The notes beneath the pieces were generated by a model. The model was not told the DNA's origin, did no database searches, and saw only the letters and a list, made by a program, of their open reading frames with translations. Of a stretch of 64,000 bases of DNA, positions 1 through 64,000 are shown in pieces (within the stretch, counting starts at the first letter, position 1; every line of letters starts with the position of its first letter). Both the position numbers and the translations under genes were made by a program. The stretch is from Hericium rajendrae (Eukaryota > Basidiomycota > Agaricomycetes > Russulales > Hericiaceae): contig CM065878.1 of NCBI GenBank assembly GCA_033439255.1, forward strand, positions 124,001-188,000, in the 5' to 3' direction.

Positions 1-1017
1 CCTTTACCCTTCTTTCCCGCTCCGTTACCTGCAGGAGGATCCTGCACGTCCGGAGAGCTCTCCGCTTCGGCGTGATGGGGTCGGTCCAGTTCCTGATCCC
101 CCGGACTGCCTGCCATAACCACATCGAGCTGTTCATTATGTGCGACTTGGAGGCCAGACTGGACTGGTGGAGCCGGCGCAGTCAGGGCCAGGGTCGTTGG
201 AGCTCCAGAGGCAATCTGGGCTGGGATGCGGCGGTCTTCTGTAAATGTGATCGAAGATCCGGATGGCCTCTGCTCGTTTCTCTCCAGAGGATCATCAGTT
301 GTTGCGCTCTGAGTAGTGCTTAGTGGTGCCGGATGGGGTGCAGATGTGAAACCAACAGACTTAACGGCCATTTCAGTCGTTGCTAAGATGGCATGTCCCG
401 TGGATTGTACAGCAGGGGGTCGGATCGGTCTGCTGGTTGATGCAGCAGGTGTCTTTCCACCGTCAACAGACTCAGCAGACCGCACAGACTCAGTAGGAAG
501 GCGTTCTGTGGCCCCACGTGATGTTCCCGGGACTGGGGGGGAGGGGGAGGGCACGGTTGTGTTGTGATCCAAATCTTCTGAAACCCACCAATGCTCTGAC
601 AATGGAATTCTCCCCACACACTTCGACCAATCATCCCTCCCCTCCGAAAAGGAGTCCACCGTGCCCACGAAGGTCTTCGGATCCAACAATTTCTTCGCCC
701 TTATAAGACCAACCAAATTCCTGCCAACACTCTGGATCAGCGGGGGTAATGCGAATGTCTTGTTCTTGTCCATCCCTTTGAGCATTTGAATGATGCAAGA
801 CGCTGTGTCCTAACAACATGACCCCAGTAAGCTAAATGTACAAGCTAAAAGCTAGAACAGAACTTACACATTCTTTCAACAATCGGCGGTGCCACCACTC
901 CCGGTGCTTGTTCGACATCGGCTGAATCTCAATGGCCTTCTTCAAAGCGACCAGGGCACACCCCACACGGGCCTCGTGCAATTGAAGGTTGCCAAGGAGT
1001 TCTGAAGTAGTAGTCAT
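1..1017 (-). CDS. B-type cargo protein, partial (copy B0)
   Basis: The start codon is at 1017. Exon 1 (868-1017, 50 codons) ends KEC and joins in phase to an exon running from 809 off the window edge; the intron 810-867 has GTAAGT and TTAG ends. The N-terminal part is helical, with a tryptophan-rich stretch HREWWHRRLLKEC and later a WW pair, matching in layout the first 120 residues of the B genes at 5799 and 62588. A long Ser/Pro/Thr/Glu-rich linker follows. The Zn-cluster seen in the other copies would lie outside the window. Function unknown; I infer a cargo gene of an older KDZ element. Confidence is good that this is coding, because the frame stays open across about 270 codons and the splice joins in phase. 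Confidence 0.7.
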
Positions 1018-1316
1018 ACTGGGTGGGCGAACAATGTCAACGAAGTGAGCGTGGGAGGGGGAACAGTACAACTGTGCTGGCAGACACAGCATCCGGCAAT
1101 AGCCGCTGGATGGGCGATCCGAGGTGACCGTGATGCGTGACTGTGACAACATATTGGCGACACCTCCATGCAGACCGAGAACGCCTTTACTGGGTCCCGT
1201 CTGCTTGTCCTGTTCTTGTCCTCTCAAAACAATATGTCTGACAATACCACAAAACAAACAGTCCTGAACAAGGTTAGAATGCACTTGTAAACCTGTCACT
1301 ATTAGTCCACTTAAAC

Positions 1317-1650
1317 ATGTCTCTTTTTGGACTCCATTGCTCCTGCCTCCTTGTGTTGCATGTACAGGACTCCACCCTTGCTTCGCGCCAGTTGCCAAAC
1401 CGCCGGAACCATGTCTCAACCGAGTCCCATCAGCCTGGACAGAATTCATCTTTTCTGTCCTCGAGCCGGAATGATTCTGATATCACCCCACCTGAGGCAA
1501 GTTTCATCATTACGCTATAGAGCCGCATCTTCATCATTGGTACAGTGGCTCCGTATTACGTCGACATTGACCCTTCCGTCAGAACCGGACAGGAAGGCCT
1601 GGCAGCACCAGGTCCTGACCGGTGAGCGCCTACCCTTCACACCCACATGA
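1317..1650 (+). pseudogene. Possible 5' part of an A-type cargo gene (A0)
   Basis: Divergent from B0 by about 300 bp there is a short open stretch beginning with an ATG at 1317. It translates into a Ser/Asn/Pro-rich segment (SSSRNDSDITPPE) that resembles the acidic, Pro-rich A proteins in composition only. A second in-frame segment (APYYVDIDPSVRTGQEG) follows at 1546-1620. The E1 inverted repeat arm begins immediately downstream. I could not build a clean splice model to the C-terminal piece at 23463, so the assignment rests mainly on position opposite a B gene. It could also be non-coding. Confidence 0.3.
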
Positions 1651-1719
1651 TTCAGTACTGATTTTCCGTAAGACCATGTTGAGCCAAACTGACACCGTCG
1701 CATTCTAGATTGGTGAGCT

Positions 1720-3215
1720 CACGTTGGCCAACGTCCTGGTGTAGTCATAGTAGTATGGCCAGAATGACAATCTTAATTATCATACCGCGTTGCCCAGGAA
1801 TGTTCGCCTATGCCCCTATACCTGACAGTTAGTTACCATGCAGTATTGTCTGGCCAAGTATACCATTTCTGCAATCGAATATGCCTGGCCAAGCACAAAA
1901 TATGCCTCAGCCTACCGCGGCATATTGCGGCATATCAGTATGCTTGGCCAATATCCAATATGCCGCAAGGCTGCATGACCTTATGATTGGCCAATGTGCA
2001 TATCCTTTCTGCACCAACATGCCGCTATGGTTGACCAACATCCCATATAATTATACGCTACCATTCTGGCTTGATTGGCCAACCTCACATATCTTTAACT
2101 GCGGCATGCCTCTGCGGTTGGCCAACGTCCCGTATATTCATACGGTGGCATTCCGGCTTGGTTGGCCAACGTCGCGCTGAAATAACTCAACCATGCCGCC
2201 ATGGTTGGCCAATGTCCTACTGTATTTGACTCAACCATTCTGGCTTGGCTGGCCAGCGTCTGATATTATATACCCCACCATTGCGCCTTGGTTGGCCAGC
2301 CTCCGACGTATTTTACCGCGGCATGCCGCCATGGTTGGCCAAACACGTACATCCTGCCTGCATCATCATCCCGCTATGGTTGGCCAACATCCGAAGTACT
2401 ATACCATACCATGTGACGTTGGTTGGCCAACACAAATATTGGTTCTTCTGTGTCATGCCCGCATGATTGGCCAATGTCAGACATGGTTTACCGCACCATG
2501 CCCCTACGGTTGGCCAACATATGAAATAGTGTACCGTACCATGCTGGTATGGTTGGCCAACGCGGACATCCTGTCTGTGTTGTCATGCTGCTATGGTTGG
2601 CCAACTCGCATATTCTCTCTTCAGGACCATGCCCGCATGGTTGGCCAACAGCCGAAGATACTATTATACCGTGTGACATTGGTTGGCCAACCCACATGTT
2701 ATCTCTTCTGTACCGTGCCGGCATGGTTGGCCAATGTCTGACTCACGTTACCGCGGCATGCCCCTATGGTTGGCCAACATCTGACGGACCGTACTATACC
2801 GTGCGACATTGGTTGGCCAACCCACATGTTCGTTCTCCTGTACCATGCCGGCATGGTTGGCCAATGTCTGACTCACATTACCGCGGCATGCCCCTATGGT
2901 TGGCCAACATCTGACGGACCGTACTATACCGTGCGACATTGGTTGGCCAACCCACATGTTCGTTCTCCTGTACCATGCCGGCATGGTTGGCCAATGTCTG
3001 ACTTACATTACCGCGGCATGCCCCTATGGTTGGCCAACATCTGACGGACCGTACTATACCGTGCGACATTGGTTGGCCAACCCACATGTTCGTTCTCCTG
3101 TACCATGCCAGCATGGTTGGCCAATGTCTGACTCACATTACCGCGGCATGCCCCTATGGTTGGCCAACATCTGAAATAGTATACCGTACTATGCTGGTAT
3201 GGTTGGCCAACACAC
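1720..3215. repeat. TTGGCCAAC palindrome array, left arm
   Basis: About 28 copies of TTGGCCAA(C/T), with a few variants such as TTGACCAAC and CTGGCCAGC, are spaced about 43 bp apart. Between about 2709 and 3170 three palindromes plus spacers form a 130-bp higher-order unit repeated three or more times almost without change. The spacing is near four helical turns, so the sites would face the same side of the helix. Confidence 0.9.
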
Positions 3216-3399
3216 ATTATAGATTGCACATGCTCATTTCTTAGCATACTACATACAATGTCTATTTACCGCTATTTCACGCCACACTGCCATACCTACA
3301 TTGGTTGGTCAGCCATGAACTCACCACTGCTCGTATGGATGCTCTACATCAACAGGGAGGTGATGCTGGTGGTGACCGGCTCCTCGTGTTGTACCGCAA

Positions 3400-4010
3400 T
3401 ACGAGCGATGCTACAACCTTATCCAGAAGACCGTACCCCATGCCCGTAACATCCCCAAGCAGCCACGTCCCGTGATTCTCTGCGTACCTCTGGTCGTCAT
3501 TCGTTCCATTGTATGCTCATATGGACTTGTATCGCAGACCGAGTGCATGCGTGCTAATGTACTATGCTTCCCAGGTATGCCGCGGCATACTTACAGCGTA
3601 TGCCGCGGTTGATCTCTGGAATGTACAGGAATACGAGCGATGCTACAACCTTATCCAGAAGACCGTACCCCACGCCCGTAACATCCCCAAACAGCCATGT
3701 CCGGAGATTCTCTGCATATCTCTGGTCGTCTGTGGACTTGTATCGCAGACCACGTGCGTGCATACTAATGTACTATGCCGCCCATGTATGCCGCGGCATA
3801 ATCTCAGAATATGCCGCGGCCTAGCTCCAGAATGTACAAGGATACAAGTGATGCTAGAACCTTATCCAGAAGACCGTACCCCATTCCTGTAACATCCCCA
3901 AGCAGCCACGTCCAGAGATTCTCTGCGTATCTCTGGTCGTCTATGGACTTGTATCGCAGACCACGTGTGTGCGTACGAATGTACTGCATGGCTAATATAT
4001 GCCGCGGCAT
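3400..4010. repeat. About 215-bp tandem repeat, inner part of left arm
   Basis: Three units start near 3400, 3630 and 3845. Each contains CCTTATCCAGAAGACCGTAC, TCTCTGCGTATCTCTGGTCG and GGACTTGTATCGCAGACC. Units end with one or two TATGCCGCGGCATA palindromes (about 3578, 3788 and 4000). The same three units appear inverted at 21041-21640. Confidence 0.8.
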
Positions 4011-4509
4011 AATGTGGACCAATCTCATACAGATGCAATGAGTGGCAGTTCGGAGTTTGACGAACATTCAGGAGCCCGGCCTCATTTACTACCTTTTGAT
4101 ATATGTGTTGCATTTGTTTTCGATTTCAGAAATTGCAGCGTCCTTGCACTTTCAATATCGTCTGATCTGTCTTGATTCTATGCTCTCAACGACTTGAAGT
4201 GCCCATAATATGTTTCGACAATCCCCACAGATGCCGCCTCAGCTGCCGCGGCATTCGTACGGTCTCTGTCTGGCTTGCATGTAATTTGGAACACATTGTA
4301 GGAGGCTGTCCATGTACTAATTGAAGGAATACAGTTTCCGTCTATGCCGCGGAGACTTCTGTATAGCGTATCCATCCCCATGTCGTACAATCATTATAGA
4401 ATGCCGCCAATGTTGTTATCATTCACGCGGCATTTTGCTGGTATATGAACCTCAATCTCTGATATAAAGTATATCTACCCTACAAGAATACTAAGATACG
4501 GATAGCCAC
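4011..4509. other. Non-coding spacer between left arm and gene A1
   Basis: I see no gene here. The stretch is AT-richer than its surroundings and includes two CCGCGG-containing sites, at about 4246 (GCTGCCGCGGCATTC) and 4353 (TATGCCGCGGAG), of the kind scattered through E1. It would hold the 3' end of the A1 transcript. Confidence 0.5.
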
Positions 4510-5655
4510 CTAGTACTTTTCAACTGCCATTCGGTAGCTATCCCGTGCATCCTCTAGGTAACTCTTCATTCTCTCATGGCCTTTCGCTAACGTTCGGAAG
4601 AGGTTTAATTCCGTCTCGAACCGCGCTGCTTCCGCTGCCATGACCTGCTGAGATACCATCATACCGACAGATCCCGGATGGAGGCGACGGGACGTGCTGA
4701 GATATCGGTGAAACGGGAAGTCCTGTGATATTTTGACCATCAGCTATAGGGACAGTCACTCATCTCAAGTTAAAACGCACCTCGACCAATGGTGGCGGAC
4801 TGCTACTATCCTGTTGGCCAGAAGAGAGGCATCATTAACATCTCATCACACATCAGCACAAAATGTCCGCACCTCAGCCTGTTCAGTAGCCATGATTACC
4901 GGTCCATCACCTCCCTCCACCATTCTCTCCTTTCCCTTTCCCTTACCGGATACCTGGATTAATTTAGGACTTAGTATGTTGGCCGGGTCATAGCCATAGT
5001 ACATACCGATCCCGCGGGACCGCCTACTCCAGCCTTCGCAGGTGTCGCGATGGCATTACGACCCGCCTCGCACTGCACATCCGGGCTTATGCCATCATCA
5101 CGAATGACACCGCTGATCGTCGTTTTGGTAAGCGCAACCGCAGCCGATATGTCCCCTGGACCTCGCGAGGCATATCCCACCCCATCCGCAGATGCAGACT
5201 TCGGTAAATCAGTTTAAATTCAGGTAGAATGGGTTGACAACATACCTCCTCACCCAGAGTAGGACTACCGCATATGTCCATAAACATGCCCTCCATCTCC
5301 CGTAGCTCGTCCATTGCTCCCTGAGAAATATCAGCAACCAATTTCCCAGGGCTCGCACCCTACTCACCTTTTCAACTTCCTGGACATCGGACCCTGTGCG
5401 CTCGTGAGCCACATTCATAGTCGGCGGATCAAGGACACCGCAGAACATGTCCTCCATCGCCTGAATGTCATCAGGATCTCCCTGCCCGCTATAAGCGTTG
5501 AAATCCAATGCTCTAACAATAGCACTCACCTGGTCCCCGCGTGCTGCCTGGCCTGCGGGCATATGGTTCTGCGGGTTGTCAGAATACATATCCGCATCAT
5601 GTTCAGACTCCTCAGCGAGTCCTACCATGAACGAATCCAGGTCGTCAGCGTTCAT
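4510..5655 (-). CDS. A-type KDZ cargo protein (A1), function unknown
   Basis: Six exons join in phase: 5368-5655, 5246-5320, 5007-5198, 4873-4953, 4781-4810 and 4510-4743, giving 299 codons plus stop. Each intron has GT-AG ends. The protein starts acidic (MNADDLDSFMVGLAEESEHD). It has a second acidic block around residues 97-121, a Ser/Pro stretch (DSSSPPPLVE), and a helical C-terminal third rich in Glu, Arg and Leu ending MAVEKY. There is no recognised domain. The layout (acidic start, Pro-rich middle, helical tail) is shared with the 235-aa gene at 63077. It is divergent from B1 across only 143 bp, so the pair probably shares a promoter. Function unknown; it could be a partner of B. Confidence 0.75.
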
Positions 5656-5798
5656 TGTAGTAGAGAGTCAACAGTGACACCAGCGCCAATCTACGCGAGT
5701 TCACCGCGCGGCGCGACGGTCACGTGATCTGGCTCTCACTTCCCCGCGGACGCGGCTAAGTCGACATCCTGTCCCACTCTCACTTTGCACTCACCACC
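5656..5798. promoter_or_regulatory. Shared divergent promoter of A1 and B1
   Basis: A gap of 143 bp separates the two start codons. It is GC-rich and CpG-rich, with CACCGCGCGGCGCGACGG near 5702 and CCCCGCGGACGCGG near 5743. No TATA box is evident. The promoter role is inferred from the geometry alone. Confidence 0.5.
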
Positions 5799-8274
5799 AT
5801 GTCATCCCCCTACACCCCACTTGAAAAGGATGTCATGCGCTGTGCTCTTCGTGTCCTCCTTGCCCTTGGTTCTCTAAAGCACCGGGACATTATCAGCAGG
5901 GATGAGTGGGAGCGACGTTTCACTGCGGAACAAGTACGTTTTCAGTTCTTAACTTCATATGCTGCTGACCACGTTACGTCTCTGCAGAAATCTCTAGCAC
6001 AGGCATTTCTGGCCGTGCAACAAGCCGGCGAACGCAAGATAATCCCGCCGCTCGTCATCAGCTGGATGCTTGAGATGGTAGATGCCCGCCGCATGTCCCG
6101 GCCAGTGGACTTCGCTTCCATCTCCTCTGCGGATTCCCGTCTCAAGGAGGAAATGATGGGGCACTACCACTCTGAGTTGTGGCCAACAAACTACCATGAT
6201 CTCGACGATTCCCAGGGCGGCAGTGTGCTCGAAGGTGGGTGGTGGTTAGAGCTAGGTGCGTCGGTATTCGGTCCTGCATCATATTCAATCCATTGATGTA
6301 TTGTTAGATCGTAATGAATCCCCAGTTTCCATTGCATCGTCATCCGACCATCCTGCTGGTCGTTCCTCCACTCAGACCACCCGCCCCGCCGCCGTACCTA
6401 CTGCGAAACCTCCCCAGCCTGATCCTGAACGTCGCCAACCCCCACGACCTCGGCCTAAGGTTGTGCTCCAGCCCACGAAGAATGGCGTTCGCATCCAAAT
6501 CCCTGCAGATGATGCCGCCGAGGTCCAAGAGCAAATTGATCGCAACCGCGCGCGGGTAGAGGCTTCTAAGACGCCCTCAAGGCCTGCAGAGCATGTCCCT
6601 GCCGCGCCGACCCCACCAGAGCCCCGCCGAAGCAAGCGCCGTGCGGAAGCCATGGCCTCTGATGACAATGCCTTACCCGATGCCGCCCAACCAAAGACAA
6701 AGGCGCAGAAGACGAAGAACGCGCCCGCATCCAAGAAGGCTGCACCAACGAAGGCTGGGGCCAGCAAGACCACTTCCGCCTCGAAGAAGCCAGCAGCAGG
6801 CAAGACCGCTGCGAAGCCCCAAAAGGGCGGACGTGGCCGCAAGAATGCAGCGGCGACTAGCCAAGAAGTCCAGCAGTCGCAGGCCATTGAGGACGCCAGA
6901 GAGCAGGAGGAGAACCAGCAGGGAGATCAGGGTGTGGAGAGCGAGCAGCAGCAAAATGAGGACCAGCTTCCTCCACAGGTAAGTCTGTAATTTGTTACCA
7001 TATTCTTCCAATGCTCACATATACCTTTGCTCCAGCGGGTATTCACAGCTGACGAGCTTCGATACATCAAGCAGGCCAAACTGGTAGCGGTACGCTTGCA
7101 AATTTCATTGTTACTTTATCATAAGCAATACTGATGAAGGTTTCAAATATCTTAGCTGGATTCCTGCGAGCGCTGCGTAACGGACCAGAAGCCTTGCTTC
7201 CCCAGGGGCCCATGCAACGCCTGCCTCGCCTGCAAGGGCCTCAAGCACAAATGCTCCCACCGGGCCCAAGGCGCGGGCAGCGGGAATAGGCGTAACTGGG
7301 ACCCAGAGGACTACTATGATGTGCTCTGGCGGCATGCAGCTGGGCCGATGCCCAAATGGCCCCTGGACCGCTCTGTCGACTGGGAACCTGAGGTGCAGGG
7401 TAATGTCTCATCATGGGGCTACTGGTCTGACGCAGCCTCGGCGACAGCTGCCGCAGCTCAGGCAGCCTCGGCTTCGAAGGCGGAAGCACAGCAGGCCGCG
7501 GTTACTCAGGCACCCGCTGACTTTGACGTCGACATGGAGGATGAGCCGCGTATGCCAACGCCGCCAATGCAGGTCAACTTGGATGACCGTGCTCCTGGAC
7601 CATCTCGGCGTAAGGACAAGGGCAAGGCTCCAGTGCGCGCCCAGGACCAACACTTCGACGGTCCTGCACACGCTGATCCAGATCACCAGTCTGAAATTCC
7701 CCTGGATGTCACCCCTCCTCGCCGACCGAATCTGTCTCCCCATCCCCCTATTGCTTGCATTGACGATCCAATGCCGCAAGACCCGCGGGAATACGACCCA
7801 CACTCCCAACAGCTGGTCGAGGATCTTGCCGCGGATATCAAGCGTATCCGCCTGCAATTGGGCACGCACGAAGGTGTCATTCAAGGCATGGCCCATCTCT
7901 CCGCGGACGTGCAACGCCTCTCCGAGCGAGTGTCCAGCATTGACACCACACAAGGCCGCCATCAGGAGTCAGTGGAACAGCGACTCAAGGAGCATGAGGA
8001 CCGTCTTCAAAACATTGATAGGGGCCTCACCACACTATCCAGCAACCTGCACACCGACATCTCCGACATGTCCTCCAGGATGGCCTCCCGGTTCGAAGAG
8101 CTGCGTGGCATGGTCAACGTGGCCCCGCAACAAGTTCCGGTTCCCGCGGGACTATTTGGTGGGCGGTTTAGCACGGCTGCGGCGGTTCAGTGGGGTGGAG
8201 CTACTGATGCAGACCGCGGCAATGCTGGGGCCTCATCCAGCCAGCCTAGCACAGGTTCAAAACCTGCCGAGTAG
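5799..8274 (+). CDS. B-type KDZ cargo protein (B1) with Zn2Cys6-like cluster
   Basis: Five exons join in phase: 5799-5933, 5988-6234, 6308-6978, 7036-7089 and 7156-8274, giving 741 aa. Residues 1-120 form a helical domain shared with B0 and B3. Residues about 130-350 are a Lys/Ala/Pro-rich basic linker with a GGRGRKN AT-hook-like motif. Residues about 370-400 hold CERC-x6-C-x8-C-x2-C-x6-C, which fits the Zn(II)2Cys6 spacing CX2CX6CX5-12CX2CX6-8C with one extra cysteine (NACLAC). The C-terminal half is Pro/Asp-rich, then a coiled coil (HLSADVQRLSERVSSI...). Classical Zn2Cys6 factors carry the cluster near the N-terminus; here it is central. A DNA-binding role is likely but inferred. Alternatively the cluster is structural. 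Confidence 0.8.
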
Positions 8275-8870
8275 GTATATCCATGCCCGCGGCATCCGGC
8301 GGCATTTTCACTATTATTTCATGAGTCCTGCATGCTCTTCGCCCTTGTACTTAAATAGATAATGAATGATCAATCTCTCCTATCTAAGATAAAATGTGTG
8401 ACCTGAGATGAATGATTCTTGGGCTTAAGACAGTTATATAACCCGTTTCAAGTCTCGCATGGCAATATCTGTGTATACAACATCCTGAACTGCGACCAGA
8501 TATGAGTATCTATGATATGATGCACCAGAGTCTACATCAAATGGAGTATTGACCCCGCCTTTCTCCATGTTCCACACACTGCTTTGAATCTCCGCGGCAT
8601 GCTACTGACAACCTAAGGACATCGCCGGACAGCACAACACTGATTTATCATGCCGCGGCATATCTATTGACCTAGCCTATGCTCCTGCACCCCGCTTCGG
8701 GACTTCCAGAGCCATCACCCTCCTCTCTATATCCTACAGCCCACTGTAAATGTTGTTCGCGTCGGCCCACGGCCGCGTGAGGCATGTTGAAGCCCCTAGC
8801 GTTCGGTATACAATGCCGCGGCATATCTGTTGAAGGATGCCGCATGCCGGCGAGAGTCCAATGGGCTCTC
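8275..8870. repeat. Intergenic spacer with clustered CCGCGGCAT palindromes
   Basis: This is the gap between convergent genes B1 and HMG1. It has no gene. It carries four CCGCGG-centred sites at about 8288, 8591, 8653 and 8817; the last two are full ATGCCGCGGCAT palindromes. Confidence 0.6.
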
Positions 8871-11800
8871 TCAAGCTTTCCTGCCACCGGATGGACGTGC
8901 TGCAGGGATCGCAACCTCCACTGTCAGCTTCGGATTGCGGCCAGAACGTGGGGGTTGTCTACATTGTGAATCAGCAAGACGCCTGGGTGCTGACAGCAGC
9001 ATAACTTACTCAAGGGCCTTAGCCGTCGGCCGCTTTCTCCTAGACCCTTCAACAATGTTCTCATCCTGCACTTCAGGCTTTCTTTGCCGCCTTGCAGGCG
9101 GCTTGATTGGGGGATGCATCGAGCTCGGCCCAGCCTTTGGGGGACTATCAGGAGATCGAAGACGTTTCCCTAGCAGATGGGGGCCTCCACGATCATTGGC
9201 GGCATTGCTGGCCCTCGGGACATTGGCGTTCTGTCCAGAGGATGGAGCCTGCTGCCCGGATAGTTTAGCATCATTGCCGCATAAATAAAGAGATAATTAA
9301 TGTTGCCTACAGTTTCGGTAGTGCCTTCCGGATCATCTAACGCCTTGCAGGCTTTCGTAATTGCAGGGATTATCAGACTCGCAATGTAAGCGAAAGCAAG
9401 AGGTGATCCGTTCAAATAGCCAGGTCCTGAGCTCTCCTCGTCCGCGTCCTCTGCGAATTGGCCTTCATGCATATCATGTATAGCACTACCCATGGCCAAA
9501 GCAAAGGTTTCCATGCTTGTCCTAGATCGGACACTCCTCGACCCGTTCTGCGTTGGTGCAGAAAGCCAGGGCTTCGTACCAATCCATGTGGTGAGGTCGT
9601 CTAGCCCCTCCTGCCTATGAACTTCAGCAGGAAGCCACATTTCCTGGCTCTCCCAGTCTTTCCAGTGCGTTCTCCAGCTTGCTGGAAGTGGAATTAGTGG
9701 CGCAGCACCCGTTCCCTAAGTCCAGTTAGTGTTTGAAACTTTGAGATGTCATAATAGCATCACTCACTCCTTGCATCTGCGCAATCAGCTCCAGAAGCTT
9801 GCAATACTCCTTTTCATTGGATAACGAGGCCAGGTATTGCATGCGGAGTCGGGTGTGGCGTCGTGTGTCTGCAGGGCATTCCAAAGTGGCTGGACGATTA
9901 CCGCGGCGTTGCGGAGCACCACCTGCAGCAGCGAGAGACCCTCCGGCAGGGCCGCCTGAGCTCCCAGTCCACCCAGGAGGTCTCTCCAGCTCCTGTAGGC
10001 TCTGGTCTGCCACTTCGTCCACCATGATCAACACCTCATCCTCCTCATCAGTCGATGGAATTCCAGACTCCTTCTGCTGTCCTTTGGTTTCCTTTGCCTT
10101 CTTCCCCTTCCCAAGCTTCACCAGATTAGCCTTCGTTATGGTCAGTCGTTCCTGATAGGCTTTATTCTTCACCTCCTTCGCTTTCGTCTTTGCCTCCCTC
10201 GCCTTTGCCTCCCTCGCCTTTGCCTCCCTCGCCTTCGCCTCCCTCGCCTTCGCCTCCCTCGCCTTCGCCTCCCTCGCCTTCGCCTCCCTCGCCTCCGCCT
10301 CCCTCGCCTCCGCCTCCCTCGCCTTCGCCTCCCTCGCCTTCGCCTCCCTCGCCTTCGCCTCCCTCGCCTCCCTCGCCTGAGCCTCCGCCTGAGCCTCCGC
10401 CTTCGCCGCGGCCTTCGCCTGAGCCTTCGCCTGAGCCTTCTCCCAGATGGTCTTTGCCGCCGCGGCTTTGGCCTTCATGGCGTTCGCCTTGGCTGCAATT
10501 GCCTTGGCCTCCATCGCCTTGGCCGCCTTAGTGGTTTTCGCTTTTGCCTGCGTGGCATTCTCCTGAGCCACCTGCGCCTCATGCTGTTTGGCCAGGGTCT
10601 GCGTTGCCGCCTTTGGATGCTGTGCGTCACTCTCCAAGTCTATATCAGACGGGTTTGCCTCCTCTACTTCTGCTTCGGAGTCCTCCTCTGCTGCCGCAGT
10701 AATGCCGCTGTAGTCCGCATCAGATAGAACATCCCCTGCCTTGGACGCATCAGTGTCCGAAAGGTGGACGATGTCTTCACCACCTAGTGACGACGAGGTA
10801 AGGTCCTCATCGGTGTCGTAATCCCTTGGGGGCCTGTCCTTGCCTTTCCGCCTGATTGCAGGTGGCGGGGTGTCTTGTACATCTGGTGACGATGGGGTCT
10901 GGTCATCCTGGCTGTCGTAATCAACGTGCGCCCGTTCCTTGCCTTTTCCCAAGGTCGCCGTCGGTGTACGGCTTTGCGCGGAGGTATTGGAGAACCCAGC
11001 GGCATTCCGGGACGCTGTTGGGGGCCTGTCCTTGCCTTTCTGCCTGATTACAGGTGGCGGGGTGTCTTGTACATCTGGTGACGATGGGGTCTGGTCATCC
11101 TGGCTGTCGTAATCAACGTGCGCCCGTTCCTTGCCTTTTCCCAAGGTCGCCGTCGGTGTACGGCTTTGCGCGGAGGTATTGGAGAGCTCCGCGGCATTCC
11201 CGGACCCTGTGGAGGGGGACATGGCATGGCAGGCCTTCAACGCGGCTTTCCTGCCTTTAGCAGGAGGTCCCTGCATTGGAGTAGGAGCTTTGGCAAAGCA
11301 TTGAACAGTGTCATCACCGTCGACCTCCGGAAAATAATCCCACTTGAAGGGAATCAAGCCTTCGTCTATGCGGTCGTGCCAGTGCCTGTATACATCTTCA
11401 ATGCAATATTGGTTCCACTTTGACGGGTGAATCCAGAATTGGTATCCTGGCGGGAAGCAATCCAGGGAGAAGTAGTCGCTGTCCTCGGTAAAAACCAATC
11501 CCCATGGCACCGCGCCCTTCACTTCACCTATTGCAATATCTGATCTACATGTCAGCTTCTGCTCCACGAGATGATACTCTGGCTTACGGAAGTGTGCAGT
11601 CATCCACTGAGTGATCAAGGCCTTCCGCTCTTGCCTCTCCAGCTTATCGAATACCTCTAGCGATGGCAAGATCGGCCAGCCTTCATCGTCATAATCCAGT
11701 TCCGGGAGGTCTAGGCTTTCGCTTGGAGCATCTGGAGCTTCGCAAAGCAGGGGATCTGAAGCATGGCATCAGCGCTTGCCAGCCAGATATATTGAAGTAC

Positions 11801-12746
11801 TCACCTGATGCCTTTGTTGACCACTCCGTCCATTGTGTAAATATGCCGGTGTCTGCCCAGTTCGGATTTGCCTCGCTGAACCCCTTTGTCCCAGACAGGT
11901 CTTCTGTATAGTCTTGCCTACTCGGGGTTAACTCAAGTCAAATGTTAAAGCAGCAAATGACTTACATGGCATGGGCCAGACGGCCATCAGGGCATTTAAA
12001 AGATGTGAAAATGATCATTTGCATGCCGCACTGCTGATACATTTCTTTGGCAAAGCCGCGCATGTGGGCGACTGCATATTTGGATGCATTTCTATTCAGG
12101 ATTAGCCCCCGCGGTTGTTAGAAGAGAGGTTTGACACGTACTTGCGTTGCACATCAGGCGGGGGGCCCATCTGATTCCACTCATTCGCCATCTCCTCATA
12201 CTTCGCCTTATCCGCGTCACTGAACTTCGCACACCACGCCGTTAGGGTGTTCTGTCGCAATCCAACCCACTTCGGGGACCCGACTTTGACCCCGTTCACC
12301 CGCTCGAAGTATGCATGGAACGAATCCTTCTGCTCATGTGCGGCCACGTTCCTCCAGTCTGCCTTCTTCACGTACTTCTTGACCTGGGTACTTGCGGTCT
12401 TACGGCCATTATTTCGGAACCAGATCACGACGCGCTGTGCTGAAAGTCAGAAAGGGAGATTTCAAGTAAAACAGATACGGACCTCCTTGACCCGCCTCCA
12501 CTTCTTCCAGGGAGCAAACTCGCGGGCAAATTTGACCTCCAGGTGGTCCACACATTCGTTTGCAATGGCCGTCTTTCGGGCAGAGTCCGCCAAACGATAC
12601 TCGGCCACTCGTGTGAAGAGATATGCAACGTGGCGGGGCTGGAGGGTGAGCTGGACTTCCAATGCTGCTGAGGTGCTTGCGGTTGCCTCATCCGCGGCTT
12701 TGGACGTGCGCTTGTTGGCTTTGGTTATCTTTTTCGCCCTAGCCAT
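8871..12746 (-). CDS. KDZ-linked divergent HMG-type DNA-binding protein (HMG1)
   Basis: Eight exons join in phase: 12479-12746, 12142-12439, 11966-12091, 11805-11917, 9768-11755, 9311-9715, 9010-9248 and 8871-8958 (1174 aa). Residues about 85-105 read [14 protein letters not shown], recalling a homeodomain third helix. Residues about 110-187 ([15 protein letters not shown]...[16 protein letters not shown]) match in layout HMG2 at 48579-48877, and I assign this as the divergent HMG domain known from KDZ elements. A second conserved block ([19 protein letters not shown]) begins exon 5. Exon 5 then carries a 64-aa tandem duplication and an AREAK repeat. The C-terminal region is basic. The gene is divergent from TET1. 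The annotation as HMG rests on context and the HMG2 comparison; a profile search was not possible. Confidence 0.8.
10180..10385 (-). repeat. 15-bp minisatellite coding for [10 protein letters not shown]
   Basis: About thirteen tandem units of CGCCTTCGCCTCCCT and close variants lie inside HMG1 exon 5. On the coding strand each unit gives five residues (AREAK or AREAE), predicting a long charged single helix. Variation between Lys and Glu units comes from single-base changes. Confidence 0.9.
10826..11209 (-). repeat. 192-bp tandem duplication inside HMG1
   Basis: Positions 10826-11017 and 11018-11209 are nearly identical and in frame, giving two 64-residue copies that contain [19 protein letters not shown]. 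The few differences suggest a recent duplication. Confidence 0.85.
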
Positions 12747-13601
12747 TAGGAAGGGGAAATGTAGGGGATGGCCAGAAAGGACATGCGACCTTGAACGAAT
12801 TTTTGCAATATAATTCGTCCGTCTTCCATCACGCACCGGCCAGGATCGAATTGGGAACCCATCCGATCACGCCATGGCAGGTATCGAAATACCGGTAAGG
12901 CAACCAACAGGGCCAGCCGAAATAATCCTTGCCGAACGGAGAGCAACGGGCATGTTGCTCCATTCGAAAGAAGACAGGTTTCCCGTTGTCACTCGCTACA
13001 ACAATCACATGCCCATCGCTTCATTTGCCAACTAGTACTGAGATTGAGCATAATGCTAGCTTGATACACATATTCCATGCGTATATCATGTATTTCTGGG
13101 AAGAGAAGTCAGTAGGATCTTTGAATGTGTCTGTGGATCGATAGACGCAAATAAGAAGTCCGGCGCGCCAAACATCTGGGCACGGCCCCCACCGGATAAT
13201 CTATCCACAATCAATCGGTTACTCGTCATAATACATAATACAGCTATCAAGTCCGGTCCGAAGTCCACAATCGTGATGCGAGAAAGCATTAATGAGCCAT
13301 ATACACAATTGTGTAGTATCAAAGACTGTGGAGAATGTTGGGTTATTGTGAAGTCTATAGTGTACAATTCCCGAAACATAGATTCATGCTGATTGAGTCA
13401 ACCGCTGGACAATAGAAAGGTACAAAAACAGCGGTAGCTTCATAGGACAATAGAATGACATTGGCAATTCCAAATTGATGGGACAATAGAACAATGTAAT
13501 ATGTGGACAATGGAAGCTCGAGTACGATCATGGCTGCCTCATTGTCCCTGCAAGTATTTCAGTCTGCGGTATTCCAGAGACAACTATACCACAGAGTCAT
13601 C
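12747..13601. promoter_or_regulatory. Divergent HMG1/TET1 intergenic region with GGACAATAGAA repeats
   Basis: This 855-bp region separates the divergent starts of HMG1 and TET1 and contains no convincing gene. Its TET1-proximal end holds four copies of GGACAATAGAA or GGACAATGGAA, at about 13407, 13445, 13479 and 13504. They are 25-38 bp apart, in the same orientation, and just upstream of TET1. The regulatory role is inferred from position. Confidence 0.4.
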
Positions 13602-14994
13602 ATGTCTTCCGCACCTACATCCCGTGCGGCATCTTCATCTGCTTGTCCTTATGCCTCAGCCATGGCAGAGTATCTCTCCCACCAATTTCGCAATGTGCTC
13701 AGACAACGTCAATGCGCGGCATTGAACCGGGCTGTGCCTGGTGATATTGACCGTCCTGCTATGACAATACCGATTACTGTTTTATCTGAGCTCGACTTCG
13801 CCGCGGATATGCTTGTCACCGCCTTTTTGGATCGTGGTATGTAATTATGTGTATGCGGCATTCTCCCCCATTGCTTAATTCCCATTAGTTGTGATCAACT
13901 GGGACATGGAGCGCTATGCAGAACGTAAACGAGAGCAGGACTCTCCAGTATTTCTGCAACGATATCCGCGGGTATCAGGACATCCCGAGTATACCAAGCC
14001 CTGCATAGGCATTGATCGGCATGGACGGATTTTCTTCTGGTACTTGCCTGGTCTTATATCCAAGGAGCGCGAGGTATTGTCTTTTGCAGGTACATACAAT
14101 CAAAACCACTAATTTCGTTCACAGATCAAGATGGCGAGGGCAACAGAACATTTGAACGCACATGTTCGAAGGTCCAATCCATCTCGGAAAAAGTCTGGAA
14201 GCACCAAGGATGGCACATGGAGGGAATCGCCCCAGCTCTTTCATCCTGCAGAGGCATGTAGCCGATTCACCCCAGGGACGGTGTCTGTGTCTCCTGCATG
14301 GTTTCAGCAGGCGCACACTGTGTGTATCATATTTCCCAATTCATATCTATGTCTCCAGCTCATGCACTGGTTCATATAGGGGCCCAACGATGACTTGTTT
14401 ACTTCGCCACTGATAAACCCGGCAAAACGCAACATTGATGGCGCGAACTGGGTGGCTGACATTGCAGAGTCCGCTGCGCTATTCAGCGCTATTCTAAGCG
14501 TTGTTCATCCAGAGCTCTACGATGCCGCGGCATCCGTCATGAAGGAGCTCAAGGGCATTGAACGACTTGCTCCAGCCCTTCAGCAATGGCCATCTGTGTT
14601 CAACGGAGTTGCGGTCATATCTAACCGGCAAACACCGGCTCATCGCGATGGGCAGAGTCGTGCCTCATGGTATGACATTCTCTGCACCATCGGTCCCTAT
14701 CAGAGCGCAACGTTTGCGCTTCCAGGAACTGGCCTAGAACTGAATTACAAACCCCGCACTGTCATAGCAGTGTCTGGCAAAGCCCTGGAACATTCAGTCT
14801 CAGACTTTGTTGGGGAGCGCATTTGTTACGCATGGTTCATGAGAGATGCCGTGCATGATCGCATTGGGCAGGAGGCAGCCGGATGGATGCGGGTCAGCAG
14901 GTATGAGACCATGCACGCTGAGGCGGCTGTTGGCGATTCCGAAGATGATCTGGAGCAATCGGTGCTGGATCTCCGGAGATTGGCGTTATCTTGA
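13602..14994 (+). CDS. TET/JBP-family 2-oxoglutarate/Fe(II) dioxygenase (TET1)
   Basis: Four exons (13602-13836, 13889-14073, 14125-14319, 14380-14994) join in phase to 409 aa. The family oxidises 5-methylcytosine or thymine in DNA using iron and 2-oxoglutarate. The catalytic double-stranded beta-helix is in the last exon: H293-x-D295 in NRQTPAHRD, H343 in GKALEHSV, and R352 in GERICYAWFMRDAVH for 2-oxoglutarate. All expected residues are present. The start at 13602 is the first ATG in the conserved frame; 13662 is an alternative. KDZ1 follows on the same strand after 164 bp. The match to TET2 covers the whole protein and all exon boundaries. It is predicted active, unlike the adjacent transposase. 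Confidence 0.9.
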
Positions 14995-15158
14995 GATCAT
15001 ATGGACATCTAGAATATACCACGGCTTCTCGGAAGCATGTCATTTGCCACCATTTGTTCCTTAGTAATGAGTGTAAAACTGAGGGTCCTAATCGTTCAAA
15101 CATTGTGGCGTTATTATATGCGCCTTAACACCAAGGCCCATGCACCATCAGTCCCAGC

Positions 15159-18100
15159 ATGGCCCGCACCAAGCCGGGCAGGAATAAAGTACGATATACT
15201 GCACCCCTCCATGGCAATGTCCATGTCACCCTGGTTGTGCAGAAGACGTCCCGCGGGTGGAACCAAGTCGGAATTGAAAAGGCTGGATCACGTAGACTGC
15301 TGAGCGAAACCCCTTCTAACCTCACTCCTACGCCTGACAGGGAGGGAAGTGGACCATCCAGGGATGCTGTCTTCAATGCTCTCCCAGGGCCACGTACTGC
15401 CGACTATGAAGTCATGAACAACGACTTTGTAGAGGAGGAGGACGGGATTCGTGACCCATTAGCAGATGTACATCACAAGGTGGGTAGGATAACCTCGGCA
15501 TGCCGCAGGACACGGTGCTGATGCCGCGAGCAAGGGACAGCATGATTACTTGCGCGAATGGCTACCCAAACGTTCAGACTACATCCATGCCATGTTGGAT
15601 ACCGAGTGCCCGCCAGTTGATACCCAGTGCGTTACCTGCAAGAGTCAAGAAGGTGTCTGACGATGTATGGACTGTCTAGGGCAGATGTTCGAATGCACTC
15701 CCTGTTTCTCTAAACGTCATACGGCCTTGCCATTCCACCGCGTCGAACGCTGGACTGGCAAATTCTTTTCTCCATCATGGCTTCGCTTCGCCGGTGTCAA
15801 GATTCATGTAGGCCATTCAGGACATCCTTGCCCTTATGCCAGTCGAGAGGACGTTGAATCAAGTGTGGATCCGGAGGAGGACGCTGAGGAGGATCCACCA
15901 ATTGACGATGAGGATCCTACTGCACCATGGCCTGCTGATGATGAGGACCTGCTGTCCTTTCAGACTGACGTCTTGCCGAAGAAGGCCCGTGATGCCGACG
16001 GGAATCCAATTCTATGTATTGTGGACTCGAGTGGTGTGCACCGCATGCCGGTTGTCTGGTGTCAATGTCCTAATGCAGATCCCCTCCCCCTGCAACTCTT
16101 CCGTATGCAGATGTTCCCATCTACATTCCACTCACCTGAGACGGCATTTACCTTCCGCGTTCTGGATGACTTTCGGCTGGACAACCTGGAATGCAAGACG
16201 ACGGCTTACCATTTCTATCATAAGTTGCGAAGGCTCACGAATAGTGCATTTCCGTCCAGTGTACCAGTATGTGTCTGTCTCGACGTGGGCCATCACCATG
16301 CTGACTGTAATCCAGGATAGATACCGGGAGTTGTTGAGGGTTGAGCGGCAATGGCGGGATATGAAACTCAGGAAGTGGTTTGGTATGGGTCACGACCCAG
16401 AGGATTCAGAAACACCAGGATGCCGCGCGATGTTCTGCCCTACCTGCGCACAGCCAGAATTCAATCTACCAGATGACTGGAAGACAGCTGACCCCAGACG
16501 GTAACTCGCTCCTCACATGGTGCATGACCTATGGCTTACCGTCCTGCATGTAGTTGGATTTTTCTCAGGACGTTTGTGATGGACGGCAACTTTGAGTCCA
16601 CAGGAAGCAAGATGCGCAGACCGGCCAACGACGTCCAGCTTAGCGAAGGGGCCGGATTCATGGTTGGACAAGCAGAGTACAAGAAGCACTTGAAGGCGGC
16701 TAATGACCAACGCGAGGTGCGCATCATTTGACCATATCACCAGAACACCGTTGAGGTATCCCGCGGCATATAGCGATCCACCTGCAACGAGCACCGGGCG
16801 GTCAATCGTGTCAATGCTGATCGCCATCACGTTGAACATACCGGAATTGGAGCAACGGCTTGCTGCCATGGGTGCTTCTACCCGCACTCTACAGTTGATT
16901 TTCAGAAGGGCGAGCGGTTGGTCTATGATTTCAGCCATGTGGAATGAACATGCTGACCAGTGTAACAGACAAATGAACATGGACTACTCGCGTGTCAGGC
17001 CATTAACTTTAGAAGCAAAGGTATAGAAATCGTCATGAAAATATACGACATCATATGCCAGTGGCGCAAGAAATTCCGAGAACGCGTGGCTAACAGTGAA
17101 TTCCTATCTCTTCCTGATAGCATCGTCGAGATGAAGGCTGCGATTGGACTGTTTCATGTGCATGGGCACAAGGATGAATGCATCCCAGCATTTTCACCGA
17201 ATTATATCATCGGTGCACGGCAATTCGATGGTGAAGTTGTCGAGACGCTCTGGGCTCCACTGAATGAGATTTCTAGAAGCACCAGTGGCATGTCGACATC
17301 CCACCGTCGGGAAGTTCTAGACGACCATATGAATGATTCAAACTGGAAGAAGCTCATTGGAATGGGTACTGATCTGAATCGCCATATCCCGTTTATGCCG
17401 CTGACCCACTATACAGTGAACTACCTATCGCGGCGGTATCGGGCTGGAAAGGTAGAATTAGAAAAGGCAATCACGGCATTCAAGAGTATCAATTCCACGG
17501 TCTCACGGGATAAACGGGATGACTGGGCGAACGAGGAGGAAGAGGCACAAAGCAAACGGGAAGATGATCCCATGGTGATGGTCAAAATCTATGACACTAC
17601 GGTAAAGAAAGGTACTGTGGTATCCTGTCCATAACCTGGAGCCAGTACTAATATATTATATGTTGTGGAAGGGCCGACAAGAGCCGATATCCTTGTCAGG
17701 CTAAACAAATTAGAATTGGACCGTGGACAGGGCCTTGGCGCTGCGGCATGGATAACACTGGGCCTCCGGATTCAAGAGACACAGTTCGTTGTTTCACCTG
17801 ACGTATTTGATTTGATCTCAACCTAAATCTCAAACCGCAGGCTGTCTATTGTATCGCTTGTCCGCAAAGTGGGGTCGAGCCCTACCTCGGCACAAAAGAA
17901 TGATCTCGAGGACAAACGAAGACGTCTGCAATCCCGTGTGACGACCTTTGAGCGTGCTGCATGCCAGTTTTTACCCTACGACATCGATACGGCTAATCAC
18001 GGCATCCCTCTCTCCGCTGGAGATGGAGATCAGTTTGATCACGTTGGAGAAGAAGACGAGGACAATGATACCCACGCTACTGCAGTACCCCGTAGATCTG

Positions 18101-18931
18101 GCGGTTACATCCCCATTGAACGCGTGGCTATCAGCCTACCATCTCGTCTTGATAAGGAGGTTCTCCGTGTGCCTCAGATGAAGACATTGGTGGAAGCTGA
18201 ACTGGAATTGCGGGAAGGCCAGGCCAATGATGCATTGCAAAGCTTACGACTAGCCTTGGGATACAAGGCCTATGTTTTCAGGACTGATGTGCGGCAGGCC
18301 AATAGTCAACGCAAGAAGACACGGGCATGGGAGGGTGTGACCTCTATCGAAAGCACCGTTCAACACCAGGCACGTGTGTATTCAAGATGTAGAGAGGCTA
18401 TGGAAGATCTGGGTGCTAAGGAGGACATGCTCGAGAGGTTCCAATCTCTCCTTCCAGAGCATCTGAAGGTCCGCACTGCTGTCCTGGATCCATCGGTCAG
18501 GGGTCTACGCAATTCAACTCTGCCTTGGTTCTGGACGATGGATGTCTCTGGTGATTCACTTGAAGGCGAATGGCTTGCAGACTGTAAGTCGGACATTCAG
18601 TCTTTATCAGAGACGTATGCCGCAACATGATTAATTCACACTATTCTCAGTCCACCGAGTTCAGTGGCTTCGTGCACGGGCAAGGATGCATCGTTGGCAT
18701 GAGGAGATGGTTGTTCTTCCATTTGAAATGGATTGGACTGTGAGAGGATTTCAGAAGCGTGCAGATGATTGGGGGAGCAGGGTGGAGAAGGCCGGCGAAG
18801 AGGGGTTGCGCGGCCATGCGGCATATGGTGCACGGCAGAAGGCGATGTGGAAGGAGTTTTCTGGAAGCGCAGACACAATGTTCAAGTCTGTGTTAGGGGA
18901 TGATGAACGTTCTAAATATGGTCTAGACTAA
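15159..18931 (+). pseudogene. KDZ transposase with CxC2 cysteine cluster, disabled (KDZ1)
   Basis: Exons seen: 15159-15479, 15535-16266, 16316-16500, 16554-16716, 16774-16916, 16969-17610, about 17668-17784, about 17842-18580 and 18651-18931. The CxC2 cluster (CVTC...RCMDC...C..C...H...PFHRV..W) is at 15626-15830. Later family motifs are LDNLECKT, FVMDGNF, the TCNEHRAVN zinc site, IYDIICQW, GLFHVHGHKDEC, DGEVVETLWAPLNEISRS and the closely conserved DDHMNDSNWKK. Two lesions are visible. TGA at 15658-15660 stands where E2 has Trp between the first cysteine pairs. One base is missing near 16990, which shifts the frame between MDYS and the CQAINF block. The catalytic core is otherwise preserved, so inactivation looks recent. 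This would be the mobilising enzyme of E1. Confidence 0.88.
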
Positions 18932-19033
18932 TGTACATGTACTTGGCTGGACATACTATGCTTCACACAAATGTGGATGGATTCTCACTGTGATCACATA
19001 CCGCGGCATATCAGAGATCATTCGAACTGGCCT

Positions 19034-19940
19034 TTAGTCATGCAGAGACCTATTCAAGGTTTGCCAGGCCCCGCCTTCATCCTGCATCCAATCCTCCATA
19101 TGTTGCAAGTCGTCGAGGATGACGGAACGCTCCTTGCACCATGCATCGATGTAATTGGACAGATTCTCCGCCACAGATACAGCCTGATCCAATGCATAGT
19201 AGATGCGGTCTGCACGTCGCACCTACCGCGGCATCAGCAAGATAGCCAATGGCATAGGAGGTATGTACATACCGATTCCACATGGGCACGTACAGATAGG
19301 GCAAGAGTTCCTAAAATATCAGGGGGCGATGGTGTACGCTGGGCTGCCGTCTGCCCTTGGCCTCCATTACCACTACAGTCTGTCAGCAGTGTTCTGTGAC
19401 GCATACCAGACAGGTTCCGCTGACCTTCCGCTCTGCGCAGGTCTGTGCGATTGACCCGCCGTCCTAGTTGTGGTCCGGAGCTCCTCCCTTATATCGTCTG
19501 GCCACCACTGGGAGCGGGGAAGCCACCACCGTGGCATGTATCGCATAATCGGGTCACCCCGCGGGAATGCGGGAGCAGGTGGCAGCGCTGGATGATGACC
19601 TTCGGATAGAGCACGACCAAGGATATCCAGGTTGGTCCCAGTATCCCGTAGCAACGTAGGAATGATAATCGGCGTCTTGGCGAACTCCGCGAATCCAATG
19701 ATGACAGCCGCGGCATTCTGAACACATGCTCAAATGCTGTTGCATTATGTGGTCTATGCAACGTACCAGTTCATTTTGTACTGCATTGAATGCGTACCAG
19801 TACTCATATGTGCCGGGGGGAGTGGAAATCGTCTGCATTGCATCGTGAATTCGCCATGCGATTTCGTTCAGTATGGCCTGTCCAAGCGATCCAAAAGGTG
19901 GTCTGGAAGTAAAGGCAGTCGTAGCATTAGGGGTGGTCAT
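19034..19940 (-). CDS. E1 cargo protein C1, function unknown
   Basis: Four exons (19767-19940, 19412-19717, 19269-19310, 19034-19222) join in phase to 236 aa. The donor of exon 2 (GTCTGG) is weak; GTATGC five bases further on is an alternative that would change the frame. The protein begins MTTPNATTAFTSRPPFGSLG. It has a helical segment (EIAWRIHDAMQ), a hydrophobic block (AVIIGFAEFAKTPIIIPTLL), a Pro/Trp-rich middle (MPRWWLPRSQWWPDD), and an acidic helical end (HMEDWMQDEGGAW). There is no recognised domain. It lies between KDZ1 and the right arm, in tandem with D1. I saw no homologue in E2. Confidence 0.6.
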
Positions 19941-20181
19941 TGTTAGCTCACAATACTTGGCACAGTATTGAGTGAAGGTGAGTAGTTGAGCGGCGACTGG
20001 TATCGATTGCCGCCCAAGGGGATTGCAAGCACGTGCAGCGCACAGACTACGTCATATTCCCGCGGCATGGAACAACGGCTTCAGGCAAAACATCAAAGGA
20101 TAGCATAACATGCGAAATACGATGCGACAGGTTCTACTGAGTCGACCCATGAAGGAGACAAAATCTTCCAGTCTTATGCAG

Positions 20182-20788
20182 CTATTCCTGGTTCTCCCTC
20201 TTCATCCTCGTGACGTCCTGCAGAGCATCATTGGCCAATGTCCGCTTCAGCTGCCATCGGTCCAATTGGTCCTTTATGGAACCAGCTACATATTTATGAA
20301 GATGTTCTGCCTGGGCGATGTCGTCGAAGACCTTCGCACGCGCAGCAAGAATGTCTGCGGGTGGCGTGGGCGGTCCTTCGGCATATGTGCCACTCTAAAA
20401 ATGACTCAGGTTGAGTTTTTAAATGGACGGAAGACTGGTGCCTACCTGCGTGAGAAGTGCGGGAACATATCCCAATATCCCTCTTTCATTGGCTGTGTGA
20501 GCATCAACTGCCCGGCGAAATTTCTTCGACATGCGAGTACGGATACGGAATGGATCAGGTTGCCCATCAGCCTGATGGAGTTTGAGCAACCCAATATCCC
20601 GGGATAAATCCACCTTGGTCGTAGTGAGCAAACAGAATAAGTCAAGGATATATTCGATATACCCATTGTGCTGCTGTCATCTGGGGATCCACATCGGTGG
20701 AGGCAATCTGCAAGAGTGCCTGCTCCACGCTTGCGGAGATGGCTGAGATATTTGGGCGGGTACAAGCCCATGTATTGTCAAGAGACAT
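20182..20788 (-). CDS. E1 cargo protein D1, small helical, function unknown
   Basis: Three exons (20663-20788, 20446-20613, 20182-20394) join in phase to 168 aa. The start at 20788 gives MSLDNTWACTRPN; a longer open frame upstream begins with a weaker start. The protein is largely helical and charged (SVEQALLQIASTDVDPQM; KVFDDIAQAEHLHKYVAGS; LANDALQDVTRMKRENQE). No catalytic motif is visible. The terminal helix could be a coiled coil. Position beside the right arm suggests a cargo gene, perhaps regulatory; this is inference. Confidence 0.6.
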
Positions 20789-21040
20789 GTTGGAGTCGAT
20801 AACAGATCCGGTATCACGATTGCAATCACACTGGCGCCTGTGTCCCACAACGTCACATGACTTTCATTTACGTGTTTGGAGTCACGGGGCATTGTTCTGG
20901 CAGACGGGCGTCAGAAGCATGGTGGCATGCCACGGCATATTGCCCACCTATGCCGCGGCATGATTCCGGACTAGCCTGCGGCATATGGTAGAATTACGGT
21001 CAGGCATACACTGGCGGCATAGTACCCTAGTACATACTGA

Positions 21041-23508
21041 GGTGCATTAAGATACAAGTCCATATGAGCCTACAACGGAAAGAATGATGGCCAGAGGTAC
21101 GCAGAGAATCATGGGACATGGCTGCTTGGGGATGTTACGGGCGTGGGGTACGGTCTTCTGGATAAGGTTGTAGCATCGCTCGTATTCCTGTACATTCCAG
21201 AGATCAACCGCGGCATATGCTGTAAGTATGCCGCGGCATGCCTGGGAAGCATAGTACATTAGTACGCACGCACGTGGTCTGCGATACAAGTCCACAGACG
21301 ACCAGAGATATGCAGAGAATCTCCGGACATGGCTGTTTGGGGATGTTACGGGCGTGGGGTACGGTCTTCTGGATAAGGTTGTAGCATCGCTCGTATTCCT
21401 GTACATTCCAGAGATCAACCGCGGCATACGCTGTAAGTATGCCGCGGCATACCTGGGAAGCATAGTACATTAGCACGCATGCACTCGGTCTGCGATACAA
21501 GTCCATATGAGCATATAATGGAACGAATGACGACCAGAGGTACGCAGAGAATCACGGGACGTGGCTGCTTGGGGATGTTACGGGCATGGGGTACGGTCTT
21601 CTGGATAAGGTTGTAGCATCGCTCGTATTGCGGTACAACACGAGGAGCCGGTCACCACCAGCATCACCTCCCTGTTGATGTAGAGCATCCATACGAGCAG
21701 TGGTGAGTTCATGGCTGACCAACCAATGTAGGTATGGCAGTGTGGCGTGAAATAGCGGTAAATAGACATTGTATGTAGTATGCTAAGAAATGAGCATGTG
21801 CAATCTATAATGTGTGTTGGCCAACCATACCAGCATAGTACGGTATACTATTTCAGATGTTGGCCAACCATAGGGGCATGCCGCGGTAATGTGAGTCAGA
21901 CATTGGCCAACCATGCTGGCATGGTACAGGAGAACGAACATGTGGGTTGGCCAACCAATGTCGCACGGTATAGTACGGTCCGTCAGATGTTGGCCAACCA
22001 TAGGGGCATGCCGCGGTAACGTGAGTCAGACATTGGCCAACCATGCCGGCATGGTACAGGAGAACGAACATGTGGGTTGGCCAACCAATGTCGCATGGTA
22101 TAGTACGGTCCGTCAGATGTTGGCCAACCATAGGGGCATGCCGCGGTAACGTGAGTCAGACATTGGCCAACCATGCTGGCATGGTACAGGAGAACGAACA
22201 TGTGGGTTGGCCAACCAATGTCGCACGGTATAGTATGGTCCGTCAGATGTTGGCCAACCATAGGGGCATGCCGCGGTAACGTGAGTCAGACATTGGCCAA
22301 CCATGCGGCCACGGTACAGGAGAACGAACATGTGGGTTGGCCAACCAATGTCGCACGGTATAGCACGGTCCGTCAGATGTTGGCCAACCATAGGGGCATG
22401 CCACGGTAAAGTGAGTCAGACATTGGCCAACCATGCGGCCACGGTACAGAAGAGATAATACGTGCGTTGGCCAACCAATGTCACACGGTATAAGTATCTT
22501 CGGCTGTTGGCCAACCATGCGGGCATGGTCCTGAAGAGAGAATATGCGAGTTGGCCAACCATAGCAGCATGACAACACAGACAGGATGTCCGCGTTGGCC
22601 AACCATACCAGCATGGTACGGTACACTATTTCATATGTTGGCCAACCGTAGGGGCATGGTGCGGTAAACCATGTCTGACATTGGCCAATCATGCGGGCAT
22701 GACACAGAAACACCAATATTTGTGTTGGCCAACCAATGTCACATGGTATGGTATAGTACTTCGGATGTTGGCCAACCATAGCGGGATGATGATGCAGGCA
22801 GGATGTACGTGTTTGGCCAACCATGGCGGCATGCCGCGGTAAAATACGTCGGAGGCTGGCCAACCAAGGCGCAATGGTGGGGTATATAATATCAGACGCT
22901 GGCCAGCCAAGCCAGAATGGTTGAGTCAAATACAGTAGGACATTGGCCAACCATGGCGGCATGGTTGAGTTATTTCAGCGCGACGTTGGCCAACCAAGCC
23001 GGAATGCCACCGTATGAATATACGGGACGTTGGCCAACCGCAGAGGCATGCCGCAGTTAAAGATATGTGAGGTTGGCCAATCAAGCCAGAATGGTAGCGT
23101 ATAATTATATGGGATGTTGGTCAACCATAGCGGCATGTTGGTGCAGAAAGGATATGCACATTGGCCAATCATAAGGTCATGCAGCCTTGCGGCATATTGG
23201 ATATTGGCCAAGCATACTGATATGCCGCAATATGCCGCGGTAGGCTGAGGCATATTTTGTGCTTGGCCAGGCATATTCGATTGCAGAAATGGTATACTTG
23301 GCCAGACAATACTGCATGGTAACTAACTGTCAGGTATAGGGGCATAAGCGAACATTCCCGGGCAATGCGGTATGATAATCAAGATTGTCATTCTGGCCAT
23401 ACTACTATGACTACACTAGGACGTTGGCCAACGTGAGCTCACCAATCTAGAATGCGACGGTGTCAGTTTGGCTCACCATTCCTGTACAGGAATTAGTACT
23501 GAATGGGC
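21041..23508 (-). repeat. E1 right inverted repeat arm
   Basis: This is the reverse complement of the left arm. Inner 215-bp units are at about 21041-21640, the bridge at 21640-21780, and the TTGGCCAAC array at about 21815-23430, followed by the unique outer segment. It carries one more 130-bp higher-order unit than the left arm (near-identical units beginning at about 22001, 22131, 22261 and 22391 on the minus strand). The arms have therefore diverged by array expansion rather than by much base change. Confidence 0.85.
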
Positions 23509-23663
23509 TCTCACACCGGACTCAACTGAGCAGACCGAGCCAATTAGAAGAAATTGGCGTTTTGCGTCGCTTGATTGCGTGGAAGACGGAGGAATTGCGG
23601 GAGCTCATCGAGCTCCATATTCAATTACAGAAAACCTCGGAGCTTTTCTATGAAGAGCAGTAG
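23463..23663 (+). pseudogene. C-terminal end of an A-type cargo gene cut off by E1
   Basis: A frame open up to a stop at 23661-23663 codes for a helical end (VLRRLIAWKTEELRELIELH) that resembles the tail of A3 at 63828 (IRWITDRRESLLRELRDLES). Directly upstream, TTCCTGTACAG could be a 3' splice site. It sits on the far side of E1 from B0, as expected if E1 landed inside the A gene of the older module. The link to 1317-1650 is not proven. Confidence 0.4.
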
Positions 23664-24442
23664 CTAAAATATTCTGGTAGACTCAGTCAACTTATTAGAA
23701 GGCTTGGACGCTATCCTTAGATTGCAATGGGACATGCTGCGGGTCATCTTATGTCAGGGTCCTAGTCCTAGCCGGAGCTGATCCAACATGCAAACACTCC
23801 TCCGGACGGCAACTGTCTTCGGATGTAGGCCACCCCAGCATCATGTCTAGAACGACGCTCGGTAAGCGGCTTGTCCCAGAGAACCATTCTTTCGGAAGCA
23901 TGGCCAGATCCGGCAGACCATTCCGGCTTTCCGGACAGGATCCCACTGACTCAGTCACCATCTAGAACATCGCCCGAGTCCTTCGATCTGCCACGGTGTC
24001 GCATCCACCATAATGACCCAGTGGAACCGTAGAAATTGATGCCAGAGAATTGGTTATAGAGATTGGCATAGCTAGGGAATCATACCCCGGTGCGGTACTG
24101 GTATGACTGGGGATGATATAGCTCCGTCGCACTGGATGTTTCAGTCCGGTAAGGGCGTACCTGGGAAGTGGTAATGGACATTGCAATCGCTGGGGGACAA
24201 TAACCGGACCATGTACGATTTCGGATTCAAATGATAGGATAGCGTCAACCGTCGGGTCCGAGGGAGGTGTATATCATCATTTGCATCATAAGCCAGAATG
24301 GAGGTCCTTTTGGTAACAGGGTGAATAATCACAGATGACATTCGATCCAGCAAAATGACAAGACGACACATGAGGTACAGGTACATGTGGTCACGGAATT
24401 GCATAATACAAGCCGGGCTCCCCTGCAACTTCCTCATCCCCC
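23664..24442 (-). pseudogene. Degraded F-box/LRR-like fragment
   Basis: On the minus strand about 24141-24482 there is an open segment with HLPRTRRLTLSYHLNPKSYM and VRLLSPSDCNVHYHFPG, typical of the LRR-like middle of agaricomycete F-box proteins. It overlaps the 3' end of the intact F-box gene in another frame. Downstream to 23664 the frames are short and stop-ridden. It has neither start nor F-box and is probably the tail of a decayed neighbour. Confidence 0.35.
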
Positions 24443-25110
24443 CTAATCCTCTGCTGTCAACGGAGACTGCACAGAGTCCCATTCCACATCCGCAAGGGTT
24501 CGCAAGGCCTCCACCTGGCTGACTGTGATTGCACAGTTCTGCATAACGAGAGTGAGCCGTGTCCCAAGCGCTGCATGGCGATAGGCCAGGGATTGCTTGA
24601 GAATGTAGCCAACAGCGTAAGAAGGACGAGGGGCAAAGAATTCACGGTTTTCAATCCTCGGATGCTCAGTGTCAAAATCCACTTCTGAAAAATGGATTTG
24701 GGTGACATTTCTGAAGAGATGCGGGAAGTCCGGGGGTATCGTTTCTTGGACTTCATTGTGCTCTAGCTTCGGCATGTACGAGCAGGGGGCAGCAAGTGCC
24801 ATGCATAATGTGCGGCCAACGTCGCCCTTGACGGATACAGTGTGAATATTGGTGTAACTGGCAAAATGGGAGATCCAGTTGCTCGACCGCAGGTTCTCGT
24901 GGCCGGACTTGCGGGCCCAGTTTAAACCGTGATCCTTGCCGGACTCCATGATCAGGTGTCGGATGGAGACCTTAGTCTCTGGGCTTGGACAATGGTCCAA
25001 GGGCTCGAGGAGGTGCCTGTGCAATACTCCCTCAGACCTCCTGCGGGCGACATGGGCGACCACACGTGCGCACGGGATATCTGCACTGCCAGGGGGATAG
25101 TCCGTGTCTT

Positions 25111-28100
25111 TACGATTCCTTAGAATCGTTTACTCTATACCGCCTTTTCATAGTGAAAACGACACCAAAACGATGACTATGCCCATTAGGCAGTTGGCTT
25201 ATATAATCACATATCTTCAATCTAACGAGTTTGCAGGTTCAACTCCAGCTCTGGCCAAACTTTCTTGATTTAATGTAACTTGATCAGTTCTCAACCAATT
25301 CACCTGTTCTCAAATGCATCTGGATCTGCTCATTTATTGCTTTCTGATAGTATTTTTTGCACCCTGATCTGTGCAGAACTCATAGAATGCAATGAATTTC
25401 TACATTTTCCCTCTATGACACTTGAACTTGAGCTAACTCAGTCCATTCTTCACCGATTTACTCGTTCTCAAATGCGTCTAAATCTACTCACTTATAGCTT
25501 TGCTACCATACTTCATGCATCCAAATCGGTTAAGAACTCACAGAATGCAAAGTGTTTCTTTTTTCCTCTTCTAAAATGCTTGAACCCTAGCTAACTAGGC
25601 CAATTCTCAACCAATTTACTCGTTCTAAAATGCATCAGAATCTACTTATTGATAGCTTTCTGACGGTACCTTAGGCGTTAGGATCGGTGCAAAACTCGCA
25701 GAATGCAAATTGTTTCTACATTTTCCCCTAGAATGCTTGAACTCCAGCTAACTTAATCAGTACTCAACTGATTCACTTGTTCTCAAATGCATCCAAATAT
25801 ACCAGAAAGCTGGTCTCTAACACAATTTACTGCTTATAGAAAGATACAGCCACTAAAATGATACACAGGAAACAAATGTACATACTGCTTATTGATAAAA
25901 TGAGCAAAAAATGCAATTTATCGGTAGCAGTGGGTCCTGAGAGTCGGTCATGTGATCCTACAAGACCTTGTGCGGCCGAACAAGGTCTTAGCGCCCGCTT
26001 ACATAAGCATAAGTTGCCTACAGAGCCAATACACTGTATACAGTGATTGCTTTATAGCTCTGCAACGAAGCAATCAATCGACAAACGGTAAATTGTGTTC
26101 AAATACGTTTGATCACATCTTTCCAACCCAATTTAGAATATGAAAATCGGATCACTCCAAGCAGAGATATTTCTCGATTTATGTGCCACATCAGCAAAAG
26201 AGTATTGTCTCCTATCTCAACAACAAGTGGTGCTATAATGTTGTAAACTATACTGTTAGAAAGCTACTGTAAATCCAATTTCAATAAGCCCTCATACATT
26301 ATGATTGATGCAGTATCAGCAGAGCTATAAAGCAATTAGTCTGCCACATCATCACGGACATATAGTTCAATAGATCAGCATTTTGCCATGCTATCTTGCT
26401 GTTTATGGCACTATTCTAAAGCTATTCTAAATCTGATTCCAACAAGCTTTCACTCATTCTGATTCATGTGGTATTGAGAGGGCCATGGTGCAATCTCTAT
26501 GCCACATCATCAGAAGAGATCCAAAAAGTTGGTGATGGCCCTACACCATCATTGGACACCTCAGCCGCAACTCACTGTAGATGGGAACTGGGCGTGTCCA
26601 AGCCTTGTAGTTAGTGTGCACTACTGGTAGTATCACACTGACTTCAAAGCTATCTGAAGAAAAGAAGAGAAAGCAGAGAGCGCAACATCAACTACTGCTG
26701 ACATAAGCTAAGCACAGCCACCAGACCTTGTGCGGCCGAACAAGGTCTGCTATTGATCACGTGATTGGTCATTAGCTTTGTTCAACAATACAATGTTTGA
26801 CATTGATCATATATTCAATCTTGAATCTTGTTTGATTTGTAGATATTACAAGTATTTATAATATAAGCATATATAATAGTGTATATCATATATCGAGCTG
26901 ATTATAATAAGATATGACAAGTGTGTACTGTATTACATACCAGATTATATATATAATCAGGTACTAAGATATATAACATAGCAGAAAATGTAGAGTTATC
27001 AGAGGTAGGAGCTGAACTACTCATGATTAGATTAGATTAAATAGTGTTTTTTTATATGCTTTAGGGTTCGACACGAGTCAGAGTCACCTGTAGATCAACA
27101 TGGGTATACCCACAAAATTGACCTGCAGGTATCTAACTTGTAGATCCAGATCACCTGGTGGCTGAGACCTATACAAATCCAGATCAAGGTTGTGCTCAAA
27201 CTCATTGACCTGTGAGTGACCTGTGGGTAACCTGCTATCCAAACTTTATTTTGGTTAACATATTATATTGCAAAGTTCAAATCTATATGTCATGATCCCT
27301 AACTAACTACATACTATATGTCATCTGCCAACACTAACTTACAGCTTCAATCACATATGCCCATTATCACTATATCTTGTCATACCCATGAAGTGTATAA
27401 AGTCTACAAGCAAGGCATGGATTCAAAAGGCTGCATGCGACATACTTGTGGCATCGACATGGGCATGTGCATGCCGGTGGGGCAGCTTTGAGTATGTGTG
27501 TGCACATGAGCTGGCACATGTGCAAGGGGAGCATATGTGGGTGCTGGTGTACTGGCATAGCTGTGGGCATGCACACACAAATGATAATCACCAGCTTGGA
27601 TGAAAATTGGGAATGAGACCGGGGAGGGTGCATTTTGATTGTTGAATAGCACTAATGGCATATAAAACTTGCCTCACATTGGGCTTCTGTCAGACGAATG
27701 ATATGACAGCATGCATAGTGGCATGTGTGATGTCCATGGGCATGAATGCACACATGTAGTTTGAGCAATGGACTATGGGATGGTGGGGGCATGCAGTCAA
27801 AAATGTGTATGCTGGCAGGGCATGTATTGGTAGATGCACACTGTCTCAGACATGCAAGGATATGCAAAGCTGTTTGTAGACAACTGCGTATTGTTGAGGC
27901 ATGCTAGACACTGCTCAGATGATCAGCAAAAAGATGTCAAGCCTTGCTGTTGTAGCAACAATGCTGTAGCAACAAGACCTGACAGGCATTGTGGGCCTTG
28001 CAGTTGCAGCGCTAGACTGGCACTGTGCATGCTCTTACTGTTGTGAGTGGGAATTAAATTTCTGGTGCACATGAGTGCTGGTTGTCGAAGATGGGTGAGG

Positions 28101-30384
28101 GCCGGTTGGCTGGTTGACCTGTTGATGAGGACGATGGGAGAAGCACAGATGGTACACGAAATATGGTGGATGATGTCAAAAAATGGTGGAATGTCATGAA
28201 ACTCATCAAACATCATGAAACCTGTCGAAGAACAGTGAAAAATGAGAGCCTTGCCTGTTATCGAGTGAGACTCCTGAGATCAGCACAGTACAATGAAATA
28301 AAAGGCTTTTGGACTCACCTAGAAGCCTCTCGAATCTCCATAACACCCATCCTGCCATTGAATTGAGGAGATATGGTGAAAAGGGAAGGATTAAGATGAA
28401 AAAACAAAGAGGAGGGCATCGTAAAAGTGAGATACAACTTTAAGACCAACTGACTTGCAAGTGATCTGTGATGTCACAGATACCTGACCTGCAGCTCCAG
28501 ATCACCCAGTGGTGCAAATCTGCATGGATCCAGGTCAGCACCTTGGACAGATTGAATACCTGCAAGTTCAGATCTAAGTCACCCACGAGTGCACTTGTGT
28601 TGAACCCTAATATACTTAAAGTGATGTTTGCACAATTGATGCTCTCAGGCATTTGTATAAGTTTTTTGTTACTCTAAACCTTCATGCTAATCGACAGGCA
28701 ATTTTACCAGAAAGTAGTTGCCATATTTGGTCACTAATTTCTGCCAGTATACAAAATATGATTTGAAGGTAAGAATTCAATTTTTATAGTATTTTATGCA
28801 TGTAAAATAGAAAAATACTGACTAGATTATACATTGAAGAGATATAAGCTCTATTAAAAAAAAAACTGATATGATTTATGTTATTTTTTGTAAAAGTCAG
28901 AAAAAAAAATCCAAATATAGAAATTAAATTCTGCCTTTGGTGCTAGCAGCAATGCATACAAATCAATAGAAGGTACACAGGCTAACAGAAAATGTATGAG
29001 GTAGTAGAAGCATACATAAGTTTGTTGTGATGCTCATAGGTTGATACATGTGTAAGCTAATCAACAAAAGTATGCATAGGTCAAAAAATGTGAGCCAAGA
29101 GTGCATATATGAGTTGGTGTAGTGTGTATCATCTGAAAAATTGAAATTTCATATAGCCCAGTATTGATCTATATGTTTTATCATAGCACTATAAGGTCTA
29201 TCACTATTTATGCCACCACAGTTCTCAACTATGTAAGACTATGAGGCCTATCATAGCTATCATAACAGTAGTTGGACACTATATAGTGCTACATGTTTCT
29301 GAAGGATAGCTATAGTTGTTGTACAAATCATATAAATTCAAAGGCTTGCTCTGATCTATATGGTCCCTACTATGATCTCTGCTATTAGTACTGTCTCAGA
29401 TCAATCAGGTACAAGAGATATAAAGCCAAAATCAATTATATTTCATATAGCTACTAGTACAATCAAGTATATTACAAGTTCAAACAGTGCACACATGCAC
29501 AATGGTACACATCATGTACAGGTAGAGCTATGTGCAGGCATGTGTGCACTGGTAAGGCACAACAAAAGTACATATGTGCATAAGGCACTAGGTTCATGCA
29601 CAAGGCATGATAAGTGTCATAGCTGTGCAGGAGGTCCAGTGGCCATGCTCACCAATGTTAAGCTGTAGTGGGCCTATATATAAGATGCAATGTGCAGTGA
29701 GGATGTGTGAGATATTGAGAGCCATGCATGAGGCATAGAGGGTGAGCATAAGGCATACAGGCCCATATGTAAGGCTGCTACTAGCTTGTACAGGAGATCA
29801 ACAGGGTGTGGTGGCCATGCACAGGATGCTGCAAGCATGTGCAGAGTGTCAAGATGCTGTGGGCCTGTACATGAAGTACAGTAAGCATCTATAGGATGGT
29901 GGCTTGTATGCAAGATGTAGTGTAGCATGATGAGCATGCATAAGGCACTAAGCCTATGCATGGCTTGGTATGTCTGTGTATGAGGCATGAGGCACAAGGT
30001 ACAGGCAGGTGACACACCTGCACATAGCAACACACAATGCATGTATATAGTTATGCTGGCTGACATGCTCACATTCAGCTGTAGTCATCTCTAAGCTGTC
30101 ACTGGCCCATCCACAAGGTACATCGAGATGTGGTAGATCAGCATAGGGTGTGACCAGTGAACATGAGGCATAGTGAGCTGGCATGAGGTGTAGCAGGCAT
30201 GCATGAGGCACTGGCCCCAGCACAATGCTACATGCCAAGTATAAGACATGAGGTACAGGCCTGCATGCAAGATGTCAGTATACCTGTACATGGCCATACA
30301 TGATGGTAATTTATATAGCTTCATTGATGATAAAAAAAAAGGAATCGTTTTGCCATGCACAGCATTGGCCCTCTTCCACCAAGT
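25111..30384. mobile_element. AT-rich 5.27-kb repeat, copy A
   Basis: This stretch is 5,274 bp, starting TACGATTCCTTAGAATCG and ending TCTTCCACCAAGT. It is strongly AT-rich, with no reading frame above about 130 codons and no recognised transposase or polymerase. The first 18 bases form a hairpin (ACGATTC/GAATCGT), and ACGATTCCTT recurs inverted about 40 bp from the far end. The family has three copies here (25111, 36641 and 41539). Copy A is inside the F-box coding sequence. No clear target-site duplication was identified, so its class is open; a non-autonomous DNA element is the simplest guess. Confidence 0.75.
25963..26748. repeat. Paired GC-rich hairpins inside AT-rich copy A
   Basis: Two identical 26-bp hairpins, arms AGACCTTGT and ACAAGGTCT with loop GCGGCCGA, lie at 25963-25988 and 26723-26748 in direct orientation. 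The same pair occurs in copy B (37483-37508 and 38235-38260) and copy C (42392-42417 and 43151-43176). Confidence 0.9.
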
Positions 30385-31693
30385 GAGGGAGAGGGACATC
30401 GGCCCAGAAAGACAGGTCCCAGGACTCAGATGACGAGACAGGCTTGACTCGCATCGTCATAGGATAAGGTGCAACATGGTTATTGAGAAAATGGGTCACG
30501 GTGGAAAAATCGTCCACCTCAGGGGCATAGCCTAGGATGAAGACATCGCATAAGGGAGGTATGTGGACATGCTGGATGACATTGCCGATGTGGAGGAATG
30601 AATGTGATTCACATGTGAAGTGACGGAGACGAGTCAGTTGGACCATGGGCACATCCGGAGGGGGGTCAGGCTGGGAAGGGAAGCAGTGAGACATGAACAA
30701 TGTCTCTAGTGCATACATTTGCGATAAAGCAAGGATGAGATCGAGAAAGGCCTTCTCGGGGGATGGACCAGCAGCAGGGGGTGGCTCATGCTCGGATTCA
30801 GCGTAGGGAATGCCATCATGTTCAGAATCAATGTTCATAACGTCGGAAATTGACGTGAAGTGATTATTTATGTGCAATTTGGTGAGGTTGCGCATGAATG
30901 ATGCGGACCATGTCGGGACAAGGTAATGTAGCGTCATCATGCGGAGCGAAGGCGCTTGCTCTTCAAAGAGGTCTGCAGGGAGGATACCCACACGGCCGCT
31001 CCGTAACCGGACTGCAAGAAATACCGATTCCAAGATCGGCGCCGGATGGACCAGGGATCGAATCAGGTTGAAGGAACCTGAGATAAAGTTGACAAGGGAA
31101 AGATGGCGGATGCGACGCATGCATTGCGCCAGGAGTGCAACGGTATGCGGGGTGGGGATGTTATGCCTCCAATATACATCCCTGTAGGACAGGGGCAGTG
31201 AGTGGGAGCATTCCACCAGGGCTTCTCTCCAGGGCTGAGATAATCCCGTGCAAATATTTGTCCACAGGCTGCCATCCTGTAATGCGGTGACTCGGAGAAA
31301 GGTGCAGGTATGCGTGATGTGAAGCCACCCCAGGCCTTTCATGGATGCTGGCTCGTTAGCAGCGCAGAAGTGCAAGATACGATTTTGCAATTCAATGGGG
31401 ATGCAGGCAAGAGGTGATAGTGTATTTCGCTTGGTGCAGATGGCAGTGCAGTCCGTCCTCAGTCTTCGGATGACGTCCCCCATGCCATGCGGGTCGTTGC
31501 CACAGGCGCGGACAGCAACGAGCTCTCCATCTACATTTTTTATTAATTTGTCCAGCCGACGTCGCTCTCGCTCGATATCATGCAGGTCGGTGTGCGTGGG
31601 GATCCTGTAACAGGGATGTGAGACACTACCATTCATGGACAACGGATCGAGAGCAGACTTGCATTGTACCGTCAGACATGGTGTTCTTTTCAA

Positions 31694-31957
31694 CGCACAG
31701 ATATTTGGTAACGAAGAGAGAAATGGGAATTGAGTGGAGGAGGACTAAGTACACAAAGTGTCCGGCTTACACACAAGGGAGAATAACAGTCACACTACGT
31801 TACATCGACATGACAGGGCTGACAGTTGCGGACCTAGAGAATCAATAACAAGCAAACAGGCGGGCATCAAAACAAGGCATGCATCAAAACACGACGCGTA
31901 TCTAATAATGAGGATCCTCTGAAAGCCACGTGGAGCCTGCGCCGCGATGGATGGACC
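31694..31957. other. Intergenic spacer
   Basis: This lies between the F-box gene start and the 3' end of the next minus-strand gene. I see no gene or repeat. It presumably holds the F-box promoter. Confidence 0.4.
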
Positions 31958-32814
31958 CTACATGACATCCTCAGCATCCGGTGCATCCGGCGGGATCGTC
32001 GTGGGCTCAGTTGGAAAGGATCTCGCTCGGGAAATGAATATCTCCTCGAGACCGGCAATGAGGTTGTCGTTGATGCCACATCGAAGTAGGTGGTCGACGA
32101 CTTGGGGAGGGGTGATGTGACCACAGTCCCCGGGATAAGGACGGGGAAAGCCAAAGTCAGACTGCGGTCGCGGACGAGTCATTGCAACTTCGATCTGGGC
32201 GAATAACCCAGCGACCGAGAAAATGCTGGCCAGCTCCATCATCCAAATCATCTCGAGCACCCCATCCCCTTCATCCCCCTCATCCGGCCCCGTCTCTATG
32301 CCGAATCGCCATGCGCGAACGAGATGCGGTGTTACGGTATTATCGAGACCGGAAATACCAGCCGGTGCGAGATGCGGATACGTTGTGTAGAGGTATAACC
32401 AATATTCCATGCGGTCTTGTGGTGGAAAGGATCGGGCGGACGGGGTTCCCGGAGGCATGTTGTGACGAGGGAGGTCTGGAGGGGGGTGGTTGAACATGGT
32501 AAGGGAAGGGAAATGCAGAGGAGAGACTGACCGGAATTCTGAGCTAGGCCATGACGTCGGTCACGGATGAGAAGATGGAGGATGTCAATCCTGTCTTGCG
32601 CGTCGTAGAAGTTGTGGATGACAGTGCCAAGGATTTCTTTCATTTCGCCACACTGTTCGCGAAGACGGTGTACTTGGCGAGAGGCGATGGCAACTGCTTG
32701 TTCCATCTGAGAAAGTTGCTCGCGCATCCGCTCGAATGAAGGTGAACGTCGGATCCCGGTGTGAGCAGTGTGGGCAGTTGCAGATGGCGAGGAAAAGGGA
32801 TAAAGAGAAGGCAT
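31958..32814 (-). CDS. Hypothetical protein with N-terminal coiled coil
   Basis: Two exons, 32532-32814 and 31958-32475, join in phase (G plus AC gives Asp) to 266 aa. The intron has GTCAGT and CTCCAG ends. The first ATG is at 32814; a GTG nine bases upstream is less likely. Residues about 28-70 form a charged helix (RMREQLSQMEQAVAIASRQV), followed by a Pro-rich turn, an aromatic stretch (MEYWLYLYTTYPHL), an acidic patch (GPDEGDEGDG), and an acidic C-terminus ending DAPDAEDVM. No known domain. It resembles none of the A-D cargo proteins and may be an ordinary host gene next to the F-box gene. Confidence 0.65.
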
Positions 32815-33089
32815 GATCAGCACGAAGAGCGAGTGGGTTGGGAGATGGGAAGCAGCGGGTGGAAGAGATAGCAGTGAAGAGAAAGAGGAGGAACAGGGAC
32901 ATATTTATACTACTCACGAGCAGGCGACTGCGAAATGACTTGAGGTCGACACCCGGAATGTCCGTCTGCAGCTTGCAGGAAGAAGGGTGCAAAGGTGTTG
33001 GAAATCCGCCCGGACCAACAGCCCAGACGGCAATGATCTTCAACGTGAAACGTCTACATGGGACCAGTTGTCCTGAGCAAGAACACATG

Positions 33090-33252
33090 AACAGTTGTCG
33101 CCTACACACGGCAAACAAGCGCCACATAGAACAGTTGTCGCCTATACACGGCGAACAAGCGCCACATAGAACAGTTGTCGCCTAAATGCACGGCGAACAA
33201 GCGCCACATAGACCAATTCTAGCCTATACACGGCGAATAAGCATGACGTAGA
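33090..33252. repeat. 40-bp tandem repeat, four units
   Basis: Four head-to-tail units carry the core CAGTTGTCGCCTA...CACGGCRAACAAGCGCCACATAG. The first three are nearly identical; the fourth is diverged. They lie directly upstream of the reverse transcriptase remnant. Confidence 0.85.
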
Positions 33253-34200
33253 CGACACGAGGCAGACAACCTTGCTCGCATCTTTGGAGCATGTTCAGCA
33301 TGCATTTTTTCGCCGCTTATTAGGTCTCTCCGCCCGGTCGACGCTCGCCTTCCTCTATACCAAGACAAGTTTGGAACCGCTGCGCTATCGCCGCGTGCAA
33401 CTCCTCCTCCTCCCATTCATTCACTACGCCTCGCTGCAGCCGCCGGACCACCTCGTATGCCATGCATTCCGCGCATTTCTCCACTTGGTGGCTGATGGCG
33501 TGCCCGGATGGGCTTCAGACGTTATTTATGTCCTGCACACTCTGCCTCTCCCGGTACACATCATGCTGTCCGTTATTGACAGCAAAGCAAATACCAGACA
33601 TTCTCGCACGTGTTACCGCTTCCATGCGCACACATTGGTCTGCTGTCATCAACGCTTCCCCTCGTGCGACGCTTTTGAATGGACGGACGGAGATTGTACA
33701 TCACGGTGAGTTGCCCAGCCAGCCGGTTTTCCATTTCAGGCCTTATCTCCAGGTCCGAATCCCACCACACCGACTAGCCCTCACACGCCTCCTCTTCACC
33801 GACCACCATCTGGCTTGCAAGGACCTGCGCCGTCCTTCTGCACATCAGCCTCGCATCCTGCGATGCTGACGCCTTTGTCGCTTCTGTAAAGCAGCTGTAG
33901 AATCCCCCGAACATGCCTTGTTGGAATGCTGTGCTCACCCGTCACTTTGCTCCCTCCGCACTTCCTTCCTCGAACGTGCCTCTCAGTTCCTGGGTCCAAC
34001 GCGCTCTCGTACGCTGTTCGGGTCTCACGATACACGCTCGATCACAAAGAGCCTTGTGCGCGAGCGGGGCATCCTCGACATGCTTGCGAAGTTCACCTTC
34101 GATGTGCTCGAGGTCTTTGCTGCCTCGCCCGTGTTCATTCATGCTTCTGCACAAGTTTCGCATGTGGTATGTCTCTGTTTGCTCGTGCGCTGGCCGGTCC
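33245..34200 (+). pseudogene. C-terminal remnant of a non-LTR reverse transcriptase
   Basis: The first frame (33272-33590) has the conserved post-RT pattern of fungal non-LTR elements (HVQHAFFRRLLGLSARSTLA, then SLEPLRYRRVQLLLLPF). A frameshift near 33590 moves the reading to another frame, which carries PHRLALTRLLFTDHHLACKD. After a stop it carries a CCHC knuckle, CRFC-x8-H-x4-C, at about 33876-33929. Further shifts follow. The RT catalytic domain is absent, consistent with a 5'-truncated LINE copy that has since decayed. Confidence 0.7.
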
Positions 34201-34974
34201 CTCACACTCTTGTCGTGTCTCTATGGGACGTTGTCTAGGATTGACCCGGTCTCATAGCCACGAGGTTCTCGCGCGCATGGGTTTACCCTCGCGGGAGGTT
34301 TTCCTGCCGCGGGCTCATCCCCGCTCGGTACTGACCCGGTTTTGCCATGGCGTCGGTTTTGGTCTCATCTGACGTTTTCCTTTGCATGGATCTTTCATCG
34401 GGTCGTGATTCATGTGTCTTGTGGCGGCCTGGTTTACCCACACACAGGTTTTTCCCTCAAAAAGAGATTTTCCTGGTGTGGGTTTTTCATCAGTTCACCC
34501 GCTACACTGCTCTCTCTGTTCAATTCTGTGTGTTTGTCTTTTCTACTTTGTCGTCTATGTGCGTCATCCTCGACAGCGATCGGAGTAGTTACATGACTTG
34601 AGTGTACATAGCGTAGTTTGTGCCTGACTATGTAGTATGAACACCGCTCTGTTCCGGAATGGGACCACTGCAGAATAAACCTTCCTTTCTTCCTTCCTTC
34701 ATCACTCAAGCCACGGGCTGCGGCTTTGGTATGGCCATCGACCATCTCATTGTCATGAACACTGACATGTCCTGGAACTCAGAGCAGAGTGATGCGGAGC
34801 AAGCAAATCAATACCAGTGCATTGTACTCTCATGACTGTGTTATTCGAAAGTACTCTAAGCCTATGCCGTAGGAACAAATAGCACATCATCGCAGACCGG
34901 TTGCCCATGCAGTTCACAGAAATGCAGCAGACATTGTCCAAGGGCACCAAAACCTGGCTCTTGGATCAGAAGGC
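34201..34974. other. Spacer, probable LINE 3' tail and E2 flank
   Basis: No gene seen. A short CTTCCTTTCTTCCTTCCTTC run near 34680 follows an AATAAA-like AGAATAAACC, which could mark the 3' end of the non-LTR element. The left end of E2 should lie in or before this stretch, but I could not find an inverted repeat. Confidence 0.35.
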
Positions 34975-37900
34975 TCACCGACGTGCAGCAGCCTTCTTTT
35001 TCTCCGCAGTCTCCTGTCTCTTCTTGTAAGCAGCGGCATTCTTTTCCCGTTGGGCCGTCTGCTCTGGAATGATCCTACGACAACAATGATTTTTGAATTT
35101 CCACCAGTCAATGACATGGCATACTCACATTGCCATCTTCTTAGTGGGCACCCGTGTGCGGCTGCTCCGCTTGCTGGGAGAGCCAAGCAGGGCTTCAGAC
35201 AAGGCGGCTGGAGGGGGTGCAGCCCGGGACGACTGATGCTGTGACTTTTGCTTCTCAGGTGCAGCTGGGGCATCCGATGGTGATTGTACCTTTCCCCTCT
35301 TCTCGATCTGAGCCCGAGCAGGCAGAGCCTGTTTGCGAATTCTCTTGCTGGGACCAGCAGATGGTGCAGCTGCAGGCAACATATTCTTTCCAGTGGTTTC
35401 AGAGTATGCTGTGCGAGCATTCTCTAGATCCTCCTTCATGGTAATGCATTGCGGTTCAACATACTTTCCGAGGTAACGGAACGGAATTGTAGAGTTCTGA
35501 ACATAGTCCGGGACCCCTGCATCAGGCCGACTTTCATCATCAGAGTCCGATGCACCCATCTGTGCAGTTTCAAGATCCCGGAGCAGTTGCCCATACGCCA
35601 AGGCCACCTCCATCAGTGCTGGTTTGCTCAAGATGTCTCCATCGCAATTATGCCAAGGCGTCTTGGGGTCCAATAGCCACTGTATCTCAGACTTGGGATT
35701 CACATTGGCATGAACATGGCGCGGCAACCATGGCCTTGGATAGTCAAATGTAGCCCAGTCAGGATGGTCTGGGTCTGCTGTAGTGCGATGTCCCTGCTGA
35801 AGGTATGATCAAATAACCAACATGACATATATTTTGGGACAGCGTACCCTGCACAATGAGATCTCCAGCACGAGGTCTTGATACAACTGCAGTCCAGAAA
35901 GACCGCTGAGGAAGGCAAACTTGGCTTTTTCATTTTTTGCCGAGTTTCCTGGTGTTTTCAGCGGACTGCCATCTGAGTCCAGACCGACTTGTGGATCAAT
36001 CCGAGCCTTGTTTTTGGACTTATTGTTCGAAGGCATGGTCCCCGCACGCCGTTCCCTAAGCTGTTGCAAAGCCTTAGCTTTCCCAGCATTTGTCACTCGT
36101 AGACTGGTTTCCAATGGCGTAACGTCTTCGACATCATCCACATCCTCCTCTTCAGATCCGAAAGAGCCCAGGTCGAAAAACTCTCCATGTTCGTCGTAAC
36201 CATTATGATCCTTTGTCCGAGCATTTTTGCGACCCGAGGGAATGCCAACCATCTTGACATCCTTCTCAGCTTCTGCGTCCAAGACATCCTGAGGGTTGGG
36301 CACATCCCGGTCTGCAAACCGCGCTTGAATTTCCTTCCGTCGACGAATCCGGACAGTCTTTCCTCCCCCGGTGTTGCCCTCGCTGTCGGATGGAATCTCC
36401 ATCACAGGGGTCCACTCGCCCTTCACGACGACTGCCTTGAACTCTAATACAGTGAGGCCATCGGACTCCCAGTTCTGCCAGAATTCGATGATGGGTTTGA
36501 GTTCCTGCCTATTAATGCGTGATGGATCTTCCCAAACGTATCCCGTAGGAAGGTACATCAGGTCAATGTAGTTCTCAAAGCCGTCAGCTTTTATCTTCGC
36601 CCAGGGAATTGCCGATGCCTTCGGATTGGCGCGTGCTGATTACGATTCCTTAGAATCGTTTACTCTATACCGCCTTTTCATAGTGAAAACGACACCAAAA
36701 CGATGACTATGCCCATTAGGCAGTTGGCTTATATAATCACATATCTTCAATCTAACGAGTTTGCAGGTTCAACTCCAGCTCTAGCTAAACTTTGTTGATT
36801 TAATGTAACTTGATCAGTTCACCTGTTCTCAAATGCATCTGGATCTGCTCATTTATTGCTTTCTGACAGTATTTTTTGCATCCTGATCTGTGCAGAACTC
36901 ATAGAATGCAATGAATTTCTACATTTTCCCTCTATGACACTTGAACTTGAGCTAACTCAGTCCATTCTTCACCGATTTACTCGTTCTCAAATGCGTCTAA
37001 ATCTACTCACTTATAGCTTTGCTACCATACTTCATGCATCCAAATCGGTTAAGAACTCACAGAATGCAAAGTGTTTCTTTTTTCCTCTTCTAAAATGCTT
37101 GAACCCTAGCTAACTAGGCCAATTCTCAACCAATTTACTCGTTCTAAAATGCATCAGAATCTACTTATTGATAGCTTTCTGACGGTACCTTAGGCGTTAG
37201 GATCGGTGCAAAACTCGCAGAATGCGAATTGTTTCTGCATTTTCCCCCTAGAATGCTTGAACTCCAGCTAACTTAATCAGTACTCAACCGATTCACTTGT
37301 TCTCAATTGCATCCAAATATACCAGAAAGCTGGTCTCTAACATAATTTACTGCTTATAGAAAGATACAGCCACTAAAATGATACACAGGAAACAAATGTA
37401 CATACTGTTTATTGATAAAATGAGCAAAAAATGCAATTTATCGGTAGCAGTGGGTCCTGAGACTCGGTCATGTGATCTTACAAGACCTTGTGCGGCCGAA
37501 CAAGGTCTTAGCGCCTGCTTACATAAGCATAAGTCGGTTAGAGAGCCAATACACTGTATACAGTGATTGCTTTATAGCTCTGCAACAAAGCAATCAATCG
37601 ACAAACGGTAAATTGTGTTCATATATCTTGGATTACATCTTTCCAACCCAATTTAGAATACAAAAATCGGATCACTGTAAGCAGAGATATTCTTCGATTT
37701 ATATGCTATATTAGCAAAACAGTATTGTCTCCTATCTCAACAACCAATGGTGCTATGATGTTGTACACTGTATTGTTAGAAAGCTATTGTAAATCTAAGT
37801 TCAACAAGCCCTCATACATCATGATTGATGCAGTATCAGCAGAGCTATAAAGCAAACAGTCTGCCACATCATCATAGACATATAGTCCAATAGGTCAGCA

Positions 37901-40900
37901 TTTTGTCATGCTATTTTGTTGTTTGTGGCACTATTCTAGAGCTATTGTAAATCTAATTCTGACAAGCTTTAACTCATTCTGATTGATGTGGTATTGAGAG
38001 CTCTATGGCCTGATCTCTATGCCACATCATCAGCAGAAAGTTGGTGATGGCCCCACACCATCATTGGACACCTCAGCCGCAACTCGCTGCAGATGGGAAC
38101 TGGGCGTGTCCAAGCCTTGTAGTTAGTGTGCACTACTGGTAGTGTCACACTGACTTCAAAGCTATCTGAAGAAAAGAAGAGAGAGCAGAGAGCGCAACAT
38201 CAACTACTGCTGACATAAGCTAAGCACAGCCACCAGACCTTGTGCGGCCGAACAAGGTCTGCTATTGATCATGTGATTGGCCATTAGCTTTGTTCAACAA
38301 TACAATGTTTGACATTGATCATATATTCAATCTTGAATCTTGTTTGATTAGACATACAACTAGACTACTATTATAATTGTAGATATTACAAGTATTTATA
38401 ATATAAGCATATATAATAGTGTATATCATATATTGGGCTGAGTATAATAAGATATGACAAGTGTGTACTGTATTACATACCAGATTATATATATAATAAG
38501 GTACTAAGATATATAACATAGCAAAAAATATAGAGTTATCAGAGGTAGGAGCTGAACTACTCATGATTAGATTAGATTAAATAGTGTTTTTTTATATGCT
38601 TTAGGGTTCGACACAAGTCAGAGTCACCTGTAGGTCAACACAGGTATACCCATAAAATTGACCTGCAGGTATCTAACTTGTAGATCTAGATCACCTGGTG
38701 GCTGAGACCTGTACAAATCCAGATCAAGGTTGTGCTCAAACCCATTGACCTGTGAGTGACCTGTGGGTAACCTGCTATCCAAACTTTATTTTGGTTAACA
38801 TATTATATTGCAAAGTTCAAATCTATATGTCATGATCCCTAACTAACTACATACTATATGTCATCTGCCAACACTAACTTACAGCTCCAATCACATATGC
38901 ACATTATCACTATATCTTGTCATACCCATGAAGTGTATAAAGTCTACAAGCAAGGCATGGATTCAAAAGGCTGCATGCGACATACTTGTAGCATCGACAT
39001 GGGCATGTGCATCATCAGGAAACTCTTCACTTTCCTGGCTTTACTGTTGTAGGTCTGATGTCACTGTTTGAGGCCTGATGTTACTGTTTTCAGACTGTTT
39101 TCAGACACAAGTCAGATCCAGATGTCTGAAAACAGTAATATCAGGTCCAAAACAGTAACATCAGACCTACAACAGTAAAGCCAGGAAAGTGAGAAGTTTT
39201 CTGATGATGTCGGTGGGGCAGCTTTAAGTATGTGTGTGCACATGGGCTGGCACATATGCAAGGGGAGCATATGTGGGTGCTGGTGTACTGGCATAGCTGT
39301 GGGCATGCACACACAAATGATATCACCAGCTTGGATGGAAATTGGGAATGAGACCGGGGAGGGTGCATTTTGATTGTTGAATAGCACTGATGGCATATAA
39401 AACTTGCCTCACATTGGGCTTCTGTCAGACGAATGATATGACAGCATGCATAGTGGCATGTGTGATGTCCATGGGCATGAATGCACACATGTAGTTTGAG
39501 CAATGGACTATGGGATGGTGGGGGCATGTAGTCAAAAATGTGTATGCTGGTAGGGCATGTATTGGTAGATGCACACTATCTCAGACATGCAAGGATATGC
39601 AAAGCTGTTTGTAGACAACTGCGCATTGTTGAGGCATGCTAGGCACTGCTCGGATGATCAGCAAAAAGATGTCAAGCCTTACTGTTGTAGCAACAATGCT
39701 GTAGCAACAAGACCTGACAGGCATTGTGGGCCTTGCAGTTGCAGCGCTAGACTAGCACTGTGCATGCTCTTACTGTTGTGAGTGGAAATTAAATCTCTGG
39801 TACACATGAGTGCTGGTTGTCGAAGATGGGTAAGGGCCGGTTGGCTGGTTGACCTGTTGATGAGGACAATGGGAGAAGCACAGATGGTACACGAAATATG
39901 GTGGATGATGTCAAAAAATGGTGGGATGTCATGAAACCCATCAAACATCATGAAACCTGTGGAAGAACAGTGAAAAATGAGAGCCTTGCCTGTTATCGAG
40001 TGAGACTCCTGAGATCAGTACAGTACAATGAAATAAAAGGCTTTTGGACTCACTTAGAAGCCTCTTGAATCTCCATAACACCCATCCTGCCATTGAATTG
40101 AGGAGATATGGTAAAAAGGGGAGGATTAAGATGAAGAAACAAAGAGAAGGGCATCGTAAAAGTGAGACACAACTTTCAGACCAACTGACTTGCAAGTGAC
40201 CTGTGATGTCACAGATACCTGACCTGCAGCTCCAGATCACCCAGTGGTGCAAATCTGCATGGATCCAGGTCAGCACCTTGGACAGATAGAATACCTGCAA
40301 GTTCAAATCTAGGTCACCCACGAGTGCACTTGTGTTGAACCCTAATATACTTAAAGTGATGTTTGCACAATTGATGCTCTCAGGCATTTGTATAAGTTTT
40401 TTGTTACTCTAAACCTTCATGCTAATCGACAGGCAATTTTACCAGAAAGTAGTTGCCATATTTGGTCACTAATTTCTGCCAGTATACAAAAATATGGTTT
40501 GAAGGTAAGAATTCAATTTTTATAGTATTTTATGCATGTAAAATAGAAAAATACTGACTAGATTATACATTGAAGAGATATAAGCTCTATTTAAAAAAAA
40601 AACTGGTATGATTTATGTTATTTTTTGTAAAAGTCAGAAAAAAATCCAAATATAGAAATTAAATTCTGTCTTTGGTGCTAGCAGCAATGTATACAAATCA
40701 ATAGAAGGTGCACAGACTAACAGGAAATGTATGAGGTAGTAGAAGCATACATAAGTTTGTTGTGATGCTCATAGGTTGATACATGTGTAAGCTAATCAAC
40801 AAAAGTATGCATAGGTCAAAAAATGTGAGCCAAGAGTGCATATATGAGTTGGTGTAGTGTGTATCATCTGAAAAATTGAAATTTCATATAGCCCAGTATT

Positions 40901-43900
40901 GATCTATATGTTTTATCATAGCACTATAAGGTCTATCACTATTTATGCCACCACAGTTCTCAACTATGTAAGACTATGAGGCCTATCATAGCTATCATAA
41001 CAGTAGTTGGACACTATATAGTGCTACATATTTCTGAAAGATAGCTGTAGTTGTTGTACAAATCATATAAATTCAAAGGCTTGCTCTGATCTATATGATC
41101 CCTACTATGATCCTTGCTATTAGTACTGTCTCAGATCAATCAGATACAAGAGATATAAAGCCAAAATCAATTATATTTCATACAGCTACTAGTACAATCA
41201 AGTATATTACAAGTTCAAACAGTGCACACATGCACAATGGTACACATCATGTACAGGTAGAGCTATGTGCAGGCATGTGTGCACTGGTAAGGCACAACAA
41301 AAGTACATATGTGCATAAGGCACTAGGTTCATGCATCAGGAAGGTTGACAACTTTCTGATTGACCTGACAATTTCTAACCCTACTGACAGCTCCTGATTG
41401 ACCTGATCCACCTGAAAGCAATCTTAACAGGCAAATATCTGATCAAACTTTTACATTTAAGTAAAGAGATTTATTGTCAGATATATAAGTTTGTAATCTC
41501 TAACTAATAGATATAACAAAATTTCTGATATCTGAAATTACGATTCCTTAGAATCGTTTACTCTATACCGCCTTTTCATAGTGAAAACGACACCAAAACG
41601 ATGACTATGCCCATTAGGCAGTTGGCTTATATAATCACATATCTTCAATCTAACGAGTTTGCAGGTTCAACTCCAGCTCTGGCCAAACTTTCTTGATTTA
41701 ATGTAACTTGATCAGTTCTCAACCAATTCACCTGTTCTCAAATGCATCTGGATCTGCTCATTTATTGCTTTCTGATAGTATTTTTTGCACCCTGATCTGT
41801 GCAGAACTCATAGAATGCAATGAATTTCTACATTTTCCCTCTATGACACTTGAACTTGAGCTAACTCAGTCCATTCTTCACCGATTTACTCGTTCTCAAA
41901 TGCGTCTAAATCTACTCACTTATAGCTTTGCTACCATACTTCATGCATCCAAATCGGTTAAGAACTCACAGAATGCAAAGTGTTTCTTTTTTCCTCTTCT
42001 AAAATGCTTGAACCCTAGCTAACTAGGCCAATTCTCAACCAATTTACTCGTTCTAAAATGCATCAGAATCTACTTATTGATAGCTTTCTGACGGTACCTT
42101 AGGCGTTAGGATCGGTGCAAAACTCGCAGAATGCAAATTGTTTCTACATTTTCCCCCTAGAATGCTTGAACTCCAGCTAACTTAATCAGTACTCAACTGA
42201 TTCACTTGTTCTCAAATGCATCCAAATATACCAGAAAGCTGGTCTCTAACACAATTTACTGCTTATAGAAAGATACAGCCACTAAAATGATACACAGGAA
42301 ACAAATGTACATACTGCTTATTGATAAAATGAGCAAAAAATGCAATTTATCGGTAGCAGTGGGTCCTGAGAGTCGGTCATGTGATCCTACAAGACCTTGT
42401 GCGGCCGAACAAGGTCTTAGCGCCCGCTTACATAAGCATAAGTTGCCTACAGAGCCAATACACTGTATACAGTGATTGCTTTATAGCTCTGCAACGAAGC
42501 AATCAATCGACAAACGGTAAATTGTGTTCAAATACGTTTGATCACATCTTTCCAACCCAATTTAGAATATGAAAATCGGATCACTCCAAGCAGAGATATT
42601 TCTCGATTTATGTGCCACATCAGCAAAAGAGTATTGTCTCCTATCTCAACAACAAGTGGTGCTATAATGTTGTAAACTATACTGTTAGAAAGCTACTGTA
42701 AATCCAATTTCAATAAGCCCTCATACATTATGATTGATGCAGTATCAGCAGAGCTATAAAGCAATTAGTCTGCCACATCATCACGGACATATAGTTCAAT
42801 AGATCAGCATTTTGCCATGCTATCTTGCTGTTTATGGCACTATTCTAAAGCTATTCTAAATCTGATTCCAACAAGCTTTCACTCATTCTGATTCATGTGG
42901 TATTGAGAGGGCCATGGTGCAATCTCTATGCCACATCATCAGAAGAGATCCAAAAAGTTGGTGATGGCCCTACACCATCATTGGACACCTCAGCGCAACT
43001 CACTGTAGATGGGAACTGGGCGTGTCCAAGCCTTGTAGTTAGTGTGCACTACTGGTAGTATCACACTGACTTCAAAGCTATCTGAAGAAAAGAAGAGAAA
43101 GCAGAGAGCGCAACATCAACTACTGCTGACATAAGCTAAGCACAGCCACCAGACCTTGTGCGGCCGAACAAGGTCTGCTATTGATCACGTGATTGGTCAT
43201 TAGCTTTGTTCAACAATACAATGTTTGACATTGATCATATATTCAATCTTGAATCTTGTTTGATTTGTAGATATTACAAGTATTTATAATATAAGCATAT
43301 ATAATAGTGTATATCATATATCGAGCTGATTATAATAAGATATGACAAGTGTGTACTGTATTACATACCAGATTATATATATAATCAGGTACTAAGATAT
43401 ATAACATAGCAGAAAATGTAGAGTTATCAGAGGTAGGAGCTGAACTACTCATGATTAGATTAGATTAAATAGTGTTTTTTTATATGCTTTAGGGTTCGAC
43501 ACGAGTCAGAGTCACCTGTAGATCAACATGGGTATACCCACAAAATTGACCTGCAGGTATCTAACTTGTAGATCCAGATCACCTGGTGGCTGAGACCTAT
43601 ACAAATCCAGATCAAGGTTGTGCTCAAACTCATTGACCTGTGAGTGACCTGTGGGTAACCTGCTATCCAAACTTTATTTTGGTTAACATATTATATTGCA
43701 AAGTTCAAATCTATATGTCATGATCCCTAACTAACTACATACTATATGTCATCTGCCAACACTAACTTACAGCTTCAATCACATATGCCCATTATCACTA
43801 TATCTTGTCATACCCATGAAGTGTATAAAGTCTACAAGCAAGGCATGGATTCAAAAGGCTGCATGCGACATACTTGTGGCATCGACATGGGCATGTGCAT

Positions 43901-46900
43901 GCCGGTGGGGCAGCTTTGAGTATGTGTGTGCACATGAGCTGGCACATGTGCAAGGGGAGCATATGTGGGTGCTGGTGTACTGGCATAGCTGTGGGCATGC
44001 ACACACAAATGATAATCACCAGCTTGGATGAAAATTGGGAATGAGACCGGGAGGGTGCATTTTGATTGTTGAATAGCACTAATGGCATATAAAACTTGCC
44101 TCACATTGGGCTTCTGTCAGACGAATGATATGACAGCATGCATAGTGGCATGTGTGATGTCCATGGGCATGAATGCACACATGTAGTTTGAGCAATGGAC
44201 TATGGGATGGTGGGGGCATGCAGTCAAAAATGTGTATGCTGGCAGGGCATGTATTGGTAGATGCACACTGTCTCAGACATGCAAGGATATGCAAAGCTGT
44301 TTGTAGACAACTGCGTATTGTTGAGGCATGCTAGACACTGCTCAGATGATCAGCAAAAAGATGTCAAGCCTTGCTGTTGTAGCAACAATGCTGTAGCAAC
44401 AAGACCTGACAGGCATTGTGGGCCTTGCAGTTGCAGCGCTAGACTGGCACTGTGCATGCTCTTACTGTTGTGAGTGGGAATTAAATTTCTGGTGCACATG
44501 AGTGCTGGTTGTCGAAGATGGGTGAGGGCCGGTTGGCTGGTTGACCTGTTGATGAGGACGATGGGAGAAGCACAGATGGTACACGAAATATGGTGGATGA
44601 TGTCAAAAAATGGTGGAATGTCATGAAACTCATCAAACATCATGAAACCTGTCGAAGAACAGTGAAAAATGAGAGCCTTGCCTGTTATCGAGTGAGACTC
44701 CTGAGATCAGCACAGTACAATGAAATAAAAGGCTTTTGGACTCACCTAGAAGCCTCTCGAATCTCCATAACACCCATCCTGCCATTGAATTGAGGAGATA
44801 TGGTGAAAAGGGAAGGATTAAGATGAAAAAACAAAGAGGAGGGCATCGTAAAAGTGAGATACAACTTTAAGACCAACTGACTTGCAAGTGATCTGTGATG
44901 TCACAGATACCTGACCTGCAGCTCCAGATCACCCAGTGGTGCAAATCTGCATGGATCCAGGTCAGCACCTTGGACAGATTGAATACCTGCAAGTTCAGAT
45001 CTAAGTCACCCACGAGTGCACTTGTGTTGAACCCTAATATACTTAAAGTGATGTTTGCACAATTGATGCTCTCAGGCATTTGTATAAGTTTTTTGTTACT
45101 CTAAACCTTCATGCTAATCGACAGGCAATTTTACCAGAAAGTAGTTGCCATATTTGGTCACTAATTTCTGCCAGTATACAAAATATGATTTGAAGGTAAG
45201 AATTCAATTTTTATAGTATTTTATGCATGTAAAATAGAAAAATACTGACTAGATTATACATTGAAGAGATATAAGCTCTATTAAAAAAAAAAACTGATAT
45301 GATTTATGTTATTTTTTGTAAAAGTCAGAAAAAAAAATCCAAATATAGAAATTAAATTCTGCCTTTGGTGCTAGCAGCAATGCATACAAATCAATAGAAG
45401 GTACACAGGCTAACAGAAAATGTATGAGGTAGTAGAAGCATACATAAGTTTGTTGTGATGCTCATAGGTTGATACATGTGTAAGCTAATCAACAAAAGTA
45501 TGCATAGGTCAAAAAATGTGAGCCAAGAGTGCATATATGAGTTGGTGTAGTGTGTATCATCTGAAAAATTGAAATTTCATATAGCCCAGTATTGATCTAT
45601 ATGTTTTATCATAGCACTATAAGGTCTATCACTATTTATGCCACCACAGTTCTCAACTATGTAAGACTATGAGGCCTATCATAGCTATCATAACAGTAGT
45701 TGGACACTATATAGTGCTACATGTTTCTGAAGGATAGCTATAGTTGTTGTACAAATCATATAAATTCAAAGGCTTGCTCTGATCTATATGGTCCCTACTA
45801 TGATCTCTGCTATTAGTACTGTCTCAGATCAATCAGGTACAAGAGATATAAAGCCAAAATCAATTATATTTCATATAGCTACTAGTACAATCAAGTATAT
45901 TACAAGTTCAAACAGTGCACACATGCACAATGGTACACATCATGTACAGGTAGAGCTATGTGCAGGCATGTGTGCACTGGTAAGGCACAACAAAAGTACA
46001 TATGTGCATAAGGCACTAGGTTCATGCACAAGGCATGATAAGTGTCATAGCTGTGCAGGAGGTCCAGTGGCCATGCTCACCAATGTTAAGCTGTAGTGGG
46101 CCTATATATAAGATGCAATGTGCAGTGAGGATGTGTGAGATATTGAGAGCCATGCATGAGGCATAGAGGGTGAGCATAAGGCATACAGGCCCATATGTAA
46201 GGCTGCTACTAGCTTGTACAGGAGATCAACAGGGTGTGGTGGCCATGCACAGGATGCTGCAAGCATGTGCAGAGTGTCAAGATGCTGTGGGCCTGTACAT
46301 GAAGTACAGTAAGCATCTATAGGATGGTGGCTTGTATGCAAGATGTAGTGTAGCATGATGAGCATGCATAAGGCACTAAGCCTATGCATGGCTTGGTATG
46401 TCTGTGTATGAGGCATGAGGCACAAGGTACAGGCAGGTGACACACCTGCACATAGCAACACACAATGCATGTATATAGTTATGCTGGCTGACATGCTCAC
46501 ATTCAGCTGTAGTCATCTCTAAGCTGTCACTGGCCCATCCACAAGGTACATCGAGATGTGGTAGATCAGCATAGGGTGTGACCAGTGAACATGAGGCATA
46601 GTGAGCTGGCATGAGGTGTAGCAGGCATGCATGAGGCACTGGCCCCAGCACAATGCTACATGCCAAGTATAAGACATGAGGTACAGGCCTGCATGCAAGA
46701 TGTCAGTATACCTGTACATGGCCATACATGATGGTAATTTATATAGCTTCATTGATGATAAAAAAAAAGGAATCGTTTTGCCATGCACAGCATTGGCCCT
46801 CTTCCACCAAGTTTTCTAAATCTGAGAGTGTCTGACCTGAGAATTTTTTCAAATCTGGAGGTCAAATATCTGAAAATTATCTGCAACTGTCTGAGAGCAT

Positions 46901-49144
46901 CTGATGGTGTCTGACACTGTCTGATCCATCTGACTGATATTTGACCTCCAGATTTGAAATCAGACACTCTCAGATTTTCAAAAATTTCAGATATCAAAGA
47001 TTTTGATATATCTATTAGTTAGAGATTAAAAACTTATATATCTGACAATAAATGTCTTTTCTTGAATGTAAAAGTCTGATCAGATATTTGCTTCTCAAGA
47101 TTGCTTTCAGGTGGATCAGGTCAATCAGAAGCTGTCAGTAGGGTTAGAAATTGTCAGGTCAATCAGAAAGTTGTCAACCTTCCTGATGTGCACAAGGCAT
47201 GATAAGTGTCATAGCTGTGCAGGAGGTCCAGTGGCCATGCTCACCAATGTTAAGCTGTAGTAGGCCTATATATAAGATGCAATGTGCAGTGAGGATGTGT
47301 GAGATATTGAGAGCCATGCATGAGGCATAGAGGGTGAGCATAAGGCATACAGGCCCATATGTAAGGCTGCTACTAGCTTGTACAGGAGATCAACAGGGTG
47401 TGGTGGCCATGCACAGGGTGCTGCAAGCATGTGCAGAGTGTCAAGATGCTGTGGGCCTGTACATGAAGTACAGTAAGCATCTATAGGATGGTGGCTTGTA
47501 TGCAAGATGTAGTGTAGCATGATAAGCATGCATAAGGCACTAAGCCTATGCATGGCTTGGTATGTCTGTGTATGAGGCATGAGGCACAAGGTACAGGCAG
47601 GTGACACACCTGCACATAGCAACACACAATGCATGTATATAGTTGTGCTGGCTGACATGCTCACATTTAGCTGTAGTCATCTCTAAGCTGTCACTGGCCC
47701 ATCCACAAGGTACATCGAGATGTGGTAGATTAGCATAGGGTGTGACCAGTGAACATGAGGCATAGTGAGCTGGCATGAGGTGTAGCAGGCATGCATGAGG
47801 CACTGGCCCCAGCACAATGCTACATGCCAAGTATAAGACATGAGGTACAGGCCTGCATGCAAGATGTCAGTATACCTGTACATAACCATATATAACGGTA
47901 ATTTATATACCTTCATTGATGATAAAAAAAAAGGAATCGTTTTGCCATGCACAGCATTGGCCCTCTTCCACCAAGTGAATTAATGCATTAGCCGGGCCAA
48001 GCATGTTCATCACAGAAAATACACACCGTAATGAAAGGTTAGAAACTCCCTTATCAGTGATATCAACAAATCTGACGTGTATTCTTCGAAATCTGCAGGT
48101 ATTGTAACACCTCCGTCTGGATTGTAGATCAACTGTAGAGTTGGTTTCCTGGACTTCTTGACTGTGTGGCCCGGTTCATTGGAATCATCCCCGGGACCTT
48201 CTGGAGTCAGCACCGCAGACCAAAGCATGAAATTCTGCATACCATATAGAGCTTCGGCATAGGATGTCCAGGCCGACATCATTGGCTGCTCATCCCAGTC
48301 CTTCACTGCTTCTGCGAGGGTTGGCTGTCCGAGGTCACCGTTGTAATCGAACCTGGATTCATTCAATATCACTCGACTATGGAAAAGGTTAGATCATACT
48401 TCCGGACCACCGCCGTCCCCTCTTCGTCTAGCCATGTCCTCAGGACCACTACGGACATCCCAAGATGTGACCGCATTTGTGTGGCGAATGACTTGGTGTA
48501 CTCGCCAGCATGCTTAGATGCTTGTCTGCATAGAGACGACATGAGGACAGATACTGGACATACAGCAACAGTACGGACCTGGCCTGCACATCAGGAGGAG
48601 CCTCCGTCTTTGTCCACAATGCAGCATACTCCTCATATTGGGTCATCTTGTCCGGAGTAAGGTTGTTCATCACCTGACTCACTGCCCGGGAGTAGATCGC
48701 AATGTGGGCTTTGCTTCCAGGCTGCGCACCACCAGATAGTACTTTGGCATGCTCCATGATGGCATCGCGTTCCATGTGCTGGACTACGGCCTTGAGTGTC
48801 CATGTTCGGACATACTTAAATGAGTCCGCCTTCCGAAGCCGGTGCCTGCCATGTTTTAGCAGCCACTCGTGTATCAACTATATAGCGAAAGTGAGTTAGC
48901 AGCGACAGCTCATCAACAGATGCAGGCATACCCACTGGACCCTGGTCAACTCAAGACCCCTGTATGAAAAACGGCCAAAGAATTGACCACCAGGTGCCTT
49001 GAGGTCCGTAATGATACGACGTCGTCCAGCCTTCCCGGTCTCCTTAAAGGCCTTCAACTGTGTTTTGAGAAAGTCAATCTCGTCCTCCGACAGATCAGTC
49101 TTGACAGACTTGGACTTTTTCTGTGGAAGGGGACCTCTCGGCAT
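34975..49144 (-). CDS. KDZ-linked divergent HMG-type DNA-binding protein (HMG2), intron hit by nested transposons
   Basis: Eight exons: 48932-49144, 48579-48877, 48400-48525, 48243-48376, 48027-48200, 35848-36635, 35129-35796 and 34975-35074. They join in phase to 833 aa. Exon 3 is 126 nt, exactly as in HMG1. The divergent HMG-type block (YVRTWTLKAVVQHMERDAI...YEEYAALW) ends in PPDVQ as in HMG1, and the second conserved block reads SAIPWAKIKADGFENYIDL. The AREAK repeat of HMG1 is missing, and the end is basic (KKRQETAEKKKAAARR). Intron 5 runs from 48026 to 36636 because 11.3 kb of nested transposons lies inside it. The splice ends GTGTGT and AATCAG are intact, so splicing is still possible in principle. 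Confidence 0.78.
39013..39206. mobile_element. M1: 194-bp foldback MITE in copy B
   Basis: The segment is absent from copies A and C. It starts CATCAGGAAACTCTTCACTT and ends in the inverse form (CTTTTCTGATG at the end on the reverse reading). Long arms around TTTACTGTTGTAGGTCTGAT make nearly the whole element a hairpin. The flanking dinucleotide AT is duplicated (39011-39012, 39207-39208). Confidence 0.8.
41334..47188. mobile_element. D: about 580-bp foldback element, split by AT-rich copy C
   Basis: The left piece is 41334-41538 and the right piece 46813-47188. Both outer ends read CATCAGGAAGGTTGACAACT going inward, and the arms stay matched for over 200 bp. The flanking TG is duplicated (41332-41333 and 47189-47190), judged from uninterrupted copy A. 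The terminal CATCAGGAA and two-base duplication are shared with M1, so they are probably one family. No coding capacity. Confidence 0.8.
41539..46812. mobile_element. AT-rich 5.27-kb repeat, copy C
   Basis: Copy C is 5,274 bp, inserted into the left arm of D in the same orientation as A. It is almost identical to copy A and of equal length, differing by a few single-base changes and compensating one-base indels. It is the youngest insertion in the nest. Confidence 0.85.
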
Positions 49145-49478
49145 TAAATTGAAAGTAGGAGGGGCGAACTGAGGGAAGGGGCGGAAGAAGGCAAACTGAT
49201 CAGCAAATGGATTATAGTGCAGCGGAACGACATGGACTGACTTTTTTTTTGTTTTTCATGTACGTCCTCAGACATACGGTCTTCAAAGGTAACCAATATG
49301 ATCCGATCTTTGTCCAATGCTGTACAGGCCGAATGAGGAATCCATCACCGGCAATCTCCTGCCGAAGCACATGTGGATAGCCGAATGCTTGGTGACAAAC
49401 CTCTGCCACATCAAAGACCTCGACCAACCAGCCTTACTTTCCGCGCTGATCCTCATTTCCGCTCATTCCCCAAGTGAG
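49145..49478. promoter_or_regulatory. HMG2/TET2 divergent intergenic region
   Basis: A 334-bp gap lies between divergent starts, the equivalent of 12747-13601 in E1 but shorter. There is no gene. The GGACAATAGAA repeats of E1 are not present. An in-frame upstream ATG at about 49320 extends the TET2 frame and cannot be ruled out as the true start. Confidence 0.4.
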
Positions 49479-50915
49479 ATGTCCGAAGTCAAAGCAATCT
49501 CAATCTATCTGAAACACATGTTTCATTGCTATTTGGCTAACCACCAGAAGGTCGACTTTGCCAATCCTGCCCCGATCCCATACTGGATGCTGTCATCCAG
49601 CCTGCGCTGCGAGCTGGATTATATTGCCCGGGAGTTGGTTGCTGCTTTTCTAAACCGTAGTATGTGTATCAATTTGAAAATGAGATGATTGAAAACTGAT
49701 GTAACTTCAGTCCGGATGACTTGGGATGCACAGCGTTACGCCAGCCGCATTCCGAAGAAATACACCGGACTCAACTCACCGACAGAAGCATCCCTACACC
49801 GGCGTTACCCGGGCCTAACCTGGGGTACCAACAATACCTCGTGGCCTCTGATTGATGTCCCAATGACGGTCTCGGATACACACACCAATCACCTGGTGTG
49901 GTACCTACCAGGTGTGCTGTCCCTGGAACGACAGGTGGCAACTCGCATTTGACATCACCCGTCATTGTGTTGATCAATTGCTTGTGCAGGCCATCATGTT
50001 CAATGCTGCAAAGATCCTCGAGCCCCTCTTCCAAAGGAGCTGGACTGAAATTTACAGAAAGAATGGGCCGACGAATCCAGGACCAGCAGGATCGGGCATT
50101 GTCAAGTCCGCGAAGCAAGCAGCAGGCTCGAGGTCCAAGGGAACGAGGTCCGAAGCCATGAAGTCTCTGACTCGTCATGCTCAAAACCTTTATCATAATC
50201 CGGTAGTCTGCACCTTGCATCCTGGCTTTGTAGATTTGTCCCCAGCATGGTTTGCACTCGGCCATGAGGTATGAGACCCTTCCTTCTATCGTCGATGTAG
50301 AATTCAGTGTGTACCTGGATTTCGCTGTAGGACACTCACTTTCCCCTCTACACGTCTGTCTCCCTCAAGACACAGCGGGCAAAAGAATGGCTGCTAGCAT
50401 TCCAGGAATCAGGCGCGATCATGAGTGCAATTCTTGGGGTCATATACCCAGAATTACACGAGGCTGGCATATGCACGTTGGAACGGCTCAGAGATATGCC
50501 GGAGTTTCGTGAAGTGATGTGCCACTGGACATCTGCATTTAGTGGTGTCTCGATCATCTCTAACCGGGCCACCATGCCGCATAGAGATATGGGAGGTCGC
50601 GCCGAATGGCCAGATCTCCTGGCGACGATCGGCACATATCCTGATGCAGAACTGCACCTCCAGAATCTCAACCTGAGGTTTGCATACAGGTCCGGGACAC
50701 TAGCTGCGGTCTGCTCAAAAATGGTAATCCATGCAGTCCCAGAATGTGAACCGGACAGGGTGTGTTATGCATTTTGGATGAGAGATGCAGTGCACGAGCG
50801 CATGATCGTCAAAGCACTGGACTGGTGCAATGACAGTCAGTTCAACATCCCATCCGAACCCGACGTAACGGACGAGTCATCGCAGACTCACGCATCATTA
50901 CCTTTTTCATTGTAA
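49479..50915 (+). CDS. TET/JBP-family 2-oxoglutarate/Fe(II) dioxygenase (TET2)
   Basis: Four exons (49479-49659, 49711-49934, 49990-50268, 50370-50915) join in phase to 409 aa, the same exon number and length as TET1. The catalytic residues are H299-x-D301 in ATMPHRDMGG, H349 in MVIHAV, and R358 in PDRVCYAFWMRDAVH; all are present. The start at 49479 was chosen because similarity to TET1 begins there. KDZ2 follows after 156 bp on the same strand. The N-terminal half differs strongly from TET1 while the catalytic end is well kept, so the two are old paralogues rather than recent copies. Predicted active on methylated DNA bases. Confidence 0.9.
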
Positions 50916-51071
50916 TAGCATATTCTTATCCCCGATGCTGTGAGATTCCTTGTGTCCCCACAATCCCCTTCCTCTGCTGTTCCTCCGTCTGCAGTTCTTC
51001 AGTACCATTTTCTTCAGTTGCTGGCCTGACTTTGCTCCCCCTTCCCAATATCCTCTTTACCGCTTTAATAG

Positions 51072-54000
51072 ATGCCACCCAGAGTGAAGAAAGGCCGTGG
51101 CATACGGATCGTCATGCAAGAAGAACTTGAGACTGGGCGTGGAACACGGAAAGTCAGTCGGCCAGCGGCTCAACCCAAGCAAACCAAGGAGGCCGATGAT
51201 GCCTCATCAGACCGGAATGGAAGCAGAAAGTGTGCCCGTGCTGACAGAAAGGGTGATTTGTCACGGACTACCCGCCAAGGATCTACAGCCAAGGCCGATG
51301 GAGCTGCACACGTCTCCCCAGAAGCTCCGGTCATGACCGAGCAAGACTGGGAGCTGTATCATGCCCAGTCACTTAAACCGCGGAAACCCCGTGTACGTCT
51401 CCAGCTTTGGAATTCATTTCTGTCCTAATATCATTCATGTAGACAGACCGAACATGGCTGACCGAATGGACAGACACCAAAGATGACTACATTCACACGA
51501 TTCTCCAGGGTGAGGCCCGAGAGGACACATGCGCCACAGTGCAATGCAAACGGAAACCCGAATGGCAGTGCAAGGACTGCTTCTCCAGTCCGCAATTCTG
51601 CGCAAAGTGTTGTAAAAGGTGCCACAGTCATTTGCCATTCCACCGTGTTCAAAAATGGACCGGTACGCATTATGAGCCAGCTTGGCTCAGTGAACTCGGC
51701 GTTCTCATATATCTGGGACATGCTGGCTCACGCTGTCCGTCTATTGCTGGGAATGGCCATGATTCAGATAGCGCAGAATCCAGGACGACTGTTTCTTCCG
51801 GGATGACTCCTCGACCATCCAGCCATTCTATTCAAGACCCGAACCATTCATTCACAGCATTCCGTTCACCATCAAGTTCTTCCTCCCGAGGCCCTTCACC
51901 CCCTGCCACGAATGACATCCTATCAGGTTCAGAGGATGGGTACTCAGAGATCGGTAATTCAGAAGTTGTGTCACGGGCTGCTACGACTTGTCCGCCATCT
52001 CCAAGTGAATCGACTACCACCAGCAACACCAGCAGATCACATATCCGGTCAGTCTTAGAGACCGTCCATGTTGGTAGAGGCCACCGGAAGGAGAAAGAAG
52101 GGACCATTTCTACTGTGACTTCCCAGGAACCCCACATTGATGACTCTGACACTGATACTCCAGCCACATCCATGCATTTACTCCCCAATCGTCGCATCAC
52201 TAGTACTCATGGAGACACAGGGGATATTGGACGATCAGCCAGGCTGGTGTCCGATGTACTTTCAGAATCTGAGGCTGAGTCACTACCAGCTGCCTCCAAA
52301 TCCATGCGCGGCCGCCTCATCACACGACCTCATCACAGCCGACAACCATCCCCATCACCACCCACACCCTTATCATCAACCCGAAGGATGACTACATGCT
52401 CACATAATGGAGCTCAGTCCAACGACAACCACCGAGGACCGGGGCCCAATTGTAGGACACCAAGTCCGGTGCCTACCATCCACTTTGACGAGTTCCAACG
52501 TGCTTCTGCCTACATGGCGAAGACTGAACAGGAAGCCATAGAATGTGGTGTCTTCCAGAAGGACTGGCCATGTACGCTAGCTGCGAGCCTCCTTGATGAC
52601 GATGATTATGTCCATGAGGATGATGGAGACACCGATTGGGAGCATGTCAACGAGGAAGATACCTTGGCGGAGGCTGAACGTCAGGCCCGGAGTCAGAGGC
52701 TCCATGCTAGCGAAGATACACCGGATCATATCCTGACCATTGTTGATCGGTCCGGAGTGCACGAATTAGGAGTGGTGAACTGCTATTGCTCTACTGATGA
52801 ACCACTGCACCGTCAACTCCTTCGGAGCAATCTATTTCCAGCATCATTCCGTCGGCCCCAGACTGCGTTCACATTCCAGGTGTTAGAAGACTGTCGTTTG
52901 GACAATCTTGAATGCAAAACCTCATTTTTCCAGTTCTTTGGAAAGCTCCATCGACTAACCAACCCTGCCTTTCCGGATTTGGTTCCTGTTGCGTTGCATG
53001 CCTTAACAGTTCTCTCATTGGCACTAACACATTCTCATAGGACCGTTATCGGGAACTTATGCGGTCTCTGCGGGTATGGAGGCACCTGCAGTATATGCGA
53101 TGGCATGGTTTCGGTCATCGCACTGACATGCCAGGAAATGGAGACTTGGCATTATTCTGTCCCACATGTCCTCAACCAGGAGAAAACATGCTGCCTGAAG
53201 ACCGACTGTGAGTCCATTATTTCCCATCCAGTTCTCTTCGTTGACTGCTGGTTTTCAGTGACCTCGATGCACGTATACAAATGCAGGATGGCAACTTTAC
53301 TGCCCAGCTGGAGAAGATGAGAAGACCGGACAACGATTTCGCTTTGAGCGATGGCACTGGGTTCATGGTCGAGAGCAAAAGATACCATCAACATCTCTGC
53401 AGCAATCGGGAGGTCAGGCAAGAGGTGCAACTAAGTAGCATATTGCATTATGTGGTTGGTAACCGTTTTGCCTGCAACAGCGATCCACATGCAATGACCA
53501 CCGCGCGGTAAATCAAGCCAATGCCCGGAAGAGTAATTTATACTCATCCGGTTTGGGGTCCGCTGCCTGCATGCATGGGGCATTTATACCACACACGACA
53601 GTGGACTTTCAAAAGGGTGAACGGTAGGTGTATCTCTCTGTCAGTCCACAAAGATAATGTTGTGCTGACAGATAGTCTGCAGTCAAGTCAATATGGATTA
53701 CTCCGTCTGCCAAGGGTTGGGGTACAAGTCGCAAGGTCTGACTACAGCGAGACTCTTGTATGACATCGCTTGCCAGTGGTTTGTCAATTTCTACTCACGT
53801 GTGGACCGGAGCGAATTTTTGGAACTACCTCCGGACATGGAAATTATATCCGGTATTGGTCTTTTCCACATCCACGGTCACCGGCAAGAATGCCTCGCTC
53901 GGTTTTCACCAACGTTCATTCCGGGCGCACACCAGGTGGATGGGGAGATATTGGAGACATTGTGGGCTCCTTTGAACGAGATCTCACGAAGTACGAGAGG

Positions 54001-55584
54001 GATGTCTATCTCTCACAGGAGGGAGATTTTGGATGATCACATGAATGACTCAAATTGGAAGAAGCTTGTACACAGCGGTATGCATGTTTCGATCATTGTA
54101 TGAGCTCCCTGACCAGTACTGAAAGTCGGGAGCAGTGAAGTCATTGTGCAAGAAGTGGAAGAAGTCAGCAACAGGTCTCGAGATTGCTGAGACAGCATTC
54201 GCAGATTTTGATCACACAGTGCCTGACGACGTCCATGATGGATGGAAGAAGATAGAAGAGACTGCACAGAAGAACCGCTTACGGGATATAAAAGCAATGG
54301 ATGTATATGATCTGCAGATCGACGGACGTATGCTCCCAGCCATCCTCAGCCTGGAGAACAATTGCTAATGTCATAGACAGTACCAGGAAAAGCGGAAATG
54401 GAAAACCGACTTGTGGCTGCAGTGGAGTCTGACAGGCTTCGTGGTTGCACTGCATGGATTCACTCGGGACTCAAGATAGAAGAGGCTCAGTGCATTGTCC
54501 GATTTACCATTCCTTTATTCTGATGGAGCCAATGGTCATGCTAGGCTACAGCTGGCAGCATACGTCCGAAGCGTTGGTAAAACTGCTACATTAAACCAGC
54601 AGAACACCATCGCAGAACGACGACGACGGCTGCAGACCCAAATTGATCAGTTTGAACGGCGGAGTCTGCCTTACATGTCCGAAGGCGAGGATTGGATCCC
54701 CGGATTCACTATCGGACGGATGATCGATGACGGCGCCGAATACGATGAACTATGGGAGGACGTCTGCACTGAATATTCGAGACCTCTCATCGACGACGAT
54801 GCAGCAATTCCGCCAGAGCGCGTTGCCCTTCCATTGCCCTCCACTGTGGGAAAGGCACTGGCCACTACTCATGGACTTCACGGCGTGTTGGAACAGGAAA
54901 TTGACCTTCGGATCGGGCAAATGAACGATGCGCTTAGTCAGCTCTGTATAGCTCTCAGCGAGAAGGCATTCCAGTTCCGGATGAAGGTGCGGGCGGCCCG
55001 CGGATCACAATGAAAGCGGACAAGGGCTTGGGCAGATATTGAGACTACGGACAAGGTTGTCCAACAGCAGTGCTGTGTCTACAACCGAGCACGATGTGCT
55101 CTAAACAGCCTTGGGCTTGCAGATTCTGACACATTGAAGACTTATAAGGTCTTGCACCGGTCGGACTTACGGGTGCAGACATTTGTCATTGACTCAAGCA
55201 TGCGGGGATCTCGTAATGAACCTCTTTCATGGTTCTGGAGACTGGGACGGAAAGGCGAGAATGACAGTAAATGGACAATGGAATGTGGGTCCGGTCTGCT
55301 GCATTCAACATGATCCCTGTCACTGATGGAGAATTGTAGTTTATCGTGTTCACTGGCTACGGTCTCGGGCCCAGATGAAGCAATGGCGTGCGGAGCGGGA
55401 AGCCCTTCCAAGGGAGATGGCACAAACGATCAATTACTTCACCAAGAGGGCAGAACGGTGGGGAAAATGGAAGGCCAACAACACAGATCCAGGGCACCAA
55501 AGCTATGCCTCCAGACAGATGGCACTCTGGATTAGCATGGCCAATCAGGCAGAGAGTGCATTTGCAGAGGCATTGGCACAATAG
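51072..55584 (+). pseudogene. KDZ transposase with CxC2 cysteine cluster, one internal stop (KDZ2)
   Basis: Early exons are 51072-51392 (107 codons, as in KDZ1), 51443-52987, 53041-53207, 53259 to about 53414, 53481-53623 (143 nt, as in KDZ1) and 53683-54077; further exons run to the stop at 55584. The CxC2 cluster reads CATVQCKRKPEWQCKDC then CAKCCKRCH. Core motifs are LDNLECKT, QMQDGNF, TCNDHRAVN, LLYDIACQW, GLFHIHGHRQEC, DGEILETLWAPLNEISRS and DDHMNDSNWKK. An acidic, Ser-rich insert of about 230 residues separates CxC2 from the core. The only lesion found is TGA at 55011-55013, where KDZ1 has an Arg codon; this removes the last 180 or so residues. The catalytic region lies upstream, so partial function is conceivable. 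Confidence 0.88.
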
Positions 55585-55880
55585 TACTTCAACAATGTTC
55601 ATGCCTTTTTGATTTGTGGTATCAAACCCGGAGACGAAGAATGTGCATTAAAAACATCACAAAAGAATGACTGTACAAGTAATATTATTCTCAGGCAGAT
55701 GGCTGGACCAAAAATGGAGCACGCCTCACGGAAGGTCGGATTGAATCAGGAACAACACAGTATCTCAAGCCAGTCCCGGTCCTACTGTGTGTACGTTTAG
55801 TTGCAGCATGACTTCCCTTTTTTGCTGTCCTTGGGTACATCTCACTGCAGTTGCTGGTGCACCTCCCCCTCTACAAACCG
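55585..55880. other. Short gap between convergent KDZ2 and B3
   Basis: About 300 bp between two 3' ends. No gene or inverted repeat is apparent, so E2 does not end here. Confidence 0.4.
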
Positions 55881-55959
55881 TCACACAAATTCCAGGTCTG
55901 CTGAACTCGCCCGAGACATCTCCGCAAGTAGTGCTTGCAGATCAACCTCTGACGGGGGT

Positions 55960-56446
55960 TGTAACGGATGGTTTATAAATTACTACTATAGTCTTCTACT
56001 TTCTTACTCTTTTCTACCTGGCTTACTTTTCGAGTTTTGCAGAGTTTCCTTATTAGGATAGCTGAGTTTGAATCATGTACTTAGAGTGGATTTCCTTATT
56101 GGGAATAAGCATCTATCTTGCCAACTCACCACCATCTGTCTGCTTTTGTCTCAGTCTCTGCTTGTTCTCCTCATATCTGAAAGGTTCTCTTGGGATCCAA
56201 CCCTCAAAGGAAGGTGTGTGGCCCCCAAAACCCTCATCAGGAGGTCTATATCTGCTGCTGGCCCTCAGAGGAGGTGCCAGCTCATCACTCATCTGCTTGG
56301 CTGCAGGACTGAGGCATCCTCGGTTCTGTTAGCTCTAGCTCGTGGACTCTCTCTAGGAGGTCTACGACACCTTTATACCCTCCTCACTCGCTCACCTACC
56401 TTGGACTTCCTGGGCAGTAGCGGCTCGACCTCTATCGTCCGTTACA
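55960..56446. repeat. 5' LTR
   Basis: 487 bp, TG...CA ends with TGTAACGG/CCGTTACA inverted termini. It is followed by AAGGTGGACATATCC, in which TGGACATATCC could be a primer-binding site; I cannot assign the tRNA. Confidence 0.9.
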
Positions 56447-56501
56447 AAGGTGGACATATCCGGAAGTCCACTTGTCTCTGGCTGGCTGGTGAGGACTTCA
56501 C

Positions 56502-57287
56502 ATGTCTCATTCAGTTCCCCTCTCCCTGGACGTGGCATCCATGTCCAGGTTCCTTATCTCAAGCGACGATGTCAAGTCGTCTTATCGCCATTCACTGGAG
56601 AGCCGTGTTCTTGCTCTTCGGTCTCATTCCCTTGTCGACAGTGATCTTGTCGACAATGGGCTTGGTATCCGAGCCCATCAGTTTCGGATCAGGGAGCCCT
56701 TGCTCCACTTTGCCTTAGAGGTCATCGAGCGACTTCAATCGTTGCTCGATCAAGTTGGGTTTTGCCTGCCATACCCCCCGAGTTCTGTCTTTATGGTCGA
56801 CAGGGATCTCGTTCTCTGTTCCTGTCTCCATGGGTCACCGTCTCCCTGGGACGTTCGTTGGGCCTGGCGCACTTTGCAGGCACGAGTCGCCGAAGGTGTC
56901 GATATCCTATTCCAGTATGCAGGTGCTCTTCCTCCTGCCATCAAGACTCCTCCTCCTCCTCGAGTTGAGGACCTCAGGGACGTGGAATCCATGTCCCTGG
57001 CAGTCCCAGGAGCTCTCTACCTTCGCACAGACCATGTCCCATGTGTTCTCCGGCCACTGTCTGTTGACGCAAGACTCGCTCGGCCATTCCAGGCCTCCTC
57101 CTCCTCTGGGCAGCTCCCTGCCTCCAGCTCCTCCTTCGGCCCAATTCTGGCTGCTTGGAGGGCTCTATATGCATCTCTAGTCCTCATAGAGATGCTTCGC
57201 TTCATCGCCCTATCAACAGGGCCTTGCCTCGAGAACTCCCATGCCGAGGAGAGGGTCAGGGAGCCTGGTAGTTCACCCCCTCTCTAA
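56502..57287 (+). CDS. 261-codon frame in the LTR element, unknown
   Basis: This is the longest frame of the element, placed about 55 bp after the 5' LTR where gag would be. It has coherent hydrophobic and helical stretches (REPLLHFALEVIERLQSLLD, SPWDVRWAWRTLQARVAEGV), then Pro/Ser-rich linkers. There is no zinc knuckle or known capsid motif. Two overlapping frames are also open, so chance is possible. Confidence 0.35.
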   Translation: MSHSVPLSLDVASMSRFLISSDDVKSSYRHSLESRVLALRSHSLVDSDLVDNGLGIRAHQFRIREPLLHFALEVIERLQSLLDQVGFCLPYPPSSVFMVDRDLVLCSCLHGSPSPWDVRWAWRTLQARVAEGVDILFQYAGALPPAIKTPPPPRVEDLRDVESMSLAVPGALYLRTDHVPCVLRPLSVDARLARPFQASSSSGQLPASSSSFGPILAAWRALYASLVLIEMLRFIALSTGPCLENSHAEERVREPGSSPPL

Positions 57288-57299
57288 CTCTCTCATTTC

Positions 57300-59880
57300 T
57301 GGACGGATTCCCTCGGTTTCTTTTGTATCCTATTTGCTTTTCAAACGCTTTCCACCTCGCTTCAAGTCCAGGAGGCTGGGGGGGCTGTAGATCGCTGAAA
57401 TCAGGCTCTGTCAGGCGATGTAGGGAGGGTTTGGATGCAAATCGTGCTTTGTACGTTGCCCCTGCTCCTTAAACCACTCCACCATCCTCTTCGCCTTTTC
57501 AAACGCTTTCGAACGAGCCCAAGAACGTCTCAAGCGCTCCAGCGGTTGTCAAGATATCTTCATGCTCTCCTCATCCTCCCTCTGAAGCGAAATTTCACTG
57601 TATTTCCTTCAAATTTTCTTCTATTCCTTCGAAACTTGCTCCGTGGAATCCATGGAGCATTTGATACACCTTCGCATAACCGCTTTCACCCTGGGAGAAG
57701 ACCCAACCTGTCAAATCTTCGCCATAGTCCATCTCCTATGGCCGGACTATCCTGGGGCTCATGAAGTCAGTTCTGCACGGATCCTTATACGGACAGGACG
57801 CCTCGATTCGGACCATCCACACGAATCCAACGAGCCCTTGCACGAGCTGATTGGAGCCCTAGTTCCCATTTCATCGGCGATCCTGCTCTGCCTGGAGGAG
57901 AGATCATATTGCACTGCTGTATCTCTCCTTTCCCTCTATCGATTTGGAACTGGGTTTTTGCACGTCAATGTGTGCCTTTAGGACCGTTCCGCTCACCAGT
58001 ATGCTTTTCAGAGTGTCCAGCCATCCCCTTGGAATCCGAGGGTATCAAGGACGCTTCCTGGTGCGCTAAGATGGCCATAGCGTGGCGCTCATGCTAGCTA
58101 TGACCAAACGGACTTTTGGCCCGAGTCCGCATTGCAAATACGCTTCGAACGAGCCCTCATACGTCCAGATCCGACCACCGGTTCTCATTATGCTCGAGGG
58201 GCTACTCACCCTGCTGCCCCTCCTGAGTGCCAGCTGGTATCTCCCTTAATACTGGACCGATTTCGAAGCGGTCTTTTGCACTCGACTCGCATTATTGACC
58301 CGGTACTGGAACACCAAAACGATTTGAGGGACGTCCAGCCGTTCCTCCGGAATTGTGTCCATAGTCCAGGGGATTCCCCAGGCAGCCCCAGCTCCATATC
58401 TCCGTGACCAGGGGTGCTATCAACAAGCGGTTTCTTGTCATCTATTCCTTTATTTCACCATATTCATTCGTCGTAAGACCAGGAGGCTGGGGGGGCTGCC
58501 AACAGCCGGACTTGGGCGACCCTGGGCGATGTAGTGGCACTTGGATGAAGCTCTGTGGTATCCACTGGAGCTTCATTCCTCCTGTTCTTCCTACATTCAG
58601 CCTACCCTTTGCAAACGCTTTTCAACAAGCCCAAGATCGTGCTGATTGGTCCAGCCGTTCTCAAGATCGAATCATCTCCTCTTCCTCCTCCCTCTGGGGC
58701 GAATTTTCCTTGTATCTTCTTCAATTCTCCTCCAATTCTTTCGAAACCTTTCTCGGTGGAATCCACTGAGAATTCGCTTTCGTATTCCTGCATTTGTTCT
58801 GCCCTGAGAGGCTCCCTTCTTCACCATCTCTCTGGCCCTGCCTGTTCTTCAGGCCAGACTTATCTCTACACCCAAGGCCGAATATCTGGCGGATTGTCAA
58901 ACGGTTTGAACGCCCAAGTTTGCGTTTTTAACGCGATTCCAACAAGCCCTCATACGACCTGATATGACCAGCCCTTCCCATTTCACCTATGGGGCCACAG
59001 CCTCCGGGAAGGGCCCAGACTGCATATCCATATCTCTGCCATCCGTGGACCAATTCCTAAGCGGATTTTTGCATCTGGACCGCAATAATCGTCGTATTCT
59101 GGGGCACCCAAAACGTTTCTACGAATGCCATCCCATTCCGTTGGATTCCAATGGAACTGATGGCGCTCTTGGGTGCCTTAGAAGGCTTGTAGCGCTCGAT
59201 CCACATGTGCTATCGCTGCAAACTCTTCTGGCCCTTAACACGTTCAAAAAAGGGATTCAAACAAGCCCTCACCCATTGTCATCCACCCAGCCGTTCCCAT
59301 TCGACCTTCGCCTGGCTTTTGCAGCTAGCCATCCTCCCTATCCTGCCACATCTCCTTCGTTTCTGGACCGATTTGGATGCGGATTTTTGCACTCTGCTCG
59401 CATACTCGAACGCTTTTGAATCCCTATACAAGCTCTGGGGTATTCTATGGCTCGGGTAGTCATCCAGCAAGTCACTTGGCGATTTAGGCCTCTTTTGGCT
59501 CAGCCATATCTCGGCATCCAGACCACAAATCAACAAGCGGATTTTTGCATCTCCTCCGCATTGTTCACACCTCCAAAACGCGCCCTCACACGTCCTAATC
59601 TGACACGACCTTGCTCCGCAAATCCCTTCTCTCCATCCTTATCTCCTTCAACATCCTAGGGATGGCATCCATCCCTTTCTGCTTATCTGCAACCCTCGCT
59701 GCTCTTATGCTCTGTGATCCTCATTCAATCCTGTCTACTCTCAACTCAAATCTCCTGCACCAGTCTGGGGGGGCTCGCACGCCTCACTCATCATCCGTCC
59801 TCGACCCCACCATCCACCCATATTTTGGACTTCCATCTAGTTTCTGATGCGGAGTCTGGGGGGGCTTGTGTGACTAGGGC
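57300..59880. repeat. Degenerate internal repeats of the LTR element
   Basis: A motif close to ACGCTTTCGAACGAGCCC or TTCAACAAGCCC recurs at least six times (for example near 57500, 57820, 58143, 58616, 58935 and 59250), often followed by a CAGCCGTTCTCA-like phrase. A second motif, GGCTGGGGGGGCTG or TCTGGGGGGGCT, appears near 57375, 58485, 59764 and 59853, before the true polypurine tract at 60607. Confidence 0.6.
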
Positions 59881-60620
59881 CTGAGGCACAGTTTTTAGGA
59901 TTTTGGGACCTTAGAGGTATGGAGGTTTCGCTCCCCCTGTCCATCTACTGGGAGTACCTGCACAGAGCTAGCGATGGGGGGCTATAGGGATGTATAGGAG
60001 GGAGGCTGGAGCCTTGCAGAGCACTGGATCCAGCATTCCTTTGGAGTCAGATCCTTAGGGCTGAGAGCAGCTGGGAGCTGCATAGGAGCTTGTGAGATCC
60101 TGCCTTCCTGCTGTGAGCAGACTGGAGGAGTGGCTGGATGCCTCAGGCCTCAGCCATCCTGAGACCAGCTTGGAGACCTAGGAGCTGAAGAGATCCTGTC
60201 TCTTTGCTGAGAGCAGTCTGGAGTCTGGGTGGCTGAGATAGCCTGTGGCCTTGGCTTAGCATCTTTCATCCTTCTCTTTTGGATGTGAAGTGCTGCAGCT
60301 GGAGGACTTGTAGCTTGGCTAGGGTTGGAGGCTGCTCTGTTAAGAGAGCTTGGTGCAGTTAAGTCTGGAGCTGCAGAGCTTCACATGCAGATTTTCTCTT
60401 CAATTTTCTTCTCTAATTTTTCACTCTAATTTTTCACTCTAATTTTTCACTTTTATCTTGTTTCTACTTTCTTCTCTAGATTTTTCTCTGATTTTTCTAC
60501 TTTAACCCTTTTTCTTCTTTTCTAATTTTGTCTTGTTCCCTTTTTGCTTTGTTCATTCTCAGCTTTGCACTACTCACTTTGTGTTCAGGAGTCTCAAAGA
60601 CCAAGAAAGTGGGGGGGCTC

Positions 60621-61107
60621 TGTAACGGATGGTTTATAAATTACTACTATAGTCTTCTACTTTCTTACTCTTTTCTACCTGACTTACTTTTCGAGTTTTG
60701 CAGAGTTTCCTTATTAGGATAGCTGAGTTTGAATCATGTACTTAGAGTGGATTTCCTTATTGGGAATAAGCATCTATCTTGCCAACTCACCACCATCTGT
60801 CTGCTTTTGTCTCAGTCTCTGCTTGTTCTCCTCATATCTGAAAGGTTCTCTTGGGATCCAACCCTCAAAGGAAGGTGTGTGGCCCCCAAAACCCTCATCA
60901 GGAGGTCTATATCTGCTGCTGGCCCTCAGAGGAGGTGCCAGCTCATCACTCATCTGCTTGGCTGCAGGACTGAGGCATCCTCGGTTCTGTTAGCTCTAGC
61001 TCGTGGACTCTCTCTAGGAGGTCTACGACACCTTTATACCCTCCTCACTCGCTCGCCTACCTTGGACTTCCTGGGCAGTAGCGGCTCGACCTCTATCGTC
61101 CGTTACA
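60621..61107. repeat. 3' LTR
   Basis: 487 bp, identical to the 5' LTR apart from two single-base differences, near 60685 (G to A) and 61055 (A to G). Confidence 0.9.
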
Positions 61108-62588
61108 GGGGTTTGGCGGCCTGAATGCGCCCTTGTGTGGGTTCTTTCAGGATCTCTACAAGCAATGTTAGAAGGAAGGGGAATGATATGTACACACATA
61201 CCGACAATGACCTTGTTAGCCGCAGGCTTCCTGGGACGGGATGGGCCAGCAACGCTCGAGGAGCGGGAGGCAGCCGGATGCTGTGATTTGGATATGGATC
61301 CTGAATGCCTCCCCCGGTGTTGTGCTGCATTCCGGGCCCTACGATTCTGAGGTGTGTTGTGGCTGCAACGCTCCCGACGGATGTCACAACCGATACAGAT
61401 ATTTGGATGGCCCTCTTGGGTGGCACAGCGGTCACCGTGTTTCACGCAGCCATTGCATCGAAATGGCTATCCAGAACTCAACTGTCAGGAGGGGGGATCA
61501 TCGGACAAGGAGATCCACCCACAAAAGGAATCTCGGTTAGGTACAGGTTGTACCAAGATTTCTTACTGGGCTGATGCCGCCGATTATACAGGCCAAATTT
61601 GGGCGGCGGAGACGGTTTTCGGAGTACTTCGCGTGGCCGAAGACCAGACCGCTGCATTGAACGACCCACCGTGACTGCCCTAGATGCGAATATCGATGCA
61701 GATTGTGATGCGGGAACAACATCGGGATGCAGAACCTGACTTTCCGTGGAACTGGCCAATGAATGATAGGGCAGCTTGTGAACCATGCGTGACCGAGGAG
61801 GGCCAATCTTGGCACTGGGGGGGAGGCCTGACTGGCTTTCCTCGGTTTCCTCGCTCTCTTCGCCTGAACAAGCACATCGTCAGTAGACTGATTATATGGG
61901 GAAACTGTAAGGGATACATGCGGGCAGGGAGCATACCCAGGTCGGACAATGACTGCATTGCTGGAGCGTCACAGGCTGGTCTGGTGGGGGGAGTCATTCC
62001 CTGATTTGTCTCATCCCCATTGCTGCACCACGAATTGACAAACCAATCGACGAGGGAGTCCGGAGTCGAATAGCGGACGGCATCCTGTGCAGGGACAAGT
62101 AATTCCGCTATCAGGGACAATGTCAGGCTACATCCTTGCAGATTACAATAGCGAGCTTACGGTTCTCCCACCAGCGCAGGCCCAAATCCATATTTTGCAC
62201 CTTGACGTTCAAATTGCGATCCTGAGGATCAAGAAAGCTTGCGAGCTGGCGTAGATCGAATAAGCCTTCCGGGTCCGTCTGGCTCTGCAAGAAGTTGAGG
62301 TAGCGGGCTGTGTGGCGCATATACCCGGGGGTCAGCATCATCATTTCCCTGACACCTGCCTCCATGGCCGACTCCCTGATCCTCTTTGCTGAGACCTGAA
62401 CATAGTTTAGCAATGTGGAGACCAGTGAATTGAAAAGAGCATACCATTTCTTTTGTGAATTCTGTCTGCCAGGCACGCCGTGCATGCTCTGACAACCAAA
62501 CAGGTGCTCTGCTAGCAGCATGAAGTGCGAGCCCAACACGCACCAACAAGATCAAGTAGCTGGCATTCAGAACGTTGACACTGTCCAT

Positions 62589-63076
62589 AGCAGCCAGAGG
62601 TAAGAAAGAATGAAAGTCTGAGAGAGAGAGAGTGACGCAGAAGGGGATCAAGATGCACAATTGGACTGCCAACGTGTCACCCATGCAGTGATTGTCATGT
62701 GTTATGTCATCGCAGGTGTGGACCGCAAGAGGTTTGAAATTTTGTTTCAAGCCACCATTGATCAGATGACTGATGTTGCGTAGTCCGGTGGGTCTGGATC
62801 ATTCGTGTTTGTGTTGTCATTTTCGGACCGGAACCCCACGCCCCTAATCCGATCGGACCTACCTTGTGCATGCCCGTTACACGCGGTGTTAAGAGAGGTT
62901 CCGCATTATCACAGCTTCCATCTCCTCTTCCGCCCCTCGTCCTCACGTCCTGCAGCCTACCGTCCTTTGCTCAACTCTGGTCGTGAGCTCCGGAAGTAAT
63001 ATGGGTATGCTGCATATTACATAGGTCTTTGTGTCTTTCTGACGATTGTTGAACAAATCGTACAATCCTTGCGGTG
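62589..63076. promoter_or_regulatory. Divergent promoter region of B3 and A3
   Basis: 488 bp separate the two start codons. A GAGAGAGAGAG run lies close to the B3 start (about 62622). No gene is seen. Same geometry as the 143-bp A1/B1 gap. Confidence 0.45.
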
Positions 63077-63988
63077 ATGCCTATCAACACACATCGAGGA
63101 TTTCAAGCTTTGGCGCATGACACAGAGCTTGTTGGTGAGAAGAATGTGGCCGGAGACATGAGTGGCCAGGATGCAGCGCCGAGCAGTGTGCCACCGCTTA
63201 GTCAGGAGTCGGACTGGCAGTTGAAGGAAGGCATGGTACGTGGGATCACATTGGACATCAGCGAGAGGCAACTGACAATCTTCAGAACCTGATGATGGAG
63301 TTGGGTGATCAGTTCTCCGAAGTGGAGGGGAGCCAGGACAATTTACCGTATGTAGATCAGGTTTTCGGTGTGACATTTGATGTTTGACCATATTGTAGTA
63401 AAACAGATGGCACCATCGATTCATTACCTCCAGTCCGCACCGAGTTAACTGACAGGGGAATGCCAGGGCATACTGACGGACGCCCCCTTGCCGACCTGGC
63501 CAATGCAGAGTCCAATGTCGGAGATGTGCCGCCCTCTCAAGAGCAGGTTCCGACGTCTCAGGATGTTGAAATGGAGGATGGCTTATGCACCCCGGTTCCA
63601 CATTCTGCATCGGTGTTGGCAGCCCTTGGCCAGGTGAGTTGAGCCAGGTGAAGATTTGAGAGACATCTCACTGATGTTCTTCGTAGGATCTTCCCGATAG
63701 CGAATTCCTACCCCCGCCTCCGAGAGCACCGGTCGATGAGAAATCCCGGATTATCTGGATCAAAGGTGCACTTCGTGGTATGGTTCTTTCTCACTTTTTT
63801 TCGGAACCATATTCATTTGCTATCTAGCTCATATCAGGTGGATAACGGATCGGAGAGAGTCCCTGCTCCGGGAGTTGCGGGACTTGGAATCTCGGGCAGC
63901 TCAATTAGAGTTATTGAGTGCCTCATATACCATCCCTCCGGATGCCCAGGGTGAGAGAAACGCAAGCGAAGGCTCGTCAAATGTATGA
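63077..63988 (+). CDS. A-type KDZ cargo protein (A3), function unknown
   Basis: Five exons (63077-63235, 63286-63347, 63399-63633, 63687-63777, 63828-63988) join in phase to 235 aa and end at TGA 63986-63988. The N-terminal part is acidic and Ser/Pro-rich. The middle has DLPDSEFLPPPPRAP, and the end is a charged helix (WITDRRESLLRELRDLESRA). Composition and layout match A1, and the helical end matches the fragment at 23463. It is divergent from B3. No recognised domain; the helix could dimerise or bind B. Confidence 0.7.
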
Positions 63989-64000
63989 TAGCTTTGGTGC

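What the first reader, a model, noticed from the sequence alone, without database searches (positions are those of the whole stretch)
1651..23508. A 21.8-kb transposon carrying TET/JBP, HMG-type and at least four other genes between 2.4-kb inverted arms
Seen: two inverted arms enclosing seven spliced genes, including a KDZ transposase directly after a TET/JBP dioxygenase. Known: KDZ elements of basidiomycetes carry TET/JBP and HMG genes. Inference: the whole unit moves as one large element. The arm length, the satellite-built arms and the four extra cargo genes (A, B, C, D) go beyond the family description I know.
Basis: partly seen in the sequence, partly recalled or inferred. Interest (0 to 1): 0.92.

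Follow-up and report, generated by a model that had tools for sequence, protein, structure and literature searches.

The report
Seven-gene fungal transposon with phased arms
A 21.9-kilobase jumping DNA element in what looks like a fungal genome carries its transposase, a DNA-demethylation enzyme and five further genes between two long mirror-image arms, and the arms are built from one short palindrome repeated at a strikingly regular spacing that may serve as a landing track for the element's own proteins.

Summary
The unit at 1644-23510 (21,867 bp) is one transposon with a perfect 7-bp target duplication (TCACACC). Its joined flanks match 7 of 7 fetched paralogous empty sites; a second copy's joined flanks match an empty site elsewhere in this window. 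Six further large copies, a one-ended fragment and two diverged sisters lie in the same genome. All 12 two-ended members examined pair one A-type with one B-type end; 9 of 12 have exact 7-bp duplications. The transposase is KDZ with CxC2; the TET is closest to CcTET. The other five genes are not random cargo: all seven occur in the same order and strand in a diverged sister with pN/pS below 1, and gB-TET-KDZ recurs in two other groups of TET+ elements. The arms are phased arrays of the palindrome TTGGCCAA every 43-44 bp, also in sisters whose arms otherwise hardly align; a gene-less foldback derivative shares the ends. The window copy's transposase is broken. Giant KDZ elements with accessory genes are in print, so this is a new variant of a known kind.

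The parts
1637..1643 (.). left target-site duplication TCACACC
   Evidence: one copy of it in 7 of 7 fetched paralogous empty sites
23511..23517 (.). right target-site duplication TCACACC
1644..1689 (+). A-type terminus (CACATGATTCAGTACTG...)
23466..23510 (-). B-type terminus (GAGCCCATTCAGTACTA... on the minus strand)
1644..4013 (+). left arm, 2.37 kb, satellite-built
21051..23510 (-). right arm, 2.46 kb, inverted copy of the left arm
1724..3210 (.). 28 copies of the palindrome TTGGCCAA, mostly 43-44 bp apart; first one 80 bp from the end
21817..23431 (.). 31 copies of TTGGCCAA, mostly 43-44 bp apart; outermost one 79 bp from the end
4510..5655 (-). gene g1 (276 aa; exons 5655-5530, 5481-5368, 5320-5246, 5198-5007, 4953-4873, 4810-4781, 4722-4510); unknown function
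   Evidence: open in 6 of 6 copies; own-genome matches only inside E1-E7 and the two sisters
5799..8274 (+). gene gA (759 aa; exons 5799-6234, 6308-6978, 7036-7089, 7156-8274): cysteine cluster and C-terminal coiled-coil-like stretch
8871..12746 (-). gene gB (1163 aa in this copy): N-terminal HMG-box-like domain, long repetitive middle; 3' exons least certain
13602..14994 (+). TET/JBP dioxygenase (407 aa), closest solved relative CcTET; start codon not certain
15159..18931 (+). KDZ transposase with CxC2 cysteine cluster; broken in this copy (stop at 15658-15660, 1-bp deletion near 16988)
19034..19940 (-). gene g6 (251 aa), unknown function
   Evidence: open in 6 of 6 copies
20182..20892 (-). 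gene g7 (173 aa), unknown function; first exon uncertain
   Evidence: open in the window copy and E5

Best explanation
This is one 21.9-kb DNA transposon of the KDZ superfamily, Kyakuja-like. Shown: it inserted whole with a 7-bp target duplication, and each of the 12 two-ended relatives examined has one A-type and one B-type end. Inferred: the KDZ/CxC2 transposase synapses one A and one B end through the shared terminal core ATTCAGTACT, helped by element proteins (transposase cysteine cluster, HMG-like gB, cysteine-cluster gA) bound in register to TTGGCCAA palindromes repeated every 43-44 bp along both arms. Inferred: the TET enzyme oxidises 5-methylcytosine on the element and counters host CpG methylation, whose mutational footprint is visible in the copies. 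The other genes (g1, gA, gB, g6, g7) are selected transposon genes, not passengers. The long arms make the element recombination-prone: arm types are swapped between ends, interiors appear inverted in three copies, and a gene-less foldback derivative could be mobilised in trans.
For: Ends, 7-bp duplications (9 of 12 exact, one 6/7) and A+B pairing 12 of 12. Empty sites: E1 joined flanks 500/500 ungapped, 99.4-99.8%, in 7 of 7 fetched paralogous repeats; E5 joined flanks 500/500 at 98% in window 56085-56584. Interiors 97.9-99.8% identical. KDZ, CxC2 and Tet_JBP domains; CcTET match 4e-26 with the HRD motif, downstream His and an Asp aligned. Seven genes in the same order and strand in sister S; pN/pS 0.22-0.64, bootstrap intervals all below 1; on nucleotide alignments the gene frame is the lowest of six for 7 of 7 genes. 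TTGGCCAA: 28+31 in arms, 1 in the 17,037-bp interior, 0 in 40,490 bp beyond; S 27+15 against 0 in 17,100 bp; 560 phased pairs genome-wide against 0 for the reversed pattern; first site 78-80 bp from 25 of 26 ends. C-to-T at CpG is 236 of 363 private substitutions.
Against: E6 (4 of 7) and E7 (2 of 7) have no matching duplication and E2 lacks its B end. KDZ frames are broken in 4 of 6 copies, the window's included, TET in 2 of 6 and gB in 3 of 6. Among the near-identical copies nonsynonymous changes are not clearly depressed (for example gA in E6: 17 syn/537 sites, 39 nonsyn/1740), so recent copies may be decaying. In one search the margin over the opposite-strand frame that shares the wobble position is small for g6 (0.44 against 0.47) and gA (0.45 against 0.54), and g1, g7 and gB rest on 25, 53 and 80 codons. 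gB is only partly matched, and not in order along the protein, in S. Binding to TTGGCCAA is untested; a satellite shared by descent could explain part of the periodicity, and near-identical copies are not independent. Interior inversions could be assembly errors. Kyakuja is described with CA..TG termini and no TIRs, which this is not.
Confidence: 0.85

Rival explanations
1. An ordinary KDZ/TET core that has passively captured host genes between duplicated satellite blocks; the extra genes are hitch-hikers.
For: Only TET and KDZ have Pfam domains over cut-off; g1 was detected only in this family and its two sisters; 4 of 7 gA-like and 3 of 8 gB-like weak hits lie more than 10 kb from a TET hit and were not examined.
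Against: All seven genes occur in the same order and strand in sister S with pN/pS below 1. Weak g6-like hits lie within 10 kb of a TET hit in 8 of 8 cases and gB-like in 5 of 8; 12 of these 13 have E1-like offset and strand; gA-like 3 of 7, of which 2 are E1-like. The nesting host element has gB-TET-KDZ in the same order. Own-genome searches with gA, gB, g1 and g6 (not g7) showed no clear host gene.
Confidence: 0.08
2. A segmental inverted duplication or assembly artefact rather than a transposon.
For: Long near-identical inverted arms are easily produced by duplication or misassembly.
Against: 7-bp duplications, paralogous empty sites and copies with different flanks on several contigs.
Confidence: 0.01
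3. The phased palindromes are a by-product of satellite homogenisation and have no binding role.
For: Arms are tandem arrays (130-bp and 43-44-bp units), and arrays spread by unequal exchange.
Against: In the E1, S-left, S-right and C14 arrays the sequence around the palindrome differs while TTGGCCAA and the 43-44-bp step persist; a first site stands apart from the array, 78-80 bp from 25 of 26 ends.
Confidence: 0.25
4. The arms are an independent foldback transposon into which a KDZ gene block was inserted later.
For: A two-armed element without these genes (C14, 6282 bp) has the same ends and a 7-bp duplication; three more short two-ended elements are known by their ends.
Against: Sisters S and S2 also combine the same ends with the gene set, so deletion from gene-bearing ancestors is simpler; direction was not tested by phylogeny.
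Confidence: 0.1

Closest known systems
TET+ Kyakuja DNA transposons of Agaricomycetes (Kojima 2025, PMC12730594; parts 1-2 of the text, sections 18, 26, 34 and passages read)
   Same: KDZ transposase, adjacent TET related to CcTET, 7-bp duplication, 5'-CA at one end
   Different: Kyakuja-1/2_LB are reported with CA..TG ends and no TIRs; here 2.4-kb TIRs and CA..TC. Lengths and gene content are in supplements I could not read.
Giant KDZ elements of algae (Ectocarpus up to 30.3 kb; a 31.7-kb active KDZ of Chlamydomonas as cited in PMC12477816; passages read)
   Same: KDZ transposase, very large size, accessory genes; [quoted passage not shown]
   Different: No TET or phased palindrome arms in the passages read
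KDZ elements of Marasmius oreades (PMC8290104 and PMC9674265; passages read)
   Same: Mushroom KDZ elements; TIR motif characterised in a supplementary figure; TE library with elements up to about 42 kb
   Different: Cannot tell: the supplement with the TIR motif was not readable
Cryptococcus KDZ1-3 (PMC12810828; passages read)
   Same: KDZ transposase, TIRs, active
   Different: 9-11 kb, 139-241-bp TIRs, CxC1, 8-bp (KDZ1) or 4-8-bp (KDZ2, KDZ3) duplications
Galileo/Foldback elements of Drosophila (PMC3688188 outline and abstract; PMC3573991 passages)
   Different: P-superfamily THAP transposase, TIRs up to about 1.26 kb; not a relative
Starships (search listings, plus passages of the Tremella paper PMC13066641)
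   Same: Large fungal element with accessory genes
   Different: Tyrosine-recombinase captain, not seen here; this element has a KDZ transposase, long TIRs and a 7-bp duplication

Membership tests
KDZ superfamily | KDZ transposase domain with associated CxC cysteine cluster | tested here: met
   Pfam KDZ 5.6e-24 and CxC2 2.1e-25, both over cut-off
KDZ superfamily | 7-8-bp target-site duplication | tested here: met
   7 bp; 9 of 12 exact, 1 at 6/7, 2 not matching; empty sites
TET+ Kyakuja | TET/JBP gene of AG type next to the transposase | tested here: inconclusive
   TET next to KDZ is met (Tet_JBP 1.1e-20; both PDB hits are CcTET, 4e-26); AG type rests on that likeness, no TET tree was built
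TET+ Kyakuja | 7-bp duplication | tested here: met
TET+ Kyakuja | 5'-CA..TG-3' termini and no TIRs (as reported for Kyakuja-1/2_LB) | tested here: not met
   CA at the A end...GGGCTC at the B end; 2.4-kb TIRs here, 234-bp TIRs in sister S
TET+ Kyakuja | transposase branches with Kyakuja, not Zisupton or Dileera | not tested
   no tree with reference transposases was attempted
Galileo / P superfamily | P-type transposase with THAP domain | tested here: not met
   transposase is KDZ with CxC2; no P or THAP hit in the ten ORF concatenations scanned
Starship | tyrosine recombinase captain | tested here: not met
   no such hit among the ten ORF concatenations scanned with Pfam

The most novel reading that the evidence does not exclude
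A lineage of seven-gene KDZ transposons whose arms are phased arrays of a palindrome (TTGGCCAA every 43-44 bp, about four helical turns), selected as a landing track on which element-encoded DNA-binding proteins (KDZ/CxC2, HMG-like gB, gA) assemble a large synaptic or chromatin-opening complex, while the TET removes host methylation: a self-contained transposition and anti-silencing unit whose gene order is conserved across diverged families.
Probability: 0.45. Interest if true: 0.78.

Novelty: new variant of a known kind. Interest (0 to 1): 0.62.

Why it matters
It offers a TET-bearing transposon with exact ends, young copies, paralogous empty sites, a natural gene-less derivative and a defined candidate binding site, so two open questions become testable: what the accessory genes of KDZ/TET elements do, and whether transposon-borne TET enzymes counter host methylation. 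The CpG C-to-T excess (236 of 363 private substitutions) suggests that the copies have been methylated. The phased arrays look like a convergent parallel to the multi-site TIRs of Galileo.

Tried and rejected
8-bp duplication: rejected. The eighth base mismatches at E1 and E3, and the E1 empty site has G where the element begins with C.

Relatives in other organisms: the protein collection gave none for gA (7986 candidates scored, none at E<=0.001). I suspect that it holds few fungi, so this is not evidence of absence. The tool stated that this genome has no relatives held.

Extra genes as captured cargo: rejected on conserved order and selection and lack of a clear host gene in own-genome searches for gA, gB, g1 and g6 (g7 was not searched). 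Against this, 4 of 7 gA-like and 3 of 8 gB-like weak hits were not within 10 kb of a TET hit.

First dN/dS attempt: KDZ, gB and g1 models were out of frame, giving meaningless values; found, corrected (gB and KDZ still misframed in 61). g7 was misplaced and corrected. A coding-potential scan trained on window ORFs was overfitted and not used; the later splice-aware models fused neighbouring genes or added unlikely exons in places, and I cut them by hand.

HMG identity of gB: no PDB sequence hit; no significant Foldseek hit; Pfam on five members gave no supported family, HMG_box_2 E=0.59 on the window exon alone. Kept as suggestive only.

Interior inversion: E3, E6 and E7 have the interior reversed relative to their A/B ends; sisters S and S2 agree with E1. 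Whether E3, E6 and E7 share one event is unresolved (weak trees), and misassembly is not excluded. Placement within KDZ was not attempted. Iyer et al. 2014, the founding paper, is not held; what I say of it comes from citing papers.
Full report
WHAT IS THERE. The window is part of contig C1 (124001-188000) of an unnamed 46.8-Mb genome in 19 contigs; that it is fungal, probably an agaricomycete, is inferred from the genes. Two arms, 1644-4013 and 21051-23510, are 97-99% complementary over their long matched blocks. Comparing the outer edges of eight copies showed two kinds of end, A (CACATGATTCAGTACTG...) and B (GAGCCCATTCAGTACTA...), which share ATTCAGTACT and then run into the common arm. The window element runs 1644-23510, 21,867 bp, A end left, flanked by TCACACC on both sides.

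INSERTION AS ONE UNIT. The left flank is itself repetitive: 19 matches in the genome, the window's own included. The 7 other copies that were fetched all hold the two window flanks joined, with a single TCACACC, over 500 of 500 ungapped bases at 99.4-99.8%. A second copy, E5 (C11), sits in a retrotransposon; its joined flanks match window 56085-56584 over 500 of 500 bases at 98%. Across 12 members with both ends known, the 7-bp duplication is exact in 9 (E1, E3, E4, E5, S2, C14, C2:780k, C5, C3), 6/7 in S, and absent in E6 (4/7) and E7 (2/7, its ends 61 kb apart and taken to be one element). E2's B end is missing and E8 is one-ended. All 12 have one A and one B end.

COPIES. Besides the window (E1) there are E2-E7 and a fragment E8. 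Interiors of E2-E5 are 99.2-99.8% and of E6 97.9-98.7% identical to E1. E4 has an insertion of about 0.8 kb; E6 has one of about 2.7 kb inside and one of about 2.5 kb in an arm; E7 spans 61 kb, with gA split across about 33 kb, and was read only in part. Two diverged sisters lie on C2: S (164455-185113, about 20.7 kb; 234-bp TIR of 97%, then different tandem arrays on each side) and S2 (about 128464-152702; only its ends and some exon places seen).

THE ACCESSORY GENES BELONG TO THE TRANSPOSON. All seven genes have a match in S in the same order and strand, though S's gB is only partly matched and out of order along the protein; amino-acid identity of matched codons is 39-76% and pN/pS 0.22-0.64, each bootstrap interval below 1. 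As a control against protein-guided bias, the same statistic on nucleotide alignments was lowest in the gene frame among six frames for 7 of 7 genes; g1, g7 and gB rest on 25, 53 and 80 codons, and the margin over the wobble-sharing opposite-strand frame is thin for g6 (0.44 against 0.47) and gA (0.45 against 0.54). Between the young copies themselves nonsynonymous change is not clearly depressed. Genome-wide, Tet_JBP has 46 matches, 38 over cut-off, and KDZ at least 172. Leaving out matches inside E copies and sisters, weak g6-like hits (28-29% identity) lie within 10 kb of a TET hit in 8 of 8 cases, gB-like in 5 of 8, gA-like in 3 of 7; of these 16, 14 share E1's offset and strand (exceptions: a g6-like hit at 7.6 kb and a gA-like hit on the other side and strand). 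The element that E1 is nested in also carries gB-like (48865-48581), TET (from 49506) and KDZ (51455-55581) in that order.

THE ARMS. Tandem-repeat analysis shows 130-bp and 43-44-bp units. The constant part is the palindrome TTGGCCAA: 28 in the left arm, 31 in the right, 1 in the 17,037-bp interior, 0 in 40,490 bp to the right. In S it is 27 and 15 against 0 in 17,100 bp; in the C14 element 17 and 17. In 200 first-order simulations of each of five sequences the most seen was 2. Of 478 spacings under 300 bp in the held sequences, 373 are 43 or 44 bp (counted; near-identical copies are not independent). Genome-wide there are 560 phased pairs and none for the reversed pattern (only the first places were listed); 402 lie in held sequences. 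Flanks of the palindrome differ between the E1, S-left, S-right and C14 arrays, so motif and step have outlasted the rest. The first site stands 78-80 bp inside 25 of 26 ends; E3's B end lacks it. This parallels Galileo, where the proximal transposase site is about 70 bp from the end and further sites lie in TIR tandem repeats (PMC3688188 abstract).

RECOMBINATION. The B-side arm of E1 is identical over 551 bp to the A-side arm of E2, while E1's own two arms differ by 0.91%. E3, E6 and E7 have interiors reversed relative to their ends, whereas S and S2 match E1. The C14 element (6282 bp) has 2.7-kb arms of 89% identity around about 0.8 kb, the same ends and an exact duplication; none of the seven genes was found in it, and the only gene model called was a weak one running across its B end.

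METHYLATION FOOTPRINT. Of 363 private substitutions among six copies, 236 are C-to-T at CpG, 11.7% per CpG cytosine against 0.76% at other C/G; E6 contributes 177. This is what deamination of CpG 5-methylcytosine gives. That TET counters it is Kojima's proposal and inference here.

KNOWN OR NEW. KDZ elements with accessory genes and over 30 kb are in print (PMC12477816 passages), as are TET+ Kyakuja elements with 7-bp duplications (PMC12730594). A mushroom study characterised KDZ TIR motifs in a supplement that I could not read (PMC8290104). In what I read of the papers opened after nine searches I saw no conserved seven-gene order, multi-kilobase palindrome-phased TIRs or foldback derivatives for KDZ; supplements and the founding paper were not readable, so this is not a claim of absence from print.

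Noticed in passing
window 1-1643 and from 23511 to about 55954, broken by E1 and other inserts: E1 is nested inside another TET+ KDZ element (gB-like 48865-48581, TET from 49506, KDZ 51455-55581), which starts beyond the window; its 1-1643 stretch matches 18 other loci in whole or part.
   Followed up: partly
window 55954-61107: LTR retrotransposon with about 495-bp terminal repeats; 23 other loci match 4.5 kb of the part searched; a relative of it is the target of E5.
   Followed up: partly
window 25110-30384 and 41538-46812: 5.3-kb direct duplication at 99.9% identity, with related partial copies between.
   Followed up: no
gB, window 10124-10588: 15-bp tandem repeat in frame coding an AREAK-like run that varies in length between copies.
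   Followed up: no
G000 C2:780.8-786.9k, C5:18.0-23.2k, C3:3426.6-3432.1k: Three short two-ended elements with A and B ends and exact 7-bp duplications; interiors not read.
   Followed up: partly
G000 C17:347.3-349.5k and 394.7-396.8k; single arm matches at C17:257.5k and C19:113.0k: A more diverged, probably decayed member (arm match 82%, g6 pieces 52-75%) and isolated end matches, not examined.
   Followed up: no
six interior copies E1-E6: Strong CpG C-to-T excess among private substitutions, suggesting host CpG methylation of the copies.
   Followed up: yes
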